A stretch of 64,000 nucleotides of DNA from Taiwanofungus camphoratus (Eukaryota > Basidiomycota > Agaricomycetes > Polyporales > Taiwanofungaceae). Below the pieces are notes generated by a model. It ran no database searches, was not told the DNA's origin, and was given only the letters and a program-made list of their open reading frames with translations. This document shows, piece after piece, positions 1 through 64,000 of the stretch. Both the position numbers and the translations under genes were made by a program. The stretch spans positions 868,001-932,000 of the forward strand of contig CP021229.1 in the NCBI GenBank assembly GCA_003999685.1. The letters run 5' to 3'. Position 1 is the first letter of the stretch, and each line of letters starts with the position of its first letter.

Positions 1-373
1 AATGGGCAACTGAAATGAGAAATGCAGATTTGAGAGCACCTTCTGAGCAGTGAGGATGCAGTGGTCGAGGACTTCGTCGAAATCTTCAGAGGGAGTGGGA
101 GGCAGAGGTCGGCTCTCTTCCCTACTTGTCAGCCTGTTGTGATTTTCTAATACAGCTTGCCAAGCGTCGCTGGCTCTGGAGATGCGGGAGTGGGTGTAAT
201 GAATCAGCTCCCTCTGTTCAGCTGGGAGGAAACTGGTGGAACTATCGGCATAGAGAATGGCTCTGAGGTTGCGCTCAGCTTGATCCAAGACCTCTTCTAA
301 AGTCAGGAGAGTAGGGTCAAACGCTGTGTGATCCAGCTCTTCCTCTTGTTCGTACTTGATATCAAAAGGTCAT
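1..373. other. No gene recognised at the left edge
   Basis: I see no convincing reading frame, RNA gene or known repeat here. It abuts a solo LTR-like repeat and is probably transposon-derived filler cut by the window edge. Confidence 0.3.
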
Positions 374-1020
374 TGATAATCCGTGATGATCAGTACTAGT
401 TCTATAAGTACGCTGACCTCACCTTCTTTGAGACCGGTATGGGTCTTTAGACACTGTCTTCTTGTAACTTCTTGAACCTGGGTGGGTTCGGGTTTGTGGA
501 GTTGTATTCTAGTGTTACCGGGGGGTTCACTCTGGTAATGCTGCAGAAGCTTAGAGCGGTGTGCAGCGAAGGGTCGAGGAGGAGTGGCAGTGATGACAAG
601 CCACGTCCCTCAGTAGTCTTTAACTACAAGCCCTATGTAGTCGCGATAGTCTTTACGGGCTTCTTGTGGGTGCAAGAAGATGTGTAAAGAAAAGCGTATA
701 TTGGTACTAATGCGTAGTACACTTCGGAATGAATGAACAAAGAGAATACAACTAGGGAAACCTCCAGCGGAGGGTCCCCCCTTTATACTGCTACCGCCTA
801 CCCCCCCCCCCAGGTATAGCTAAGCAGTCCCCCAGAGACAGCATAAGATAAGAGGAGTCAGTGGCCCAAAAGTACTTAACTACCATGGCATAAGCGGGGA
901 CAGTCAGCCCATCAGTCAATCTGGGTGAGTAATGTGTGGAAGGAATACTGCGTGTCCATGGTGTGACAAACAAAGGAAAAGAAAAAACGATTAAGTCTCT
1001 AGCCCTACCCATCGGTAACA
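374..1020. repeat. Solo LTR-like repeat, family E copy 1
   Basis: The repeat begins TGATAATCCGTGATGATCAG and ends CATCGGTAACA, so it has TG...CA termini. It is flanked on both sides by the 5-bp direct repeat GTCAT (369-373 and 1021-1025), which looks like a target duplication. A second copy lies at 8277-8910 in the same orientation. It has no internal coding part, so it is best read as a solo LTR of a Ty3/Gypsy- or Copia-like element. Its 5-bp duplication sets it apart from families A to C. Confidence 0.7.
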
Positions 1021-1103
1021 GTCATGAGACAACAATGATAGTGCTTGGTGCTTAACCTTGTTAATTTTGGCAGTGAACTTTTTTTGACTAACAATCATAC
1101 AAA

Positions 1104-1462
1104 TCATAGAGTATCAAAGCTCTTGCTCTCTAATCCTGTCTCATTTTTCAGATTCTCAGCATCTTCATCAATTTCATCATTCTCAAATTCACCCATGTTT
1201 GACTCGGACTCAGGCTCTGACTCTGAGCCAATGTGAGACTCTTTGTCACTGTCTCCCCAGTCTTCTGTGTTGAATACATCCATTTGGACATCACTGTTGT
1301 TGATCTCATCCTGATATTGCTGCAACTTTATCTGTGTTGTGACTGTCTGATTCTTGCATATGATATGCCCAACACCCCCATCTGAATAGCACATGAACAC
1401 ATCTCTGTCAACAAATTTAACAGCAGAAGAAAGTGATGAGCCTCCATCAACATGAAAGTAAC
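1104..1462 (-). pseudogene. Transposon-associated ORF fragment, unassigned
   Basis: The minus strand stays open from about 1462 to 1104 and encodes an acidic protein with the segment DVFMCYSDGGVGHIICK, followed by a Ser/Glu/Asp-rich tail (SESEPESESNMGEFENDEID). The GGGVGH-type motif followed by an acidic linker is, as I recall it, common in repeat-encoded proteins of Agaricomycetes, but I cannot name the family with certainty. Repeats lie on both sides, and no start or splice structure is evident. I treat it as a relic rather than a host gene. Confidence 0.35.
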
Positions 1463-2263
1463 TCCGAGCCTATTAACATAGTAAAAAGTTCAGCTGTCTC
1501 ACCTGGTGCTTGAGTGGCCAAATTTGTGGACCTTTAGTAAGTCTGATGTTTGACCATCGGTGAACACTGGTGACTGGCCCAGTCATGTCCAGAACAGTAC
1601 TCACCTGATCAAGAACTAACTAGAATGCTCTGGACTGAGATTTTTTTCTAATTTTCACTATATTGCTGCAGTTTGTTGTGCTGCTGCATGCTTAGGGCCC
1701 CTCAATTTGTATATAAGCTCACGACTCTAACATTGTTTACACTTGTGTCAATGAGGATGGTGGTGAGTTTGTTTGACTCTTAAATTAATATGTCTTATTC
1801 CAGTTTTATAGGACTCTGTCTTCAATATAGACCATGAGGTATTGCATACAAAATATCATCTTATGTATGTCTTTGTTTAACTCATTGCTAACTTGTGAAC
1901 CTGTTGTCAGTTACATTTCTTGCTAAGCAATATCTTGATATAGAGCAATACATTGGAAGCCTTCAGCTACATTACATTTTAAAACACTATAGTTGATTAT
2001 CTTAAAAACATACCTGGGCCTGCTGCACAGAAAAGGGTTGATGATCTTTTGGTGTGGTGGAATATATATGCACACATTAGGTCAGCCTATTTTTTGTGAT
2101 GATTGCAATCAAAAGTAGTCAGTGTCAGCACACAGTGAAGAATGTTGCACATAAAAGTGACTGGTTTTAAAATTGTTTTCAGTTTGTATGTATGCTATCA
2201 AAGTAAGTACAGACGAGTGACTTATGATACAAGCTGATATCAATGACCATGAAGCCTTCAGTG
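1463..2263. other. AT-rich repeat-derived spacer
   Basis: No gene recognised. The stretch at about 2097-2205 recurs in the same orientation at about 15870-15975 (shared text such as GTCAGCACACAGTGAAGAA). The 40 bases before the family D repeat recur, inverted, beside D copy 3. It is therefore transposon sequence of unassigned family. Confidence 0.4.
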
Positions 2264-2793
2264 TGAGGGCCTGACTATGATAGAAGGTAGCGAGGACTTA
2301 AGGATGATGCATTGTCCATAAAGTGTGAAGTTGATGACATCGAGTGAATACCCTCAGGTATGAAGTGAGAGGTCACAAAATATGAGTATTGGATTGCTAG
2401 AATCTGAGTAATCAGATAACTAGTGTTCTAGTAACCAGATCGAACTTAAGATCTGACCTACAAAGTACATGGCCTTATATACGTGTTCTACCCTGTGCAC
2501 GGACCAAGACATGTGATCTAAGAAACACTATAAGTAAGCATAAGTAAGGCAATATGAGTCATCGGGCTGTATTAGCAATACATATGCATAAGACAGAATG
2601 TGAGAGCAGGGCCTGATATGAGCCAGTGTTCATGAGTAAGCAGGGCCCATCCGGGGCTCATACAGTAAGCAGTCATAAGTCAATGGACTGCATGAAGAAG
2701 CTGGACCTACCTGAGGCCTGTTCAATAAGTGAAAGGTCATGGGACTGATTTGAGGTCCAACTGATAAGATACAAGAGAAAAGAAATTATATCA
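2264..2793 (+). repeat. LTR-like repeat, family D copy 1
   Basis: It starts TGAGGGCCTGACTATGATAG and ends AAAAGAAATTATATCA, about 530 bp. The same unit occurs at 8911-13884 (same orientation, carrying nested insertions) and inverted at 14935-15346. The TG...CA ends and the neighbouring Gypsy gag/pol relics suggest an LTR, but I cannot pair two copies with one internal region. Confidence 0.55.
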
Positions 2794-5700
2794 ACTTAAG
2801 TACTGTAACTTGTGTAAATTTTAGGACACTAGAATGCTACTAAAGGTTGATGGAAACAAAAGGAAAGTGTTGATTGAACCATCACATACGCCCTCTGACC
2901 ATTGTCAATGATGGTCACTCCTCAGTCTGTATGTGGCTCTCTTTGACGTCAGCACTTTTCTTGGCAGTCATGTCCCTATGAGTGGCAGCATCAGTTGTTT
3001 CTGTAATAGCAGTTGTTCCAGATGCAGCCACCTGTTTTTCAGCTACATGGAAAGTGTGGCAAGCTGTAGAGGGCCCAGCTTTAGCATATATGGCTATCTT
3101 TTTTCATTTCACAGATGGCTCTGGTCCTCTCTGGTCATCTCCATCAGCCACAATGAGTCTCTCTTCATCTTCTGACCTGAAAATCTGCATGCTTGCACAC
3201 TTCCTCTTACACTTTTCCTTGTGCTCAGTCTGTCATTTTGCTATCTCATCCTCCTGCTTTCTCATCTGTTGCACCACACCCCACAGCAACACTTGGATAA
3301 GCTCCTTCTGGTTTTCTGAATACCCAGGACTCTCCTCCTCCTTATCAGGATGAGGAGCAAGAGGTCAGTAGTGATAGGTTGCCCATGAGTGATGATTTCT
3401 CCAGTAACTGCATTGTACTTCAAAAACTGATAGATACAAGCTCTGTCACAGGCCCACACCTTCTGAAATTTTTTATATTTCTCTGGAATAGGGGTGGATG
3501 TTTTATTGAAGAGATGGTCTCAAAGATTTCAGTCAAACTTGGAATAGAGATGGAGCTGGGCCACAGTGAACAGATGACTGGTGTCATAGATGGGGTTGTG
3601 CAGAATTACATCCAGATTAGAGAGATGATGAAAATATGTGTGAGAAGCCATGCAAGGGGAATGGTGTGAGATTTCACTTGAGATAGAAGAAAGACAATGG
3701 TAGGGGTGTGTCACCATAGTGATGTAGTGCTGAAAAGGTTGAGTTTTAATAAACAGATCTGAGCCTCAAATTTTGAGGCCTCCCAAAAATATTTGGAAAT
3801 CATCAGGCATATCATCATTATCCTCTGTAAGCTGCAAAATTTCCTCTATGTCTAATACTTCAAGATAGGATCAGAGGGCATCAAGATGCTGAATTGATAA
3901 GTAAGGCACCCAAGTCTTGTCCCCTGATTTTCAAACTGACTCAAAAATTGCATCAGTGCCTGATCCTCAGTGAGAGATTATCTGGTTGATAGCCCATTCC
4001 TCATCATGGTCCTCTAATTACGCTATCTGGTTATCCAGTCATTCTGGAAAAAGCCTATGATCATTTGGTTCATGAACATGGAGAAGGAATGCATGGAAAA
4101 CATTGTGTATCCCTCATCTCTTAAGACTAGATGGTAGGTTTATGTGAAATGAACTGTTTTCGTAGTCCTGAGTGATAAGGTAAGGACCTATATACTTAGG
4201 AATCAATTTTCAGGCTAATCCTTTAGATAGGGTCATATTTTTGATTGAAACATACACCAAATCACTATTAGCAAACAGAGCAGCTTGGAAATAATGATTG
4301 GCATCCCATGTCTGTTTGACATGGACCGTAATTATACTGTCATGGACTGATGTGCTTGCATATTTTACCTTCTGTGCATAAGCACATACTCTCAGATATT
4401 CATTGACACCTGGGTTGTCTCAGATTATTGACCTTGACATATGTCCTGTATTGAGGAAGAAGGGGGCATATCCAGTACTATCAGAATGAGCCAAGTTTAT
4501 GGCAAATTTGATTGCAGGCAGACAAGCCACCTAGTCCTTTTGAGCAGACTGTACATATGCTCTGTCTGAGCATTTGTGTAATAGTATGATTTGCCTGTTC
4601 TGTGGAACCATCAGATTCAGGGTGATAAGCACTCAACATTCTAAGCTCAACACTCATCAATCAGTGAAGGTGAGTCCAGAACTGACTCATAAAAAGAACA
4701 TTGTGATCACTTACTATGGCTTTGGGCATGCCGTGATGTTTGCAAACTTCTGCAAACACCAATTCCACCACATTGCATGCATTATAGTTGGTACAGTGAT
4801 AGGTCTGATACTTCTCTGCACCCCAAAAGCAGTCATTTTTGGTTTTCTATGCACTTCTAGGCTACTCTACAGATCATCAGGACAAAGACCCACTGTTCAT
4901 GCATCATAATGCTGATAAGACTGGGGAGTTTGAAGCCTTTAGTGGTTTGTATCCAGGGGGAGTTCAAAGCCTTCAGTGGTTTTTACCCACCCACTTAACA
5001 AGTGTTAGATTTGACCAGCACTATAGCTTAATGGTCTCAAGCATTGAAAGGCCAGTTGAGAGGATGCAGGTTCAAATCCTGCTAGTGTTACCCTTTTCTT
5101 GGTTCAGCCATTGTCTGTGCTCATCAGCATGCACTCAACAGCAGAATGCCCTTTGCTACTTGAGGTGCAGTGAGAGTGGTTGTTTCTAGTCTCATTGATT
5201 ATCCCTGCAGACTCAGGAATGGTGAGCTGTTCCACTCCAGCATATGTTCTGGATAGCTGTGCATCCTCTCTGGCTTTGGATGTCCCTCTTTCAGCTGCAG
5301 TGTGCAAGTGGGTTCAAATGGTGAATGCCTTCAGCCCTGTAAATACAGATATGGAGATGGAAGAGGAATCAAGCCACATCACAACAGTTTCATTGTCATT
5401 GTACATAGCATATTTGGACACTGCATGCACTATCTCTGGGCTGTTGTTTACACAGATACAGGACAGGGCATCAGCCAGTACAGTTTCCACACCAGGTACA
5501 TACTCAATATCAAAATTGAACTTGAAAATATGTTCCAACCAATGTGCCTGCTGCTTTGATAGGTTTTTCTGGTTAAGCAGATGGATCAGACCCTTATGGT
5601 CTGTTAACCATGTGAAATGACATTCCAGAAGAATGTCCCAGTGTCATCTCATGGCTTCTACTCCTGCTAACATTTCTATTTCATGTACAGGATAATTGGA

Positions 5701-5862
5701 CTGGGCCAATGTCAATTTGGCAGAGAAGAAGGGTGCTACATGAGCAGTTTTGAAGCCATCTCCTTGTGAGATGACTCCTGCTATACCACCCATTGAACTG
5801 TCAGTCACCAACCAGATTTTAGATGCATCTGGGACATAACACAGCAGCATGTTGATACAACC
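2794..5862 (-). mobile_element. Ty3/Gypsy chromovirus pol relic (RNase H, integrase, chromodomain)
   Basis: Reading the minus strand from high to low coordinates, the parts appear in chromovirus order. RNase H (about 5850-5310) has ...WLVTDSSMGGIAGVIS and FDIEYVPGVETVLADALS. The integrase and its C-terminal part follow (about 5000-4050), with the characteristic RGIHNVFHAFLLHVHEPND. A chromodomain-like end (about 4030-3780) has EEWAINQII and TWVPYLSIQHLDAL. The reverse transcriptase side is interrupted by the family C repeat at 5863. The element is clearly broken, with many lesions, and I treat it as an old fossil. A scrap of the same family lies at 44505-44812. No gag is attached here; the gag-like relic at 13.9-14.9 kb may belong to the same family. 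Confidence 0.8.
5017..5089 (+). tRNA. tRNA-like sequence, probably a pseudogene or SINE head
   Basis: The 73 nt fit the tRNA cloverleaf numbering without gaps. The acceptor stem is AGCACTA with TAGTGTT (one G-U pair). The D stem is GCTT/AAGC around a GG-containing loop. The T arm is perfect, GCAGG/CCTGC around TTCAAAT. The variable loop is 5 nt, and CCCTTTTCTT follows as a possible pol III terminator. The anticodon arm is weak: TTGAA/TTGAG has one mismatch, and its loop AGGCCAG lacks the near-universal U33. GCC (Gly) would occupy the anticodon position. It sits inside the Gypsy relic, so an inserted tRNA pseudogene or retroposon head is more likely than a working gene. Confidence 0.5.
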
Positions 5863-6600
5863 TAGGGAGTCCTGATGAAGGGATGAACCTAGGAAGTAGG
5901 TCCGATGTGTTCAAAGATAGAAGAGCTAGAGTGGTGTGGTATCTATGAGGGATATCAGAGGAAAGGGTGAGCAAACAGACATAACAGAGAAACCACCTAG
6001 ACCACAGTCAGGGTCCTGGAAGTCTAAGGTGTGCAGAGGAGTAAGGGGCCAATGAGTCCTGCATGACAGGATCTTATGCTGAAGTGCGGATAGTCCCAAA
6101 GAGGTAAGAACATAGTCTTCTAGTCCAGTGGCAGTGAGCTGGTAGAATACCAGCCAGGTGCAAAGGAGTCAAAGGAAACTGAGGGCAAACCGATGATAAA
6201 CCAAAAGCTGAAGGATAACTGAGAACCAATACAATCAGAAGAGAAGATGCTGCTGGGGGATACTGGCATAGGAATGGGGTGTGGAGCTGGTGTAGGCAAT
6301 AACTGATAGACTGAACTATATGCAATGCATGCCTATAGGGTATAACGAGGGCAGAGGCACACCAAATGAGGGGGAGGAGAGGTGGTGGATACTCAGACCA
6401 AAGTTACTCCAACTTCAGAAATGTAGGATGTAAGGGAACGTAGGACTGCTGTGATGTGTGATGTAGTATTGACTGCTGGCTGATAATATGCGTAGAAACG
6501 ATAGAGGGGAACCTTGTCAGACTGTTAGAAAGCCTTAGAGCAGGGGAAACCCAAATCTGAACTTTGGGGACAAGTCTGTAGATTCTCTGAAACAAGACAG
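5863..6600 (+). repeat. LTR-like repeat, family C copy 1 (partial)
   Basis: It begins TGATACAACCTAGGGAGTCC right after ATGT and matches the copy at 62733 onward for about 740 bp. It is interrupted at 6601 by the start of a family A repeat. It carries the block shared by families A and C, TCCTGCATGACAGGA, at about 6057-6071. The insertion interrupts the Gypsy pol relic. Confidence 0.7.
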
Positions 6601-6718
6601 TGATACAATCTAGGAAACCCTGGGATCTAGGGAGTGCTCCATAACATGGCTAAGAAGCAGTGGGTTGAACTGTAGAGATGTGAAAAGGAGAGCCACAACC
6701 TGTATGGTACTGGTGATA
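6601..6718 (+). repeat. Family A repeat fragment (A6), start of unit only
   Basis: It begins TGATACAATCTAGG and continues with CTAGGGAGTGCTCC and a GGCTAAGAAGCAGTG stretch, as in the full A copies. Only about 120 bp of the 1.7-kb unit is recognisable before the sequence diverges. The next 280 bases, to about 7002, hold nothing I recognise. Confidence 0.6.
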
Positions 6719-7002
6719 GGTCTGGTATGATTCCATGCCCCAAATTTGTGTATTTTTGGTCTTCCACCCCTTTCTCGGAATGTACTGCTGAGTTTTGGAG
6801 GTCTGAATGTTGTAACAAGGACTGAGGACTCTATTTCATCACTAGGAAGTGCCCTAACTCAGTGGATAGGTGCAATACATGTGTCTACTCACACCTTGGC
6901 CATTTGGCCTTCCTATTTGGGAAGAACAATGGGATTTCTGATGATGGAAGGTCTGCCTGACACTTCAGAAGCCCTGTTGTAGAGAAGTGGTCCCTCACGC
7001 TC

Positions 7003-8276
7003 TAGAATGCATGCCAGCAGCATCCCCTAGCATCCTCCTGACCTCTGACGAGTCTGGGCCTTTGGTTGAGAACAACTGAGTAAAGACACTTCGGTTTTCG
7101 GTCTTCGATCCTTGGTTCTGGTTCTCAGTTCCTCAGTCCGGAGTCCCGGCCTCTTGTTCATGATGTCCATATGATCCCTTGGTATTGTCTAGGCCCCCTA
7201 TGCATCGGCTTGACAGTTCAGCACTCCTAGGTCCCTGTCCCTCTCAAAGTCTGGTTAGATAGCCCATCTCCCATATGATGATCTCTAGATAAGCATCCCC
7301 CACCCTGTACCATTCTCCAGTAACCTTTCTACCGCATTCAGAGTTTCTGTTTCATGTCCTACTTCAGTTTAGTTTCCCATATAGTACACTGATCAGATCC
7401 TAGATTTTATGATTTTCAGTTTGTTTTCAGTTTGTTTGGTTTTATTTTGCATAAGATACTTTGACACCACGGACCCCTTATGTAGTCTCCTGTACCTACC
7501 AGATGGCAGAGAAGATACATGCTCCTGTCTTGCCTCAAAGAATCTACAGACTTGTCCCCCAGAGTTCAGATTTGGGCTTCCCCTGCTCTAAGGCTTCCCA
7601 ACAGTCTGACAAGGTTCTCCTCCATCATATCTACACATATCGTCAGCCAGCAGTCATATTATATCATATATCACAGCAGTTCTACATCCTCTACATCCTA
7701 CATTCCTGAAGTTGGAGTAACTTTGGTCTGAGTATCCAGCCCCCCTCCTCCTCCTCATCTGGCATGCCTCCACCCTCATTATACCCCATAGGCATGTGTT
7801 GCATACAGTTCAGTCCATCAGCCATTGCCTACACCAGTTCTATGTCCTATTCCTATGCCAGTATCTCTCAGCAGTATCCCCTCTCCTGATTACATCAGTT
7901 TTTGGTTTGTCCTTCAGTTCTTGGTTTACCATCAGTTCGCTTTCAGTTTCCTTCGACTCCTTTGCACCTGGCCAGCATTCTACCAGCCCACTGCCATTGG
8001 ATTAGAAGATCACATTCCTATCTCCCTGGGACTGTCCGCACCTCAGCATAAGATTCTGTCACGCAGAACTCATTGGCCCCATACTTCTCTGTACACACTA
8101 GACTTTTAGGACCCTGACTGTGGTCTAGGTAGTTTCTCTGTCATGTCCACTCCCTTACCTTTTCCTCTGGTATCTCCCATAGATACCACACTGCTCCAGC
8201 TCTCCCTTCTCATTAGGACATGTCAGACCTACCCCCTAGGTTCATCTCTCCATTTAGAACTCCCTAGATTGTATCA
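7003..8276 (-). repeat. LTR-like repeat, family C copy 2
   Basis: This is the reverse orientation of the 62733 copy; the text from GCATGCCAGCAGCATCCCC at the left matches the window's last bases inverted. It ends CTAGATTGTATCA at 8276, followed by CCGT. The interrupted family E repeat reads ...AATCCGTGATGATCAG in its intact copy, so CCGT is the target site, with CG at its centre. The left border is approximate. Confidence 0.7.
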
Positions 8277-8910
8277 CCGTGGTGGTCAGTACTAGTTCTA
8301 TGAGTACGCTGACTTCGCCTTTTTTGAGACCAAAATGGATCTTTAGGCACTGTCTTCTTGTTGCTTCTTGAATCTGGACAGGTTCAGGTTTATGGAGTTG
8401 TATTCTAGTGTTACCGGAGGGTTCACCCTAGTAATGCTGCAGAAGCTTAGTGCGGTGTGCAGCAAAGGGATGAGGAGGAATGATGGTGATAATGAGTCAT
8501 GATCCTCAGTAGTCTTCAACTACAAGCCCTATGTAGTTGCAATAGTCTTTATAGGCTTCTTGCAAATGCGAGAAGATGTGTAAAGAAAAGCATGTATTGG
8601 TACTAAGTACATAGTACACTTTGGAACAGATGAACAAAGAGGATACAACTGAGGAAACCTCCAGCAGAAGGTCCCCCTTTATACTCCTACTGCTGACCCC
8701 CAGGTATAGCTAAGTGGTCCCCCAGAGACAGCATAAGACAAGAAAAGTCAGTGGCCCAAAAGTATGTAACTACCATGGGGTAAGCAGGGACGGTCAGCCC
8801 ATCGGTCAGTCTGGGTGAGTAATATGTGAAAAGGGTGCTGCATGTCCATGGTGTGATGAACAAAGGAAAAGAAAACATGATTAAGTCCCTAGTCCTATCC
8901 ATTGGTAACA
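8277..8910. repeat. LTR-like repeat, family E copy 2
   Basis: It matches family E copy 1 (374-1020) from the GTCAGTACTAGTTC text through to CCATTGGTAACA. Its first bases are cut off by the family C insertion on the left, and it abuts family D at about 8911. It has no coding capacity. Confidence 0.65.
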
Positions 8911-9106
8911 AGGGCCTGACTATGATAGAAGGTAGCAAGGACTTAAGAACAATGCATTGTCCAAATAGCATGAAGTCGATAGACGTCAAGTGAGTACCTC
9001 AGGTATGAAGTGAGAGGTCACAAGATACAAGTATTGGATTGCTAGAATCCTAGTAACCAGATCAAACTTAAAATCCAACCTACAAAGTACAGGGCCTTAT
9101 ATATGT

Positions 9107-10837
9107 TGATATGACCTAGGGGACCCTGGTATCTAGGGAGTGCTCTGAAACGTGGCTAAGAGGTAGTGTGTGAACTATGGAGATGTGAGGGGAGGAGCTA
9201 CAACCTGTATGATACTGGGAAACTTGTATGTCTTATTTTTGTAAGCGAGGGAGTAAGGGGCCAAGGGTCCTGCGTGACAGGATCTTGTTTCTAGGTGCTA
9301 GACGATCCCTAAGGCCTTACGAGGCCCTTCAAAGTGCGCGAAGTCCTTTGAAGTTCTGCGAAGTCCTTCGAATTTTTAGCTAAAGCGCACGAGCTGACTT
9401 CGTAGGCTGTGTGGAGTTAGGGAGCAATAAGCCAATAGAATATAGCTTCAACTAATCGACAAAGGGTACGAGACTACTGCGAAGTCTTTAACTAGAGTTA
9501 GCTAAAGGGCATAATGCTTTGAAGCTTGTTAGAGCAAGGTGTGCGAGATTTGACTAGTGTAGAAGACCTGTAGAAAAGGTCGGATGGTTCAGGGAGTCAA
9601 TACTTGGAATAGGGATGGGAGGACGAGATCGCTGGAAGTGCCAAAGTGTCTGTTGACTTCGAGGTGTAGGTCGGGGAGTTCGAGGGCATAGGGGGATGTA
9701 CCATGACCTGAAATGAAGGCTATAGGAGAGTCGTAATGCTATTCGTGGGACATAGGGATGACGCAACGTGAGCCTTTGGATATAACTAAGGCAGAGGCCC
9801 ACCGGATGGGTGCTATAAGATGTACTGAAGAGTGCAAAGTCACATCGACTTTATGGATTGTGGTGTGCAGTTTGAGAGTGTAGATGTAGTTTAGAGATAC
9901 TGAGACGGAGCTAGGGTGGAGACTTAGGGGCTTAGGACCATTTCTAAGGTGGTACTCGTGGCACTTTTCTGAGATCGGAGCTACAGGGGAACTTGTATTC
10001 CAAAGGGAGAAGCATGCACTGAGGGGTCTCTCTTGTACATGGTAAACTACCTCTGACTAAATAGGGGAAAGTGAGGTGAACTATTCTTGTGCGAAGTGAT
10101 CCTTACAAGTCCAAAAAGTATACTAAAGTGCATGGGCTCTGAAGTGAACATGAGGAGGATAGGAACTAAATAGGAACTGAAATAGGGGAACTACGTATGG
10201 TAGAAAGGTGACCAAGTCCATCCATGCAGGCGGGATGACTATCTGAGAGCGGCCATACACCGTGATCAACTGTCTTAGTGGGCTAAGAGCATACAAAGTT
10301 TCTAGCAGCGGGACTTGGCCTAATTGGGGTAGAAGATGCCCTAAATGGGTGGAGGATCATATAGATGTACCATAGAAGGACCTTATGGCATAGGATCGAG
10401 ACCCAGGGGGTGCGCAAGGCTTCCTAAGTCCAGCCTTCAGAACTTCGGACCGCTTCAGAGCCTATCAGAGGTGCCTGCAGTCACAAGAGATTGGAGAGAC
10501 TTAACTAAGCCTTCTTAGCTAAACCCGGGATGAGTGACGTAGTAGCTGGGGCCTGAACCCAATAGAACAATGTGGGAGGGCTGGCAGTGTCCGATAGTGG
10601 ACTTAGCAGGAGTTAGGGACTTCGTGGCTAGCTTTCGAAACTTTGTAGCATCTTGTGTGACTTCGCGGGACTTCGTAGAGTGTTAGAAGGGTTTAGGAGG
10701 CAAAGGAGGTGTTAGGAACATCATAGGGACCTATCCCATCTGTCGTAGGCTGTAGAGGGGTCATAGGCTGGTCTGTGAGGGGATTAGAAAGCTCCTAAAA
10801 TCGCAATTCGGAGCCCAGGAGGCTACAGGACTCATCA
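9107..10837 (+). repeat. LTR-like repeat, family A copy 1 (1,731 bp)
   Basis: The unit runs from TGATATGACCTAGGGGACCC to CTACAGGACTCATCA. It lies inside family D: the intact D text is CCTTATATACGTGTTCTAC, and here ATGT precedes and ACGT follows the insert. That gives a 4-bp target duplication ACGT with one decayed base on the left. No ORF over 100 residues looks real. TG...CA ends and the lack of terminal inverted repeats beyond TGAT/ATCA favour a solo LTR. Confidence 0.75.
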
Positions 10838-11088
10838 ACGTATTCTACTCTGTGCATGGACCATGGCGTGTGATCTAAGAAGCAGCATAAGTACACATAA
10901 GTAAGGCGATATGAGTCATCAGGCTGTATTAGCAATACATATGTGTGAGACAGAATGTGTGAGTGGGGCCCAATATAAGTCAGTGTCCATGAGTAAGCGG
11001 GGCCCATACAGTAAGCAGCCATGAGTCAATGGACTGCGTAAAGAAGCTGGACCTACTCAAGGCCCATCTGATAAGTGAAAGGTCACGG

Positions 11089-13836
11089 TGATGCGCACTA
11101 TAACACTCCAACCCCAACTGGGTACGACCTAGAGAAGCTGGAAGGCTATAGAACTAGTTAGTGTGGAGGGGAGAGTCAGCAGCAAAGGGTTCCCGATCTC
11201 AAATGGGTCGAGAGACGTCTACGAAGGTCTTCGACGACCCTCTACGTGTGTCGCGACTGCTCGACGTAGCTTCGATGCGCTACTATGCTGTACTATACTA
11301 AGGAGAGGCTTAAACGTGAGAACTTAGCTGATATGCAGCCCTTCGAAATACTGTAGAAGGCGGACTTGGGTTAGAGAGAGATGCTAGCGCAACCCTTCGA
11401 TGTGACTTGAAGGCGGACGTAAGACTGAATGCAACTCTTCAACGGATGTTGAAGACGGACGAGACGCAACCCTTCAAGATACTGTAGAAGGCGGATAGTA
11501 GACGCAACTCTTCAAACGTAATCGAAGACGGAAGGACGCAGTAGAACGCAGTAGGAGACTGAATTGAAGGTGCTCTTCTTGAGCTCTGCAGGATGGGGAA
11601 GAACTTCTCTGTTGTTCCCAGACACCATACATCGCGTTTATACTACTGTACTATAATGTAAGGCGCATCGGGAGTGGCATAGTATGAGTGGCATCCTAAC
11701 TACTTGCGTACTATGAACTACGGAGTGGCATGAAATATACTAAGACAAGACCTGGGGCTATAGCGTTATCGAGTACATCGAGTGGTGCGTCGTAGCAGAT
11801 CGAGCGATATCGGAGTGGCGAGACCGGTGATGAGTCCCGTAGCCTCCTGGCCCCCGAATCGCGATTTTAGGAGCTTTCTAATCCCCCAACCGACCACTCT
11901 AAGACTCTCCTACAGCCTACGACAGGAGGGATAGGTTCCTATAATATTCCTAACGCCCCCTCTCCTTCCTAAACCCTCCTAACACCCTACGAAGTCTTGC
12001 GAAGTCACACGAGGTGCTACGAGATTTCGAATGCTAGACGCGAAGTCCCTAACTCCTGCTAAGTCCACTATCGGACACTGCCGGCCCTCCCATACTGTTC
12101 CATTGGATCTAGGTCCTATCTACTACGTCACTCATCCCGGGCTTAGCTAAGAAGTCTTAGCTAAGTCTCTCCTAGCTCTTGTGATTGCAGCTACCTCCGA
12201 TAGGCTCCGAAACGGTCCGAAGTTCCGGAAGTTGGACTTAGGAAGCCTTGTGCACCCCCATGGGTCTCGATCCTATGCCATAAGGTCATCCTAGGACGTA
12301 CCCATATGACCCTCCACCCATTTAGGACACCTCCTGCCCCGATTAGGCCAAGTCCCGCTGCTAAGGACTTCGTGCGCTCTTAGCCCACTAAGATAGGTGA
12401 TCACGGCGCATGGCTGCTCTCGGATAGTCATCCCGCCCTCGTGAATGAAGTTTGTCACCTTTCTACCGTTCGTAGTTCCCCTGTTTCAGTTCCTAATTAG
12501 TTCCTATCCCCCTCGTGTTCACTTCGGAGTCCATGCGTTTTAGTACACATTTCGGACTCGTAAGGATCGCTTCGCGCAAGATTAGTTCACCTCACGCTCT
12601 CCTATTTAGTCAGAGGTAGTTTACTATGTAAAAGAGAGACCCCTCAGTGTACGCTTCTCTCTTTGGAATACCAGTTCCCCTGTAGCTCCGATCTCAGGAA
12701 AGCGCCGCGAGTACAACCTTAGGAACGGTCCCAAGGTCCCTAAGTCTCCACCCCAGCTCCGTTTCAGTACCTTTGAACTACGTCTACGCTCGCAATATAT
12801 CTACGAACTACGTCTACGCTTCCCGAACTACGCACTACGATCTACGAAGTCGCCGTGACTTCGTGCCCTTCAGCACCTCTTATAGCACCTATCCGGTGGG
12901 CCTCCGCCTTAGTTATACCCTTAGGCTCACGTTGCGTCATCCCTACGTCCTACGAATAACCCTACGACTCCCCTATAGCCTTCATTACAGGCTATAGTAC
13001 GTCTCTCTACGCCCTCGAACTCTCCGACCCACACCTCGACGTCATCAGACACTTCAGAGCTTCCAGCAACCTCGTTCCCTCATTCCTATTCCAAGTATTA
13101 GCTCTCCGAACCATCCGACCTCTCCTACAAGTCTCCTACGCCAGCCAAACCTCGCCCACCTCGCTCTAACAAACCTCTAAGCCTTATACCCTTTAGCTAA
13201 CTCTAGCTAAAAGGACTTCGCAGCAGTCTCGTACCCTCTGCCGCTTAGTAGAAATTATAGTCCATTGGCTTATTGCTCCCTAACTCTATACAGCCTACGA
13301 AGTCAGCTCGCGTGATTTAGCTAAAACTTCGAAGGACTTCGCAAAACCTCGAAGAACTTCGCATACTTCGGAGGGCCTCGCAAGGCCTTAGGGATAGTAT
13401 AGCACTTAGGAACAAGATCCTGTTGTGCAGGACCCTTGACCCCTTACTCCCCTACTTACAAAAACAAGACATACAGGTTTCCCGGTATCATACAGGTTGT
13501 AGCTCCTACCCTCACACCCTCACAGTTATCACACTACCCCCAGCCACGTTGCGGAGCACTCCCTAGGTACCAGGGTCCCCTAGGTCGTATCACCGGTCAC
13601 GTGCGAGGACATTGAGTGGCAACTGCATGTGGCGTATTGTGCGTAGAGGGACCGGTACACCGGAACATCAGACCGGAACTGGCGGAGTGGCGGTGGCGTG
13701 ATTCGAGGCTATCAGAGAGTCCCGCGGTGGCTTTTCGGGCTGTATCGGACATGTCGAGTGGCGTCAAAGCCATGACTAAGGTCCTAGGGTCGAGTGAGGG
13801 CGCTCCACGGGGCCTAGAAGGGCCTGGCGCCTATCA
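11089..13836 (+). repeat. LTR-like repeat, family B copy 1 (about 979 bp without its insert)
   Basis: It starts TGATGCGCACTATAACACTC and ends GGGCCTGGCGCCTATCA. ACGG lies on both sides (11085-11088 and 13837-13840); the uninterrupted family D copy reads GGTCATGGGACTGATT at this spot. Inside are five tandem hairpin units (about 11337-11535). Repeat A2 is nested at 11828-13592. I see no coding sequence. Confidence 0.75.
11828..13592 (-). repeat. LTR-like repeat, family A copy 2, nested in B1
   Basis: On the plus strand it reads TGATGAGTCCCGTAGCC...CCTAGGTCGTATCA, 1,765 bp. CCGG precedes and follows it. The same place in copy B2 reads GAGACCGGTCACGTGCG without the insert, so CCGG is the target duplication. 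Short ORFs inside, such as 12773-12997, come from a degenerate CTACG/TACGA-rich stretch and are not genes. Confidence 0.8.
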
Positions 13837-13884
13837 ACGGGACTGATCCAAGGTCCGACCGATAAGAGAAAAGAAATTGTATCA

Positions 13885-14934
13885 GGTTTCAGAAGAGGGA
13901 CCTTTCTTCTTGAGGCCTGTGTTTTCCATTTATAAGCTTTAAAATGATGCTTTCCATCATCTGAACTATTGGATTCAACAGAGGAGTCCAATGATGAGGA
14001 CAACGAGTCTCTGTTATACAGTTCCTGGGATTGCTGGTCCAATAGTTTGAAGATGGCTCTCAGATAGCTGCTTGACTTAATCTGAGTGACCAGCCACAGA
14101 GCAGAGCCATTGCTTTTAGGTGCAGTGTGAGAGCTGGTGCCCCTTTGCAGCTTATTCCCACTAATCCTCACTTCTGCAGATCCATTTGACTCAGAGGGTA
14201 TAGCTTGCTTCCCTTTGCTTGAGAGCAGAATCTCAAGAGCAGCTATTCTCACCCTTACCATTTCCAGCTCACATTCTATAGTTTCTCAGTAGGAACTAGG
14301 CCCACCCAAGGGGGTAACATGAGCTTCCACAGACCATAAAAAACTTTTCTCCCTCACCATTGGCCTATGGTTGTTTGTAGATTGAATGCCCTCAGTGATG
14401 ACAGCCCTTTCAGTGGCCTTTTTAGCCTTCCAGTAATCTAGAGCTTCTCACTGCTTATTGAAACTGAGCCTATCCCTGAGAACACTCTCATAATGGGGTA
14501 GGCTGTTGGTGAACATCTCTGATTCTTCTCTTTGAGCTTCTACATTAAGCTCATCCTCTTGGATATTGGTACCACTGTTTTTGCAGATCAAGTCCCTTAC
14601 CTTCAAAAGAGATAGTACCTTCCCCTCAGTGTTCGAGATGCTCAAAGGCCCTCACTTCTTAAATCATCTGATATCGCTTCTGGATGCAATCCCACTCTGC
14701 TCGACTTAGCAAGTCTTCTGCAGTTTTGACTAGCTCTCTTTGTTCCTGAGTCAGGAGGCTCCCCATCACTCAGTTTTGAGATAGTGGGGTTGCCATAGAG
14801 CTATCTGAGTCTCTACTCTTACTGTGATGTGTCCATTGTACTTCTATCCAGGGTCTTTCATCTGAGATGACCCTATTATCACTGTTATAACTAATCTCTA
14901 CAGGATGTGTGCCATCAATGGATATGATACAATT
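13885..14934 (-). mobile_element. Gag-like relic of a Ty3/Gypsy element
   Basis: The minus strand between repeats D2 and D3 carries a Ser/Asp-rich region and then a basic KWKTQASRRKVPLLKPD segment. This resembles the basic stretch before the capsid part of basidiomycete Gypsy gag proteins. A second frame nearby (14645-14448) is acidic and helical in look. It is clearly broken and old. Its position next to the D repeats suggests D may be the LTR of this family, but that is inference. Confidence 0.4.
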
Positions 14935-15346
14935 TCTTTTCTCTCGTATCTTATTGGTCGGACCTCAAATCAATCCCATGACCTTTTGCTTCTAGGATGG
15001 GCCTCGGAAAGGCCCTGCTTACACATCCCGTCTTACGCTTACTGATTGCTAATACGGCCCGATAACTCATACTGCCTTATTTATGCTTACTCATGCTGCT
15101 TCTTAGATCACATGCCATGGTCCGTGCACAGAGTAGAATACGTATATAAGACCCTGTACTTTGTAGGTTGGACCTTAAGTTTGATCTGGTTACCAAGTAG
15201 CTAGTTATCACTAGCAATCTTATACTCGTATCTTGCGACCTCCCGCTTCGTACCTGAGTACTCACTCGACTCTTATTGACTTCGTCCGGGAGGACATACG
15301 CAGTGTCCTTAAGTCCTCGCTACTACTTCTAGTAGTCAGGCCCTCA
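14935..15346 (-). repeat. LTR-like repeat, family D copy 3 (inverted)
   Basis: On the plus strand it reads TGATACAATTTCTTTTCTCTC...GTAGTCAGGCCCTCA, the reverse complement of D copy 1. It is somewhat shorter, about 412 bp. The bases beyond its right end match, inverted, the bases to the left of D1, so more than the LTR-like unit is shared. Confidence 0.6.
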
Positions 15347-17924
15347 TGTTCGAGGCTTCACAGTCATTGATACCAGCTTGTATCAGGATAAGTTCCTACT
15401 CTCTGAGTCTAATGATGTCAAAGGAGATAAGATAGTGTTTTCAGAGTGGATATCAGCCACAAAGGATATCGACTCCTGAGCTCAGTAACAGAAGTTTGTG
15501 AAGTTACTACCTGACTATACAGTAGTTCAGGCTTCACTCTGGAGGACAAATGGATGCTCTCCATGTCTGACAATGCTTGTAGAGCCTCTCTGCCCAGTGT
15601 ATCCTCAGTATTTCAGCCATCAGAAGGTAAAAACTCAGCTGGCATAATTGGACTAGATGGCACAGAGTGCAATCTCAGCTGAGACCACAGGTTATACCAT
15701 CAAGAAGCCATCTGGAGCAGTTTCTTTTTAGCTTAGTGAATGAATAGGTTAAAGATGTTTTGGAAGTAGATGATGTTGTCAAGTCGGAGACTTGAGTTAA
15801 TCAGACCCAAGAGTAGCCAGATGTCAATGAGAGTTGTTCAAACAAGTCTTTGACAGTCAAAAATATGTGATAATCATGACCAAAAGTAGTCGATGTCAGC
15901 ACACAGTGAAGAACATTGCACACAAAAGTGACTGGTTTCAAGACCATTTTCAGTTCATATATATGCTACCAAAGGTTGGAAGAAAAAAAAAAGGGAAGTA
16001 TCAGCCAAACTGTCACATTTTCTTTTCTGACAGTTTGACAGACAGGTTTTTCCTAACCAACTTCCAGTTGCTGCAACCACCGAATTTTCTAATGGATCTG
16101 TGACCCATCTTGCTGAACAGAGGGTGGTGAGAGAGCAGCAGAAGTAACTGATCAGTTATCAAGATCAATATCTGTAGTCTTTTGTATATTATGTGTATTA
16201 ACCATACTCTCTAGCTTGAGGGTATCAATCAGCATTATTTGTCTCACACTAATGCTTGAAAGAATCTGGATTTTCTGGCATCCACAATCTCAATGATATG
16301 TTATTGCAAATTGTAATAGGCGCAATTCTTGCACGGATTCTGAATCAGCAGAACAAGTCATGCAAAACATGACAGCCGGTATGATATCAGACAAGTTTGT
16401 AAACTTGTGAAATATTTCCGTCAAACACAATTTGAAATAACAGTTGGGACATGTTCCAATGCTATGTAAGATATGCCTGTCTCATCCTCGACTACATCAC
16501 GTGACCATTGTCTGTCACGCTTACAGCAATTTGGCAGATAGAAATATGAAAAAATCTATAGGCTAAAGACATAGCACATAACTCAAAATTCTGCGACCAT
16601 CAAACTGTGCGGAAATGACCTCTCTACAGTTTGATGGTGGCCGATTTTTTATTAAAAGCCTTCTTAGATAGTTATAAGACCATCTTGTATGGAACTGAAC
16701 ATACTTGCTTAGATAAGCAACATGATACAATCATTTAGTTTGAAGGTAGTGTTCGAGCAACTGCATTAATTATGTTAATATTCAGTACCTATTGTGTAAC
16801 TAATGTCTTGACAAACACTTGTCCGGCTGTTACACCTGATGGTCACACTGTGATGATAGTAGTCGAAAATGAGATGGGCATATCTTATGTAAAGCAACAA
16901 TTGGATTGATTCCTTCAATTGCGTCAAAGCACCACAGGCTCTCAGCCACTTAATCAAATACATAGGTGGTTCCAAAGTTTGCACCTGTTGCATTGAATTT
17001 ATCAATTGCCATATCATTATATAGCTATGTGAACTTTTCCGGGTTCTAGTGATGGGACAGCTGGTTCCGAGACTACCAGTTTTCCTGATGTAGTGATTCT
17101 GCAACAACATGCACTTTCCCATTGTTGTCAGACACTACAACGGCCTGATACGCCGGACCTGTCAGGAGCGGAACGGCACTATTTTGTCATAGCACGACCT
17201 TCAAGTCTTCGCGCTCGTTCCACGTTGCATGATATCAAACAGTTCCTCTGTCAAAATGCAGTCAAAACAACCAAGTGAAGATCACATCACCTCGGAACTC
17301 TTCTCCACATACGAGTGTTTACTTCCAAACTCTCAAGCCACTAATACCCCAGCCAACCATTGTCTCAGCGTCCGCTACGCATTCATTGGTGCGAAAGCAT
17401 GTAGAGGTTGCTAGACAGCAGTAGATTTCCATATCAACTTCTCGACTTCTCCGAATCGAAGCCGTCTTGCCTCAATCACCTATTTACCCTACACGTTCGC
17501 GTCTTGTCATACAGGAAGAGAGATGGTAATGGTCTCCAAATCCTCGAGCAACCATTGTCTCCTTGCCAGCTGCTGCGGGTCTGTTTATCATGTCATGTCT
17601 TTGCACTCGGCGCGAAAATGAACACAAATTGACCATTCGGCATTTCAAGCCTGAGCAAAGGAGGCAAAGTTCCACGTTCCTGCCATCAATATTCAGACGT
17701 TGTGTTCGGGAGCAGATCTGACAGCGTGGGCACCGAAGCTCTGTCGAACCGCTCAGCTGAAGCCAGCGAGCGGGACATTTCCAGTAAGTGCTAACCACTG
17801 CGGATGAAACGCGTGGTCGTACTGTTCTGAATGTCATATAACGGCACGTCGCCCATACGTTTGCCTCTCCTCCGCTCACTCGCCCGACACGCTCAGCTAC
17901 ATAAATCCTGAATAACCGAGGAGT
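15347..17924. other. Repeat-derived then unassigned sequence, no gene called
   Basis: The first part (15347-16110) shows long open stretches on the plus strand and shares text with 2097-2205, so it is transposon-derived of unassigned family. From about 16110 to 17924 the base composition shifts towards that of the gene island. I find only short unsupported frames there (for example minus 17122-16775 and 18080-17484) without family resemblance or matching splice sites. The last bases are presumably the promoter of the DUF6533 gene. Confidence 0.4.
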
Positions 17925-19387
17925 ATGCTCAGTCCGGCTGCACAAGTATATCAGGATTCGGACTGTATGTGAACCTGTCGCATATTTCTCGGCCTCTCGC
18001 TCATGTCGAGTGTAACTTGTAACAGTGACGTTTAAGTTCGCCATCTCGGCGACCTGTCTTCTTGTATGGGATACAATCATCCATATAGATGATGAGGTGC
18101 GTCACAGTATCATCGAATTACACTATCGGTAGAATAATAGACAATCCGAGCAGATCGAGTACATCTGGAGGTCAGTACCGCACTGCACGTGAGTTTGGCC
18201 GAAAGGTTAATCCAACTCCATATACAGAGGACCTCGCTCGTGGATGAAGTGGGCTTATGCATTCGTTAGACACTTTCCATATGTTGCGCAATCGTCGGTG
18301 CTCGCTGTTCGTACCATGTCAGTGTCTAAAGCTTATTGAATCTCCTGCAAAGGTCGATCTTAGTCCTCATCATACGGTCTGATCTGGGGCAGATCTGGTC
18401 CACACGGCAGTGTCTGGACTGGATCATCTACCAACTTTGCGTTATGGAGTCGGTCACCATTACCGTCGAAGCAGTGCTGATTGTCCGCGGTTGGCGAAAG
18501 TTCATTTGACCGTATAGCCATATCAACTGACAGCCTGCCTTCAGTATACGCTATGTATAATCGCAGCAAAGCAATCTTGTCGGTGGTATTTGCTTTGTTC
18601 TTGGCCGAGATCATCTCCATGATCTCTGTCATAGCTGTGTCTATGCCCAATATGTCGTTCACGATGTCGCAATGCCTCATCACACACGCTCCGAACGTCT
18701 TCACCACCTATTGGTGCGTGCGATCCCGATTACTTTATGGCGCTGCAGTGACTGGACTGCCTATCCAGGTTTCTTTCCCTGGCATTTGAAACGATCCTGT
18801 TCGGCTTAACTTTGATCAAATTCTTCGGTAATGTGAGCAACAAACATCTGGTGAAGCATTCTATCCTCTATGTGCTCGTCCGCGACGGGACGTGGGCTTA
18901 TGCCCTGATATTCGGTAAATGCATGCCTTGTCTCCTTGGCTCATTCGTCTCTAACCGGTAGGATGACCAGCGATCATGCTGCTCAATGCCCTCATGTTTC
19001 GTCTCATCGACAACCCTACAGCCGGATTGTGCTTCTTGTGAGAAATGACCTTGGTGACCAAGTGTGACCTCATCTAACTAGCTGAATATCTAGCTGGGAG
19101 CTCACAACAATGTCTTCTGCTGTAAGCCTTCAATGTTGCTCCGGTGAAATACTGTCCTGACACACACCTAGGGGTCGCATGTCTTGCTGAATCTACGACG
19201 TCATGGCGAACAGAGTGAACCACCTGCGACTTCGTTTTGGACCGATGCGAGTATGCATTTTGCAACAGGCGTAAACCACATGTCGAAGCCTCTCGACGGT
19301 TTGCACGACCAGACGTTGCTGTCTGAGCAACATCAGCTACATGACTCGAACTCCCCATCGTTGAACGCCACCTTCGTCAACGCATAG
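17925..19387 (+). CDS. DUF6533-family multi-pass membrane protein, 10 exons
   Basis: I read ten exons: 17925-17964, 18026-18096, 18154-18170, 18228-18297, 18411-18489, 18545-18713, 18769-18914, 18971-19037, 19094-19121 and 19172-19387. They sum to 903 nt, a closed frame of 300 residues, which is usual for this Basidiomycota-expanded family. Landmarks in order: LVWDTIIHIDDEIEYIWRG near residues 28-46 (the DUF6533 core), VEAVLIVRVYAMYNRSKAI, then FALFLAEIISMISVIAVS, FETILFGLTLIKFF, LYVLVRDGTWAYALIF and SHVLLNLRR. These alternate hydrophobic spans with short loops, so an integral membrane protein is expected. The last 60 residues are polar and probably cytosolic. No biochemical function is established for the family as far as I know. 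Exon 9 is only 28 nt, and the third only 17. Confidence 0.85.
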
Positions 19388-19548
19388 GATTTGTAGTACG
19401 CGTTCGTTGTTATTACAGTAGTTTTGTACAATATAGCCAAGCTCGGACATTAGTTACAGCGACAATGAGACCAAAAGCATTGAAAAACTCTGTAACACAC
19501 ATAACCCACGCTGAAGGAAACAATCAAGAAACACTGCCACCAGATCCG

Positions 19549-22500
19549 TTACGCATTTAGCAATTTCTCAACCTCGTTCGCATCAACATCTCGATTCTGA
19601 CCGCCAACAGTATGATCGACAGGCTGCGCATAATCGATAGTCGGCTTGCCCAGCAATTTGCGGGGTTCCAGTTTAAAGCGATGCTTCGCTTTGACGGCCC
19701 GCTTCTTCAATCGTTCCTTACACCGTCCACAAAGCGATCCTTGGGAATCAGCAGGAAGCGTGCGGTGACACGTCTTATTGCTGCAAGCCTGGACAACAGA
19801 TGTGAACCCCAAGTGCGACGGTTCCCAAAGTAGGCACTCACTTTACTTTGCCCAATGATAGCCTCGTTAGTACCAGCTGCGCTATCATCCACCGCAGCTG
19901 CGATGCCATCTGAAACGGGATGCCCGTTAGCCTGCCCTTCGAGCGCGGCTGACGTGTCTGGCGAGGTTGAAGGTGCTGGAGCTCCTTGATCAGCTTCCAC
20001 CGCCTGACGCTTATTCGCGCCGCCTATCAAATCTTCGTCTACCAAGCGCTTCCGCCTCATCAGCGACGGTGTGTGCGTGACACGATGATGAGGTTCTCCC
20101 GTCTTTGCAGAGAATGTACTGTAATATGATCCCTGATACGGAGGCACGCCCGCCGCGGCGGTGTACGTGGTGTCGGTATGTGTGCTTTGAGACGCGGCCG
20201 CGTATTCGGCACGCGACGAGACGAAGGTCGACGAGACAGAATACATCGGCTGGGTGCCCGGAGCCGCGTAGCCCTGCGGCGTGTAGGGCTGACTGTACGG
20301 TTGTGGGGGATACGCATACGCTTGCGCATAAGGTGGATATGGCGGTTGATACATGGTGTTCGGCGCGTATGGCGGCCGCGGATACGGATAAGGCGGCGTG
20401 CCATATGAGTAGGGGGGAGAAGGTCCGCCTGTGGCGTAAGGTGTCATATTATAAGGGGGCATATAGTATGGCATGGGGTATGGGTGCTGCATATGGGCAC
20501 CGGCGATGGGTGCATCAGGAGTCGTGGACGCTTGACCTATGTTTGCTTGGAAAGTAGCCTCAGCGCTAGGCACGGATAAATCTGATGGGCCTTGACTCAT
20601 TGTAGCATTCGAAGCTATTGCATCCTCTGGCTGTCCAGGTCCTGCATTAGTTGAAGCGGCCACTCCCGACTCAACTGTGCTCTGGCCATCATCTATCGGA
20701 ATTGGCGCCTTTGCTTTCCGCTTTGTTTTCTTTTTGCTATTTGACGCAGCAACACCATCCTGTGTAACAGCACCAGCAGGCTGATTCGGAGATACAGTTT
20801 GGAAAGTACTTGTCGCTGACGAGATCTTGGCAGTTTGGTCAGTGGGTGCTGTGATGCTGGAAGTCGGCTGCGGGGGAGTAGATGTTGATCTCGCAACCTA
20901 GATCATAAAGCCGGATTAGGGACTAGATACACGAGAGTAAATGACATGTACTGACTATGTTTGGTAACAGAGGTTCCATAAAGATGAGCCCAGTCGGTAC
21001 ATCCTGGGGCATTTGGACGGCTTCAGCGCTGGCCATGCCAAGAGCGGGATCCAAAACAACATCCGGTTGCGTGGATGGTCCGGGCACAGGATGCGATGAA
21101 TCTGATATCGCGCTACCTTCTCCCTGGTCCGCAGGTACACTCGCAGACCCAGCCGGCCCCGCATTCTCCTGCTTCGCAGCGTCCGCATCCGCCTTTTTCT
21201 TTTTCTTCTTCGACTTCTTTAGCGCGCTCTCTCCGCCCCCCTTCTCCTTCTCCTGCTCGGGCGACCTGCTCGCAGACGTGTCGGCCACCACCCCGATGTC
21301 GCGCAACGCCTTCTCGCGGCGGCCAGCGCGGTCGCGGGCGCGGCATGAGTCGCACATCTTCCAGGGGTTGCTTGGCGAGAGCAAATTGCAGCACGCCTTG
21401 ATCGAGCACACATGGTTCGTGCGCCGCGTCCCGCGCGCAGCAGGAGGGATGCCTGTACGCGGCTCCCCGAATGGTGTGTCCACCCCGCCCGCCGCGTTCG
21501 CGTTGACCTCCTGGCCCTCGGGTTCAGCGGGCACATCCTGGCCTGACGCGTCCTGGTCTTGGTCCTGGTCCTGGGGATGATCGTGATCGTGATCATGATC
21601 GGGCTCGTGGTCGTGGTCCTGGCCCGGCTCCGCATCGCTTTCCATTGCGAGCTCCTCAGACACTGCACGCGTGCCTGCCGCGCTCGCGCTGGCACTCACG
21701 CCAACTGCGGCGGCCCACCCATCGAATGCTTGTGCCTTGGACTCCTTGTCGCGTACCCGCTTCAGCTTACTATGGTGCCGGTTCTGGATCCGGTGCCGCT
21801 CGCACCGCAAGTACTGGTAATCACCCGGCAGGATCTCCCGGCAGTGCGACACCGTGCACATCCGCGGGGGCAGAGGGATGCTCGGTGTCGGCGGGTCAGG
21901 CGTGGGCGTGGGTGGCTGCACCGTGGTCGTCCCGTCCGCCTGCCATTCTCGCCACTCGTGCTGCTGCGTCTGAGGGAGGGGCTGGGGCACTTGGTCAGTA
22001 CAATTTAACGACGGACGACATTAAAAGGGACCCACAGGCAGCCCTGCCTCTGCCCGGCGCATGTCATCCTCGTTTCGCATCTTCTGCAGTTCCGCCACCG
22101 CAAACTCCTTCTCCCGCTTCCACTTTGCCCGCTTTGTCGTCCCGTAGCTCCGGTACCGGTCCCGGCACCCCTGGCACATCTTGAAGAACGAGTTGCCCGA
22201 CACCAGCGCCTTACAACCCTTGATCGAGCAGAATCGCGGTGGCAGAGATGGTGCATCCAGCGCCGCTGGTGCCGACGTGCTTGTCGCTAGCTTAGTTAAG
22301 GATGGGGACCCGGATGTATTGTTGTTGATCGTTGTAGCATTGATTCCCGAAGACAAACTTGTCCCGACGTGGAGAGGCGACAGCTGTTGCTGCCCGTTCC
22401 GACGTGCATCTGCACACCCATCCGTCGAAATTCGCGGAGATTGGCTTGTTGATGCAGGCAGCGTCAACGCATTCGCTAGCTCTGAGTCATGTGAGAATAG

Positions 22501-23686
22501 TGCAGGGTCGATCGAGCTGTGATCCCAAGTCGATGCCTCATAAGGATACTGTGGAATAGCATGGTCACAGTCAAAAAATCGGTACAGTTGGTAAAAACAA
22601 TACAGATGATGGTTGCTATCACGAAAGAAAAGAAAGGACAGTAGTGCACGTTGAAATCAATTTCAAAATGCACCAGGCTTGAGAAACTATTAGCTCAGAC
22701 ATAGATATGGGATGAAATGCACCACTAGCATTCACATGAGGCAATGATACGACGCCATCCCAAAGATGATACAGAAAATCCGAACCCGGACCACAATGGC
22801 CACTGAAATCCTTCAGGCTCAGGAAATGTTCCCAGCATGTATGGGAAAGTTGTTTCGAACAAATTCGCCAAGGCAGTCTTAGTGGTAAACTGAAAGATGC
22901 AAGGCCAAACTTCATAATCATTCCAAATTTTCAACACCCTGGGAAGCCTGTCGAGGCCATTGTGACAAGTTCAGGCACCTAAACGGTGTCCATGCTCGAG
23001 TATCTGAACCCAGTAGTGCCTCTCATCATCAACACTGCATAAAGTCAGTGAAGTAAGGATTATTAAGACTGCATGAGAGAGCACAAGACTGCCGATATTT
23101 TAGGGGTAAAGTGTTGTGCTTGTGCTCGAGCTCGGGGTGACAAGAGCCGTAGAACAATATTCTTGCGCAAAGCTTGGACATGGGAATAGCTATTCATTGA
23201 CGGCAGTGCCAACTTATACTCATATGACGTATTCAGTGGTGATACTGCCCAATGATGATATAGCACAAGGCACCTTGTTCCCTAATAAAGAAAGCCACCA
23301 TTGCCCGTTGCACAAAGAAATGGACAACTCACCCGCTGTCGTGTCCGGTCGTCGTCGTTTGCCTCGTCGTCAGCAGCGTCGTCCTGCGGCATAAAGACAT
23401 ACCCGTTCGCAGCGCCTAGGGCTGCCTTCTCCAGCTTGCGTTTCGCGCGCTTCGTGCTGGCGTATACGCGATGGCGTCCACGACACGAGTCGCACATCTT
23501 GAGCGTGTAGTCCGGCCCTAGGACATTCCCGCACCCCCTCACTGAGCAGTGGCGGACAGGGGAGTCAATCTGGGAGGCATTGGCTGCGGTCTGCGCGACA
23601 TCACTGCTCGCGACGGCGCCATACAATTGTTGTCCAGAAGGAACACTAGGAAAAGGGACATGTTCACCACGGTAGTACGCGCACAT
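19549..23686 (-). CDS. Protein with five CX4CX12CX2[C/H] modules, unknown family
   Basis: Exons on the minus strand: 23686-23333, 22548-22032, 21989-20956, 20897-19842 and 19788-19549. Phases agree throughout, giving about 1,066 residues. Five modules share identical spacing C-X4-C-X12-C-X2-[C/H]: CSVRGC...KMCDSC, CSIKGC...KMCQGC, CTVSHC...LRCERH, CSIKAC...KMCDSC and CSNKTC...SLCGRC. Each is followed by an Arg/Lys-rich stretch such as TTKRAKWKREK. Between modules lie low-complexity tracts: Asp/His/Gln (DHDHEPDHDHDHDH), poly-Lys (KKSKKKKKKADAD) and a long Pro/Tyr-rich region (about 200 nt upstream of the penultimate segment). Four metal ligands plus a basic tail suggest a small zinc-binding, nucleic-acid-contacting module; that is inference. 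The start at ATG 23686 and the 784-nt first intron are the weak points. The first module could be a separate gene, or an exon may be hidden at 22.6-23.3 kb. Confidence 0.7.
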
Positions 23687-24118
23687 TCTGAGGCTTGTGC
23701 TGGAGGATATATATCCAGACGTCGACTCGGCTCTAGTCCCGCCCGACTGGCAGTGAGGAGATTGGGAGCAAGATGCGTAGCGGCGGAGTTCCAAAGCTGT
23801 CCGCAACTAGACTTCCGCCACCGCCTACCGACATGCAGCCTCTTCTTCGGAGATGACTTGCTTGTTATGCCCTTTACAGTTCTTCCGAAAGCCTTGTAAG
23901 TATAATTGCTAATTATGCACTTGAAAAGGAGTCTGCATCGGCGGGTTTCAATGTTCCCAGAAGTCTGATGCTGGTATCCTCTGAAGGCAACGCAGTCCCC
24001 GGAGTCCCAGACCTGTGTCTGGTTGTGGCGAAGACAACCTTGAGGACAAACTCGGTGATCTTTATGACGGCAATGACGAACGTTGTCAGCTTTTGTATGC
24101 TTTCTAGTCTTAATTATC

Positions 24119-24895
24119 ATGGACGAAATCATACCCGACAATCAGCACTTTGCAACCGACGAAAACATTCGCCCAAAGGCAGCATTTCAATCATCCATGC
24201 CGTGGGTGAAGGGCTACTTCGCATTTCCCCCTACTGCAGACGGACGCGTGCTTTTCACTTTTTCCCAACGTCCCCAAAATGACCCGCAGGTCGCTCGCGA
24301 GCAAGCAGACCGTGAAGCCGAGGCCGAGCAAGAGCGCCGTACAAAGGAACTGGCATGGGAAGAACGCTGCCAGCGAGACGCCCAAGTGCGGCAAGAGCGC
24401 CTGGAGCGTGAGCGTGCTGAGGCGCTCGTTGGCGAGATGGACTGGGTGCGCGCGGGCGGCTCCCTGCGCGACGCAAACGGACGGCGGGATGTGGTGCGCA
24501 CCGAACAGCTTCGGGCGGAAATTCGCCTACAAGACGAAGAGAAACGGCTCATGGCGCAATGGGACACGTACGAGGCACGATGGCGCGCTCTGCTTGCGTC
24601 TAGCTCGACGGTGTCGTTCAGGGACGTGCCATGGCCGACGCCAACAGCGCCTTCTTCGGTCGACGAGCTTACGAATGCTGCGATAGCGGGTTTTATCTTT
24701 GGGCCTCTACAGGTCAGGAAGAACACGATTACCCGGCGCGAGCGGATTCGGGCGTCCTTGTTGCGTTGGCATCCTGATAAAGTCTATTCAATCCTCGTCA
24801 GAACCGTAGAAGAAGATACCAACGTTGTGCGCGAAGGTGTCAATACCGTGTTTAGATGTCTCAAGGCCTTGCAGGATGCAGAGAGGGGAAATTAA
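24119..24895 (+). CDS. Coiled-coil protein with C-terminal WHPDK box (NFKBIL1-like)
   Basis: A single exon of 258 residues starts at ATG 24119 (MDEIIPDNQHF). Residues about 55-160 are a highly charged Arg/Glu/Gln helix (REQADREAEAEQERR and on), likely a long coiled coil. The C-terminal 70 residues hold RIRASLLRWHPDKVYS followed by a helix with EDTNVVREGVNTVFRCLKAL. That box occurs at the C-terminus of NFKBIL1-related proteins and of many basidiomycete hypothetical proteins. The HPD triplet recalls J-domains, but no complete J-domain is present. Role unknown; the animal relatives act in nuclear RNA-related functions. It is divergent from the five-module gene on the minus strand, with about 430 bp between the proposed start codons. 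Confidence 0.7.
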   Translation: MDEIIPDNQHFATDENIRPKAAFQSSMPWVKGYFAFPPTADGRVLFTFSQRPQNDPQVAREQADREAEAEQERRTKELAWEERCQRDAQVRQERLERERAEALVGEMDWVRAGGSLRDANGRRDVVRTEQLRAEIRLQDEEKRLMAQWDTYEARWRALLASSSTVSFRDVPWPTPTAPSSVDELTNAAIAGFIFGPLQVRKNTITRRERIRASLLRWHPDKVYSILVRTVEEDTNVVREGVNTVFRCLKALQDAERGN

Positions 24896-27443
24896 TGGAC
24901 TTCCCCGCCTCTCAGTGTTTGGAGTTGTTCACTTTTCATCGCGCTCGATGACACCATCAATTACATTATGATTACTCTGTAATTTGAGCCTACCTGATTG
25001 TCGATGCATTCGCTATCGTGTTGATATTAGCTTTGATCACTCAGCTGCAGTATATGGACTTGTAGATGTAGCATGTACATTACACTTGATTCTACTGTAG
25101 AAATATGATAAAGCAGCTTGATATTCAGTTTGTTTCATGTTCCATAAGATACTTTGTCGCAATCACTGTCCAGCTCAAAGCAATGTCAAGACTCAAGAGC
25201 ATATGCGGTCAATCCATTTCTCAAACTGAAAAAATCATAGGCACTACAATTCGATAGGCTCTACTTATACACACTAGCGAAACAACATGGAAAAACTTGT
25301 ATCGCACCAGTACAATCCGTTCCACAAACGGGCAATGCATGACAGCGCTGTAGGATCAGCGCAGTTCATCGACCACAATAACGTGGCACAGGCGTCACCT
25401 AAGGCATACTACTTAGCAGCGGCTTCGTAATGGCCTATCAGATAGGCCTCGATATAATTTTGCGGACACCCATCTGATCACTGCTGTCTGCTAACAGCGG
25501 AGACCACCTGTTGAGGAGCAAAAACCAAAAGTGGGAACCAATGGACCTCCGTCTCTCATCCTCACCGTATACACGTGTCTGTCACGTGACAAGTGGTTCA
25601 AAGACCTCCAACAGTCTACTGCTGACCCACTGTTTGTTTTCCCTCAGCATCTGGGCCCTGTTGATAAGGAGACAGGTCCAATATAATGCTGGCCACCCAT
25701 ATTTTTTGACTGAAAGCAGGGCCATGAGGAGGTAGCCTGTATCAAATGGTTATCAGGTTCTACAGCATGGAGACAAGCCTGCATCAGGAAAAATGCAGGT
25801 AACTATGTAGCTGGATGTGCTACATCCCCAATCTATAGCACTATATAGTGCTCCAGATTTGGTTGTAGTTGCCGTGGCGTCGGGAGCCACCCTGATTTTT
25901 TCTGATGTGATGAATCCACGGAATGAAGCCCAGGAGAACAAAGGAAGAAATACATTCGCCTTTGTTGTACGGACATAACGGCGAACGGATCCTATAAGCA
26001 CCTAGACAATTGACACGCCCGCGGCGTCTGATAGCAAAATTCGCGGAAAGGAAGTGAGGCATTACTAATGGAAGACGGCCTACCTTGGCTTGATTTCCAT
26101 GAGATACAGATCCGACCCTGAGCTCAAAGGCTCCATGGAATATCCAAAATATCCAACGTAAGGGACGGTGCGATAGCACGCTTTATCAGAGAACACGCCG
26201 TCAGTAACGCGCTCCTATTCTTGCGTCAATTTCGAGAAAAACAGACTCACACATTTCTTCCCGAATCCAAATAGAGACCGATTTCCTGAACCTTCGCAAT
26301 ACAACACGTTTCCTGCATTTTCATATGCATTATCTAGGCGACCAAGAAGCTGCCCTTCGATGGTGATGGCGATGGCTCCCGCGAGTCTAAAAGCTTGAAT
26401 CACTGTAGGATGTGGCATTCAGATGATCGTGATCGACAGCTTCCACTAAGAAGCAAGGCTGCTTACCCGAGATATTGCGGAGAAGCAGCTTCACCCATAG
26501 TGAAAGGTTGATCGTGTATACAACTGGTAAAACAAGATAGTTTGCTAATTTTTTGAGCCTTCGGATGAAGAGAGAACTTTTGGCTGAGGGGCATAGCAGC
26601 GTTCTCTAGTCACTAGACTCGCGATAGACTTCGGAAGAAACAGGGATCAACACTCTTAATATGCTTGCAGAAGAAACGGGGATCTAGATGACCGAGGTGG
26701 GGCGAAGAGAGAACCTGAGAGCATCAAGGTCAAGAGAACCCATGAGCTGGCCACCATGACTCGCCTCTATCCCGAAGGCCGAGGGACTCGTCAGTCCAAG
26801 ATGTTTCCACAGCACGAGGGCACAAGATGAAGTGCCGGTTTCCACCGTTCCAGCCTGGAAACGTCGCGCAGTAAGCCACGCACAACGCACAAGGCCAATT
26901 GAACGGAGGCTGCCGCTAAGTCATATGTAATTGAGTTAATGAATTGTGAAGTCGCATCTCTGCCATGTGCCTGGGACCGCCTGTTCATCCTGATTCATCA
27001 AGTGCCCTTCCAGCTGTTTCCTCTGCGCCAGCCTGATGCGAGTTGATGGACCATCTGAAAGCGTCAAGATACGAGTCTTTCTGGTACACACTTGACGCTC
27101 CAGCCATCGCCGCGTGCAATTCTGGAGGATGTCGATAATCAATCGGAGCTTGTAGTATACTGAGAATGTGATATACCAGACACTGCCGACTTCAGCAGAA
27201 CTTGGACCAACCGAGAAAATAGAGTACATATGTGACACACAACGATACTTCTTCAAGTTCAAGATATCCAGCTAGCCGGAACTGGATGCCACGTGGTGGC
27301 CTGTTCAGCACTCACAATGACTGAGAATCTCATATGTCGTCGAGATCAGTCCACCTCCTTCCTGGCAGATCCATCGCGGCAAAGCACTGCGCATGCGTGT
27401 CCCGCTGCCAGGAAGTCTGAGGACCACTGGATGTTCCTATGGC
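24896..27443. other. Gene-poor spacer, possibly holding unrecognised minus-strand exons
   Basis: No gene can be supported. On the minus strand 26418-26215 encodes a plausible exon (ending ...CEGSGNRSLFGFGKKC) with a GTGAGT donor after it. The next stretch to about 26090 is open in a frame ending MEIKPR before GTAGGC. This hints at a multi-exon minus-strand gene, but I recognise no family. Frames at 27262-26684 are likewise unassigned. Confidence 0.3.
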
Positions 27444-27450
27444 TATATAT
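27444..27450 (+). promoter_or_regulatory. TATA box of the first C2H2 paralogue
   Basis: TATATAT within GGCTATATATCTCATTTC, followed by pyrimidine-rich leader sequence, lies 237 bp before the proposed ATG at 27681. The other two paralogues also have a CTATATA-type box. Confidence 0.45.
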
Positions 27451-27680
27451 CTCATTTCACTCACGATTTCTCCCCTCATTGACTCCCATCTTTCACTTGA
27501 ATATCTTCCCACCTAACAGACGGGTTTTGTCCGTTCTGCACAGTCACAGTGAAACCTCGTCGATCCCAGGAGTCTGTACGACAATCCAGATCTAAGCCTC
27601 CATTTACTGGAAAGCACTATACAGCAAAAGTAGCCTATCCTATTACGGCTTTGAGACAGCCGCATCGCAATACTCGATCC

Positions 27681-29051
27681 ATGGCCGCTGAATCAACAGC
27701 CTACGACGTGAATGCCCGGATATATCATGGGTACAGTAACACCTCTTGGCCTCATCCTACTTCCCATGCGCCGACTCAAGAACTGAATGGACTACGGTAA
27801 GCACGACACAGACTCGGGCATCTCCTTCCTCAAACCTGAATTCTCAGGTCCGCTTACCCTGCTGTGCAAGCTCGTAGCCAACCGCAGTTTCTGGACAACA
27901 ATTCATAGTAGGTGATTTGCTTTGGCAAGTATGAAATCTGGCCTTACCCAAATTTAGTATGTATCAGCCCTATAACAATCAATATTCACAAGTCACGTAC
28001 CCAAATTATCAATACCCCATGAGCGCTACTAAGTATGGTTTAATCTGACCGAAATACGCAAGCGCTCTTTATTGCGTCCTTTCTTACCTCCACTTTATAG
28101 CCATACTCGCGATACTCGCACCAATCGTACTCCTTGGTCTCAAGGCTATGGTGGATATCCTGATGCATAGTAAGTCTCTAAAGCACGTATTCCTCACTAT
28201 GACAGAGCGACTTAATGTTCGTCCGTCGCAAGCCATTTGCCTTCGTCTCACCATCAAGACCCTCAGGCTCTCACCACTCAATTTTCCGACCGAAATATGG
28301 GCCGTAGTACCGTGTAAGCAATGACTTATAATCTGAGATCATCTTTGAGACAGTTTTCGCCTAATGCAGGGCTGCTGGAGGCTTTTTCAACGCGGCCGCT
28401 GGGTTTGCAGAAGCAGCCTATTCCGGTCACCGTAATGACCGTGTAGTGCAAGGCGCGCCAAACAGCCTCCATGAAGAGATCAAGGACCCTCCGCTGTATG
28501 GTGTCCCCAGAGGACGGGAGGGTGTCCCTGGTGCTCATCAAGATGCCTCGGGGTCCTCTTCCAGGGTGACGCACCGCCAGCAGCGACGCCTATCTCATTC
28601 CCCCGTCGCACAACGTAGGGCTCCATGGATCCCGCAACCGGCTCCGATGTCATCGGCTGGAATTGTCGCAGACCCCGTTCCTCGCGTGCCCTGCGAATGG
28701 AGTGGGTGCGATGTCCAGCTCGACGATGTCAGCGCAGCTGGAATCAAGCGCCACATGCGGGATTTCCATTGTCCCGTTCCCGAGTCGTGGAGGGGGGCTA
28801 AAGGGCCGTGCCAATGGGCCGTGCTTGGAGGTGTTTGCGGACGGGTGCTGGATCACGCGAGCTTCGGAAAGCACATCGCTTCCGTACACCTGAAGAGCAC
28901 AGCAGAACAGTGCCCCCAGTGTGGCAATGTTATTGGCAGGAAGGACTCGCTGGCACGCCACCTTCAGCGCCATTGCCCACGTCGCATTCAGACCTGTAAG
29001 CTTGATCTTTCTGATTCTCTGCAGTCAGCTACCAACAGACGGTTCCGTTGA
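27681..29051 (+). CDS. Three-finger C2H2 protein, paralogue 1
   Basis: Six exons: 27681-27796, 27848-27907, 27958-28032, 28101-28169, 28233-28313 and 28370-29051. They sum to 1,083 nt, 360 residues. The first half is Tyr/Gln/Pro-rich and looks disordered. Then comes HEEIKDPPLYG, shared with the other two paralogues. Three C2H2-type fingers follow: CEWSGC...HMRDFH (about residue 242), CQWAVLGGVC...HIASVH and a classic CPQCGNVIGRKDSLARHLQ finger near the C-terminus. The first two fingers have long, irregular Cys spacings. This arrangement suggests a nuclear DNA-binding regulator, but no target is known. A GTAAGC at 28997 offers an alternative 3' intron, so the last 17 residues are uncertain. 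Confidence 0.8.
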
Positions 29052-31056
29052 CATGATAGAAATACATATTCGCATAAAAAGAATTCTATGAATTCTACCA
29101 GGCAAAAAAGGAGTTCCTGGCCGGTCCTGGAACAATAATTAAAGGTACATTTATAGCGTCCGACCGTCTCTTTTGCTAAGGTTATGGATACCCGCGATTT
29201 ATCACGCCCTGCTCGTGTTCTTATTGTATTATGTGTAGTATCTCTAAAGCTGTTCAGCCTAGCAGGTCTTCGATATAGATATTAACTACAGACAGTCAGC
29301 TATGTATCGAAGTCTCGGTAGGCGAACTAGTAAAGCGGTACATGTAGACCATGCTTGTTCACCTGTAATCCACGAGACAATGTAGTACCGTTTGGATGTA
29401 TCTGCACTATCTGACGCGTCTTCGCTCTGTGTTTTGTGGAAACAAGGTGTAGATGGGAACCAGTTGGGCGAGACACGGCAGTCGCCGCGTTGCGAGTTTA
29501 GTGGAACATCTACAGCTCAATTATGTCCAGCCTTTAAGGCTAGTTTGAGCTATTGGTAACTCAGCATGTCAGATGAGCGCGAAGCGAATATCGTGCAATT
29601 GCGTCACAAAGGAGGCTTACTATGAGAACTCAGACGCACAGCCTGAGAAGAGCTAATTTGAAAGATCAGGCACGGATATCAAGGAAGGTGTAAACCAATA
29701 TTTTGTGGGTCGTTGTCGTTGAACATGAGGTAGACATCATGCCCCTTGCTCGTGCTTGGTAGAGAAGGGGGAGGGGAAGGTTGAACACGTTGGTTATGAA
29801 TCAGACTCGCCTTTTCGTCCACAGTAGTGGCATGTGTGTCCAGGTAATTTGAATTTTGTACCATCGAGGAAGAGGAGCCTACAGACCACGAAGGCTCGTA
29901 ATCTGATACCTCGTGCACACTGCAACGCATGTGCTAGTCAGGCGAATAAACCGAATCAAGCTGACCATGGTACAGACCTCAGAGCTGATGCTAGGCCGAT
30001 GAGAAATTACAAGTCACTTAGGGAAAGACAGTAAGGTCGCTGGTGTCAGATTTCAAGTTACTTCAATAACTTGCAGATCACGTCGTGATCAGAAATGTAG
30101 ACTTGAGCCGTCGGTCGCAATGAAGATCTTTTCGAACCGGATATTAGATCGATCAACACACACTTCACAATTGAATGAGTAGAAGCAAAATTAATTAACT
30201 GCCAGATGTATATGGAGCTACGCACATCATAATCGAAAATGCAGGAAGTCGTTGGCTCAATGGATCTGCATCATTTCGCTTCATAGCAGAACCTGGATCG
30301 ATCCTAAGCTTGATCGACGATAGCGATCACAAGAGTATCCGGGCTCCACTTATTGGAGTCACCTTCGCCAACTCCAGCAACATATAGTTCACGGAGAACG
30401 TGAGCACAGGAGAGGGATGCTAAGGATTCGCGATGGCGATTTTGCGTCCAATTGAGTAAACCGTGAAGGAATTCAACACCCTTCAGGATCTGCTCGACAA
30501 TGTGTCGTTGAGGGGGCAGAACTCAGGTAGCCCAAAGATAGCGTATGTCACAACAACGTCCAATCATAGCATCCACCACCCTATCGCCAACATTGAACCG
30601 CGTGTAGAGAGCAATGCACTGAATCAAAATCACTGAAAAATGGACTATTGGAGAGACATGTGTACGATCCCACTAACCTATGGCTGATGAACAAGAGGTG
30701 GGGGGGACTGCGCAGCGATGGCCAGATGTGCGTGTCGCCAGGCTGGTGGCTATTTTCACCCAGCTATGAATGATTCACGCGTCTGCACTTCCCAATGTAT
30801 CCGTTTGACAAGATGTATGCCGAATAATTCCGAAGCTCCGCTCACATTAGCCTCTGAGCAAGATCGCTGTTGCCGTCTGTGCCGACGTTAAGCGGAGTCA
30901 AGCATTCGGGGTACCGTGACATTGTCTGTTATATTGTACATGTCCCTTGTACCTCGTGGTGTCTTCCAACTTGAGATTCAGAACAAACACTTCATCTAAG
31001 TGTGTGCTACACATGCCTCTGGCCGCTGTCTATTTTCGGGCTCTGCAAGTGGAGGC
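29052..31056. other. Intergenic spacer between two C2H2 paralogues
   Basis: About 2 kb without a supportable gene. A minus-strand frame at 29930-29679 (83 residues, ending NDNDPQNIGLHLP) is open but has no family resemblance and no confirmed start. No repeat family from the rest of the window appears here. Confidence 0.35.
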
Positions 31057-31063
31057 TATATAA
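31057..31063 (+). promoter_or_regulatory. TATA box of the second C2H2 paralogue
   Basis: TATATAA within GAGGCTATATAAGCAGAGGC, followed by a C/T-rich stretch (31080-31135), lies about 160 bp before the proposed ATG at 31217. The match to the TATA consensus is exact. Confidence 0.6.
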
Positions 31064-31216
31064 GCAGAGGCTTCCACCCGCCCGACATATCTTATCCTTC
31101 ACCTTTTTCTAATCTGTCCTTTTCTTACGATTTCGATCTAATAACAATCGATCCCACTACCAGTCCTCTACTCATTTGTTGAATTCTCACATCGCTCTCA
31201 GATGGTTCTGAGTTAC

Positions 31217-32425
31217 TATGAACAGAGCACGGTCGCTAACGCTGGTCATTGCGTGAAGGGGAACGATTGGGGCTCTATCCACAATAGTTCCGTCAGGCAC
31301 TTCGCTAGTTCCTACGCTACAGACAACCGGCAGGCACCGCAGTGAGTCCCCTTAACCATCAGTCGTTCTTTCTGCTCATAAGCTCCACAGATCTGACCTT
31401 GGGCTCGAATCAAATCGACCATTCCCTCTTAATAGCCCTTCATTGTGAGTACAGCTCTGTGCGCTCCCGGCAGCGTACTGACTGGCCAGGATCTAGCCAA
31501 TATGTACTGCCTATTTATGACCAAAAACGAAGTAACGAACAGTCTTTAGAAGTCTACCCCCGGTTCGATTTCACACCCATTCTTTTACATTATCTGTGCT
31601 GACTTTAATGCCAGTAACTTGGATACGACCTACGATTTTTTTCCGGCTGAGCCGGACCATGATGATGTGACTCCTGATTTGCAGCGCACTACGATCCCTT
31701 TAAACGCCGAACGTATGGATGAGTCATCGGTAATCAGGTCCGCGTACGCAGGTCAATCTCAAGCGTCTCTTGCGGCGCAGTTCTCGGACATGAGCATGAG
31801 CGCGGCCGCTCCTACACATGGCTGCTGCCAATCGACTGAAGCACTTCCCCACAGCGGCTACTACCACCAACACCATCCGCTACTGCAGAGAAATCCATGC
31901 TCACAGTATGAGGAGATCAAGGAACCTCCCACCTTCGCCCTCCTCACAGGGAGACACCAAAGTCCTCCTTTCGATCGTAGCCTGGTCTATCGTCACTCTC
32001 ACCGATCGGGCCGCAAGAAACAGGCTGCTGACAAACCGTACGCGCGCAGAAACAAACCAGGGCCTTCGCGTGCGGTGGCAGAGCCTTTTATGGGATCAAT
32101 TCCTGGCCCGGTTCTCCGCTTGCCTTGCCAGTGGGGCACTTGCGGCGTTCCTCTGGATGACATAACTCCCGGAGGAATCAACCGACATTTGAGGGCATTT
32201 CACGCAGACTCGGATACGCTCAAAGGCACCCGTATGTGCTGCGAGTGGTGGAGCCTAGGCAAGCCTTGCGAGAAAGAACTTGATTTCGCCTGTCTTGGGA
32301 CACACATCTCTTCAATGCACCTGAGAGCGACTGCCAGGCCATGCTCAGAGTGCGGACGGATGATTGGGAGGCAAGATTCCATGAAGCGGCACAAGGACAA
32401 TTCTTGCCCTGCCCGCTTGATATGA
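31217..32425 (+). CDS. Three-finger C2H2 protein, paralogue 2
   Basis: Proposed exons: 31217-31251, 31309-31341, 31391-31444, 31497-31541 and 31615-32425. They total 978 nt, 325 residues, with a closed frame. ATG 31201 was rejected because its frame meets a stop before any compatible donor. The fourth exon's donor (GTCTTT) is the weakest call. The protein has YEEIKEPPTFA, then fingers CQWGTC...HLRAFH (about residue 218), CCEWWSLGKPC...HISSMH and CSECGRMIGRQDSMKRH. It lies 2.2 kb after paralogue 1 in the same direction, so this pair looks like a tandem duplication. A strong TATA box precedes it. Probable transcription factor; target unknown. Confidence 0.75.
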
Positions 32426-33430
32426 AAATCAGTGAGTTGCCGTTTATATTCATTGACTCAGGGATACTAATTTACCAGCGTAATAAGATAGACACATGTC
32501 CAATCGTTTAAATCATTGCCGCTCAGCCTTTTACGCCTATAAACTACCATTGATCATCTCCAAGATTGGCCAAGCCGTTAGTTTGGCCATGTAAAACATT
32601 TATTTATACTTACGTTGTGGCTGCATATGAACCGTGCACCTTGTCTATGCGTATTCATAGTGTATGTATTTATTCAGCATTGCACAGGTTGACGATGCTT
32701 TCTGCGGCCGTATTATGTCGGGAAGGGGGGTGGGGGGTCAGGAATTACATTATGATGTCAGGTGCCAATGGTGCAGCTTCATTTACGTCTTTTCAAGCAT
32801 TGCTTCGTCCACTAGTCCTTGGTTTCATAGGGCTCGCGCACGTTGCGCTTGGATGTCTGCGAGGTAGATTTACTATTTACTTACTACTACCGCAAATCCG
32901 CCAGCTCGCGAGACCATTTCAACTTAAACTGTGTATCTTCAACTACTTGAGAAGCGGGTCGCGACGTGAACTTCTCGTCTGACGGCCGCGTCTCCAGGCC
33001 AGCATCAGCACTACCAATCGACTAGTAGCTGCTTGGTAATCGTCGACCATTCCACAGTGCTCAAGCGGATGATGATTCGATACGATAATAAGCTGATGTT
33101 TTTTGTTTTCTTTCATGTACATGTTCCATGGCACAGTGAACGTTTTCGGCGATAATGCCGCCAATGCGCCGCTGAACTCGTTATCATTCGAAGTATTCGT
33201 TGAACGCAATACTACTCGGCGATTGCGATGATTGCTTCAAATCTTATCTCACGATCGCCAAGGGGCCGGGTTTATGCCCATAATCCAGTACACCGTCTGT
33301 GCCCGGGTCTGCAATCGCAGGGTTATGTTATAAGGTGCCCCAGGAGACGCTTCAGAAGCATTCACACACGTCCTCCACTAGTGCGACTTTGAGCCCTGCC
33401 ATATCTCAGTATCCGCCAGCAACCTCCGAA
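32426..33430. other. Intergenic spacer before the quinone oxidoreductase
   Basis: It should contain the 3' end of the C2H2 gene and the promoter of the oxidoreductase. A plus-strand frame at 32566-32982 is open by chance, in my view: it has no domain resemblance and biased composition. I see no repeats. Confidence 0.4.
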
Positions 33431-35029
33431 ATGTCGTTCCCCTCGAAAATGCAAGCGATCACGATCTCGAAGACTGGCGATTTCGATGTCATCGAGAAAA
33501 CGGAGATGCCCTTTCCCCACAGTGCACCGGGCAACATCCTTGTCAAGGTGTGTTTCCTCACATCCTGAGCATAAGCTGCTATTCTGATAATCGGCGGTAT
33601 GCTGGCATAGTTGCATTATGGCGGCGTTAATTTTATAGACACGTACTACAGGTGATTTGACTGCGAATGCTTACATTTTCGATTCTCAGACTGACCGAGG
33701 AGAGCAGGAAAGGGTTGTACAAACTTGACACACTGCCGTTCATTACTGGCTCGGAGGCTGCAGGCATCATCGTGGGCCTGCCTACGGATGAGGCTACCCT
33801 CGCCGATGAGGAGTATAAGAAGCGCGCATTCTCGATCGGCGGGAAGGTTGCAGTGGTAGGTTTCTAACCCTCAGTGTTTCGGGCACGACTGTCCAAAAGA
33901 CTGGCATTTGGCGATTCGCAATGATTTTATAATGATTTTGGGATATCACATTGATTCCAATAATCGCTCGACCGTCCCGCATCCCGAGAACGGGTGACGC
34001 AGAACGAAATATTACTCTCACGGATATTCAAACACATAGGTTACTTTATCGTGTCTTATCTTGTCAAATGCCTCCGGGTCATTGTGAATGGCCTCGACGA
34101 AAGACCTTGTTCCTGATTCCGGAGACTGCTGTCTAGTCTTTCTAATCCCTCTTGGCAGTATCATCTTGGGAGTTTCGCCGAATATGCCAGCGTACCGTGG
34201 AAGAAGACTACACCAGTCCCCGATAGTGTCCCTCTCATCACCGCAGCGGCAGCACTTACTCAATGTGATGTTCTTTCTTTTCGACCTCAGACTTCATCTT
34301 ACATGTGACGCAGGACTCACCGCAGTGACGTTCATCACCGAGGCATACAATGTGCATAAAGGCGACATCATCCTTGTGCACACAGTCGCGGGCGGCTTGG
34401 GCTTGCTCTTCGCACAGCTGATCAAGGCGCGCGGTGCTACCGTGATCGGAACGACCAGCACACCGGAGAAGGCGGCGCTCGCAAAGTCATACGGCGCGGA
34501 CCACGTTATTCTGTACCCGGTCGAGGACACCGTCCAACGTGTGCTCGAGATCACGAATGGTGAGGGCGTGCACGCAGTGTTCGACGGTGTGGGCAAGGAC
34601 ACGTGAGTCTGTCGTTGAATGTGTAAGACATGGGTGACACAGCTGTATAGGTTTGACAACGACTTCAAGCTCCTTCGCCGCAAGGGTACGCTTGTTTCCG
34701 TAGGGAACGCATCTGGGGCTGTTCCCCCATTCCCTCCGCTAAAGCTGGCCGAAAAAAATATCAGACTGCTGCGACCGACGTACGCATCTGTTACTTATGA
34801 CCGCTTCTGATGCGTCTTTACCGGCATTTGCAGTATGGGAAATTATGTGGTCACCGCGGAAGAAGGTCGGCGGTATGCGACGGAACTCTTCAGCCTGGTT
34901 GCAGATGGTGCATTGAAAGTCAAGGTGCACAAGGAATATGCATTTACCGCAGAGGACGTGCAGCAGGCGCAGAAGGATCTCACGGGTGGTAAGACTGCTG
35001 GAAAGCTTGTGATCAAAATTTCCAAGTAA
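33431..35029 (+). CDS. Zeta-crystallin-type quinone oxidoreductase (NADPH)
   Basis: Seven exons: 33431-33547, 33611-33651, 33690-33855, 34159-34264, 34314-34602, 34651-34779 and 34834-35029. They sum to 1,044 nt (348 codons), near the family's usual 325-340 residues. Family landmarks: GGVNFIDTYYR, GLYKLDTLPFITGSEAAG, GSFAEYASVPW, the Rossmann segment ILVHTVAGGLGLLFAQLIK with VIGTTSTPEK, VFDGVGKDTFDNDFKLLRRKG, and a C-terminal AGKLVIKISK. Medium-chain reductases of this group reduce quinones with NADPH, usually in the cytosol, without zinc. Oddity: the junction 34264/34314 makes the codon T|GA where the family has Gly (LTQ-G-LTA). A G-to-T change of the last exon base would explain it. The allele may therefore be non-functional, or splicing may differ. 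It converges on the NF-X1 gene, 177 bp away. Confidence 0.85.
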
Positions 35030-35206
35030 AGATGAGGTGCGTCGACAAATAAGTCAGTGTATGATCGTGATGTATCTATCTGAATGTAATACGCATGCCT
35101 GTCTAATGCCATCTGCGGATCGACCATGCAATGTCTTGCGTTTTTGCAATGATATTGTTATCTATATGCAACGATGCATGCACGTCTCGTGGTTTCGATT
35201 TAGGCT

Positions 35207-38200
35207 TCAAACTTCATCCTCCCAATTGTCTGGTACGCCTTCGACTGGGTGCACAGTGTTTGCATCGGCTAGCTGTATTTGTGAAGGAGGATACGGCCTT
35301 GACGTTGAAGAGGGACGGCTAACTGCTGTGCGCTCGTTTGGAAGTGAACATGCATTTTGCGTCGGTCTAGTTTGCCGTGCAACGACTGCTCTCCATCCTC
35401 CCGATGACGAGGCACCACTAGCTGGTGGAGGTGTCGGAGTAGGGGAAATCCTCTGGCGTGTAGGGTGGACCGCCACGGGCGCTCGTAGATCTGTTAATTT
35501 TCCCAGACTCGATGACGAAGGGAAACCGGAAGACGATGAAGGGGCTGTCGCAGTGACGGACAGTAGCGGAGAAGGAATACGAGAGTCAATGCGACGGAAC
35601 AACTGCACACTCCGTTGCGGTTCTTGGTCTACCATCTGCGTGTCCATTCTGTAAACAGCAGCCAGCTGTGTCATGAGGAGAAAAATCTGGTCAGAAACGC
35701 ATGTTATGTTAGACGATGAAGGACACTTACATCGTGAACAAATTTACGTCGAGCCTCCGGCATATGAGCCAAAATTTGACTCTTTTTGTCGGATGCCAAA
35801 AACCTGGGGTAGATCATACGTTAGCTCGGGATCGATATCAAATTCGATTCAACCAACTTACTCAGAAAAACTTCTTTCGACCATTGTACAGAACTTCTGA
35901 TTTACTCTTGCGAACGCTAGCAGACCGTCGTTATACGTCATCTGTTTGTCCCTTCCTTCGACACGATCCGGGTTGATCCCTAGTGCATCTGCAAGACGAG
36001 CATTCCGCTTCGCTATCAAGCACTCATTCGAACATTTCAGCTGCTGCGTTCCTTCGCGGCCTGCAGGATTCGATGTACTTCTCCCACATGGAACAGGCTG
36101 ACGGATGCGACCGCAAGGGCACGTCAAAGTGATGATCGCATGACAAGGTGCGGCTTCGGAACATGCTCCAGGTGCGTGGCAAGGTAAAGTGCAGTGATGA
36201 TGAGCTGGGAGACTGAAACGATAGATCAGGAGGCCGTGAGAGATGATGAGAGAGAAAAACGCTTACCAGAGCTTGCGGGGCTTGCCACACACAGCGCTAC
36301 AAGGACCGCATGCATCTCCGTGACAAAGCCGCTCACAATGGTGAAAGCCGCACGACAGTAGTCTTCGATAAAAAGAGCGGGGAAGTCAATTAGAGATGAA
36401 AATCAAGTGGTGCTATTACTCACTTTCCACAAGTGGTCCCGCACGACACCTTTTCCTGAGAGCATCGTACATTGTCCACCATCTTCTTGCCGCACGCGCA
36501 CCTCTTGCTAGCTAAGAACGGACATGGCGGACATGACGTTGGGTCTTCGTGGCAAGTATGTTGAGTTTTCGGATGTCCACAAGTTGGCGGAGGCCTTGCA
36601 CACGGGAAGGTGCAGTTGATACGTGTACCGCAGGGGATTGGTGGCTCGAGAACCGTCCGACCGCAGCTACAAATTATCTGTGGACAAATTAGTATAAATG
36701 GAAATGCGGTGTTCGAAAACACAACATACCTCCTCGAACGAACTTCTTAGGCACGGTGGACAAGCACCGCGGTGGTCGCGCTTTTCGCATCGGTGATTTC
36801 CGCAGCTCAACATCTTCCCGCATGCCAAATCGCACTCATGCCAACCCGCCTCGTCTATGAGCACTGCATCTGTTGTAACACCCACACGTTTCTTTCTTTT
36901 GCCCTTCGCACCTGCAACCGACGCAAGAGGACAACACAATCGATTACACTGGTGTCTCCCGCAGGCGCGCAGCGCCGTACATGGCCGTTCACATAAAAAC
37001 TCTTTTGTTCCTAGTTGAGCCTCTGCACAGGGTATGTCGCAAGTTGTCGCGCCACAGCGGCATGGACGGACAAGTATAATCGAACAGGGTGGACATGGCG
37101 CGCTGTGGCAACGGGCAGTACAGGCATGCGAACAGCCAGGGAGTGTCTTCATGCAAACGGATTTACAACTGGGAATGGGATCGGTACAAGCAGTTCGCGT
37201 CAGAACAGTTCCGGAGGGGAAGAAGGGCGCGGAAGATGAGACGAGTGGATGCTTGCCGCACGGGCAATGCGTGACCAAGGAGGGTGATCGCGGGCAGGGC
37301 GCGGGAGTGGCGGATGGGACGTGACAGCGTTTGGCACAACGGTGAACACCACAATCGAATAGCCTGATATAGGGTTGTAGCAGCATATCGTCAGTGCCAA
37401 TACTAACTCTGAATGGGTTCAGGCAATACCAACCTTTCGCACGTACTCTGACACTCAAACCTCCCCGTCCACCTTCTCACCTGACCCTGTTCAATGACTA
37501 CACAGTCCTTCTTGTCCGCATTACACCAGACCTGCATCTCCTCTTTTCCACAAAAACACTTTGCCCTGTCGAGGATGGAACACGGGAGACATGGACCAGG
37601 ATGACATTCCTCTTCACACACATGATTTCCACAGAGCAATCGCCGGCCACACTGTCTCTCGCATGAGAGTTCCGCAGCTGACTTGTTCCCCGCCTTACTT
37701 GGTGCGAGGTGCGCGCACTTGAACGAAAGAACTTGTTTCCTGCAGTGACACGGGAGCTGTGTCGTCACTTGACAGGGAGGGCAGGGCCCAGGATGACAGA
37801 GCAATGGGCAAGCGTGACCACATACGCGAGGGCGTGAGCACGGGTTGCTGCACGAATGCGGGGTCGCAAGACGCGGGGGCTTCGGATCGGGCGTTGAGCC
37901 ACAGAAGCACCTGGAAATTGTGATTGTTATTCATCTGTTGCATATAGCAGTTTCACTACAGGGAGCTTACCAATAAGTATTCGGAACTGCTGTCCTCTTG
38001 GATTGGCATCCGGGACACCTCCACTCCCCAATTCGCTCCTCACCTCGCGCACGCCAAGCTTCCACAACATCTTTTACGCTCTTCACCGCCCACGAGCGGA
38101 TGCACTTTAGGTGGAACGTCGTCCAGCAGCACTGTGCCGTCTCACCCGCTCTATGCTCATTTCCTGCACCATCAGCACCATCAGCACCATCGTCACCGGC

Positions 38201-38914
38201 GGCAGTGACAGGCATTGACGGCAAACACGACCATGTAGGCTGCCCAGGATGAATTGCTGCGAAGCAAATGAGACAGTCCAGGTAAGGCGGCGTGCCGAGT
38301 TCATGTTTGAGCCGCGAGGTGAGGTCGTCCGCCTTCGGCGCGGTGCTACGGTACTTCTCGGATGGCCGGGAGTCTCCTGGTTTCGCTTGGACTGTCTGCG
38401 TTTGGGGAGTAGGCGTCGTTTCAGTGAGAGCACTATTAAACCTTTCTGCCCGACGGTTCCGCCTTATCCTCGACTGGGGACCGGAGGGCTGCCCTGACAT
38501 GCCTGCCTCTGCTCGTGCAATAGACGTGGGTGTACTCGCCTCGCTCAGTTGGGGCGGATCGGCGGGTAATGGTCGATTGGGCCGACGCCGTCGTCTAGGT
38601 GGTTTATTGGAACTGCCAGAAACTCCGAGTGCACCCTGATCACTTGTGTTCGTAGAAGACACGCCCTCGCCGGCGACATGTGCAACATTCCTACCAGGTT
38701 CGGTTCCACCTGTCTCACGAGGCCTCCTAGGCCGCTTCCCTCTCCCGCTGGCGCTTCCAGATTGGCGAGCGGCCGTCTCCTCTGAGATCTGACCATTCAA
38801 ACCGGCGTCGGGCTGTCTGCGTGACGGTCCTGGTCTGCCATGTCCTCTAGGATGCGAGCGTTCAATGTCCGCTTGGCTAGAAGAAGTCGACGCCGTAGTC
38901 AGACAGTCAGACAT
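35207..38914 (-). CDS. FAP1: NF-X1/FAP1-type RING, Cys-rich and R3H protein
   Basis: Eight exons on the minus strand: 38914-37971, 37910-37434, 37363-36730, 36677-36424, 36362-36267, 36212-35862, 35803-35731 and 35665-35207. They total 3,288 nt, 1,095 residues, usual for the family. Residues 1-210 are basic and disordered (KPPRRRRRPNRPLP). A RING-type finger follows: DCLICFAAIHPG...CCWTTFHLKCIRSW...WRCPGC. Then comes a long run of NF-X1 zinc-binding repeats such as CGHACPLLCHPGPCPPC, CGNHVCEEECHPGPCLPC, CGVHRCAKRC, CGRHQCNRLC and CGFHHCERLCHGDACGPC. An R3H domain is near the end (HMPEARRKFVHD joined to LAAVYRMD, then RSVQLFRRIDSRIPSPLL). Relatives are yeast FAP1, which binds FKBP12, and human NFX1, a nuclear transcription regulator with ubiquitin-ligase features. 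The listed GTG frame start was replaced by the ATG at 38914. Confidence 0.93.
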
Positions 38915-39326
38915 GCGATTACACGGTGGTGAAAGTACAGTCACGAAATATCAGTACTCGGAACACAATAAATAGGGACTGGCCGAATCGGCTCAAACTG
39001 CCCTTCAGTCACGTCTAGTCAACTTGACTCGAATGTTTGACACAGCCCTCGGAAACGTTTCACAAACAGATAAAAAATGACGGGACGGCGGTTCAGCAGA
39101 AAGGGATGATTTACTGTGCAGGTTTGGTGCAAGGGCAGGCAAAAATAGAATTTTCGAAGTCAGAAATCCCGTGGGAGCTCCCCACGCACTATATTTGGAA
39201 GTTACCTTCCATAATAAGATATATCTCTCAAGGGTGCGTTAATCTGCACGTGATTAATGTTACTTACATGTCACATTTATGACAAACGTAACTCTATGAG
39301 CTACCTTACCATATATGGTAGCATAC
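38915..39326. other. Promoter region of the NF-X1 gene and start of repeat block
   Basis: About 400 bp upstream of the NF-X1 start holds no ORF or clear TATA box. It leads into a repeat-rich block at 39327. Confidence 0.4.
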
Positions 39327-39336
39327 TGACATCTCA

Positions 39337-39362
39337 GTGTGTGTGTGTGTGTGTGTGTGTGT
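39337..39362 (+). repeat. GT microsatellite, 13 repeats
   Basis: A perfect (GT)13 run inside family F copy 1. The same place in copy 2 (42509-42524) has eight repeats, so the tract has changed length since the copies separated. Confidence 0.95.
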
Positions 39363-39556
39363 ATTCAATTATCCTCCTTCAAGCAACTATATGCTTATGG
39401 TGGAGTCTAGCCAAATCCATACAAACAACCGGATTTTCACTAATTTCAATCATGCAATGCCACTTTTCGCCCCAACTCCTTCTAACGTTTGCCCAAACGG
39501 TTGCTACCCTCGGCCCGTGCCGTCGAAGGGTAACGGTTACTGAGATATGGTCTCAG

Positions 39557-42213
39557 TGATGCACACTATAACACTCCAACCCCAACTGGGTACGACCTAG
39601 AGAAGCTGGAAGGCTATAGAACTAGTTAGTGTGGAGGGGAGAGTCAGCAGCAAAGGGTTCCTGATCTCAAATGGGTCGAGAGACATCTACGAAGGTCTTT
39701 GATGACCTTCAACGTGTGTCGCAACTGCTCGACGTAGCTTCGATGCGCTACTATGCTGTACTATACTAAGGAGAGGCTTAAACGTGAGAACTTAGCTGAT
39801 ATGCAGCCCTTCGAAATACTGTAGAAGGCGGACTTGGGTTAGAGAGAGATGCTAGCGCAACCCTTCGATGTGACTCGAAGGTGGACGTAAGACTGAACGC
39901 AACTCTTCGACGGATGTCGAAGACGGACGAGACGCAACCCTTCAAGATACTGTAGAAGGTGGATAGTAGACGCAACTCTTCAAACGTAATTGAAGACGGA
40001 AGGACGCAGTAGAACACAGTAGGAGACTGAATCGAAGGTGCTCTTCTTGAGCTCTGCAGGATGGGGGAGAACTTCTCTGTTATTCTCAGACACCATACAT
40101 CGTGTTTATACTACTGTACTATAATGTAAGGCGCATCGGGAGTGGCATAGTACGAGTGGCATCCTAACTACTTGCGTACTACGAACTACGGAGTGGCATG
40201 AAATATACTAAGACAAGACCTGGGGCCGTAGCGTTATCGAGTACATCGAGTGGCGCGTTGATACGACCTAGGGGACCCTGGGTACCTAGGGAGTGCTCCG
40301 CAACATGGCTGTGGAGTAGTGTGATAACTGTGGGGATGTGAGGTAGGAGCTACAACCTGTATGATACCGGGAAACCTGTGTGTCTTGTTTTTGTAAGTGG
40401 GGGAGTAAGGGGTCAAGGGTCCTGCACAACAGGATCTTGTTCCTAAGTGCTATACGATCCCTAAGGCCTGGCGAGGCCCTCCGAAGTACACGAAGTTCTT
40501 CGAGATTCTGCGAAGTCCTTCGAAGTTTTAGCTAAATCGCACAAGCTGACTTCGTAGGTTGTATGGAGTTAGGGAGCAATAAGCCAATGGACTATAGTTT
40601 CTACTAAGCGGCAGAGGGTACGAGACTGCTGCAAAGTCCTTTTAGCTAGAGTTAGCTAAAGGGCGTAAGGCTTAGAGGCTTGTTAGAGCGAGGTGGGCGA
40701 GGTTTGGCTAGCGTAGGAGACCTGTAGGAGAGGTCAGAGAGTTTGAGGGTGTAGGGAGATGTACTATAGCCTGAAATTAAGGCTATGGGAGAGTTGTAGG
40801 GCTATTCGTAGGACGTAGGGATGATGCAACGTGAGCCTAAGGGTATAACTAAGGTGGAGGCCCACCGGGTAGATGCTATATGAGGTGCTGAAAGGTGCGA
40901 AGTCACGGCGACTTCATAGATCGTAGTGCGTAGTTCGGGAAGCGTAGACGTGGTTCGTAGATATATCGCGAGCGTAGACATAGTTCAAAGGTACTGGAAC
41001 AGAGCTGGGGTGGAGACTTAGGGGCCTTAGGACCGTTCCTAAGGTTGTACTCGCGACACTTTCCTGAGATCGGAGCTACAGGGCAACTTGTATACCAAAG
41101 AGAGAAGCGTGCACTGAGGGGTCCCTCTCGTACATAGTAAACTACCTCTGACTAAATAGGGGAGCATGAGGTGAACTATTCTTGCACGAAATGATCCTTA
41201 CGAGTCCAAAATGTGTACTAAAGTGCATGGGCTCCGAAGTGAACACGAGGAGGATAGGAACTAAATAGGAACTGAAACAGGGGAACTACGTATGGTAGAA
41301 AGGTGACCAAGTTCATTCACGAGGGCGGGATGACTATCTGAGAGCAGCCATGCACCGTGATCAACTATCTTAGTGGGCTAAGAGCGTACGAAGTTCTTAG
41401 CAGTGGGACTTGGCCTAATCGGGGTAGGAGGTGTCCTAACTGGGTGGAGAACCATATGGATACGCCTTAGGATGACCTTATGGCATAGGATCGAGACCCA
41501 TGGGGTGTGCAAGGCTTCCTAAGTCCAGCTTCTGGAACTTCGGACCATTTCGGAGCCTATTGGAGGTAGCTGCAATCACAAGAGCTAGGAGAGACTTAGC
41601 TAAGACTTCTTAGCTAAGCCTGGGATGAGTGACGTAGTAGGTAGGACCTAGATCCAATAGAACAGTATGGGAGGGCCAGCAGTGTCCGATAGTGGACTTA
41701 GCAGGAGTTAGGGACTTTGTGGCTAGCATTCAAAACCTCATAGCACCTCGTGTGACTTCGCAAGACTTCGTAGGGTGTTAGAAGGGTTTAGAAAGGAAAG
41801 GAGGCGTTAGGAATATTATAGGAACCTATCCCTCCTGTTGTAGGCTGTAGAAGCATCTTAGAGTGGTTGGTTGGGAGATTAGAAAGCTCCTAAAATCGCG
41901 ATTCGGGGCCCAGGAGGCTATGGGACTCATCAGCGTTGTAGCAGATCGAGCGATATCGGAGTGGCGAGACCGGTCACGTGCGAGGACATTGAGTGGCAAC
42001 TGCGTGTGGCGTATTGTGTGTAGAGGGAACAGTACACCGGAACATCAGACCGGAACTGGCGGAGTGGTGGTGGCGTGATTCGAAGCCATCAGAGAGTCCC
42101 ACGGTGGCTTTTCAGGCTGTATTGGATGTGTCGAGTGGCGTCGAAGGTATGACTAAGGTCCTAGGGTCGAGTGAGGGCACTCTGCAGGGTCTAGAAGGGC
42201 CTGGTGCCTATCA
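39557..42213 (+). repeat. LTR-like repeat, family B copy 2 (979 bp without its insert)
   Basis: It starts TGATGCACACTATAACACTC and ends GGCCTGGTGCCTATCA. TCAG precedes and TCGG follows, which fits a TCGG target with CpG decay on the left. Its own length equals that of B1 (979 bp) once A3 is removed. Five hairpin units lie at about 39803-40003. It interrupts family F copy 1. Confidence 0.78.
40259..41932 (+). repeat. LTR-like repeat, family A copy 3, nested in B2
   Basis: It reads TGATACGACCTAGGGGACCC...CTATGGGACTCATCA, 1,674 bp. GCGT lies on both sides (40255-40258 and 41933-41936). The uninterrupted B1 copy reads GTGGTGCGTCGTAGCAG here. This is the best-preserved plus-orientation A copy. 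Confidence 0.82.
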
Positions 42214-42235
42214 TCGGCCCATGCCGTTTGAAGAT

Positions 42236-42494
42236 CACTCCGCAATACCCGGACTAGGGCTGCCGAAGCCCGGCGAGTTGAATCTCCGAACACAACAGCG
42301 TCAAAGGTTGGTTGTTAGCTTGGCCGGGTTTAGGTGGGGTTACGCAATCGGTTTAAAGAATAATTTAAGGGGGGAATATAAATGGTTAGGTGGGGTAAGA
42401 ACAGAGGTGGGGCTGTGGGAATCAAACCCGCGAGTCTCCCAAGCAAGTGCCATGGTGCCCTCCAGGTGGTTTAACCCCTTCACCACCGGACCCC
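42236..42494 (-). mobile_element. tRNA-related SINE-like segment between family F repeats
   Basis: On the minus strand it begins with a tRNA-like stretch: a GGTGG...CCACC stem, then TCGCGGGTTTGATTCCCACA, which resembles the T arm and B box of a tRNA gene. About 170 bp of unique body follow. On the plus strand the matching text TGGGGCTGTGGGAATCAAAC has the look of a primer-binding site ending at CCA. Two readings are possible: a tRNA-derived SINE with a pol III promoter, or the internal part of a tiny TRIM-like element whose ends are the family F repeats. I cannot choose between them. Confidence 0.4.
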
Positions 42495-44504
42495 TGACAT
42501 CTCAGTATGTGTGTGTGTGTGTGTGTATTCAATTATCCTCCTTCAAGCAACTATATGCTTATGGTGGAGTCTAGCCAAATCCATACAAACAACGGGATTT
42601 CAACTAATTTCAATCATGCAATGCCACTTTTTCACCCCAACTCCTTCTAACATTTGCTCAAACGGTGATGAGTCCCATAGCCTCCTGGGCCCCGAATCAC
42701 GATTTTAGGAGCTTTCTAATCCCCCAACTGACCATCCTATGACTTTTCTACAGCCTACGACAGGTGGGATAGGTTCCTATAATATTCCTAATGCCTCCTT
42801 TCCTTTCTAAACCCTTCTAATACCCTACGAAGTCCTGCGAAGTCACATGAGGTGCTACGAGGTTTTGAACGCTAGCCACGAAGTCCCTAACTCCTGCTAA
42901 GTCCACTATCGGATACTGCCGGCCCTCCCATACTGTTCTATTGGATCTAGGTCCCAGCTACTACATCACTCATCCCAGGCTTAGCTAAGAAGTCTTAGCT
43001 AAGTCTCTCCTAGCTCTTGTGATTGCAGCTACCTCCAACAGGCTCCGAAACGGTCTGAAGTTTCAGAGGCTGGACTTAGGAAGTCTTGTGCACCCATGGG
43101 TCTTGATCCTATGCCATAAGGTCCTCCTATGGCGCATCCATATGATCCTCCACCCATTTAGAACACCTCCTACCCTGATTAGGCCAAGTCCCACTGCTAA
43201 AAACTTCGTACGCTCTTAGCCCACTAAGATAGTTGATCACGGCGCATGGCTGCTCTCGGATAGTCATCCCACCCTTGTGAATGAACTTGGTCACCTTTCT
43301 ACCATACGTAGTTCCCCTGTTTCAGTTTCTATTTAGTTCCTATTCTCCTCATGTTCACTTCGGAGCCCATGTGCTATAGTACACATTTTGGACTCATAAG
43401 GATCACTTCGTGCAAGAATAGTTCACCTCATGCTCCCCTATTTAGTCAGAGGTAGTTTACTATGTACAGGGAGACCCCTCAGTGCATGCTTCTCCCTTTG
43501 GAATACAAGTTCCCCTGTAGGTCCGATCTCAGAGGAGTGCCGCAAGTACAACCTTAGGAACGGTCCTAAGCCCCTAAGTCTCCACCCCAGCTCTGTTTCA
43601 GTATCTTTGAACTACGTCTACGCTTGCAATATATCTACGAACCCCATCTACGCTTCCCAAACTACGCACTACGATCCACGAAGTTGCCGTGACTTCGCAC
43701 TCTTCAGCACCTCTTATAGCATCTATCCGGTGGGCCTCCACCTTGATTATACCCTTAGACTCATGTTGTGTCATCCCTACGTCCTACGAATAGCCCTACA
43801 ACTCTCCCATAGCCTTTATCTCAGGCTATAGTACATCTTCCTACGCCCTCGAACTCTCTGACCTACGCCTCGAAGTCATCAGACACTTCGGAGCTTCCGG
43901 CAACCTCGTTCTCCCATTCCTATTCCAAGTATTAGCTCTCCAAACCATCCGACCTCTCCTACAGATCTCCTACACTAGCCAAACCTCGCCCACCTCGTTC
44001 TAACAAACCTCTAAGCCTTACACCCTTTAGCTAACTCTAGCTAAAGACTTCGCAGCAGTCTCGTATCCTCTGCTGCTTAGTTGAAACTATAGTCTATTGG
44101 CTTATTGCTCCCTAAACCCCATACAGCCTACAAAGTCAGCTCGTGCGCTTTAGCTAAAACTTCAAAGGACTTTGCAAAACTTCGAAGGACTTCGCACACT
44201 TTGGAGGGCCTCGCAAGGCCTTAGGGATTTTATAGCACTTAGGAACAAGATCCTGTCATGCAGGACCCTTGGCCCCTTACTCCCCCACTTACAAAAACAA
44301 GACATACAGGTTTCCCGGTATCATACAGGTTGTAGCTCGTCCCCTCACATCTCCACAGTTCACACACTACCCCTTTGCCATGTTGCGGAGCACTCCCTAG
44401 GTACCAGGGTCCCCTAGGTTGTATCAACGGTTGCTACCCTTGGCCTGTGCCATAAAAGGGTAACAGTTACTGAGATATGGTCTCAGCCCATGCCGTTTGA
44501 AGAT
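42495..44504 (+). repeat. Family F direct repeat, copy 2 (interrupted by A4)
   Basis: It is read as 42495-42665 plus 44431-44504 and matches copy 1 from TGACATCTCAG through GCCGTTTGAAGAT. Repeat A4 is inserted in the text AAACGGTTGCTACCC, duplicating ACGG. Confidence 0.65.
42666..44426 (-). repeat. LTR-like repeat, family A copy 4, nested in family F
   Basis: It reads TGATGAGTCCCATAGCC...CTAGGTTGTATCA on the plus strand, 1,761 bp, with ACGG on both sides (42662-42665 and 44427-44430). The empty site is visible in family F copy 1 at about 39494-39505 (CCAAACGGTTGC). The open frame at 43430-43831 lies in the CTACG-rich part of the repeat and is not a gene. Confidence 0.82.
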
Positions 44505-44812
44505 TGCTGATAGATCTGATACTCCTCTGTGCCCTGAAAGCACCCTTTTTCAGTTTTCTATGCACTTCTAGGCTACTCTACAGATCATCAGGACAAAGAC
44601 CCACTGTCCATGCATTGTAACACCACCCGAGAATCCCAGTCAAATGCACCAAAACATCATTATTCAGACTTTGAACATCAGAAGTTCTACAGCACACCTC
44701 AAAAGCCTTTATCCCACAGACCAGTCCCTCATACTCTATAATGCACTCCTTCAGCTCATCCTAGCATCTCTCTTATGTCCCCAAGTCCATCTTATTGGTC
44801 AAGGGAAACTAA
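44505..44812 (-). mobile_element. Ty3/Gypsy integrase-region scrap
   Basis: The text from about 44507 to 44620 closely matches 4798-4912 in the Gypsy relic (shared CTTCTAGGCTACTCTACAGA), in the same orientation. It is a short fossil piece with no coding integrity. Confidence 0.6.
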
Positions 44813-46025
44813 GCAAAAGTCCTTCAGTTTTCAGTTTTTGATCCTTGATCCTTGATCCTTCAGTTCTGGCTCTCGGTCCCTCGGTTCAGAGTCCCGGCCT
44901 CTTGTTCATGACATTCATATGATCCCTTGATATTGCCTAGACCCCCTATGCATCGGCTTGATGGTTCAGCACTCCTAGGTCCCTGTTCCTCTCAAGGTCT
45001 GGTTAGATAGCCCATCTTCCATATGATGATCTCTAGATAAGCATCCCTCACCCTGTGCCATTCCCCAGTAACCTTTCTACTGCATTCAGTGTCCCTGTTT
45101 CATGTCCTACTTCAGTTTAGTTCCCCATATGGTACACTGATCAGATCCTAGATTTTACGATTTTCAGTTTCTTTTCAGTTTCTTTGGTTTTATTTTGTGT
45201 AAGATACTTTGACACCATGGACCCCTTATGTAGTCTCCTGTACCTACCAGATGGCAGAGAAGATATGTGCTCTTGTCTTGTCTTGCAGAATCTACAGACT
45301 TGTCCCCCCAGAGTTCAGATTTGGGCTTCCCCTGCTCTAAGGCTTTCCTACAGTCTGACAAGGTTCCCCTCCATCGTATCTACGCCTATCATCAGCCAGC
45401 AGTCCTATTATATTGTATATCACAGCAGTTCTATGTCTTCTACATCCTACATTCCTGAAGTTGGAGTAACTTCAGTCTGAGTAACCAGTCCCCCTCCTCC
45501 TCCTCATCCAGCGTCCCTCCACCCTCATTATACCCCATAGGCATGTGTTGTGTACAGTCCAGTCTATCAGTCATCACCTACACCAGCCCTACGTCCCATT
45601 CCTACGCCATCAGCCCTCAGCAGTATCCCCTATCCCGATTACATCAGTTTTCGGTTTATCTTTCAGTTCTCGGCTTACCATCAGTGCACCCTCAGTTCCT
45701 TCAACTCCTTTGCACCTGGCTGGCATTTGACCAGCCCGCTGCCACCGGATTAGAAGACCACACTCCTACCTCCCTGGGACTGTCTGCACCTCGGCATAAG
45801 ATCCTGTCGTGCAGGATTCATTGGCCCCTTACTCCTTTGCACACACTAGACTTTTAGGTCTCTGACTGTGGTCTAGGTAGTTTCTCTGTTGTGTCCTCTC
45901 ACTTACCTTTCCCTCTGGTATCCTTCACAGGTACCACACCGCTTTAGCTCTCTCTACTCATTGGGACATGTCGGACCTACTCCCTAGGTTCATCCCCACC
46001 ATTCAGGACTCCCTAGGTCGTATCA
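44813..46025 (-). repeat. LTR-like repeat, family C copy 3
   Basis: This is the reverse orientation of the 62733 copy. It ends ACTCCCTAGGTCGTATCA at 46025 and is followed by TCGG. The left border is approximate because the match fades near 44813. It contains the conserved TCCTGTCGTGCAGGA block at about 45802-45816. Confidence 0.65.
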
Positions 46026-46455
46026 TCGGGAGGGCTCCAAAAACAGGAAAGAGGCTTAGTTACAGTAAGTATTTCTTATTTTGAGTATCTATATCATAGT
46101 TGTACCACACTGTTGCCTATTTTGTTGGTGTGCAGATGCTCATGTGATGGACAAGTGATAGTGATGAATGGACTTTTGACCGCAAAGTAGATAGCTCTCA
46201 CTTCTTGGTCATCTACCACTAGCATGGCACAACTGAGACTTGTAATCTCAACATATTTAACACCTGGAAGAAAATACTGCTAACCAGTAAGAAATCCCGA
46301 TTAAGGGCCCCTGGGTAGTGCTGTCGTGAGATAAGGTACCTTGAGCCTTGAGATGGGTTGAGATGGTTTGGCATCGATGCCAGTCATCTTGAGGTACCTC
46401 AAGGTGACAACAACTTTGGGCCCACAGTCATCAGTTGTGCTAGGAGCAGTCACAT

Positions 46456-48865
46456 TGATACGCACTATAACACTCCAACCCCTAACTGGGTACGACCTAG
46501 AGAAGCTGGAAGGCTATAGAACTGTTAGTGTGCAGGGGAGAGTCAGCAGCAAAGGGTTCCCAATCTCAAATGGGTCGAGAGACGTCTACGAAGGTCTTTA
46601 ATGATCTACGACATGTGTTGCGATGATGAGTCCTGTAGTCTCCTATCACAATTTTAGGAGCTTTCTAATCCTCTAACAGACCATCCTATGACTCTTCTAC
46701 AGCCTACGACAGGTGGGATAGGTTCCTATAATGTTCCTAACACCTTCTTTGCTTCCTAAACCCTTCTAACATCCTACGAAGTCCTGCGAAGTTGCACGAG
46801 GTGCTACGAGGTTTCGAACACTAGCCACGAAGTCCCTAACTCCTGCTAAGTCCACTATCGGACACTGCCAGCCCTCCCATATTGTTCTATTGGATCTAGG
46901 CCCCAGCTACTATGTCACTCATCCCAGGTTTAGCTAAGAAGTCTTAGCTAAGTCTCTCCTAGCTCTTGTGACTGCAGGCACCTCTGATAGGCTCCGAAGC
47001 AGTCCGAAGTTCTGAAGGCTGGACTTAGGAAGCCTTGCGCACCCCCTGGGTCTCGATCCTATGCCATAAGGTCCTTCTATGGTGCATCCATATGATCCTC
47101 CACCCATTCAGGACACCTCTTACCCCGATTAGGCCAAGTCCCGCTGCTAGAAACTTTGTACGCTCTTAGCCCACTAAGATAGTTGATCACGGTGCATGGC
47201 TGCTCTCGGATAGTCATCCTGCCCTCATAGATGGACTTGGTCACATTTCTATTGTATGTAGTTCCCCTGTTTCAGTTCCTATTTAGTTTCTACCCTCCTC
47301 GTGTTCACTTTGGAGCCCATGCGCTTTAGTACACATTTCAGACTCGTAAGGATCACTTCGCACAAGAATAGTTCACCTCACTCTCCCCTATTTAGTCAGA
47401 GGTAGTTTACTATGTACAAGAGAGACCCCTCAGTGCACACTTCTTCCTTTTGGAATACAAGTTCCCCTGTAGCTCCAATCTCAGAAAAGTGCTGCGAGTA
47501 CCACCTTAGGAACGGTCCTAAGCCTCTAAAGTCTCCACCCCAGCTCCATTTTAGTATCTTTGAACTACATCTACGATCGCGATATATCTACGAACTATGT
47601 CTACGCTCCTTGAACTACGCACTACGATCCACGAAGTCGCCGTAACTTTGCACTCTTCAGCACATCTTATAGCACCTATCCAGTGGGCCTCCACCTTAGT
47701 TATATCCAAAGGCTCACATTGTGTCATCCCTACGTCCTACAAATAGCACTACAACTCTCCTATAGCCTTCATTTTAGGTCATAGTACATCCCCCTACACC
47801 CTCAAACTCCCCAACCTACAGGTCTCCTACGCTAGTCAAATCTTGTACACCTTGCTCTAACAAGCTTTGAAGCATTATGCCCTTTAGCTAACTCTAGTTA
47901 AAGACTTCACAGCAGTCTTGTACCCTTTGCCGATTAGTTGAAGCTATATTCTATTTGACTTATTGCTCCCTAACTCCACACAGCCTACGAAGTCAGCTTG
48001 TGTGCTTTAGCTAAAACTTCAAAGGACTTTGCAGAACTTCAAAGGACTTCGTGCACTTCAGAGGGCCTTGCAAGGCCTTAGGGATCATCTAGCACCTAGG
48101 AACAAGATCCTGTCATGCAGGACCCTTGGCCCCTTACTCCCTCACTTACAAAAAACAAGACATACAGGTTTCCCGGTATTATACAGGTTGTAGCTCCTCT
48201 CCTCACATCCCCACAGTTCACACACTGCCTCTTAGCCACGTTACAGAGCACTCCCTAGGTACCAGGGTCCCCTAGGTCGTATCAGCGGTAGAAGACTGTA
48301 TTGAAGGTGCTCTTCTTGAGCTCTGCAGAATGGAGGAAAACTTCTCTGTTGGTCCGAGATGTCGTACATCACATTTATACTACTTTACTATAATGTAGGA
48401 CACATTGGGAGTGGCGTAGTATGAGTGGCATCCTAACTACTTGTGTACTATGAACTATGGAGTGGCTTGTAGATGAAGTGGCTACCGTACTTGATATCAC
48501 TAGAAAGGCTGGAACAAAGGAATGCACATGAGATATACGAAGACAAAACCTGTGGCCATAGCGTTATCAAGTGCATCAAGTGGCGTGTCGTAGCAGATCG
48601 AGCGATATCGGAGTGGCGAAACCGGTCATGTGCGAGGACCTTGAGTGGCGACTGCGTGTGGTGCATTGTGTGTAGAGAGAACTGCGCACCAGAACATCGG
48701 ACTGGAATTGGTGGAGTGGCTGTGGTGTGATTTGAAGCTATCGGAGAGTCCCACAGTGGCTTTTTTGGCGGTAATGGATGCGTCGAGTGGCATCAAAGCC
48801 ATGACTAAGGTCCTAGGGTCGAGTGAGAGCACTCCATGGGGCCTAGAAGGGCCCAGCGCCTATCA
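46456..48865 (+). repeat. LTR-like repeat, family B copy 3 (partial), in the hAT relic
   Basis: It starts TGATACGCACTATAACACTC and ends GGGCCCAGCGCCTATCA. ACAT precedes and ACGT follows, consistent with an ACGT target. It is shorter than B1 and B2 and holds repeat A5. Confidence 0.7.
46624..48284 (-). repeat. LTR-like repeat, family A copy 5, within B3
   Basis: It reads TGATGAGTCCTGTAGTC...CTAGGTCGTATCA, 1,661 bp. The flanks are GCGA and GCGG, which are similar but not identical, so I do not count it as a clean target duplication. Confidence 0.75.
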
Positions 48866-49501
48866 ACGTTATGTTGATGTGTCATGGTTTGCAACTAACT
48901 GAGTGCATCACAATTGATTGAGACATGTTGTATAGGAGTTAAGGCGCAGCTATCTCTATAGCAACTTCAACTATTCCTTTATGATTAGCTCCAGCCTTAA
49001 GTATACCACACTTGAGGTATTGCCAATTTAGGCATCTGCTGTTCCTTGCGAGTATGTTTTCTCATTGGACAAGAAGATGGACACATTATGCTGACATAAC
49101 CATCTTGCTGGGCAAGACAAAGGTGTTGGAGGTAGATACCTTAACACATCAGGTAGACCATTGATTGCATCTGAGCATACTATCGCTTCTCACATTGAAT
49201 AGATTTTGTCTGTACCATACATAATGTGATCATAGAGTGTCTAATCTAATGTGTAAACTTCCTGTGCATGCTTAGATAATAGAGTGTATTTGCAAGTTCA
49301 AAACCAATTAATTTATTTGCTTATTTTTCTTTTCTTTTTTGCTCAAATTCGAATCCATCTCACTCGGCAGTGGTCTTGTCAATCCAGTCTGCCATAGCTG
49401 GTTTTACCTCAAGGTGCACCTCAAGCACCTCGAGGTAGATGAGGTAGGTTGCTTCCACGTGGTGAGGTGAACTCCACCTCACGGCAGCACTACCCCTGGG
49501 G

Positions 49502-50667
49502 TACCCCCTGTGTTTCGGCATCTGCCGGTGCATACCCCTTGTGCCTGCTGGTGCATGTGCTTGCCATGGAGTCACGTGTTATCACAAAACGCCGAACCTC
49601 TCGGGTCTGGTTAAATAGCAACAGCACTGCAAATATATATCAGTGCGATCCAAATTTCTGGCGTTGTCGTTGATGTAAACTCTTTGACCTTTGCATCTGG
49701 TGTTCTTGTATCATCTCGGTGCATACAGACAAGATCTAGACCAGAGCTCGGTATTACTCAGCATATTGTCTACTCCCGCCATGAAATCAAAATGTTACTA
49801 AGAGATTGTGCGTAGAACGACTTATAATGCTGCCCTTAATGTCCCGCAATGCAATTGATAAGGTAATCATGTACCTGCTGGCTATGGATCCAGGGTGAGC
49901 CGTATAACTATCACGAAGAGAGGTGCGTAGATTCAAATTTCACGAAGCTTGTGCGATCATAGGGCTTCAGTTACTAGTATGGATCAGTCCATACCAATAA
50001 GTAACCTCTACATGAGCTGCTTCCTTACTATTGGCACCCCTCGGATGCCAGGCTTATTAGTGAGCCGTCATCCTAGTACGTGAGATCCTATGCGGACACA
50101 CCGTAAACTGAAGTCCACTCGCGGTATCTTTCTGACGTCTGACCAAGTTCGTCTGCCTCTTTCGAATCGTTTTTCTTTTCATCTGAAATCGTGTCCTCCG
50201 TGTAGCAGCACCCGTAATCTGATATTACGCGACGTTATCTATTGACCTTGAGCAAATTCCCGGTTCATCATGTGCTGACTTTTATGATCAGCTACTCCCA
50301 TTCTAGGACACTTTTTCTGGGAAGCTCTGTAGATTGCACCCATTATTGAAGGTGGTGTACTCTCGGGTTACCCTACTTAGGACGACAGCACCACGGTGAG
50401 CGCCTCGGCTATCAAGTCATACAGCGAAGTGGGCATGATGTTCCTACTAGTTATGACTTTGAGCAACAGCTGACTCTGTCAGAAGCAATACACTTGATGC
50501 ACCTAACCAATATGGAAGTCAATAATGATCTCTATGGTTGATATTGGTATTGTCCCCACAGCCAGTCTGGCAGCTTCTTAATCCCTTTCTTGTATAGGCT
50601 TCACTGGGATCCATTTCACTACCTTTCATTCCATGACTCGGAAATTTGCCGCCGTCAGCGTAAGTGC
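49502..50667. other. Spacer without a recognised gene
   Basis: No frame here has family resemblance or consistent splice sites. Short frames at 49449-49673 and 50590-50928 look like chance or lie opposite the possible gene at 50668-51000. Confidence 0.35.
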
Positions 50668-51000
50668 TTATATGAACTGTTCCAAGTCGAAGTGTTTCCA
50701 TCTCTTGGGGCAGCACTTGCCGGCGGGGCAATGCACATGAGCACCGGGCTTCGTTATCTCACGCAAAAGGCAGCATGTAGAGCAACTTACCTCAGATGCA
50801 CCGCAGTGCAGTTGAATGCGCTGCACTTCGGATTGTTGTGTTGTCGCTCCATCAAACACAAACTGACAGGCTGCTCCTTCGTTTCTCGGCTTGTACCACA
50901 CTGCCTTCCCCTCCGCGCATGTCCGTAGTCGGCTGCTGTCCTCCCTTCTTCTGCAGCCGTTTTCAAGAACCCTGGTCGCTTCCCAGATATTCCTATGCAT
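50668..51000 (-). CDS. Possible small Cys-rich protein, 3' part
   Basis: On the minus strand an exon encodes VWYKPRNEGAACQFVFDG and on to LHCGASE. It ends at a canonical GTAAGT donor (about 50793). A 42-nt intron and a second short exon in phase add PGAHVHCPAGKCCPKRW and a stop at 50668. The consistent phase and donor support a real transcript. The 5' end is unclear; the ATG near 51000 (MHRNIWEATRV) is only one candidate. Cys content suggests a secreted or metal-binding protein, but I see no signal peptide and recognise no family. Confidence 0.35.
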   Translation of the reverse strand: MHRNIWEATRVLENGCRRREDSSRLRTCAEGKAVWYKPRNEGAACQFVFDGATTQQSEVQRIQLHCGASEVSCSTCCLLREITKPGAHVHCPAGKCCPKRWKHFDLEQFI

Positions 51001-51612
51001 TGCTTGTATCCTTCCGTTTCTACAGAAACCTTTGGATGTCTCAAGCGCTTCGGACCATGTTAAGAAACCATAAACCCTGCTTGCCTTTCAGTGCTCGTGA
51101 TCTCCACGTTCTCAACTCAGTATGATATCTGTCGGGCGCATGGGTGAAGTCTTGGCAGTCGCCTTGGCATTGGGATTGGTGGATACACCAGCACGATAAT
51201 CATTGTATTCTAGGTCTTCGGAATCTGTCTGCCGGTACCTTTCGTCATGCCTTCTCCCTATGTACCTACCGCACCCAGACTTACAAAAAATACGTTCCAG
51301 TTAGCGTTTTCGTTGCAGACCAATTCATAAATGAATGAGTCCCTATTGTGATATACGTCGTGCGATATGGGAAGCCGTTGGCTGGCCTCAAGTGGAGGAG
51401 ATGCGGGGATTAGGAATATAGAAGTCATTCTTGCCTGAGACCATGATGGATGGGGAATTCTCAAACATGCCTTGGACAAACCTCGTTCTCGTGTGCCAAA
51501 GTAAATACCTATCGTTGAATTGCGTCGTTACCACATGGGACGGTAGCATTGAGTGACTGATCCTTTGATATATGTGCAAGTACGCTATCACAATGTCAAC
51601 CTCGACATATCT

Positions 51613-52128
51613 GACCAGCATGACAGGAAGACGAAGAAGAATGCGAGACCGAGAACGAGAGAGACGAGGACGAGGAAGGATAGCGCGGAGAGACTACGGT
51701 GCACGGCAACACACCGTCCCCCACATCCCAAAAGACGACAAACGACACACGCGTGCACCAAGGGAACAAATGCGGCTTGCACCCTTGGAAGAAGACCGGA
51801 CCACTTTCTTATTTTTTCTTTCACTCCCCATTTTCTACATGTTTCCCAACCAGTTACGCGGATTCATATCACATATGGGGACGACAAATGGGGGCCAACA
51901 CCCCCGACGCAAGAAACGGCAAAGAACAGGTCAAATCTCCCTAAACTGTATCTACTATATCAACCATCAACCGGACCCGTTTCCATCCATCTACAAGAGA
52001 CAGTTCTCCGGGCGTAGGATAGACTAGTGGCGCATTTTAATGCCTACTATTTATACTTACCAGAAAACACCGCGTCTTAGTACTAGCTTACTTGTTGCGG
52101 TATATAAATGCTGATTTCATCATCATCA
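51613..52128 (+). mobile_element. Short non-LTR retroposon with TCA tail and 17-bp duplication
   Basis: TCAACCTCGACATATCT occurs at 51596-51612 and again at 52129-52145. Between them lies 516 bp ending TGATTTCATCATCATCA, a short simple-repeat tail right at the second copy. Long perfect flanking repeats plus a 3' simple tail are the signature of target-primed insertion. The body encodes nothing I recognise and has no obvious tRNA-like head. It is either a 5'-truncated LINE or a SINE, and young enough for the duplication to be perfect. The long frames within it (51553-52027) are not supported as genes. Confidence 0.7.
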
Positions 52129-52690
52129 TCAACCTCGACATATCTACCCTTATCCGCTATTGAATTGCTATTCATCGCCAAGGCGCCACGGGCGAGAACA
52201 GTTCTCAGAAGAGGCCGGCAAAGAAATTGAATAATATCTAGTATATACCCGAATAAGAAGCTCTATGTTTTGAAACAGCTCATTCCGGTAAACAAGGTGT
52301 TACCCGCAATTATGCAGGAACAGCGTGAACTGACACCAACGCTTGAAACTGATCGCGATCAGTACACGAGAGTATGCAGTCTGTAGTCCATAGGTTGAAA
52401 CCCGATACATAAGTATTACTGTTCGTACATACATGCGCAACCGAAGTCATTTTCAGGTGATTTCGAGGCGCATCTTCGGAGATCATGGCGTGTAAGTTTA
52501 ATTTTGCTTCTGGTAAGGCAGATATAGCCTATACTCATGCTGTATCTGCACTTTGAAGTGCGATCGTGTTTACTATGTCTTTGCTCGTTCGTAGACCTTA
52601 CGGTTCCGCAGGCGGCACCTCTGATCATCATGATGTCTCTCTGCCTGAACAAAGCATGACCTTGGTCCAATAGCTGGATTTTGGGCCATC

Positions 52691-55600
52691 ATGATCACTC
52701 CGAAGCTGACGGAAGGTACTTTCCGGCGCTTCGAAGAGCGCCGTATCCAGTACATAAACCACGGATCTATTGGCCGGAACGTACCCATCACGACATTGTA
52801 CCGGAGGATGCCCGTCCAGTTCCCAAACACTCAAGCTCTGAACTGCAAGACTTTCAGACCTCCTATAGACATTCTCCAGCAGCAGAGTCTATCGATACCT
52901 GAACTATACGAATGGAACGCAGAAAACAACCCAGACCACCCGCTCTTTGTGTATCACGACGGTGAGGAGCTTCAGTCTATCCTCTGGCCAGACGCTCTGC
53001 GGGCCATTCGGAGAGCTGCGCATGTTGTCGCATCTGGTGTAAAGGGTGCTGCGACACCAGCAGGAAGGCCGCCCGTGATTGCTATCTTCGCTACAACAGG
53101 TACGTCGTTTTGTCATGTATCCCGCAGTAGGATTTCTGAGCTTCTTTCCCACAGAGATGATCACGTATTTTTGTCTCATCGTTGGCATGCTTTATGCTGG
53201 TTGTACCGTCTTCCCGATATCGACACGTAATGGACCAGCGGCCATAGCCCATCTCCTCTCGCAGACACAAGCGAGTTATCTTTTCGTCAGCAACGAACCT
53301 GCTATCCAAAACATTGCCAGAGAAGCTGTTCATGGGACAGACAGCTTCAAGCAAAGCGTAGCTGGCAAGCCAGAGATCCATCTGATGCCGGTGTTCGAGG
53401 ATCTTTTCTCGGCCGACTCTTCAGAGCACCATGTAATGAGCGATATGCCTCAAGGTTATGACTTAGACGCTCCTGCTGTGATCCTTCACTCATCTGGTAT
53501 GTTTGTCTCATGCCCCATTGCACCCATCCTCAAATGCAACTGGGACAGGCTCTACGGCTATGCCAAAGCCGATCGCCTGGACACACCGTGATCTTCTTGA
53601 GAGTGCACTGACACCCTGTAAGCCCTTGAATGTGCATCGTCATATTCTCCTCTCATTGTGAGGTACTGTCGATTAAGGGTTTGGGGAGGTGGACCTTGCG
53701 GGGGTCGCCATGGGTTGTCATTCCCTGCCGATGTTCCATGGCATGGGTATGCTCCATTTGTGCTTCGCGGTAGGTGCTGCAATCACCTGGTAACTCCAGG
53801 ACCCTCAATTTTTTTTTACGGCAAGCCGTCATGTGGAGTTGTTATAGCGACTTTCAAGCCTTCGTCTCCCGCGATCCTCCCTACGCCAAACCACGTCTTC
53901 CGGGGACTGGTGATGACAAATAGCCTGCTAACATGCTGCATTCCATCCTTCATAGAGGTGTGTGATATTCGTGCCTCAGAATGACCAAACTCATTTTGGC
54001 ACCAGCAATGGTCTCACGACCCAGAGAAAGTTGCTTACATGCAGAAAATGCAAGGAGTGGTATGTTACATTCACATAACCGGTCTGTCCTTTCCACATTC
54101 GAAATAACATCGACGTTGTAGATTTACGGAGGTGGTCCTCTGTCAAAGGAAACGGGCGATAGGCTCGCGTCCCAAGGCGTCTCGATCTACTCGAACTACG
54201 CATGGTAAGTAACCCCATTAATTATTCCGTTTCGGATTGAGATCATTCTTCTTGTTCTATGAAGTACAGAACTCGGTGTCGTGAACACGTATCTGTCAAG
54301 TGAATGATTTCATGAGAGCTGATCAAGAAATGATATGCTTACAAAGTGCAATTAATCACCAGAGAATCCAGGAATGGAGTGGGAATGGTTCACCTTTTCC
54401 GGCCAATGCCGTCCGGAGCTTATCCCGTATGGTGACGGGACGTACGAGTTCATTGCAATTGTGAGTTCTCCTCGTATGTTATCGTGGATGACCGTGTATA
54501 TCGTTTCCGAAGTCACACATAACCAATCATCCGAAGGTCCTCAACACGAAAGTTGGGAACCATGATGCATATGCAACGAGCGACCTTTTAGTGCCACATC
54601 CGACTAAGCCTAGCTTCTGGAAGGTATTTGGTAGAGCGGATGACCAAATTATGCTTTCAACTGGCGAGATGGTAAGTAGTGATCAGCTCTATTATCTAGC
54701 ACTTTATCCTTACATCGCGTCAGACCAACCCAGGTCCACTAGGTAGCCATCCCGGGCATTTCTTCTTTATGGTATGGCTGACTGACGTTGAACGACACAA
54801 GAACATGTATTGTCTCAAGATTTCTGGATTCGATCGGCAGTGATGTTCGGAAGAGGAAGATTCCAGAATGGGGTCCTCATCGATCCCAGATTGGGATACG
54901 GGTTTGACCCAGAAAATGTTACTCTGCTCGAGAACTTCAGAAATAATATCTGGTGAGTTATTTCAAAGGATTATCCACTAGTTGGTGATTTACTCTGTGA
55001 CGAAGGTCTTCTGTAGAGCGCATGAACGCATTTGCCCTTCCTCATTCCAGAGTCTCCAAAGAAGTATGTATCGAGTTTCGCCTGCGCTGTTTGTTTTGGC
55101 TGACACTCTGCAGATGATCTTAGTTGCATCGCCATCGAAACCTTTCGAATATACGGCAAAAAATACGCCTCGTCGACCTGTTATACTTGCTATGTACCGG
55201 GAAGAAATAAGTGCCCTCTACGATGCCGTCGAACGAACGATGCAGAGAGAATTCAACGCGCCCCTCATTTGGAGCTCAGAAGAGATCCTGGACTTTGTAA
55301 GGGCAATAGTGGCGAATGCACTGGCACGCCCAATTGCAGATGACGCCGACATCTTCGAATGTGGTTGTGATAGGTAAATAGACACTCTGGATGAGCAAAA
55401 AGATTCATACGGCTGCTCATTTTTCTGTTTCATCAGTGTACAGGCGACTTGGATCCGCAATTCTATCTTGCGAGCTCTACGAGAACGAGATCCAGACGCG
55501 GTGAAACGAGTATCAGCGAACTTCGTGTTCCGTGCTCTCTCTGTAACCGGTCTCGTCAAGGCTATGTCCGACGCCTTAGAACCGTCTTCGTACGGTCTAG

Positions 55601-57044
55601 AGACATCAACCAAGGTAGAGGCACTACAACGCATGGTGGAGAGATATGCTTCTGCATTCCCTCTAAGGCCGTCTACCTCAGCTCGAACTGCACAGGAAGG
55701 CCAGGATGTCGTCCTCGTCACAGGTACCACAAGTGGATTTGGTTGTGACATTCTCGCAGAACTCTTGCAGGATGCGTCGGTTAATCGAGTCTACGCCTTC
55801 AATCATAATCCGCGAGATGTGACCATGCGACAGAGAGCTGCATTTCGTCAGCGGGGTCTCGATGAGGCACTTCTCTTGCAGCCCAAATACCAGCACGTTG
55901 AGGGTGACCTGAGCGTATCAGGACTGAATATCGACCCCCAGTTGATGCAAGAAGTAGGCGTCTTTCTCGCCTAAAAACAAGTTTGGTTCGTGTGCTGACG
56001 TTTACTTATTAGATACGCAACTCAACTACTCACATCATCCATAATGGTATCTCTCTCAGCCTCTACTCTACATTCAGAGTGCTGACTCTCAGGCCCAGCT
56101 TGGCAAGTCGACCAAACCTTATCGCACGCATCTTTCGAAAATAATGTCAAGGCACTGCGGAACCTTGTTGATCTCGCATTGAGTTCTCCCCTGGCAAAGC
56201 CACCCCGGCTTCTTTTCGTGAGCTCTATTGGCGTCTTACGAAGTGAGCACAAGCATCACGGTTTAAGTGCTGAAAGGGTGTATTGACCTGGATGCAGATT
56301 CCAATACACGGGGACCAGCTCTGGAAGTCTCGAATGACGATGCGTCCCTTGCAGCAGGTTCGGGCTACACCGAGTCCAAATGGGTTGCGGAGCGCATCCT
56401 CGACCTAGCAGCAAGGTCCACAGATCTCCGTCCTATCACTGTCCGACTCGGCCAAATTTGCGGTGATCGTCTCGGTCACTGGAACGAAAGGGAGTGGTTT
56501 CCTTCAATGGTCAAGTCCGCTTTGTTTCAACGGTGTCTGCCGGACCTTGCTGGGGTCAGTGCATTTGGGTTACCCGCTTCATTATGTGGCTAATTCCCTC
56601 TGGTCATAGACTGTTTCATGGATTCCGGCGTCCGAGGCGGCTGCAGCGCTGGTTGAGATGCGGAATTCCAGTAGTCTGATCTTGCATCTGGCTCATCCTC
56701 GTCCAGTGTCTTGGACCAGCATAATTGATCCACTAGCTAAAGACTTAGGAGTCCCATTGGTCCCATATTCTGCGTGGGTCGCTACTCTGCATAAGAGCCC
56801 AGTAGATGAAACCGCAGAGGGTCAGCAGCTGGGTCAGAACCCTGCATTACGTCTTATCCACTTCTTCCGGAACTGCAAGGTGGACGAAGACAAGGAGCCG
56901 TTGGGGATCACCCGACTTGCAACCGATAAAGCGATGAAGGTTGCGCCTTCACTCAATATTCAAGAGCTCGGCGTCGAACATGTCAAAAAATGGCTATCTG
57001 CATGGCGGTCTTCAGGCTTCTTGCCTGCGCGGAAGAGAGATTGA
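52691..57044 (+). CDS. NRPS-like adenylate-forming reductase (A-T-R)
   Basis: A many-exon gene (about 15) starting at ATG 52691; the first exons are 52691-53099, 53155-53496, 53549-53617, 53678-53769, 53826-53957, 54006-54059 and 54122-54204, all in phase. Product about 1,000-1,050 residues. The adenylation domain shows GMLYAGCTVFPISTRNGP, the A3 core SSGSTAMPKPIAWTHRDL (split by an intron), LPMFHGMGMLHLCFA, IYGGGPLSKETGD, YACTELG and FGRADDQIMLSTGE. The carrier domain has DADIFECGCDS, whose Ser codon spans an intron, followed by VQATWIRN. The thioester reductase domain has VTGTTSGFGCDILAEL (NAD(P) loop), LFVSSIGVL and the YTESK catalytic motif. Such enzymes activate a carboxylic acid as AMP ester, load it on the carrier and release it as aldehyde or alcohol using NADPH. 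Substrate cannot be read from the sequence. It is not the lysine enzyme Lys2, which has extra N-terminal sequence. No tailoring genes lie beside it. Confidence 0.88.
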
Positions 57045-57800
57045 TCACTTCAACTGTCAGACTGGTACTGGTTCACAAAATGGACAACTTGATGAAAGAG
57101 CACTTCGTGTATATGTACATCGTAGCAATTTATGTAGCTGATGGCAGATATGTATACCACCTATATCGTCATAGAAATTCCTTGTGCAGCAAAAGTACCA
57201 GGTGGTGATTTACTGACAATTTTTATTCAGTAAGCTATGCATTCTTATTTGTGTAGCAAGAAATCTATATCGACGAAAGTAGCTAGTAAACTAAGCATAG
57301 CAAGATCTTTAAAGTATCGATAAAAATTATCGCTCTAAGCAGAGGATAAGTAAAGTATGGCTTGATCACCTCGCCCTCACAAGTGGCCAATATAAGTTTC
57401 CGCGAAGACGTCAGCACTCTCAGGGTGAGAAAGAGGAAGTGGTGGACATGTGGGAGGCATACAGTTCAAAGCACAGGAAAGTAATACGATAGTAAATACG
57501 GGCCTGGGTACGAAAATAATGAAAGAAACATTATCAGGTCAAACATTTATAGAATAAGTCGCGACAGGATCGAACGGCACATCTTAAGAAACGAAATATG
57601 CAATGATCGGACCCCCTTGCGACAGATGCGGCCGGGTGGGTGATTTCAAAGGTCAAATCTGTACGGTAGGCACGAGAGAACCGGGGATGGGTGACTGCGT
57701 GGCTCCCCATCATTGACCGATCAGAGCCGATGAAGTAGGCTGAGTCGACATACCATTACCAGGGAAAACGCCAAATGACAAGAGTGCTCCGCACGGGCAC
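57045..57800. other. Intergenic spacer between convergent genes
   Basis: The 3' regions of the reductase (+) and the third C2H2 gene (-) face each other across about 750 bp. No ORF or repeat is recognised. Confidence 0.4.
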
Positions 57801-58681
57801 TCACGCTTCGCGGGCGCGGCAGGAACCCTTGAGGTGGCGGCGGAGCGAATCCAGTCGCCCAAACTTGCGAGCGCAGTTTGGGCACCGCGCCTGAGTGCTC
57901 CGCAGATGGACAGAGGCGATATGCTTGCCATAGCTAGCGAAGAACATCTTTCGCTTGTATGGCACACTGCCGGGCTCGCCAGGGCACCATTCGCACCCAC
58001 CACGGTGCCTGTCATCCCAGGTTGCTTCATCGAAGTGGTATTCCTTCAGATGGCGCGTGATTCCTGACGGAGTCGTATCGTGTATAGCAACGGTGCACGA
58101 TGTGCCCCACTGGCACTGGACGCCTCCGACATCGAGCTCTGGTTGAGCCTGTTTGGCAACCAGAGGAATGCCTCCACCTGAAAGACTCTCAGACTCATAC
58201 GTCTGAGGACGATCCATTTCAAGAAAGGGATTAGCCGCGAACGGGTGCAGGTCACGGTTACCAACGTGGGTAATGGCATCCAGAGTTGCAAAGTCAGAAG
58301 GACCAGGAAGCATGAAACGAGGATCCCTTCTACTTCAAGCAACTCAATCTGACTGAAAGGGCCAGCAGCACAGCGACGGATCACATACCCATCGTAAGTC
58401 GCATCCGCCGCGCTTATCCCGTAGTAGTCCATAGTGTGGTGGCCGTAAGCGCGATGCACGAACGATGCACTGCTAGTACGGAGGTGGTCTTGGCTCTCGT
58501 GTCTCTGGTCATCACAATAGTTCTGGCAGGTCGTGGGATCTCGATCAGAAGCGACATCGTCGTGCCATAGCAAATCCGCGTTCATATCATGCGGTGAAGT
58601 AACGTGAGTCTCAGCTGGTACGAGAGGCTCGAGGGGGATGACCGTGTTAAGGTTAAATCGCCGTGAAGGGACAGATGACAT
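57801..58681 (-). CDS. Three-finger C2H2 protein, paralogue 3
   Basis: Two exons on the minus strand, 58681-58389 and 58332-57801, with a 56-nt intron (GTATGT...AAG). They give 825 nt, 274 residues. Exon 1 is polar with many His, Asp and Ser. The finger part matches paralogues 1 and 2: CQWGTSC...HLKEYH (about residue 170), CEWCPGEPGSVPYKRK...HIASVH and CPNCARKFGRLDSLRRH. HIASVHL is identical to paralogue 1. A GTGAGT after SCRARE could start a last intron, so the C-terminal residues may differ. It lies 25 kb from the other two, beyond the second repeat block. Likely nuclear regulator, target unknown. Confidence 0.75.
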
Positions 58682-58743
58682 CGCTGAGTTATAGCTTTCG
58701 AACAGGGAGGTAAACCACTGGTTAATCTTTGGCTAATGGCTGC

Positions 58744-58749
58744 TATATA
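58744..58749 (-). promoter_or_regulatory. TATA box of the third C2H2 paralogue
   Basis: On the minus strand GGAATATATAGCAG lies about 65 bp before the ATG at 58681. It parallels the CTATATA boxes of the other paralogues. Confidence 0.4.
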
Positions 58750-58750
58750 T

Positions 58751-59409
58751 TCCACGAAATGTCCGCATCACGCCAATATTGCCGAGAATAGAGGCCTTCT
58801 TCAAAGGCATAATCGTCATGATCACTGAGGTGAATTAGTAGGAAAGGAAGTCGATCAGGAGGAGGGTCGGGTACTGCTGTGGCCCGTAAGTACAAGACGC
58901 CTGACAATCAGAATGAACTTGAATGCAAGCTGTAGCCGGTCAGGACCCCGGATAACATCTATAAGACGCTTAACAACCATATTTGGTTCTCTCAAAGGTT
59001 CAAAACAAAACCAGCATCAAGTAAGGAGTATCGGTCAGACTGGCCAGCCACGGCCCCTGGTCGTCCTGAGAGAGGAGCCTAGGGAGCGGCCACCTATCGA
59101 TGTCGGGGACAAGCAACAAGCCTTCCGGACCGTGCAGCGTCAATGTCCGGACAATTCAACAAGCTACTTTTTAGACTTGGAGGTCCATTTGTCCAAATTT
59201 TGAAGTCCTCAAAGGTCGGGTTCATGTCCGGACTACTGACGATCTTCCTACAGGGAGTATCGAGGGGTCCTAGTCGGTCGTGCTTGTTTGCCTTAGTATC
59301 ATCAATCATCAGGCCTCCTTTCACTTGTTGCTGGTCATGGGTCCTGTAAGCACGGACCGTTATCGATAGCTATGACATGGCTCGCGGCAGATAAGTATAG
59401 TTAGTATGC
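58751..59409. other. Spacer without a recognised gene
   Basis: Promoter-side sequence of the third C2H2 gene, then about 500 bp with only short frames (58913-59203 plus, 59324-59094 minus). None shows family resemblance. Confidence 0.35.
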
Positions 59410-59965
59410 GGGACACACTTGTCGGAGATACACCGCCCCGAAGGTGACGTCCATGATCCCGTGGGTGTGCTCGACGACCGGGCCTGATCAACAGTTCCGT
59501 TCAGGTGGACCTGGCTGCAATGTCACGTTCAATTTCGCGCGGTCGGAGTTCAAGTTCTTTTCCTAAGCTGAAGTATCCCTTCAAGTTGTAACCATCTTCG
59601 CACATGTGCTTGTTGACAAGGTAATGTTTCTCAATTTTCGCGCCGAGCGCCTGTATCCCATCGAACTGAATTCGCCGTCCCATGTCACAACAGGCCATGA
59701 CTAAGGTCCATGTCAGCTCGGGGTGTCACGCGTCACATGCAGCGGTCGGACTAGTGCAGTACCTTCTATTGTTTCGCGGATCTCAGCTTGATCCTTGAGA
59801 TATTGAGACGTTGTGGTAAGTCTGTACTACGCATAAGTGGCTCGACGGAACGGGTCCGACGGCTCTTACCCTGTTTCTTCTCGTGATGACAAAAGGAACT
59901 ACGGCATTGGTCGATTCTCGTCTCCGCCACATCGTGAACGCTCACAGCCACTTCGCCAAAGCCTT
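59410..59965 (-). CDS. Unrecognised multi-exon gene or gene remnant
   Basis: On the minus strand three open pieces with plausible splice sites follow one another. EVAVSVHDVAETRIDQCRSS ends HEKKQ before GTAAGA (about 59870). DQAEIRETIE lies before GTACTG (about 59765). A longer piece encodes CDMGRRIQFDGIQALGAKIE and KGYFSLGKELELRP (59698-59501), possibly followed by VVEHTHGIMDVTFGAVYLRQ. Codon use and amino-acid order look protein-like, but I cannot name a family and the ends are not defined. It may be a truncated gene. Confidence 0.3.
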
Positions 59966-60127
59966 ATGCAGCCAGTTTCCTTGTCACAGGTGCTAATCAG
60001 AAGAGTTATCACCTCCGGCCATTATTATGCAGTCGATGATCTACGTCGCCTCTTCTGTCACCTCAGATGCTTCATCCGCGGTCTCGCCATCCACAACACA
60101 CCGGTGACGCTCTGTAAAAAAGCGTAG

Positions 60128-60628
60128 TCAATGTTTGTGCAAAGTTTGCAAGGCAGTCATGCATTAGTTGCACAAGCTGATTACAGGTTGACTGATGTGC
60201 AACTTTCCTGTGACTGACTGCTTCATATTCAGCCATTGAGAGGCAAGAAATGCAATTTTGATACCAAAAAGGTGACTAAGGCCGACTTTCATTTTTTACA
60301 GAGGGTCATGAGCCTCTCATTCTGTTGTCACCCTTCTTTTTTCTCTTGCTATGAATTCTTATTAAGTGTTGCTGGTTGAAACATGGTGATGCTAGAAATT
60401 TGTATCTTTCTGGCACACCACCCTGAAAAATGCTGTGAGATTGATACTTCTACTATCTTATATCTGTTAACACTTTATGAAATCTCCCACCAAGTCTCCA
60501 TTCTGTCAAGGTTGAAGTATTTTTGAGCAAGAAAGACTGAAGACAGCATCTGATCTGCACTTCTCTCGTAGACTCAGGTACAGCACAGTCAGTGAGCTCT
60601 CAAAGGCTCTCTTCTGCTGATGTAATGA
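60128..60628. other. AT-rich spacer before the right-hand repeat stack
   Basis: No gene, RNA or known repeat is recognised in these 500 bases. Confidence 0.35.
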
Positions 60629-60981
60629 TGATATGAACTACAACACTCCAACCCCTACTGGGTATGATCTATAGAAGCTGAATGGCTGTAGAACTGTTAG
60701 TGTGCAAGGGGGAGAGTCAGCAGCAAAGGGTTCTCAACTCAAATTGATCGAGAGACGTTTATGAAGGTTTTTGATGACCTACAATGTGTGTTGTGACTGC
60801 TCAATGTAGCTTTGATATGCTACTATGTGGTACTATACTAGGGGAGGAACTGAACGTGAGGACTTATCTGAGATGCAACCCTTTGACGGATGTGAAAGGC
60901 AGGCTTGGGTTAGAGACAAAATACCATTGCAACCCTTTGGTATGACTTGAAGGTGGACGTAAAACTGGAATGCTATATACT
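60629..60981 (+). repeat. LTR-like repeat, family B copy 4 (first third only)
   Basis: It begins TGATATGAACTACAACACTC and follows the B1 text through the start of the hairpin array, with many C-to-T and G-to-A differences. It then gives way to a family A repeat. It is the most decayed B copy in the window. Confidence 0.6.
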
Positions 60982-61792
60982 GATACAATCTAGAGGACCC
61001 TGTGACTTAGGGAGTGCTCTGAAATGTGGCTAAGAAGTAGTAGAGTGAACTATAGAGGTGTGAGAATGGGAGCCACAACCTGTACAGTATCGAGAGACCT
61101 ATATGTCTTGTTTTTTTCAGAGCGAGAGAGTAAGGGGTCAAGGGTCTTGCATGACAGAATCTTGCTCCTATGTGCTAGATGATCCTGAAGACCTTGCGAG
61201 GTCCTCTGAAGTGTGCAAAGTCCTTCGAAGATCTGCAAAGTCCTTCGAAGTTTTGGCTAAAACACGTTATCTGACTTTGTAGGTTGCTAAGAGTTAGGAG
61301 ACAATGGGTCAATGAAATAAAGGTCCAGGTAGATGACAAATGATGCTAGACTTCTCTGAAGTCTTTAGCTAAAGTTAGCTAAGAAGGTCAACACTTTGAA
61401 GTTTGTAAAGCAAAGTATGAGAGATTGAACTGACATGGGGACCTATAGAAGAGGTCAGATAGTTTGTGGAGCATATACTGGGAGTTTGTAGGGGGAGAAC
61501 AAGGTCACTGAATGCTCCGAAGTATCTGCTAGTTTTGAGGCATAGGTTGGGGAGTTCGAGAGCATAGTGGGTGTGATATAATCTGAATTGAAGGCTATAG
61601 GAGGATCACAGTGATATTGTAGGGCATAGAGATGACGCAACATGAGCCTTTGGGTATAACTAAGGCAGAGGCCTACTGGATAGGTGCTATAGGGTATACT
61701 GATGGATGTGAAGTCACATTGACTTCACAGATTGTAGTGCGCAGTTCAAGGGGTGTAGACATAGTTTGTAGGTATATCGTGAGTGTAGACAT
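60982..61792 (+). repeat. LTR-like repeat, family A copy 7 (partial)
   Basis: It begins TGATACAATCTAGAGGACCC and follows the A unit for about 810 bp, where A8 is inserted. The junction base context is GTAGACAT; intact copies read GTAGACGT in the same place, so the target was ACGT. Confidence 0.65.
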
Positions 61793-62732
61793 TGATGTGA
61801 CCTAGAGGACCCTGGTACCTAGAGAGTGCTCCAAAACATGGCTAAAAAGCAGTGGGGTGAACTGTGAGGATGTGAGAAGAGGAGCCACAACCTGTACGGT
61901 ATCGGGAAACCTATATGTCTTGTTTTTGTGAGTGAGTGAGTAAGGGGTCAAGGGTCTTGCATGACAGGATCTTGCTCCTATGTGCTAGATGATCCCAAAG
62001 ACCTTGTGAGGTCCTTCAAAGTGTGCAAAGTCCTTTGAAAATCTGCAAAGTCCTTTAAAGTTTTGGCTAAGTTGTGCTATCTGACTTCATAGGATGCGTA
62101 GAGTTAGGGAGCAATAGGTCAATGAAATAGGGGTTCAAATAGTTGGCGAATGATACTAGACTGCTCCAAAGTCTTTAACTAAAGTTAGCTAAAAAGGTCA
62201 ATGCTTCAAGGTTTGTAGAACGAGGTATGAGAGATTTGACTAGTGTGGGGATCTATAGAAGAGGTCAGATGGTTTGTGAAGTCTATACTGGGAGTAGGGA
62301 TGGGAGAACAAGATCGCTGAATGTTCTGAAGTATCTGTTAGCTTCGAGGTATAGGTTGGGGAGTTCGAGGGTGTAGAAAATGTGATATAATCTGAATTGG
62401 AGGTTATAGGAGGATTGCAGTGATATTGTGGGAACGTAGAGATGATGCAATGTGAGCCTTTGAGTATAACTAAGGCGGAGGCCCACCAGATAGGTGCTAT
62501 AGCTTGTACTGAAGGGTGTGAAGTCATGTCGACTTTGTGGATCGTAGTGCGTAGTTTGAGGGGCATAGGTGTAGTTTGTAGATATATTGTGAGTGTAAAT
62601 GTAGTTTAGAGACACTGAAATGGAGCTAGGGTGGAAACTTTAGGGGCTTAGGACCATTCCTAAGACTGCACTCGTGGCACTCTCTGAGATTTGAGCTACA
62701 GGAGAACTTGTATTTCTGAAGGGGGAAAGCAT
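61793..62732 (+). repeat. LTR-like repeat, family A copy 8 (partial)
   Basis: It begins TGATGTGACCTAGAGGACCC and follows the A unit for about 940 bp. Family C copy 4 is inserted at AAGCAT, where other A copies read AAGCGTGCACTGAG, so that target was GCGT. Confidence 0.65.
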
Positions 62733-64000
62733 TGATACGACCTAGGGAGTTCTGAACGGAGGGATGAACCTAGGGAGTAGGTCCGACACGTCCTAATGAG
62801 TAGGGAGAGCTAAAGCAGTGTGGTACCTGTGAGGGATATCAGAGGAAAAGGTGAGTGAGTGGACATGACAGAAAAACTACCTAGACCACAGTCAGGGACC
62901 TAAAAGTCTAGTGTGTGCAAAGGAGTAAGGGGCCAATGAATCCTGCACAACAGGATCTTGTGCTGAGGTGTGGACAGTCCCAGGGAGGTAGGAATGTGGT
63001 TTTCTAATCCAATGACAGTGGGCTGGTAGGATGCTGGCCAGATGCAAAGAAGTCGAAGAAAACTGAAGGCAAACCAATGGTAAACCAAGGACCGAAGGAT
63101 AAACCGAAAACTGATGTAATTGGGAGAGGGGATACTGCTGAGGGCTGCTGGCATAAAAATGGGATGTAGAGCTGGTGTAGGCAATAACTGATAGGCTGAA
63201 CTGTACACAACACGTGCCTATGGAGTATAACGAGGGCAGAGGTATGCCAGATGAGAAGGAGGAGGAGGGCTGGTTACTCAGACCGAAGTTACTCCAACTT
63301 CAGGAACATAGGACATAGAGGACATAGGACTGCTGCAATATATGATACAATATGATGGCTGGCTGATGATAGGTGTAGATACAATGGAGGGGAACCTTGT
63401 CAGACTGTAGGGAAGCCTTAGAGCAGGGGAAGCCCAAATCTGAACTCTGGGGGACAAGTCTGTAGATTCTTTGAGACAAGATGGGAGCACATATCTTCTC
63501 TGCTGTCTGGTAGGTACAGAAGACTACATAAGGGGTCCGTGGTGTCAAAGTATCTTACGCAAAATAAAACCGAAGAAACCAAAAACAAACTGAAAATCGT
63601 AAAATCTAGGGTCCAATCCATGTACCATATGGGGAACTAAACTGAAGTAGGACATGAAACAGGGACACTGAATGCAGTAGAAAGGTTACTGGGGAATGGC
63701 ACAGGGTGAGGGATGCTTATCTAGAGATCATCATATGGAAGATGGGCTATCTAACCAGACCTTGAGAGGAACAGGGACCTAGGAGTGCTGAACCGTCAAG
63801 CCAATGCATAGGGGGTCTAGGCAATATCAAGAGATCATATGGACATCATGAACAAGAGGCTGGGACTCCGGACTGAGGGACTGAGAACCAGAACCGAGGA
63901 TCAAAGACCAAAAACCGAAGTGCCTTTTCTTGGTTGATCACAACCAAAGACCCAGACTCATCAGAGGTCAGGAGGATGCTAGGGGAGGCTGCTGGCATGC
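62733..64000 (+). repeat. LTR-like repeat, family C copy 4 (runs off the window)
   Basis: It begins TGATACGACCTAGGGAGTTC and continues for at least 1,268 bp to the window end. It is the best copy of the family. Its first 15 bases equal those of family A (TGATACGACCTAGGG), and the conserved TCCTGCACAACAGGA block is at about 62940-62954, so A and C are related. Confidence 0.7.

Follow-up and report, generated by a model that had tools for sequence, protein, structure and literature searches.

LTR retrotransposons of three fungal repeat families inserted at 4-bp targets centred on CG

The window (the whole 64-kb stretch of DNA analyzed here) carries copies of three repeat families, A, B and C (Table 1), which are LTRs of Ty3/Gypsy retrotransposons, mostly solo. 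The TGAT...ATCA ends that the first-pass annotation attributed to all three families are indeed common to them; the LTR of A1 starts with TGATATGACC and ends with ACTCATCA. Four pairs of A LTRs, beginning with TG and ending with CA, are spaced by about 10.63 kb, differ at 0, 1, 0 and 4 of 1764 sites and enclose gag-pol coding sequences. The one interior that was read contains successive ORFs of 999, 724 and 559 aa with matches, in this order, to aspartyl protease, RNase H and Integrase_H2C2 (E 1.4e-15 for the latter). None of these ORFs has a reverse transcriptase Pfam match at E<=0.01, and this domain, judging from position, presumably lies between protease and RNase H. A candidate PBS, TTTC-TGGAGCCCACCGCGAG, follows the 5′ LTR and a polypurine tract, GGGAGGAGG, precedes the 3′ LTR. 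Since LTR pairs flank gag-pol, an identity as DNA transposon or MITE was rejected. On the pol strand 3′ of the integrase, where an env-like third ORF was sought by frame size in this interior, there are just frames of 127 and 159 aa. The group would belong to Gypsy elements outside the errantiviruses and devoid of chromodomain.

Table 1. LTR copies of families A, B and C in the 64-kb window, with their flanks and empty sites
Copy	Description	Positions	Strand	Flanks	Empty site
A1	A LTR	9107..10837	+	ATGT / ACGT	sibling near 15140 (minus strand), ACGT
A2	young A LTR within B1	11828..13592	-	CCGG / CCGG	in B2 and B3
A3	A LTR within B2	40259..41932	+	GCGT / GCGT	in B1 and B3
A4	A LTR	42666..44426	-	ACGG / ACGG	sibling near 39500, ACGG
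A5	A LTR within B3	46624..48284	-	GCGA / GCGG	
A6	A LTR 5′ fragment cut by C2	6601..6713	+	ACAG	
A7	A LTR fragment broken by A8	60981..61792	+	left ATAC (does not fit)	
A8	A LTR within A7, broken by C4	61793..62732	+	ACAT	
B1	B LTR broken by A2	11089..13836	+	ACGG / ACGG	
B2	B LTR broken by A3	39557..42213	+	TCAG / TCGG	sibling near 44480, TCAG
B3	B LTR broken by A5	46456..48865	+	ACAT / ACGT	
B4	B 5′ fragment	60629..60980	+	ATGA	
C1	C LTR fragment	5853..6600	+	ATGT	
C2	C LTR, 1563 bp	6714..8276	-	left CTGG, right CCGT (mismatched)	
C3	C LTR, left end undefined	44854..46025	-	right TCGG	
C4	C LTR within A8, runs past window end	62733..64000	+	left GCAT	

Among 25 edges picked by eye in the window, 15 read N-CG-N, nine read N-TG-N or N-CA-N, and one, the ATAC edge of A7 at 60981, reads otherwise; this misfit was absent from the first reading of the sequence. 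The ten junctions listed in that reading (A1-A4, A8, B1-B3, C2 and C4) can all be read as N-CG-N, some of them only with the help of a sibling. The place where A8 is inserted reads ACGT in A2 and ACAT in A3, and that of C4 is GCGT in A3 but GCAT in A1; the CCGT of the C2 right edge is also present in a sibling near 381, and for B2 the CG comes from the right flank alone, since the empty sibling reads TCAG. The two flanks of A5 differ, each fits N-CG-N and they fall at two places of B, which suggests that A5 is a recombinant or deletion product. Identical flanks and empty siblings give a target duplication of 4 bp and exclude one of 5 bp, an outcome that had been named as evidence against the proposal.

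The N-CG-N preference extends beyond the window. The genome-wide sample comprised 142 flanks. They belong to 40 A, 30 B and 23 C copies among the best-scoring (best 40 of the 540 A, 296 B and 231 C candidates scored per search), including A2 of the window; the copies are partly non-independent (provirus pairs and a likely duplication, L133/L137). Twenty of these flanks (15 A, four B and one C) were excluded as element interior, the unmatched B 3′ end of L075 lies outside the 142, and the short 3′ flank of L072 was omitted from the position table. In the remaining flanks, the central dinucleotide is CG in 97/122, TG/CA in 23/122 and neither in 2/122, i.e., (i) 60 CG and five TG/CA for A (n = 65), (ii) 26 CG, seven TG/CA and two others for B (n = 35), and (iii) 11 CG and 11 TG/CA for C (n = 22). 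The 12 other dinucleotide positions of the A flanks carry CG in 0 to 7 of 65. All 26 A insertions are flanked by CG on one side or both, whereas local composition predicts 1.5 CG centres. The two misfit B flanks are L076 and L077, the latter of which is purine-rich, resembles a polypurine tract and is perhaps interior sequence. Around the CG, A insertions prefer C or A before and G or T after (CCGG, CCGT/ACGG, ACGT), CCGG being the commonest target (9/20 solo copies, one of them CTGG/CCGG). An extra A LTR, encountered near a family with a 1403-aa integrase, is cut at its TGATACG end and has ACGC as the flank of its other end.

The TG/CA centres (5/65 in A, 7/35 in B and 11/22 in C) look like decayed CG, as had been proposed from the window. 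Among 25 A copies with two flanks, 20 have identical 4-bp flanks, four differ by one CpG transition, so that one flank reads CG and the other TG/CA, and one differs otherwise (ACGT/ACGC); none has TG/CA on both flanks. Furthermore, all five differences between the paired LTRs of the four A proviruses are CpG transitions. Because half of the C flanks read TG/CA, the CG rule of this family rests on the decay argument. Overall, the central CG is near-absolute in A and B, and in C after allowing for decay.

A Gypsy family with a chromodomain, present in the same genome (1667-aa frame, LTR TGTTAC...GTAACA), was used as control. Like the A/B/C group, it is an LTR retrotransposon and matches integrases of the retroviral type, but it differs by its LTR ends, by its chromodomain (2.4e-13) and by its targets: CG occupies flank positions 2-3, read on one flank only, in 4/21 copies, or 4/18 without three badly aligned rows. 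This weakens the idea that the CG rule is a property of the whole genome, although the control still exceeds the local CpG rate of 5.6% (binomial 0.027; 0.016 for 4/18), and a weak preference for CG may extend beyond the A/B/C group.

The first-pass annotation invoked a single integrase or transposase. At least two integrases are involved, since the one found beside B LTRs is 66-73% identical to that of A, i.e., related but separate; no C-family integrase was found. By eye, the A integrase shows the residues D228, D286 and E321 together with a GPY/F-like stretch at 467. Its closest relative of solved structure is the PFV integrase (E 1.6e-16), and where PFV has Ala188 the A protein also appears to have an alanine. 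Neither a chromodomain nor any other reader domain was detected in it (P0001) at E<=0.1; this lack of a C-terminal chromodomain, which the control possesses, separates A from chromoviruses.

We consider it likely that the integrase of the A/B/C group cuts its target with a 4-bp stagger and needs a CpG exactly at the centre of the cut. PFV integrase shares the 4-bp stagger and is reported to prefer sites whose central step is pyrimidine-purine (PMC4422553). The requirement is most likely built into the intasome itself, which, as in PFV, would have to unstack the central pyrimidine-purine step of the target and would also read the bases, accepting CG and refusing TA, CA and TG. The same source describes retroviral target preferences as weak, whereas CG is near-obligate in the A/B/C group (PMC4422553).

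It is improbable, but less so than the other alternatives, that the integrase or a bound factor recognizes methylated CpG, so that insertion tracks 5-methylcytosine and new copies end up in silent DNA. The genome encodes five matches to DNA methyltransferase domains, the CpG decay of the copies suggests that they are methylated, and at 16/26 A insertions one of six retroelement sequences finds a match within 600 bp. A review names CG as the context with the most methylation in Heterobasidion parviporum (PMC7862722), a point that weighs only if the host is congeneric. However, for the other 10 insertions none of the six sequences has a match within 600 bp, and the flanks of eight of them have CpG observed/expected ratios of 0.86-1.19 (0.59 and 0.64/0.14 for the remaining two). 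As these ratios resemble those of seven other genomic loci (0.91-1.10), these eight flanks have probably not been methylated for long. That no reader domain was detected in the A integrase at E<=0.1 also speaks against this explanation, and tethering is not expected to place the cut with single-base precision. The related proposal that CpG-rich repeats are preferred was not borne out: CpG makes up 0.5-8.4% of local dinucleotides at the 26 A insertions (mean 5.6%), and 10 of the 26 lack a match to the six element sequences within 600 bp. A need for CpG-rich DNA was rejected, one provirus being inserted at a CG amid three other CpGs and 117 CA/TG within 600 bp.

Flexibility alone, with every pyrimidine-purine step accepted and CG dominant through composition, is very improbable. 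CG, CA and TG are all pyrimidine-purine steps, as PFV is reported to prefer (PMC4422553), A7 has TA and the empty sibling of B2 has CA. Yet CA and TG together are more frequent than CG in the surroundings of each of the 24 two-sided A sites (61-117 versus 3-50 per 598 dinucleotides), while TG/CA on both flanks is seen in none of the 25 two-flank A copies. Finally, sampled copies are in principle a filtered set, but it is hardly credible that insertion is looser and that selection removed the copies outside CG sites, as proviruses with 0-4 LTR differences obey the same rule and selection on one dinucleotide at an exact phase, in repetitive and other DNA alike, would be unlikely.

The first-pass annotation knew of no fungal element with such a target. 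We found none in the open-licence literature either, but non-fungal precedents exist. ZAM, an errantivirus of Drosophila (Ty3/Gypsy), is reported to have the target CGCGCg, a 4-bp duplication in 3/3 insertions and an integrase that itself binds the target, and a review gives CGCG as target of its subgroup (PMC2527525, PMC3276498, PMC5408687). It thus shares with the A/B/C group a Gypsy integrase, a CG-containing target and a 4-bp duplication. However, its target is longer and GC, whereas that of the A/B/C group is near-fixed only at the central CG, and the LTR ends of its subgroup are described as AGT...AnT, unlike TGAT...ATCA. The other precedent, Ginger1, carries a Gypsy-like integrase, and its reported 4-bp duplications are CCGG (75%) and CCGT/ACGG (24%) (PMC2836005), CCGG being commonest as among A targets. 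It is a cut-and-paste DNA transposon that bears inverted repeats and has a YPYY motif, whereas A elements have LTRs, RNase H and gag-protease, and no [YF]P[YF][YF] occurs in the A integrase. The A/B/C range overlaps that of Ginger1 but is wider (NCGN including ACGT, GCGG and ACGA). The strictness of the CG is unusual for LTR retrotransposons, with ZAM and Ginger1 as related precedents.

A more tentative possibility, which we hold to be rather unlikely, is that the integrase directly reads CpG, possibly including its methylation state, in a self-limiting cycle: fresh CpG-bearing copies would be nested into, methylation would erode their CpGs and the duplications, and old copies would become immune. 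With two bases at one position, the target would be a compact specificity for studying how integrases read their targets. Furthermore, as targets decay through CpG mutation, each insertion may store a record of methylation.

A, one of the three repeat families of the window, is the 1.77-kb LTR of a 12.4-kb Ty3/Gypsy retrotransposon, since four pairs of it are spaced about 10.63 kb apart and the ORFs of 999, 724 and 559 aa found on one strand between the LTRs of one pair carry aspartyl protease, RNase H and integrase zinc-binding domains. A search of the genome (33,194,378 bases, 15 contigs) with A gave 43 matches, the best 40 of 540 first-look candidates being scored. In transcript sense, the LTR reads TGATGAGTCCC...GTATCA, and the PBS-side sequence GGGCTCCA-GAAA is common to the interior edges of A, B and C copies (one copy for C). 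Two frames of an A provirus (178 and 197 aa), flanked by the integrase gene on one side and the 3′ LTR on the other, gave no Pfam match above the cut-off. The outer flanks match in four A proviruses; they are unlike in a fifth, inferred pair on contig C13, whose interior contains an A LTR (L035), which points to recombination and self-nesting.

The first-pass annotation took the shared target of A, B and C to point to one CpG-preferring integrase or transposase; the preference stands but the single integrase does not. Among the 78 scored matches of the A integrase in the genome (78 scored out of 377 candidates), 59 show 86-100% identity and 19 show 66-73%, and 26 keep a 1284-aa frame open that no stop interrupts within the match. 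Association with B was read for four of these 19 matches: one has a B LTR on either side, and three others have one at a distance of about 2.3 kb. Therefore, B has its own integrase, related to that of A. No integrase of C was found.

The 4-bp target centred on CG (NCGN) initially seen in the window was borne out at its element edges and in genome-wide flanks, showing that CG-centred insertion of A, B and C holds well beyond the window. The best-scoring copies of each search were sampled: 40 A copies on both sides, 30 B copies (10 on both sides and 20 on one, one 3′ end not being located) and 23 C copies on one side. From 142 flank rows, 20 were removed as element interior and 122 kept, including 97 with CG and 23 with TG or CA. 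A target table of the sampled flanks, along the lines of the suggested check, places CG at one position in A (60 of 65 flanks, besides three TG and two CA), versus 0 to 7 of 65 at other dinucleotide positions; 53 of these flanks carry C or A at position -4, and 56 carry G or T at position -1. B (n = 35) has 26 CG, four TG, three CA and two others, and C (n = 22) has 11 CG, six TG and five CA. Copies with CG on at least one flank amount to 39/40 for A, 23/27 for B and 11/22 for C.

Self-comparison of the window revealed nested repeats of the three families. Among 25 edges picked by eye, 15 are N-CG-N, nine are N-TG-N or N-CA-N and one, the left edge of the A7 copy, is ATAC and is possibly a rearranged junction. 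Empty sibling sites give a 4-bp duplication for copies A1, A2, A3 and A4. The empty sibling of B2 reads TCAG, i.e. has no CG. For the A8 target, A2 shows ACGT and A3 shows ACAT; for the C4 target, A3 shows GCGT and A1 shows GCAT. The A5 flanks would fit recombination between two A insertions within a single B, with loss of the intervening part.

Coordinates of features (the window is C10:868001-932000; L-numbers are genome-wide loci)
Feature	Position	Observation
A7 left flank	window 60981	ATAC after a short TATATA run; sole window edge outside NCGN and its decayed form
A5 flanks	window 46456-48865	GCGA and GCGG match two B-element places roughly 290 bp apart
Further repeats adjoining A1 and C2	window 381-1020, 8277-8910, 2225-2742, 15010-15385
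Stretches compared for CpG	window 16000-40000, 50000-60000	CpG observed/expected 0.78-1.10 vs 0.06-0.90 in retroelement blocks; borders fairly sharp
178- and 197-aa frames, A provirus	L068:432-968 and 1032-1625 (+)	antisense to gag-pol
Inferred A provirus	C13:754500-768664 (L107-L110, L035)	outer flanks ACGA, GTGG
Integrase between two B LTRs	C11:477238-478791
401-aa frame	L082:1665-2870	begins at 3′ end of a chromovirus LTR

The TG and CA flanks appear to result from decay of CG and not from target choice, in agreement with the initial reading. The four A pairs differ at 0, 1, 0 and 4 of 1764 LTR positions, and all five differences oppose CpG to TpG or CpA. The flanks are identical in 20 of the 25 two-flank A copies, are one CpG transition apart in four and read ACGT/ACGC in one; none of the 25 has TG/CA on both sides. 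The TG/CA share rises from A (5/65) to B (7/35) and C (11/22), in the same order as identity to the query copies falls (98-100%, 93-96% and 86-90%), an order that reflects age only roughly because the B and C queries are decayed themselves. Four old A copies of the window retain 41-64 CpGs vs 100-101 in two young ones, and the genome encodes DNA methyltransferase domains.

The proposed preference for CpG-rich repeats was not upheld: CpG around 26 A insertions ranges from 8.4% down to 0.5% of dinucleotides, and when 600 bp around each insertion were compared with six retroelement sequences, 16 insertions gave a match and 10 gave none. The target of the provirus on C10 is CCGT, with three other CpGs and 117 CA/TG steps nearby. 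A CpG observed/expected of 0.86-1.19 at eight of the 10 insertions without a retroelement match speaks against a requirement for long-standing methylation, recent methylation being invisible in sequence. Local composition predicts 1.5 CG centres for the 26 insertions, yet every one of them shows CG, on both flanks in 23 and on a single flank in three. The log10 P of about -34 is to be taken as an indication, since some flanks depend on one another. In a control Gypsy family of the same genome with a chromodomain (E 2.4e-13), read on one LTR flank, CG occupies positions 2-3 in 4/21 copies, or 4/18 without badly aligned rows (compared with A by Fisher test: 3e-10 or 1e-8). These frequencies are above the local rate of 5.6% (binomial 0.027 or 0.016), so a CG bias, albeit weak, may reach beyond the A/B/C group.

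CpG is a pyrimidine-purine step, and the closest relative of known structure of the A integrase is that of PFV (E 1.6e-16; Ty3, E 0.0011). The cut made by PFV spans 4 bp, with a preference for a pyrimidine-purine step at its centre, where target DNA is unstacked, and target bases are contacted by Ala188 and Arg329 (PMC4422553). We infer that the A/B/C group would combine PFV-like geometry with base reading at the centre of the cut. Because 120 of 122 flanks share a single fixed phase, reading of the CG by the intasome fits better than a tether.

ZAM integrates at CGCGCg, a site bound by its integrase (PMC2527525), and Ginger1 duplications are CCGG (75%) and CCGT/ACGG (24%) (PMC2836005). Target motifs of Drosophila Gypsy clades are palindromic, clade-specific and generally AT-rich (PMC3276498), the Cryptococcus Gypsy element TCN3 generates variable 5-bp duplications (PMC12810828), and no target preference was seen in a Culex survey (PMC3286476). 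Among the open-licence papers listed by literature searches, no title or abstract opening mentions a fungal element with a CpG-centred target. Overall, A, B and C represent a Ty3/Gypsy group, probably fungal, with near-obligate CpG-centred integration.
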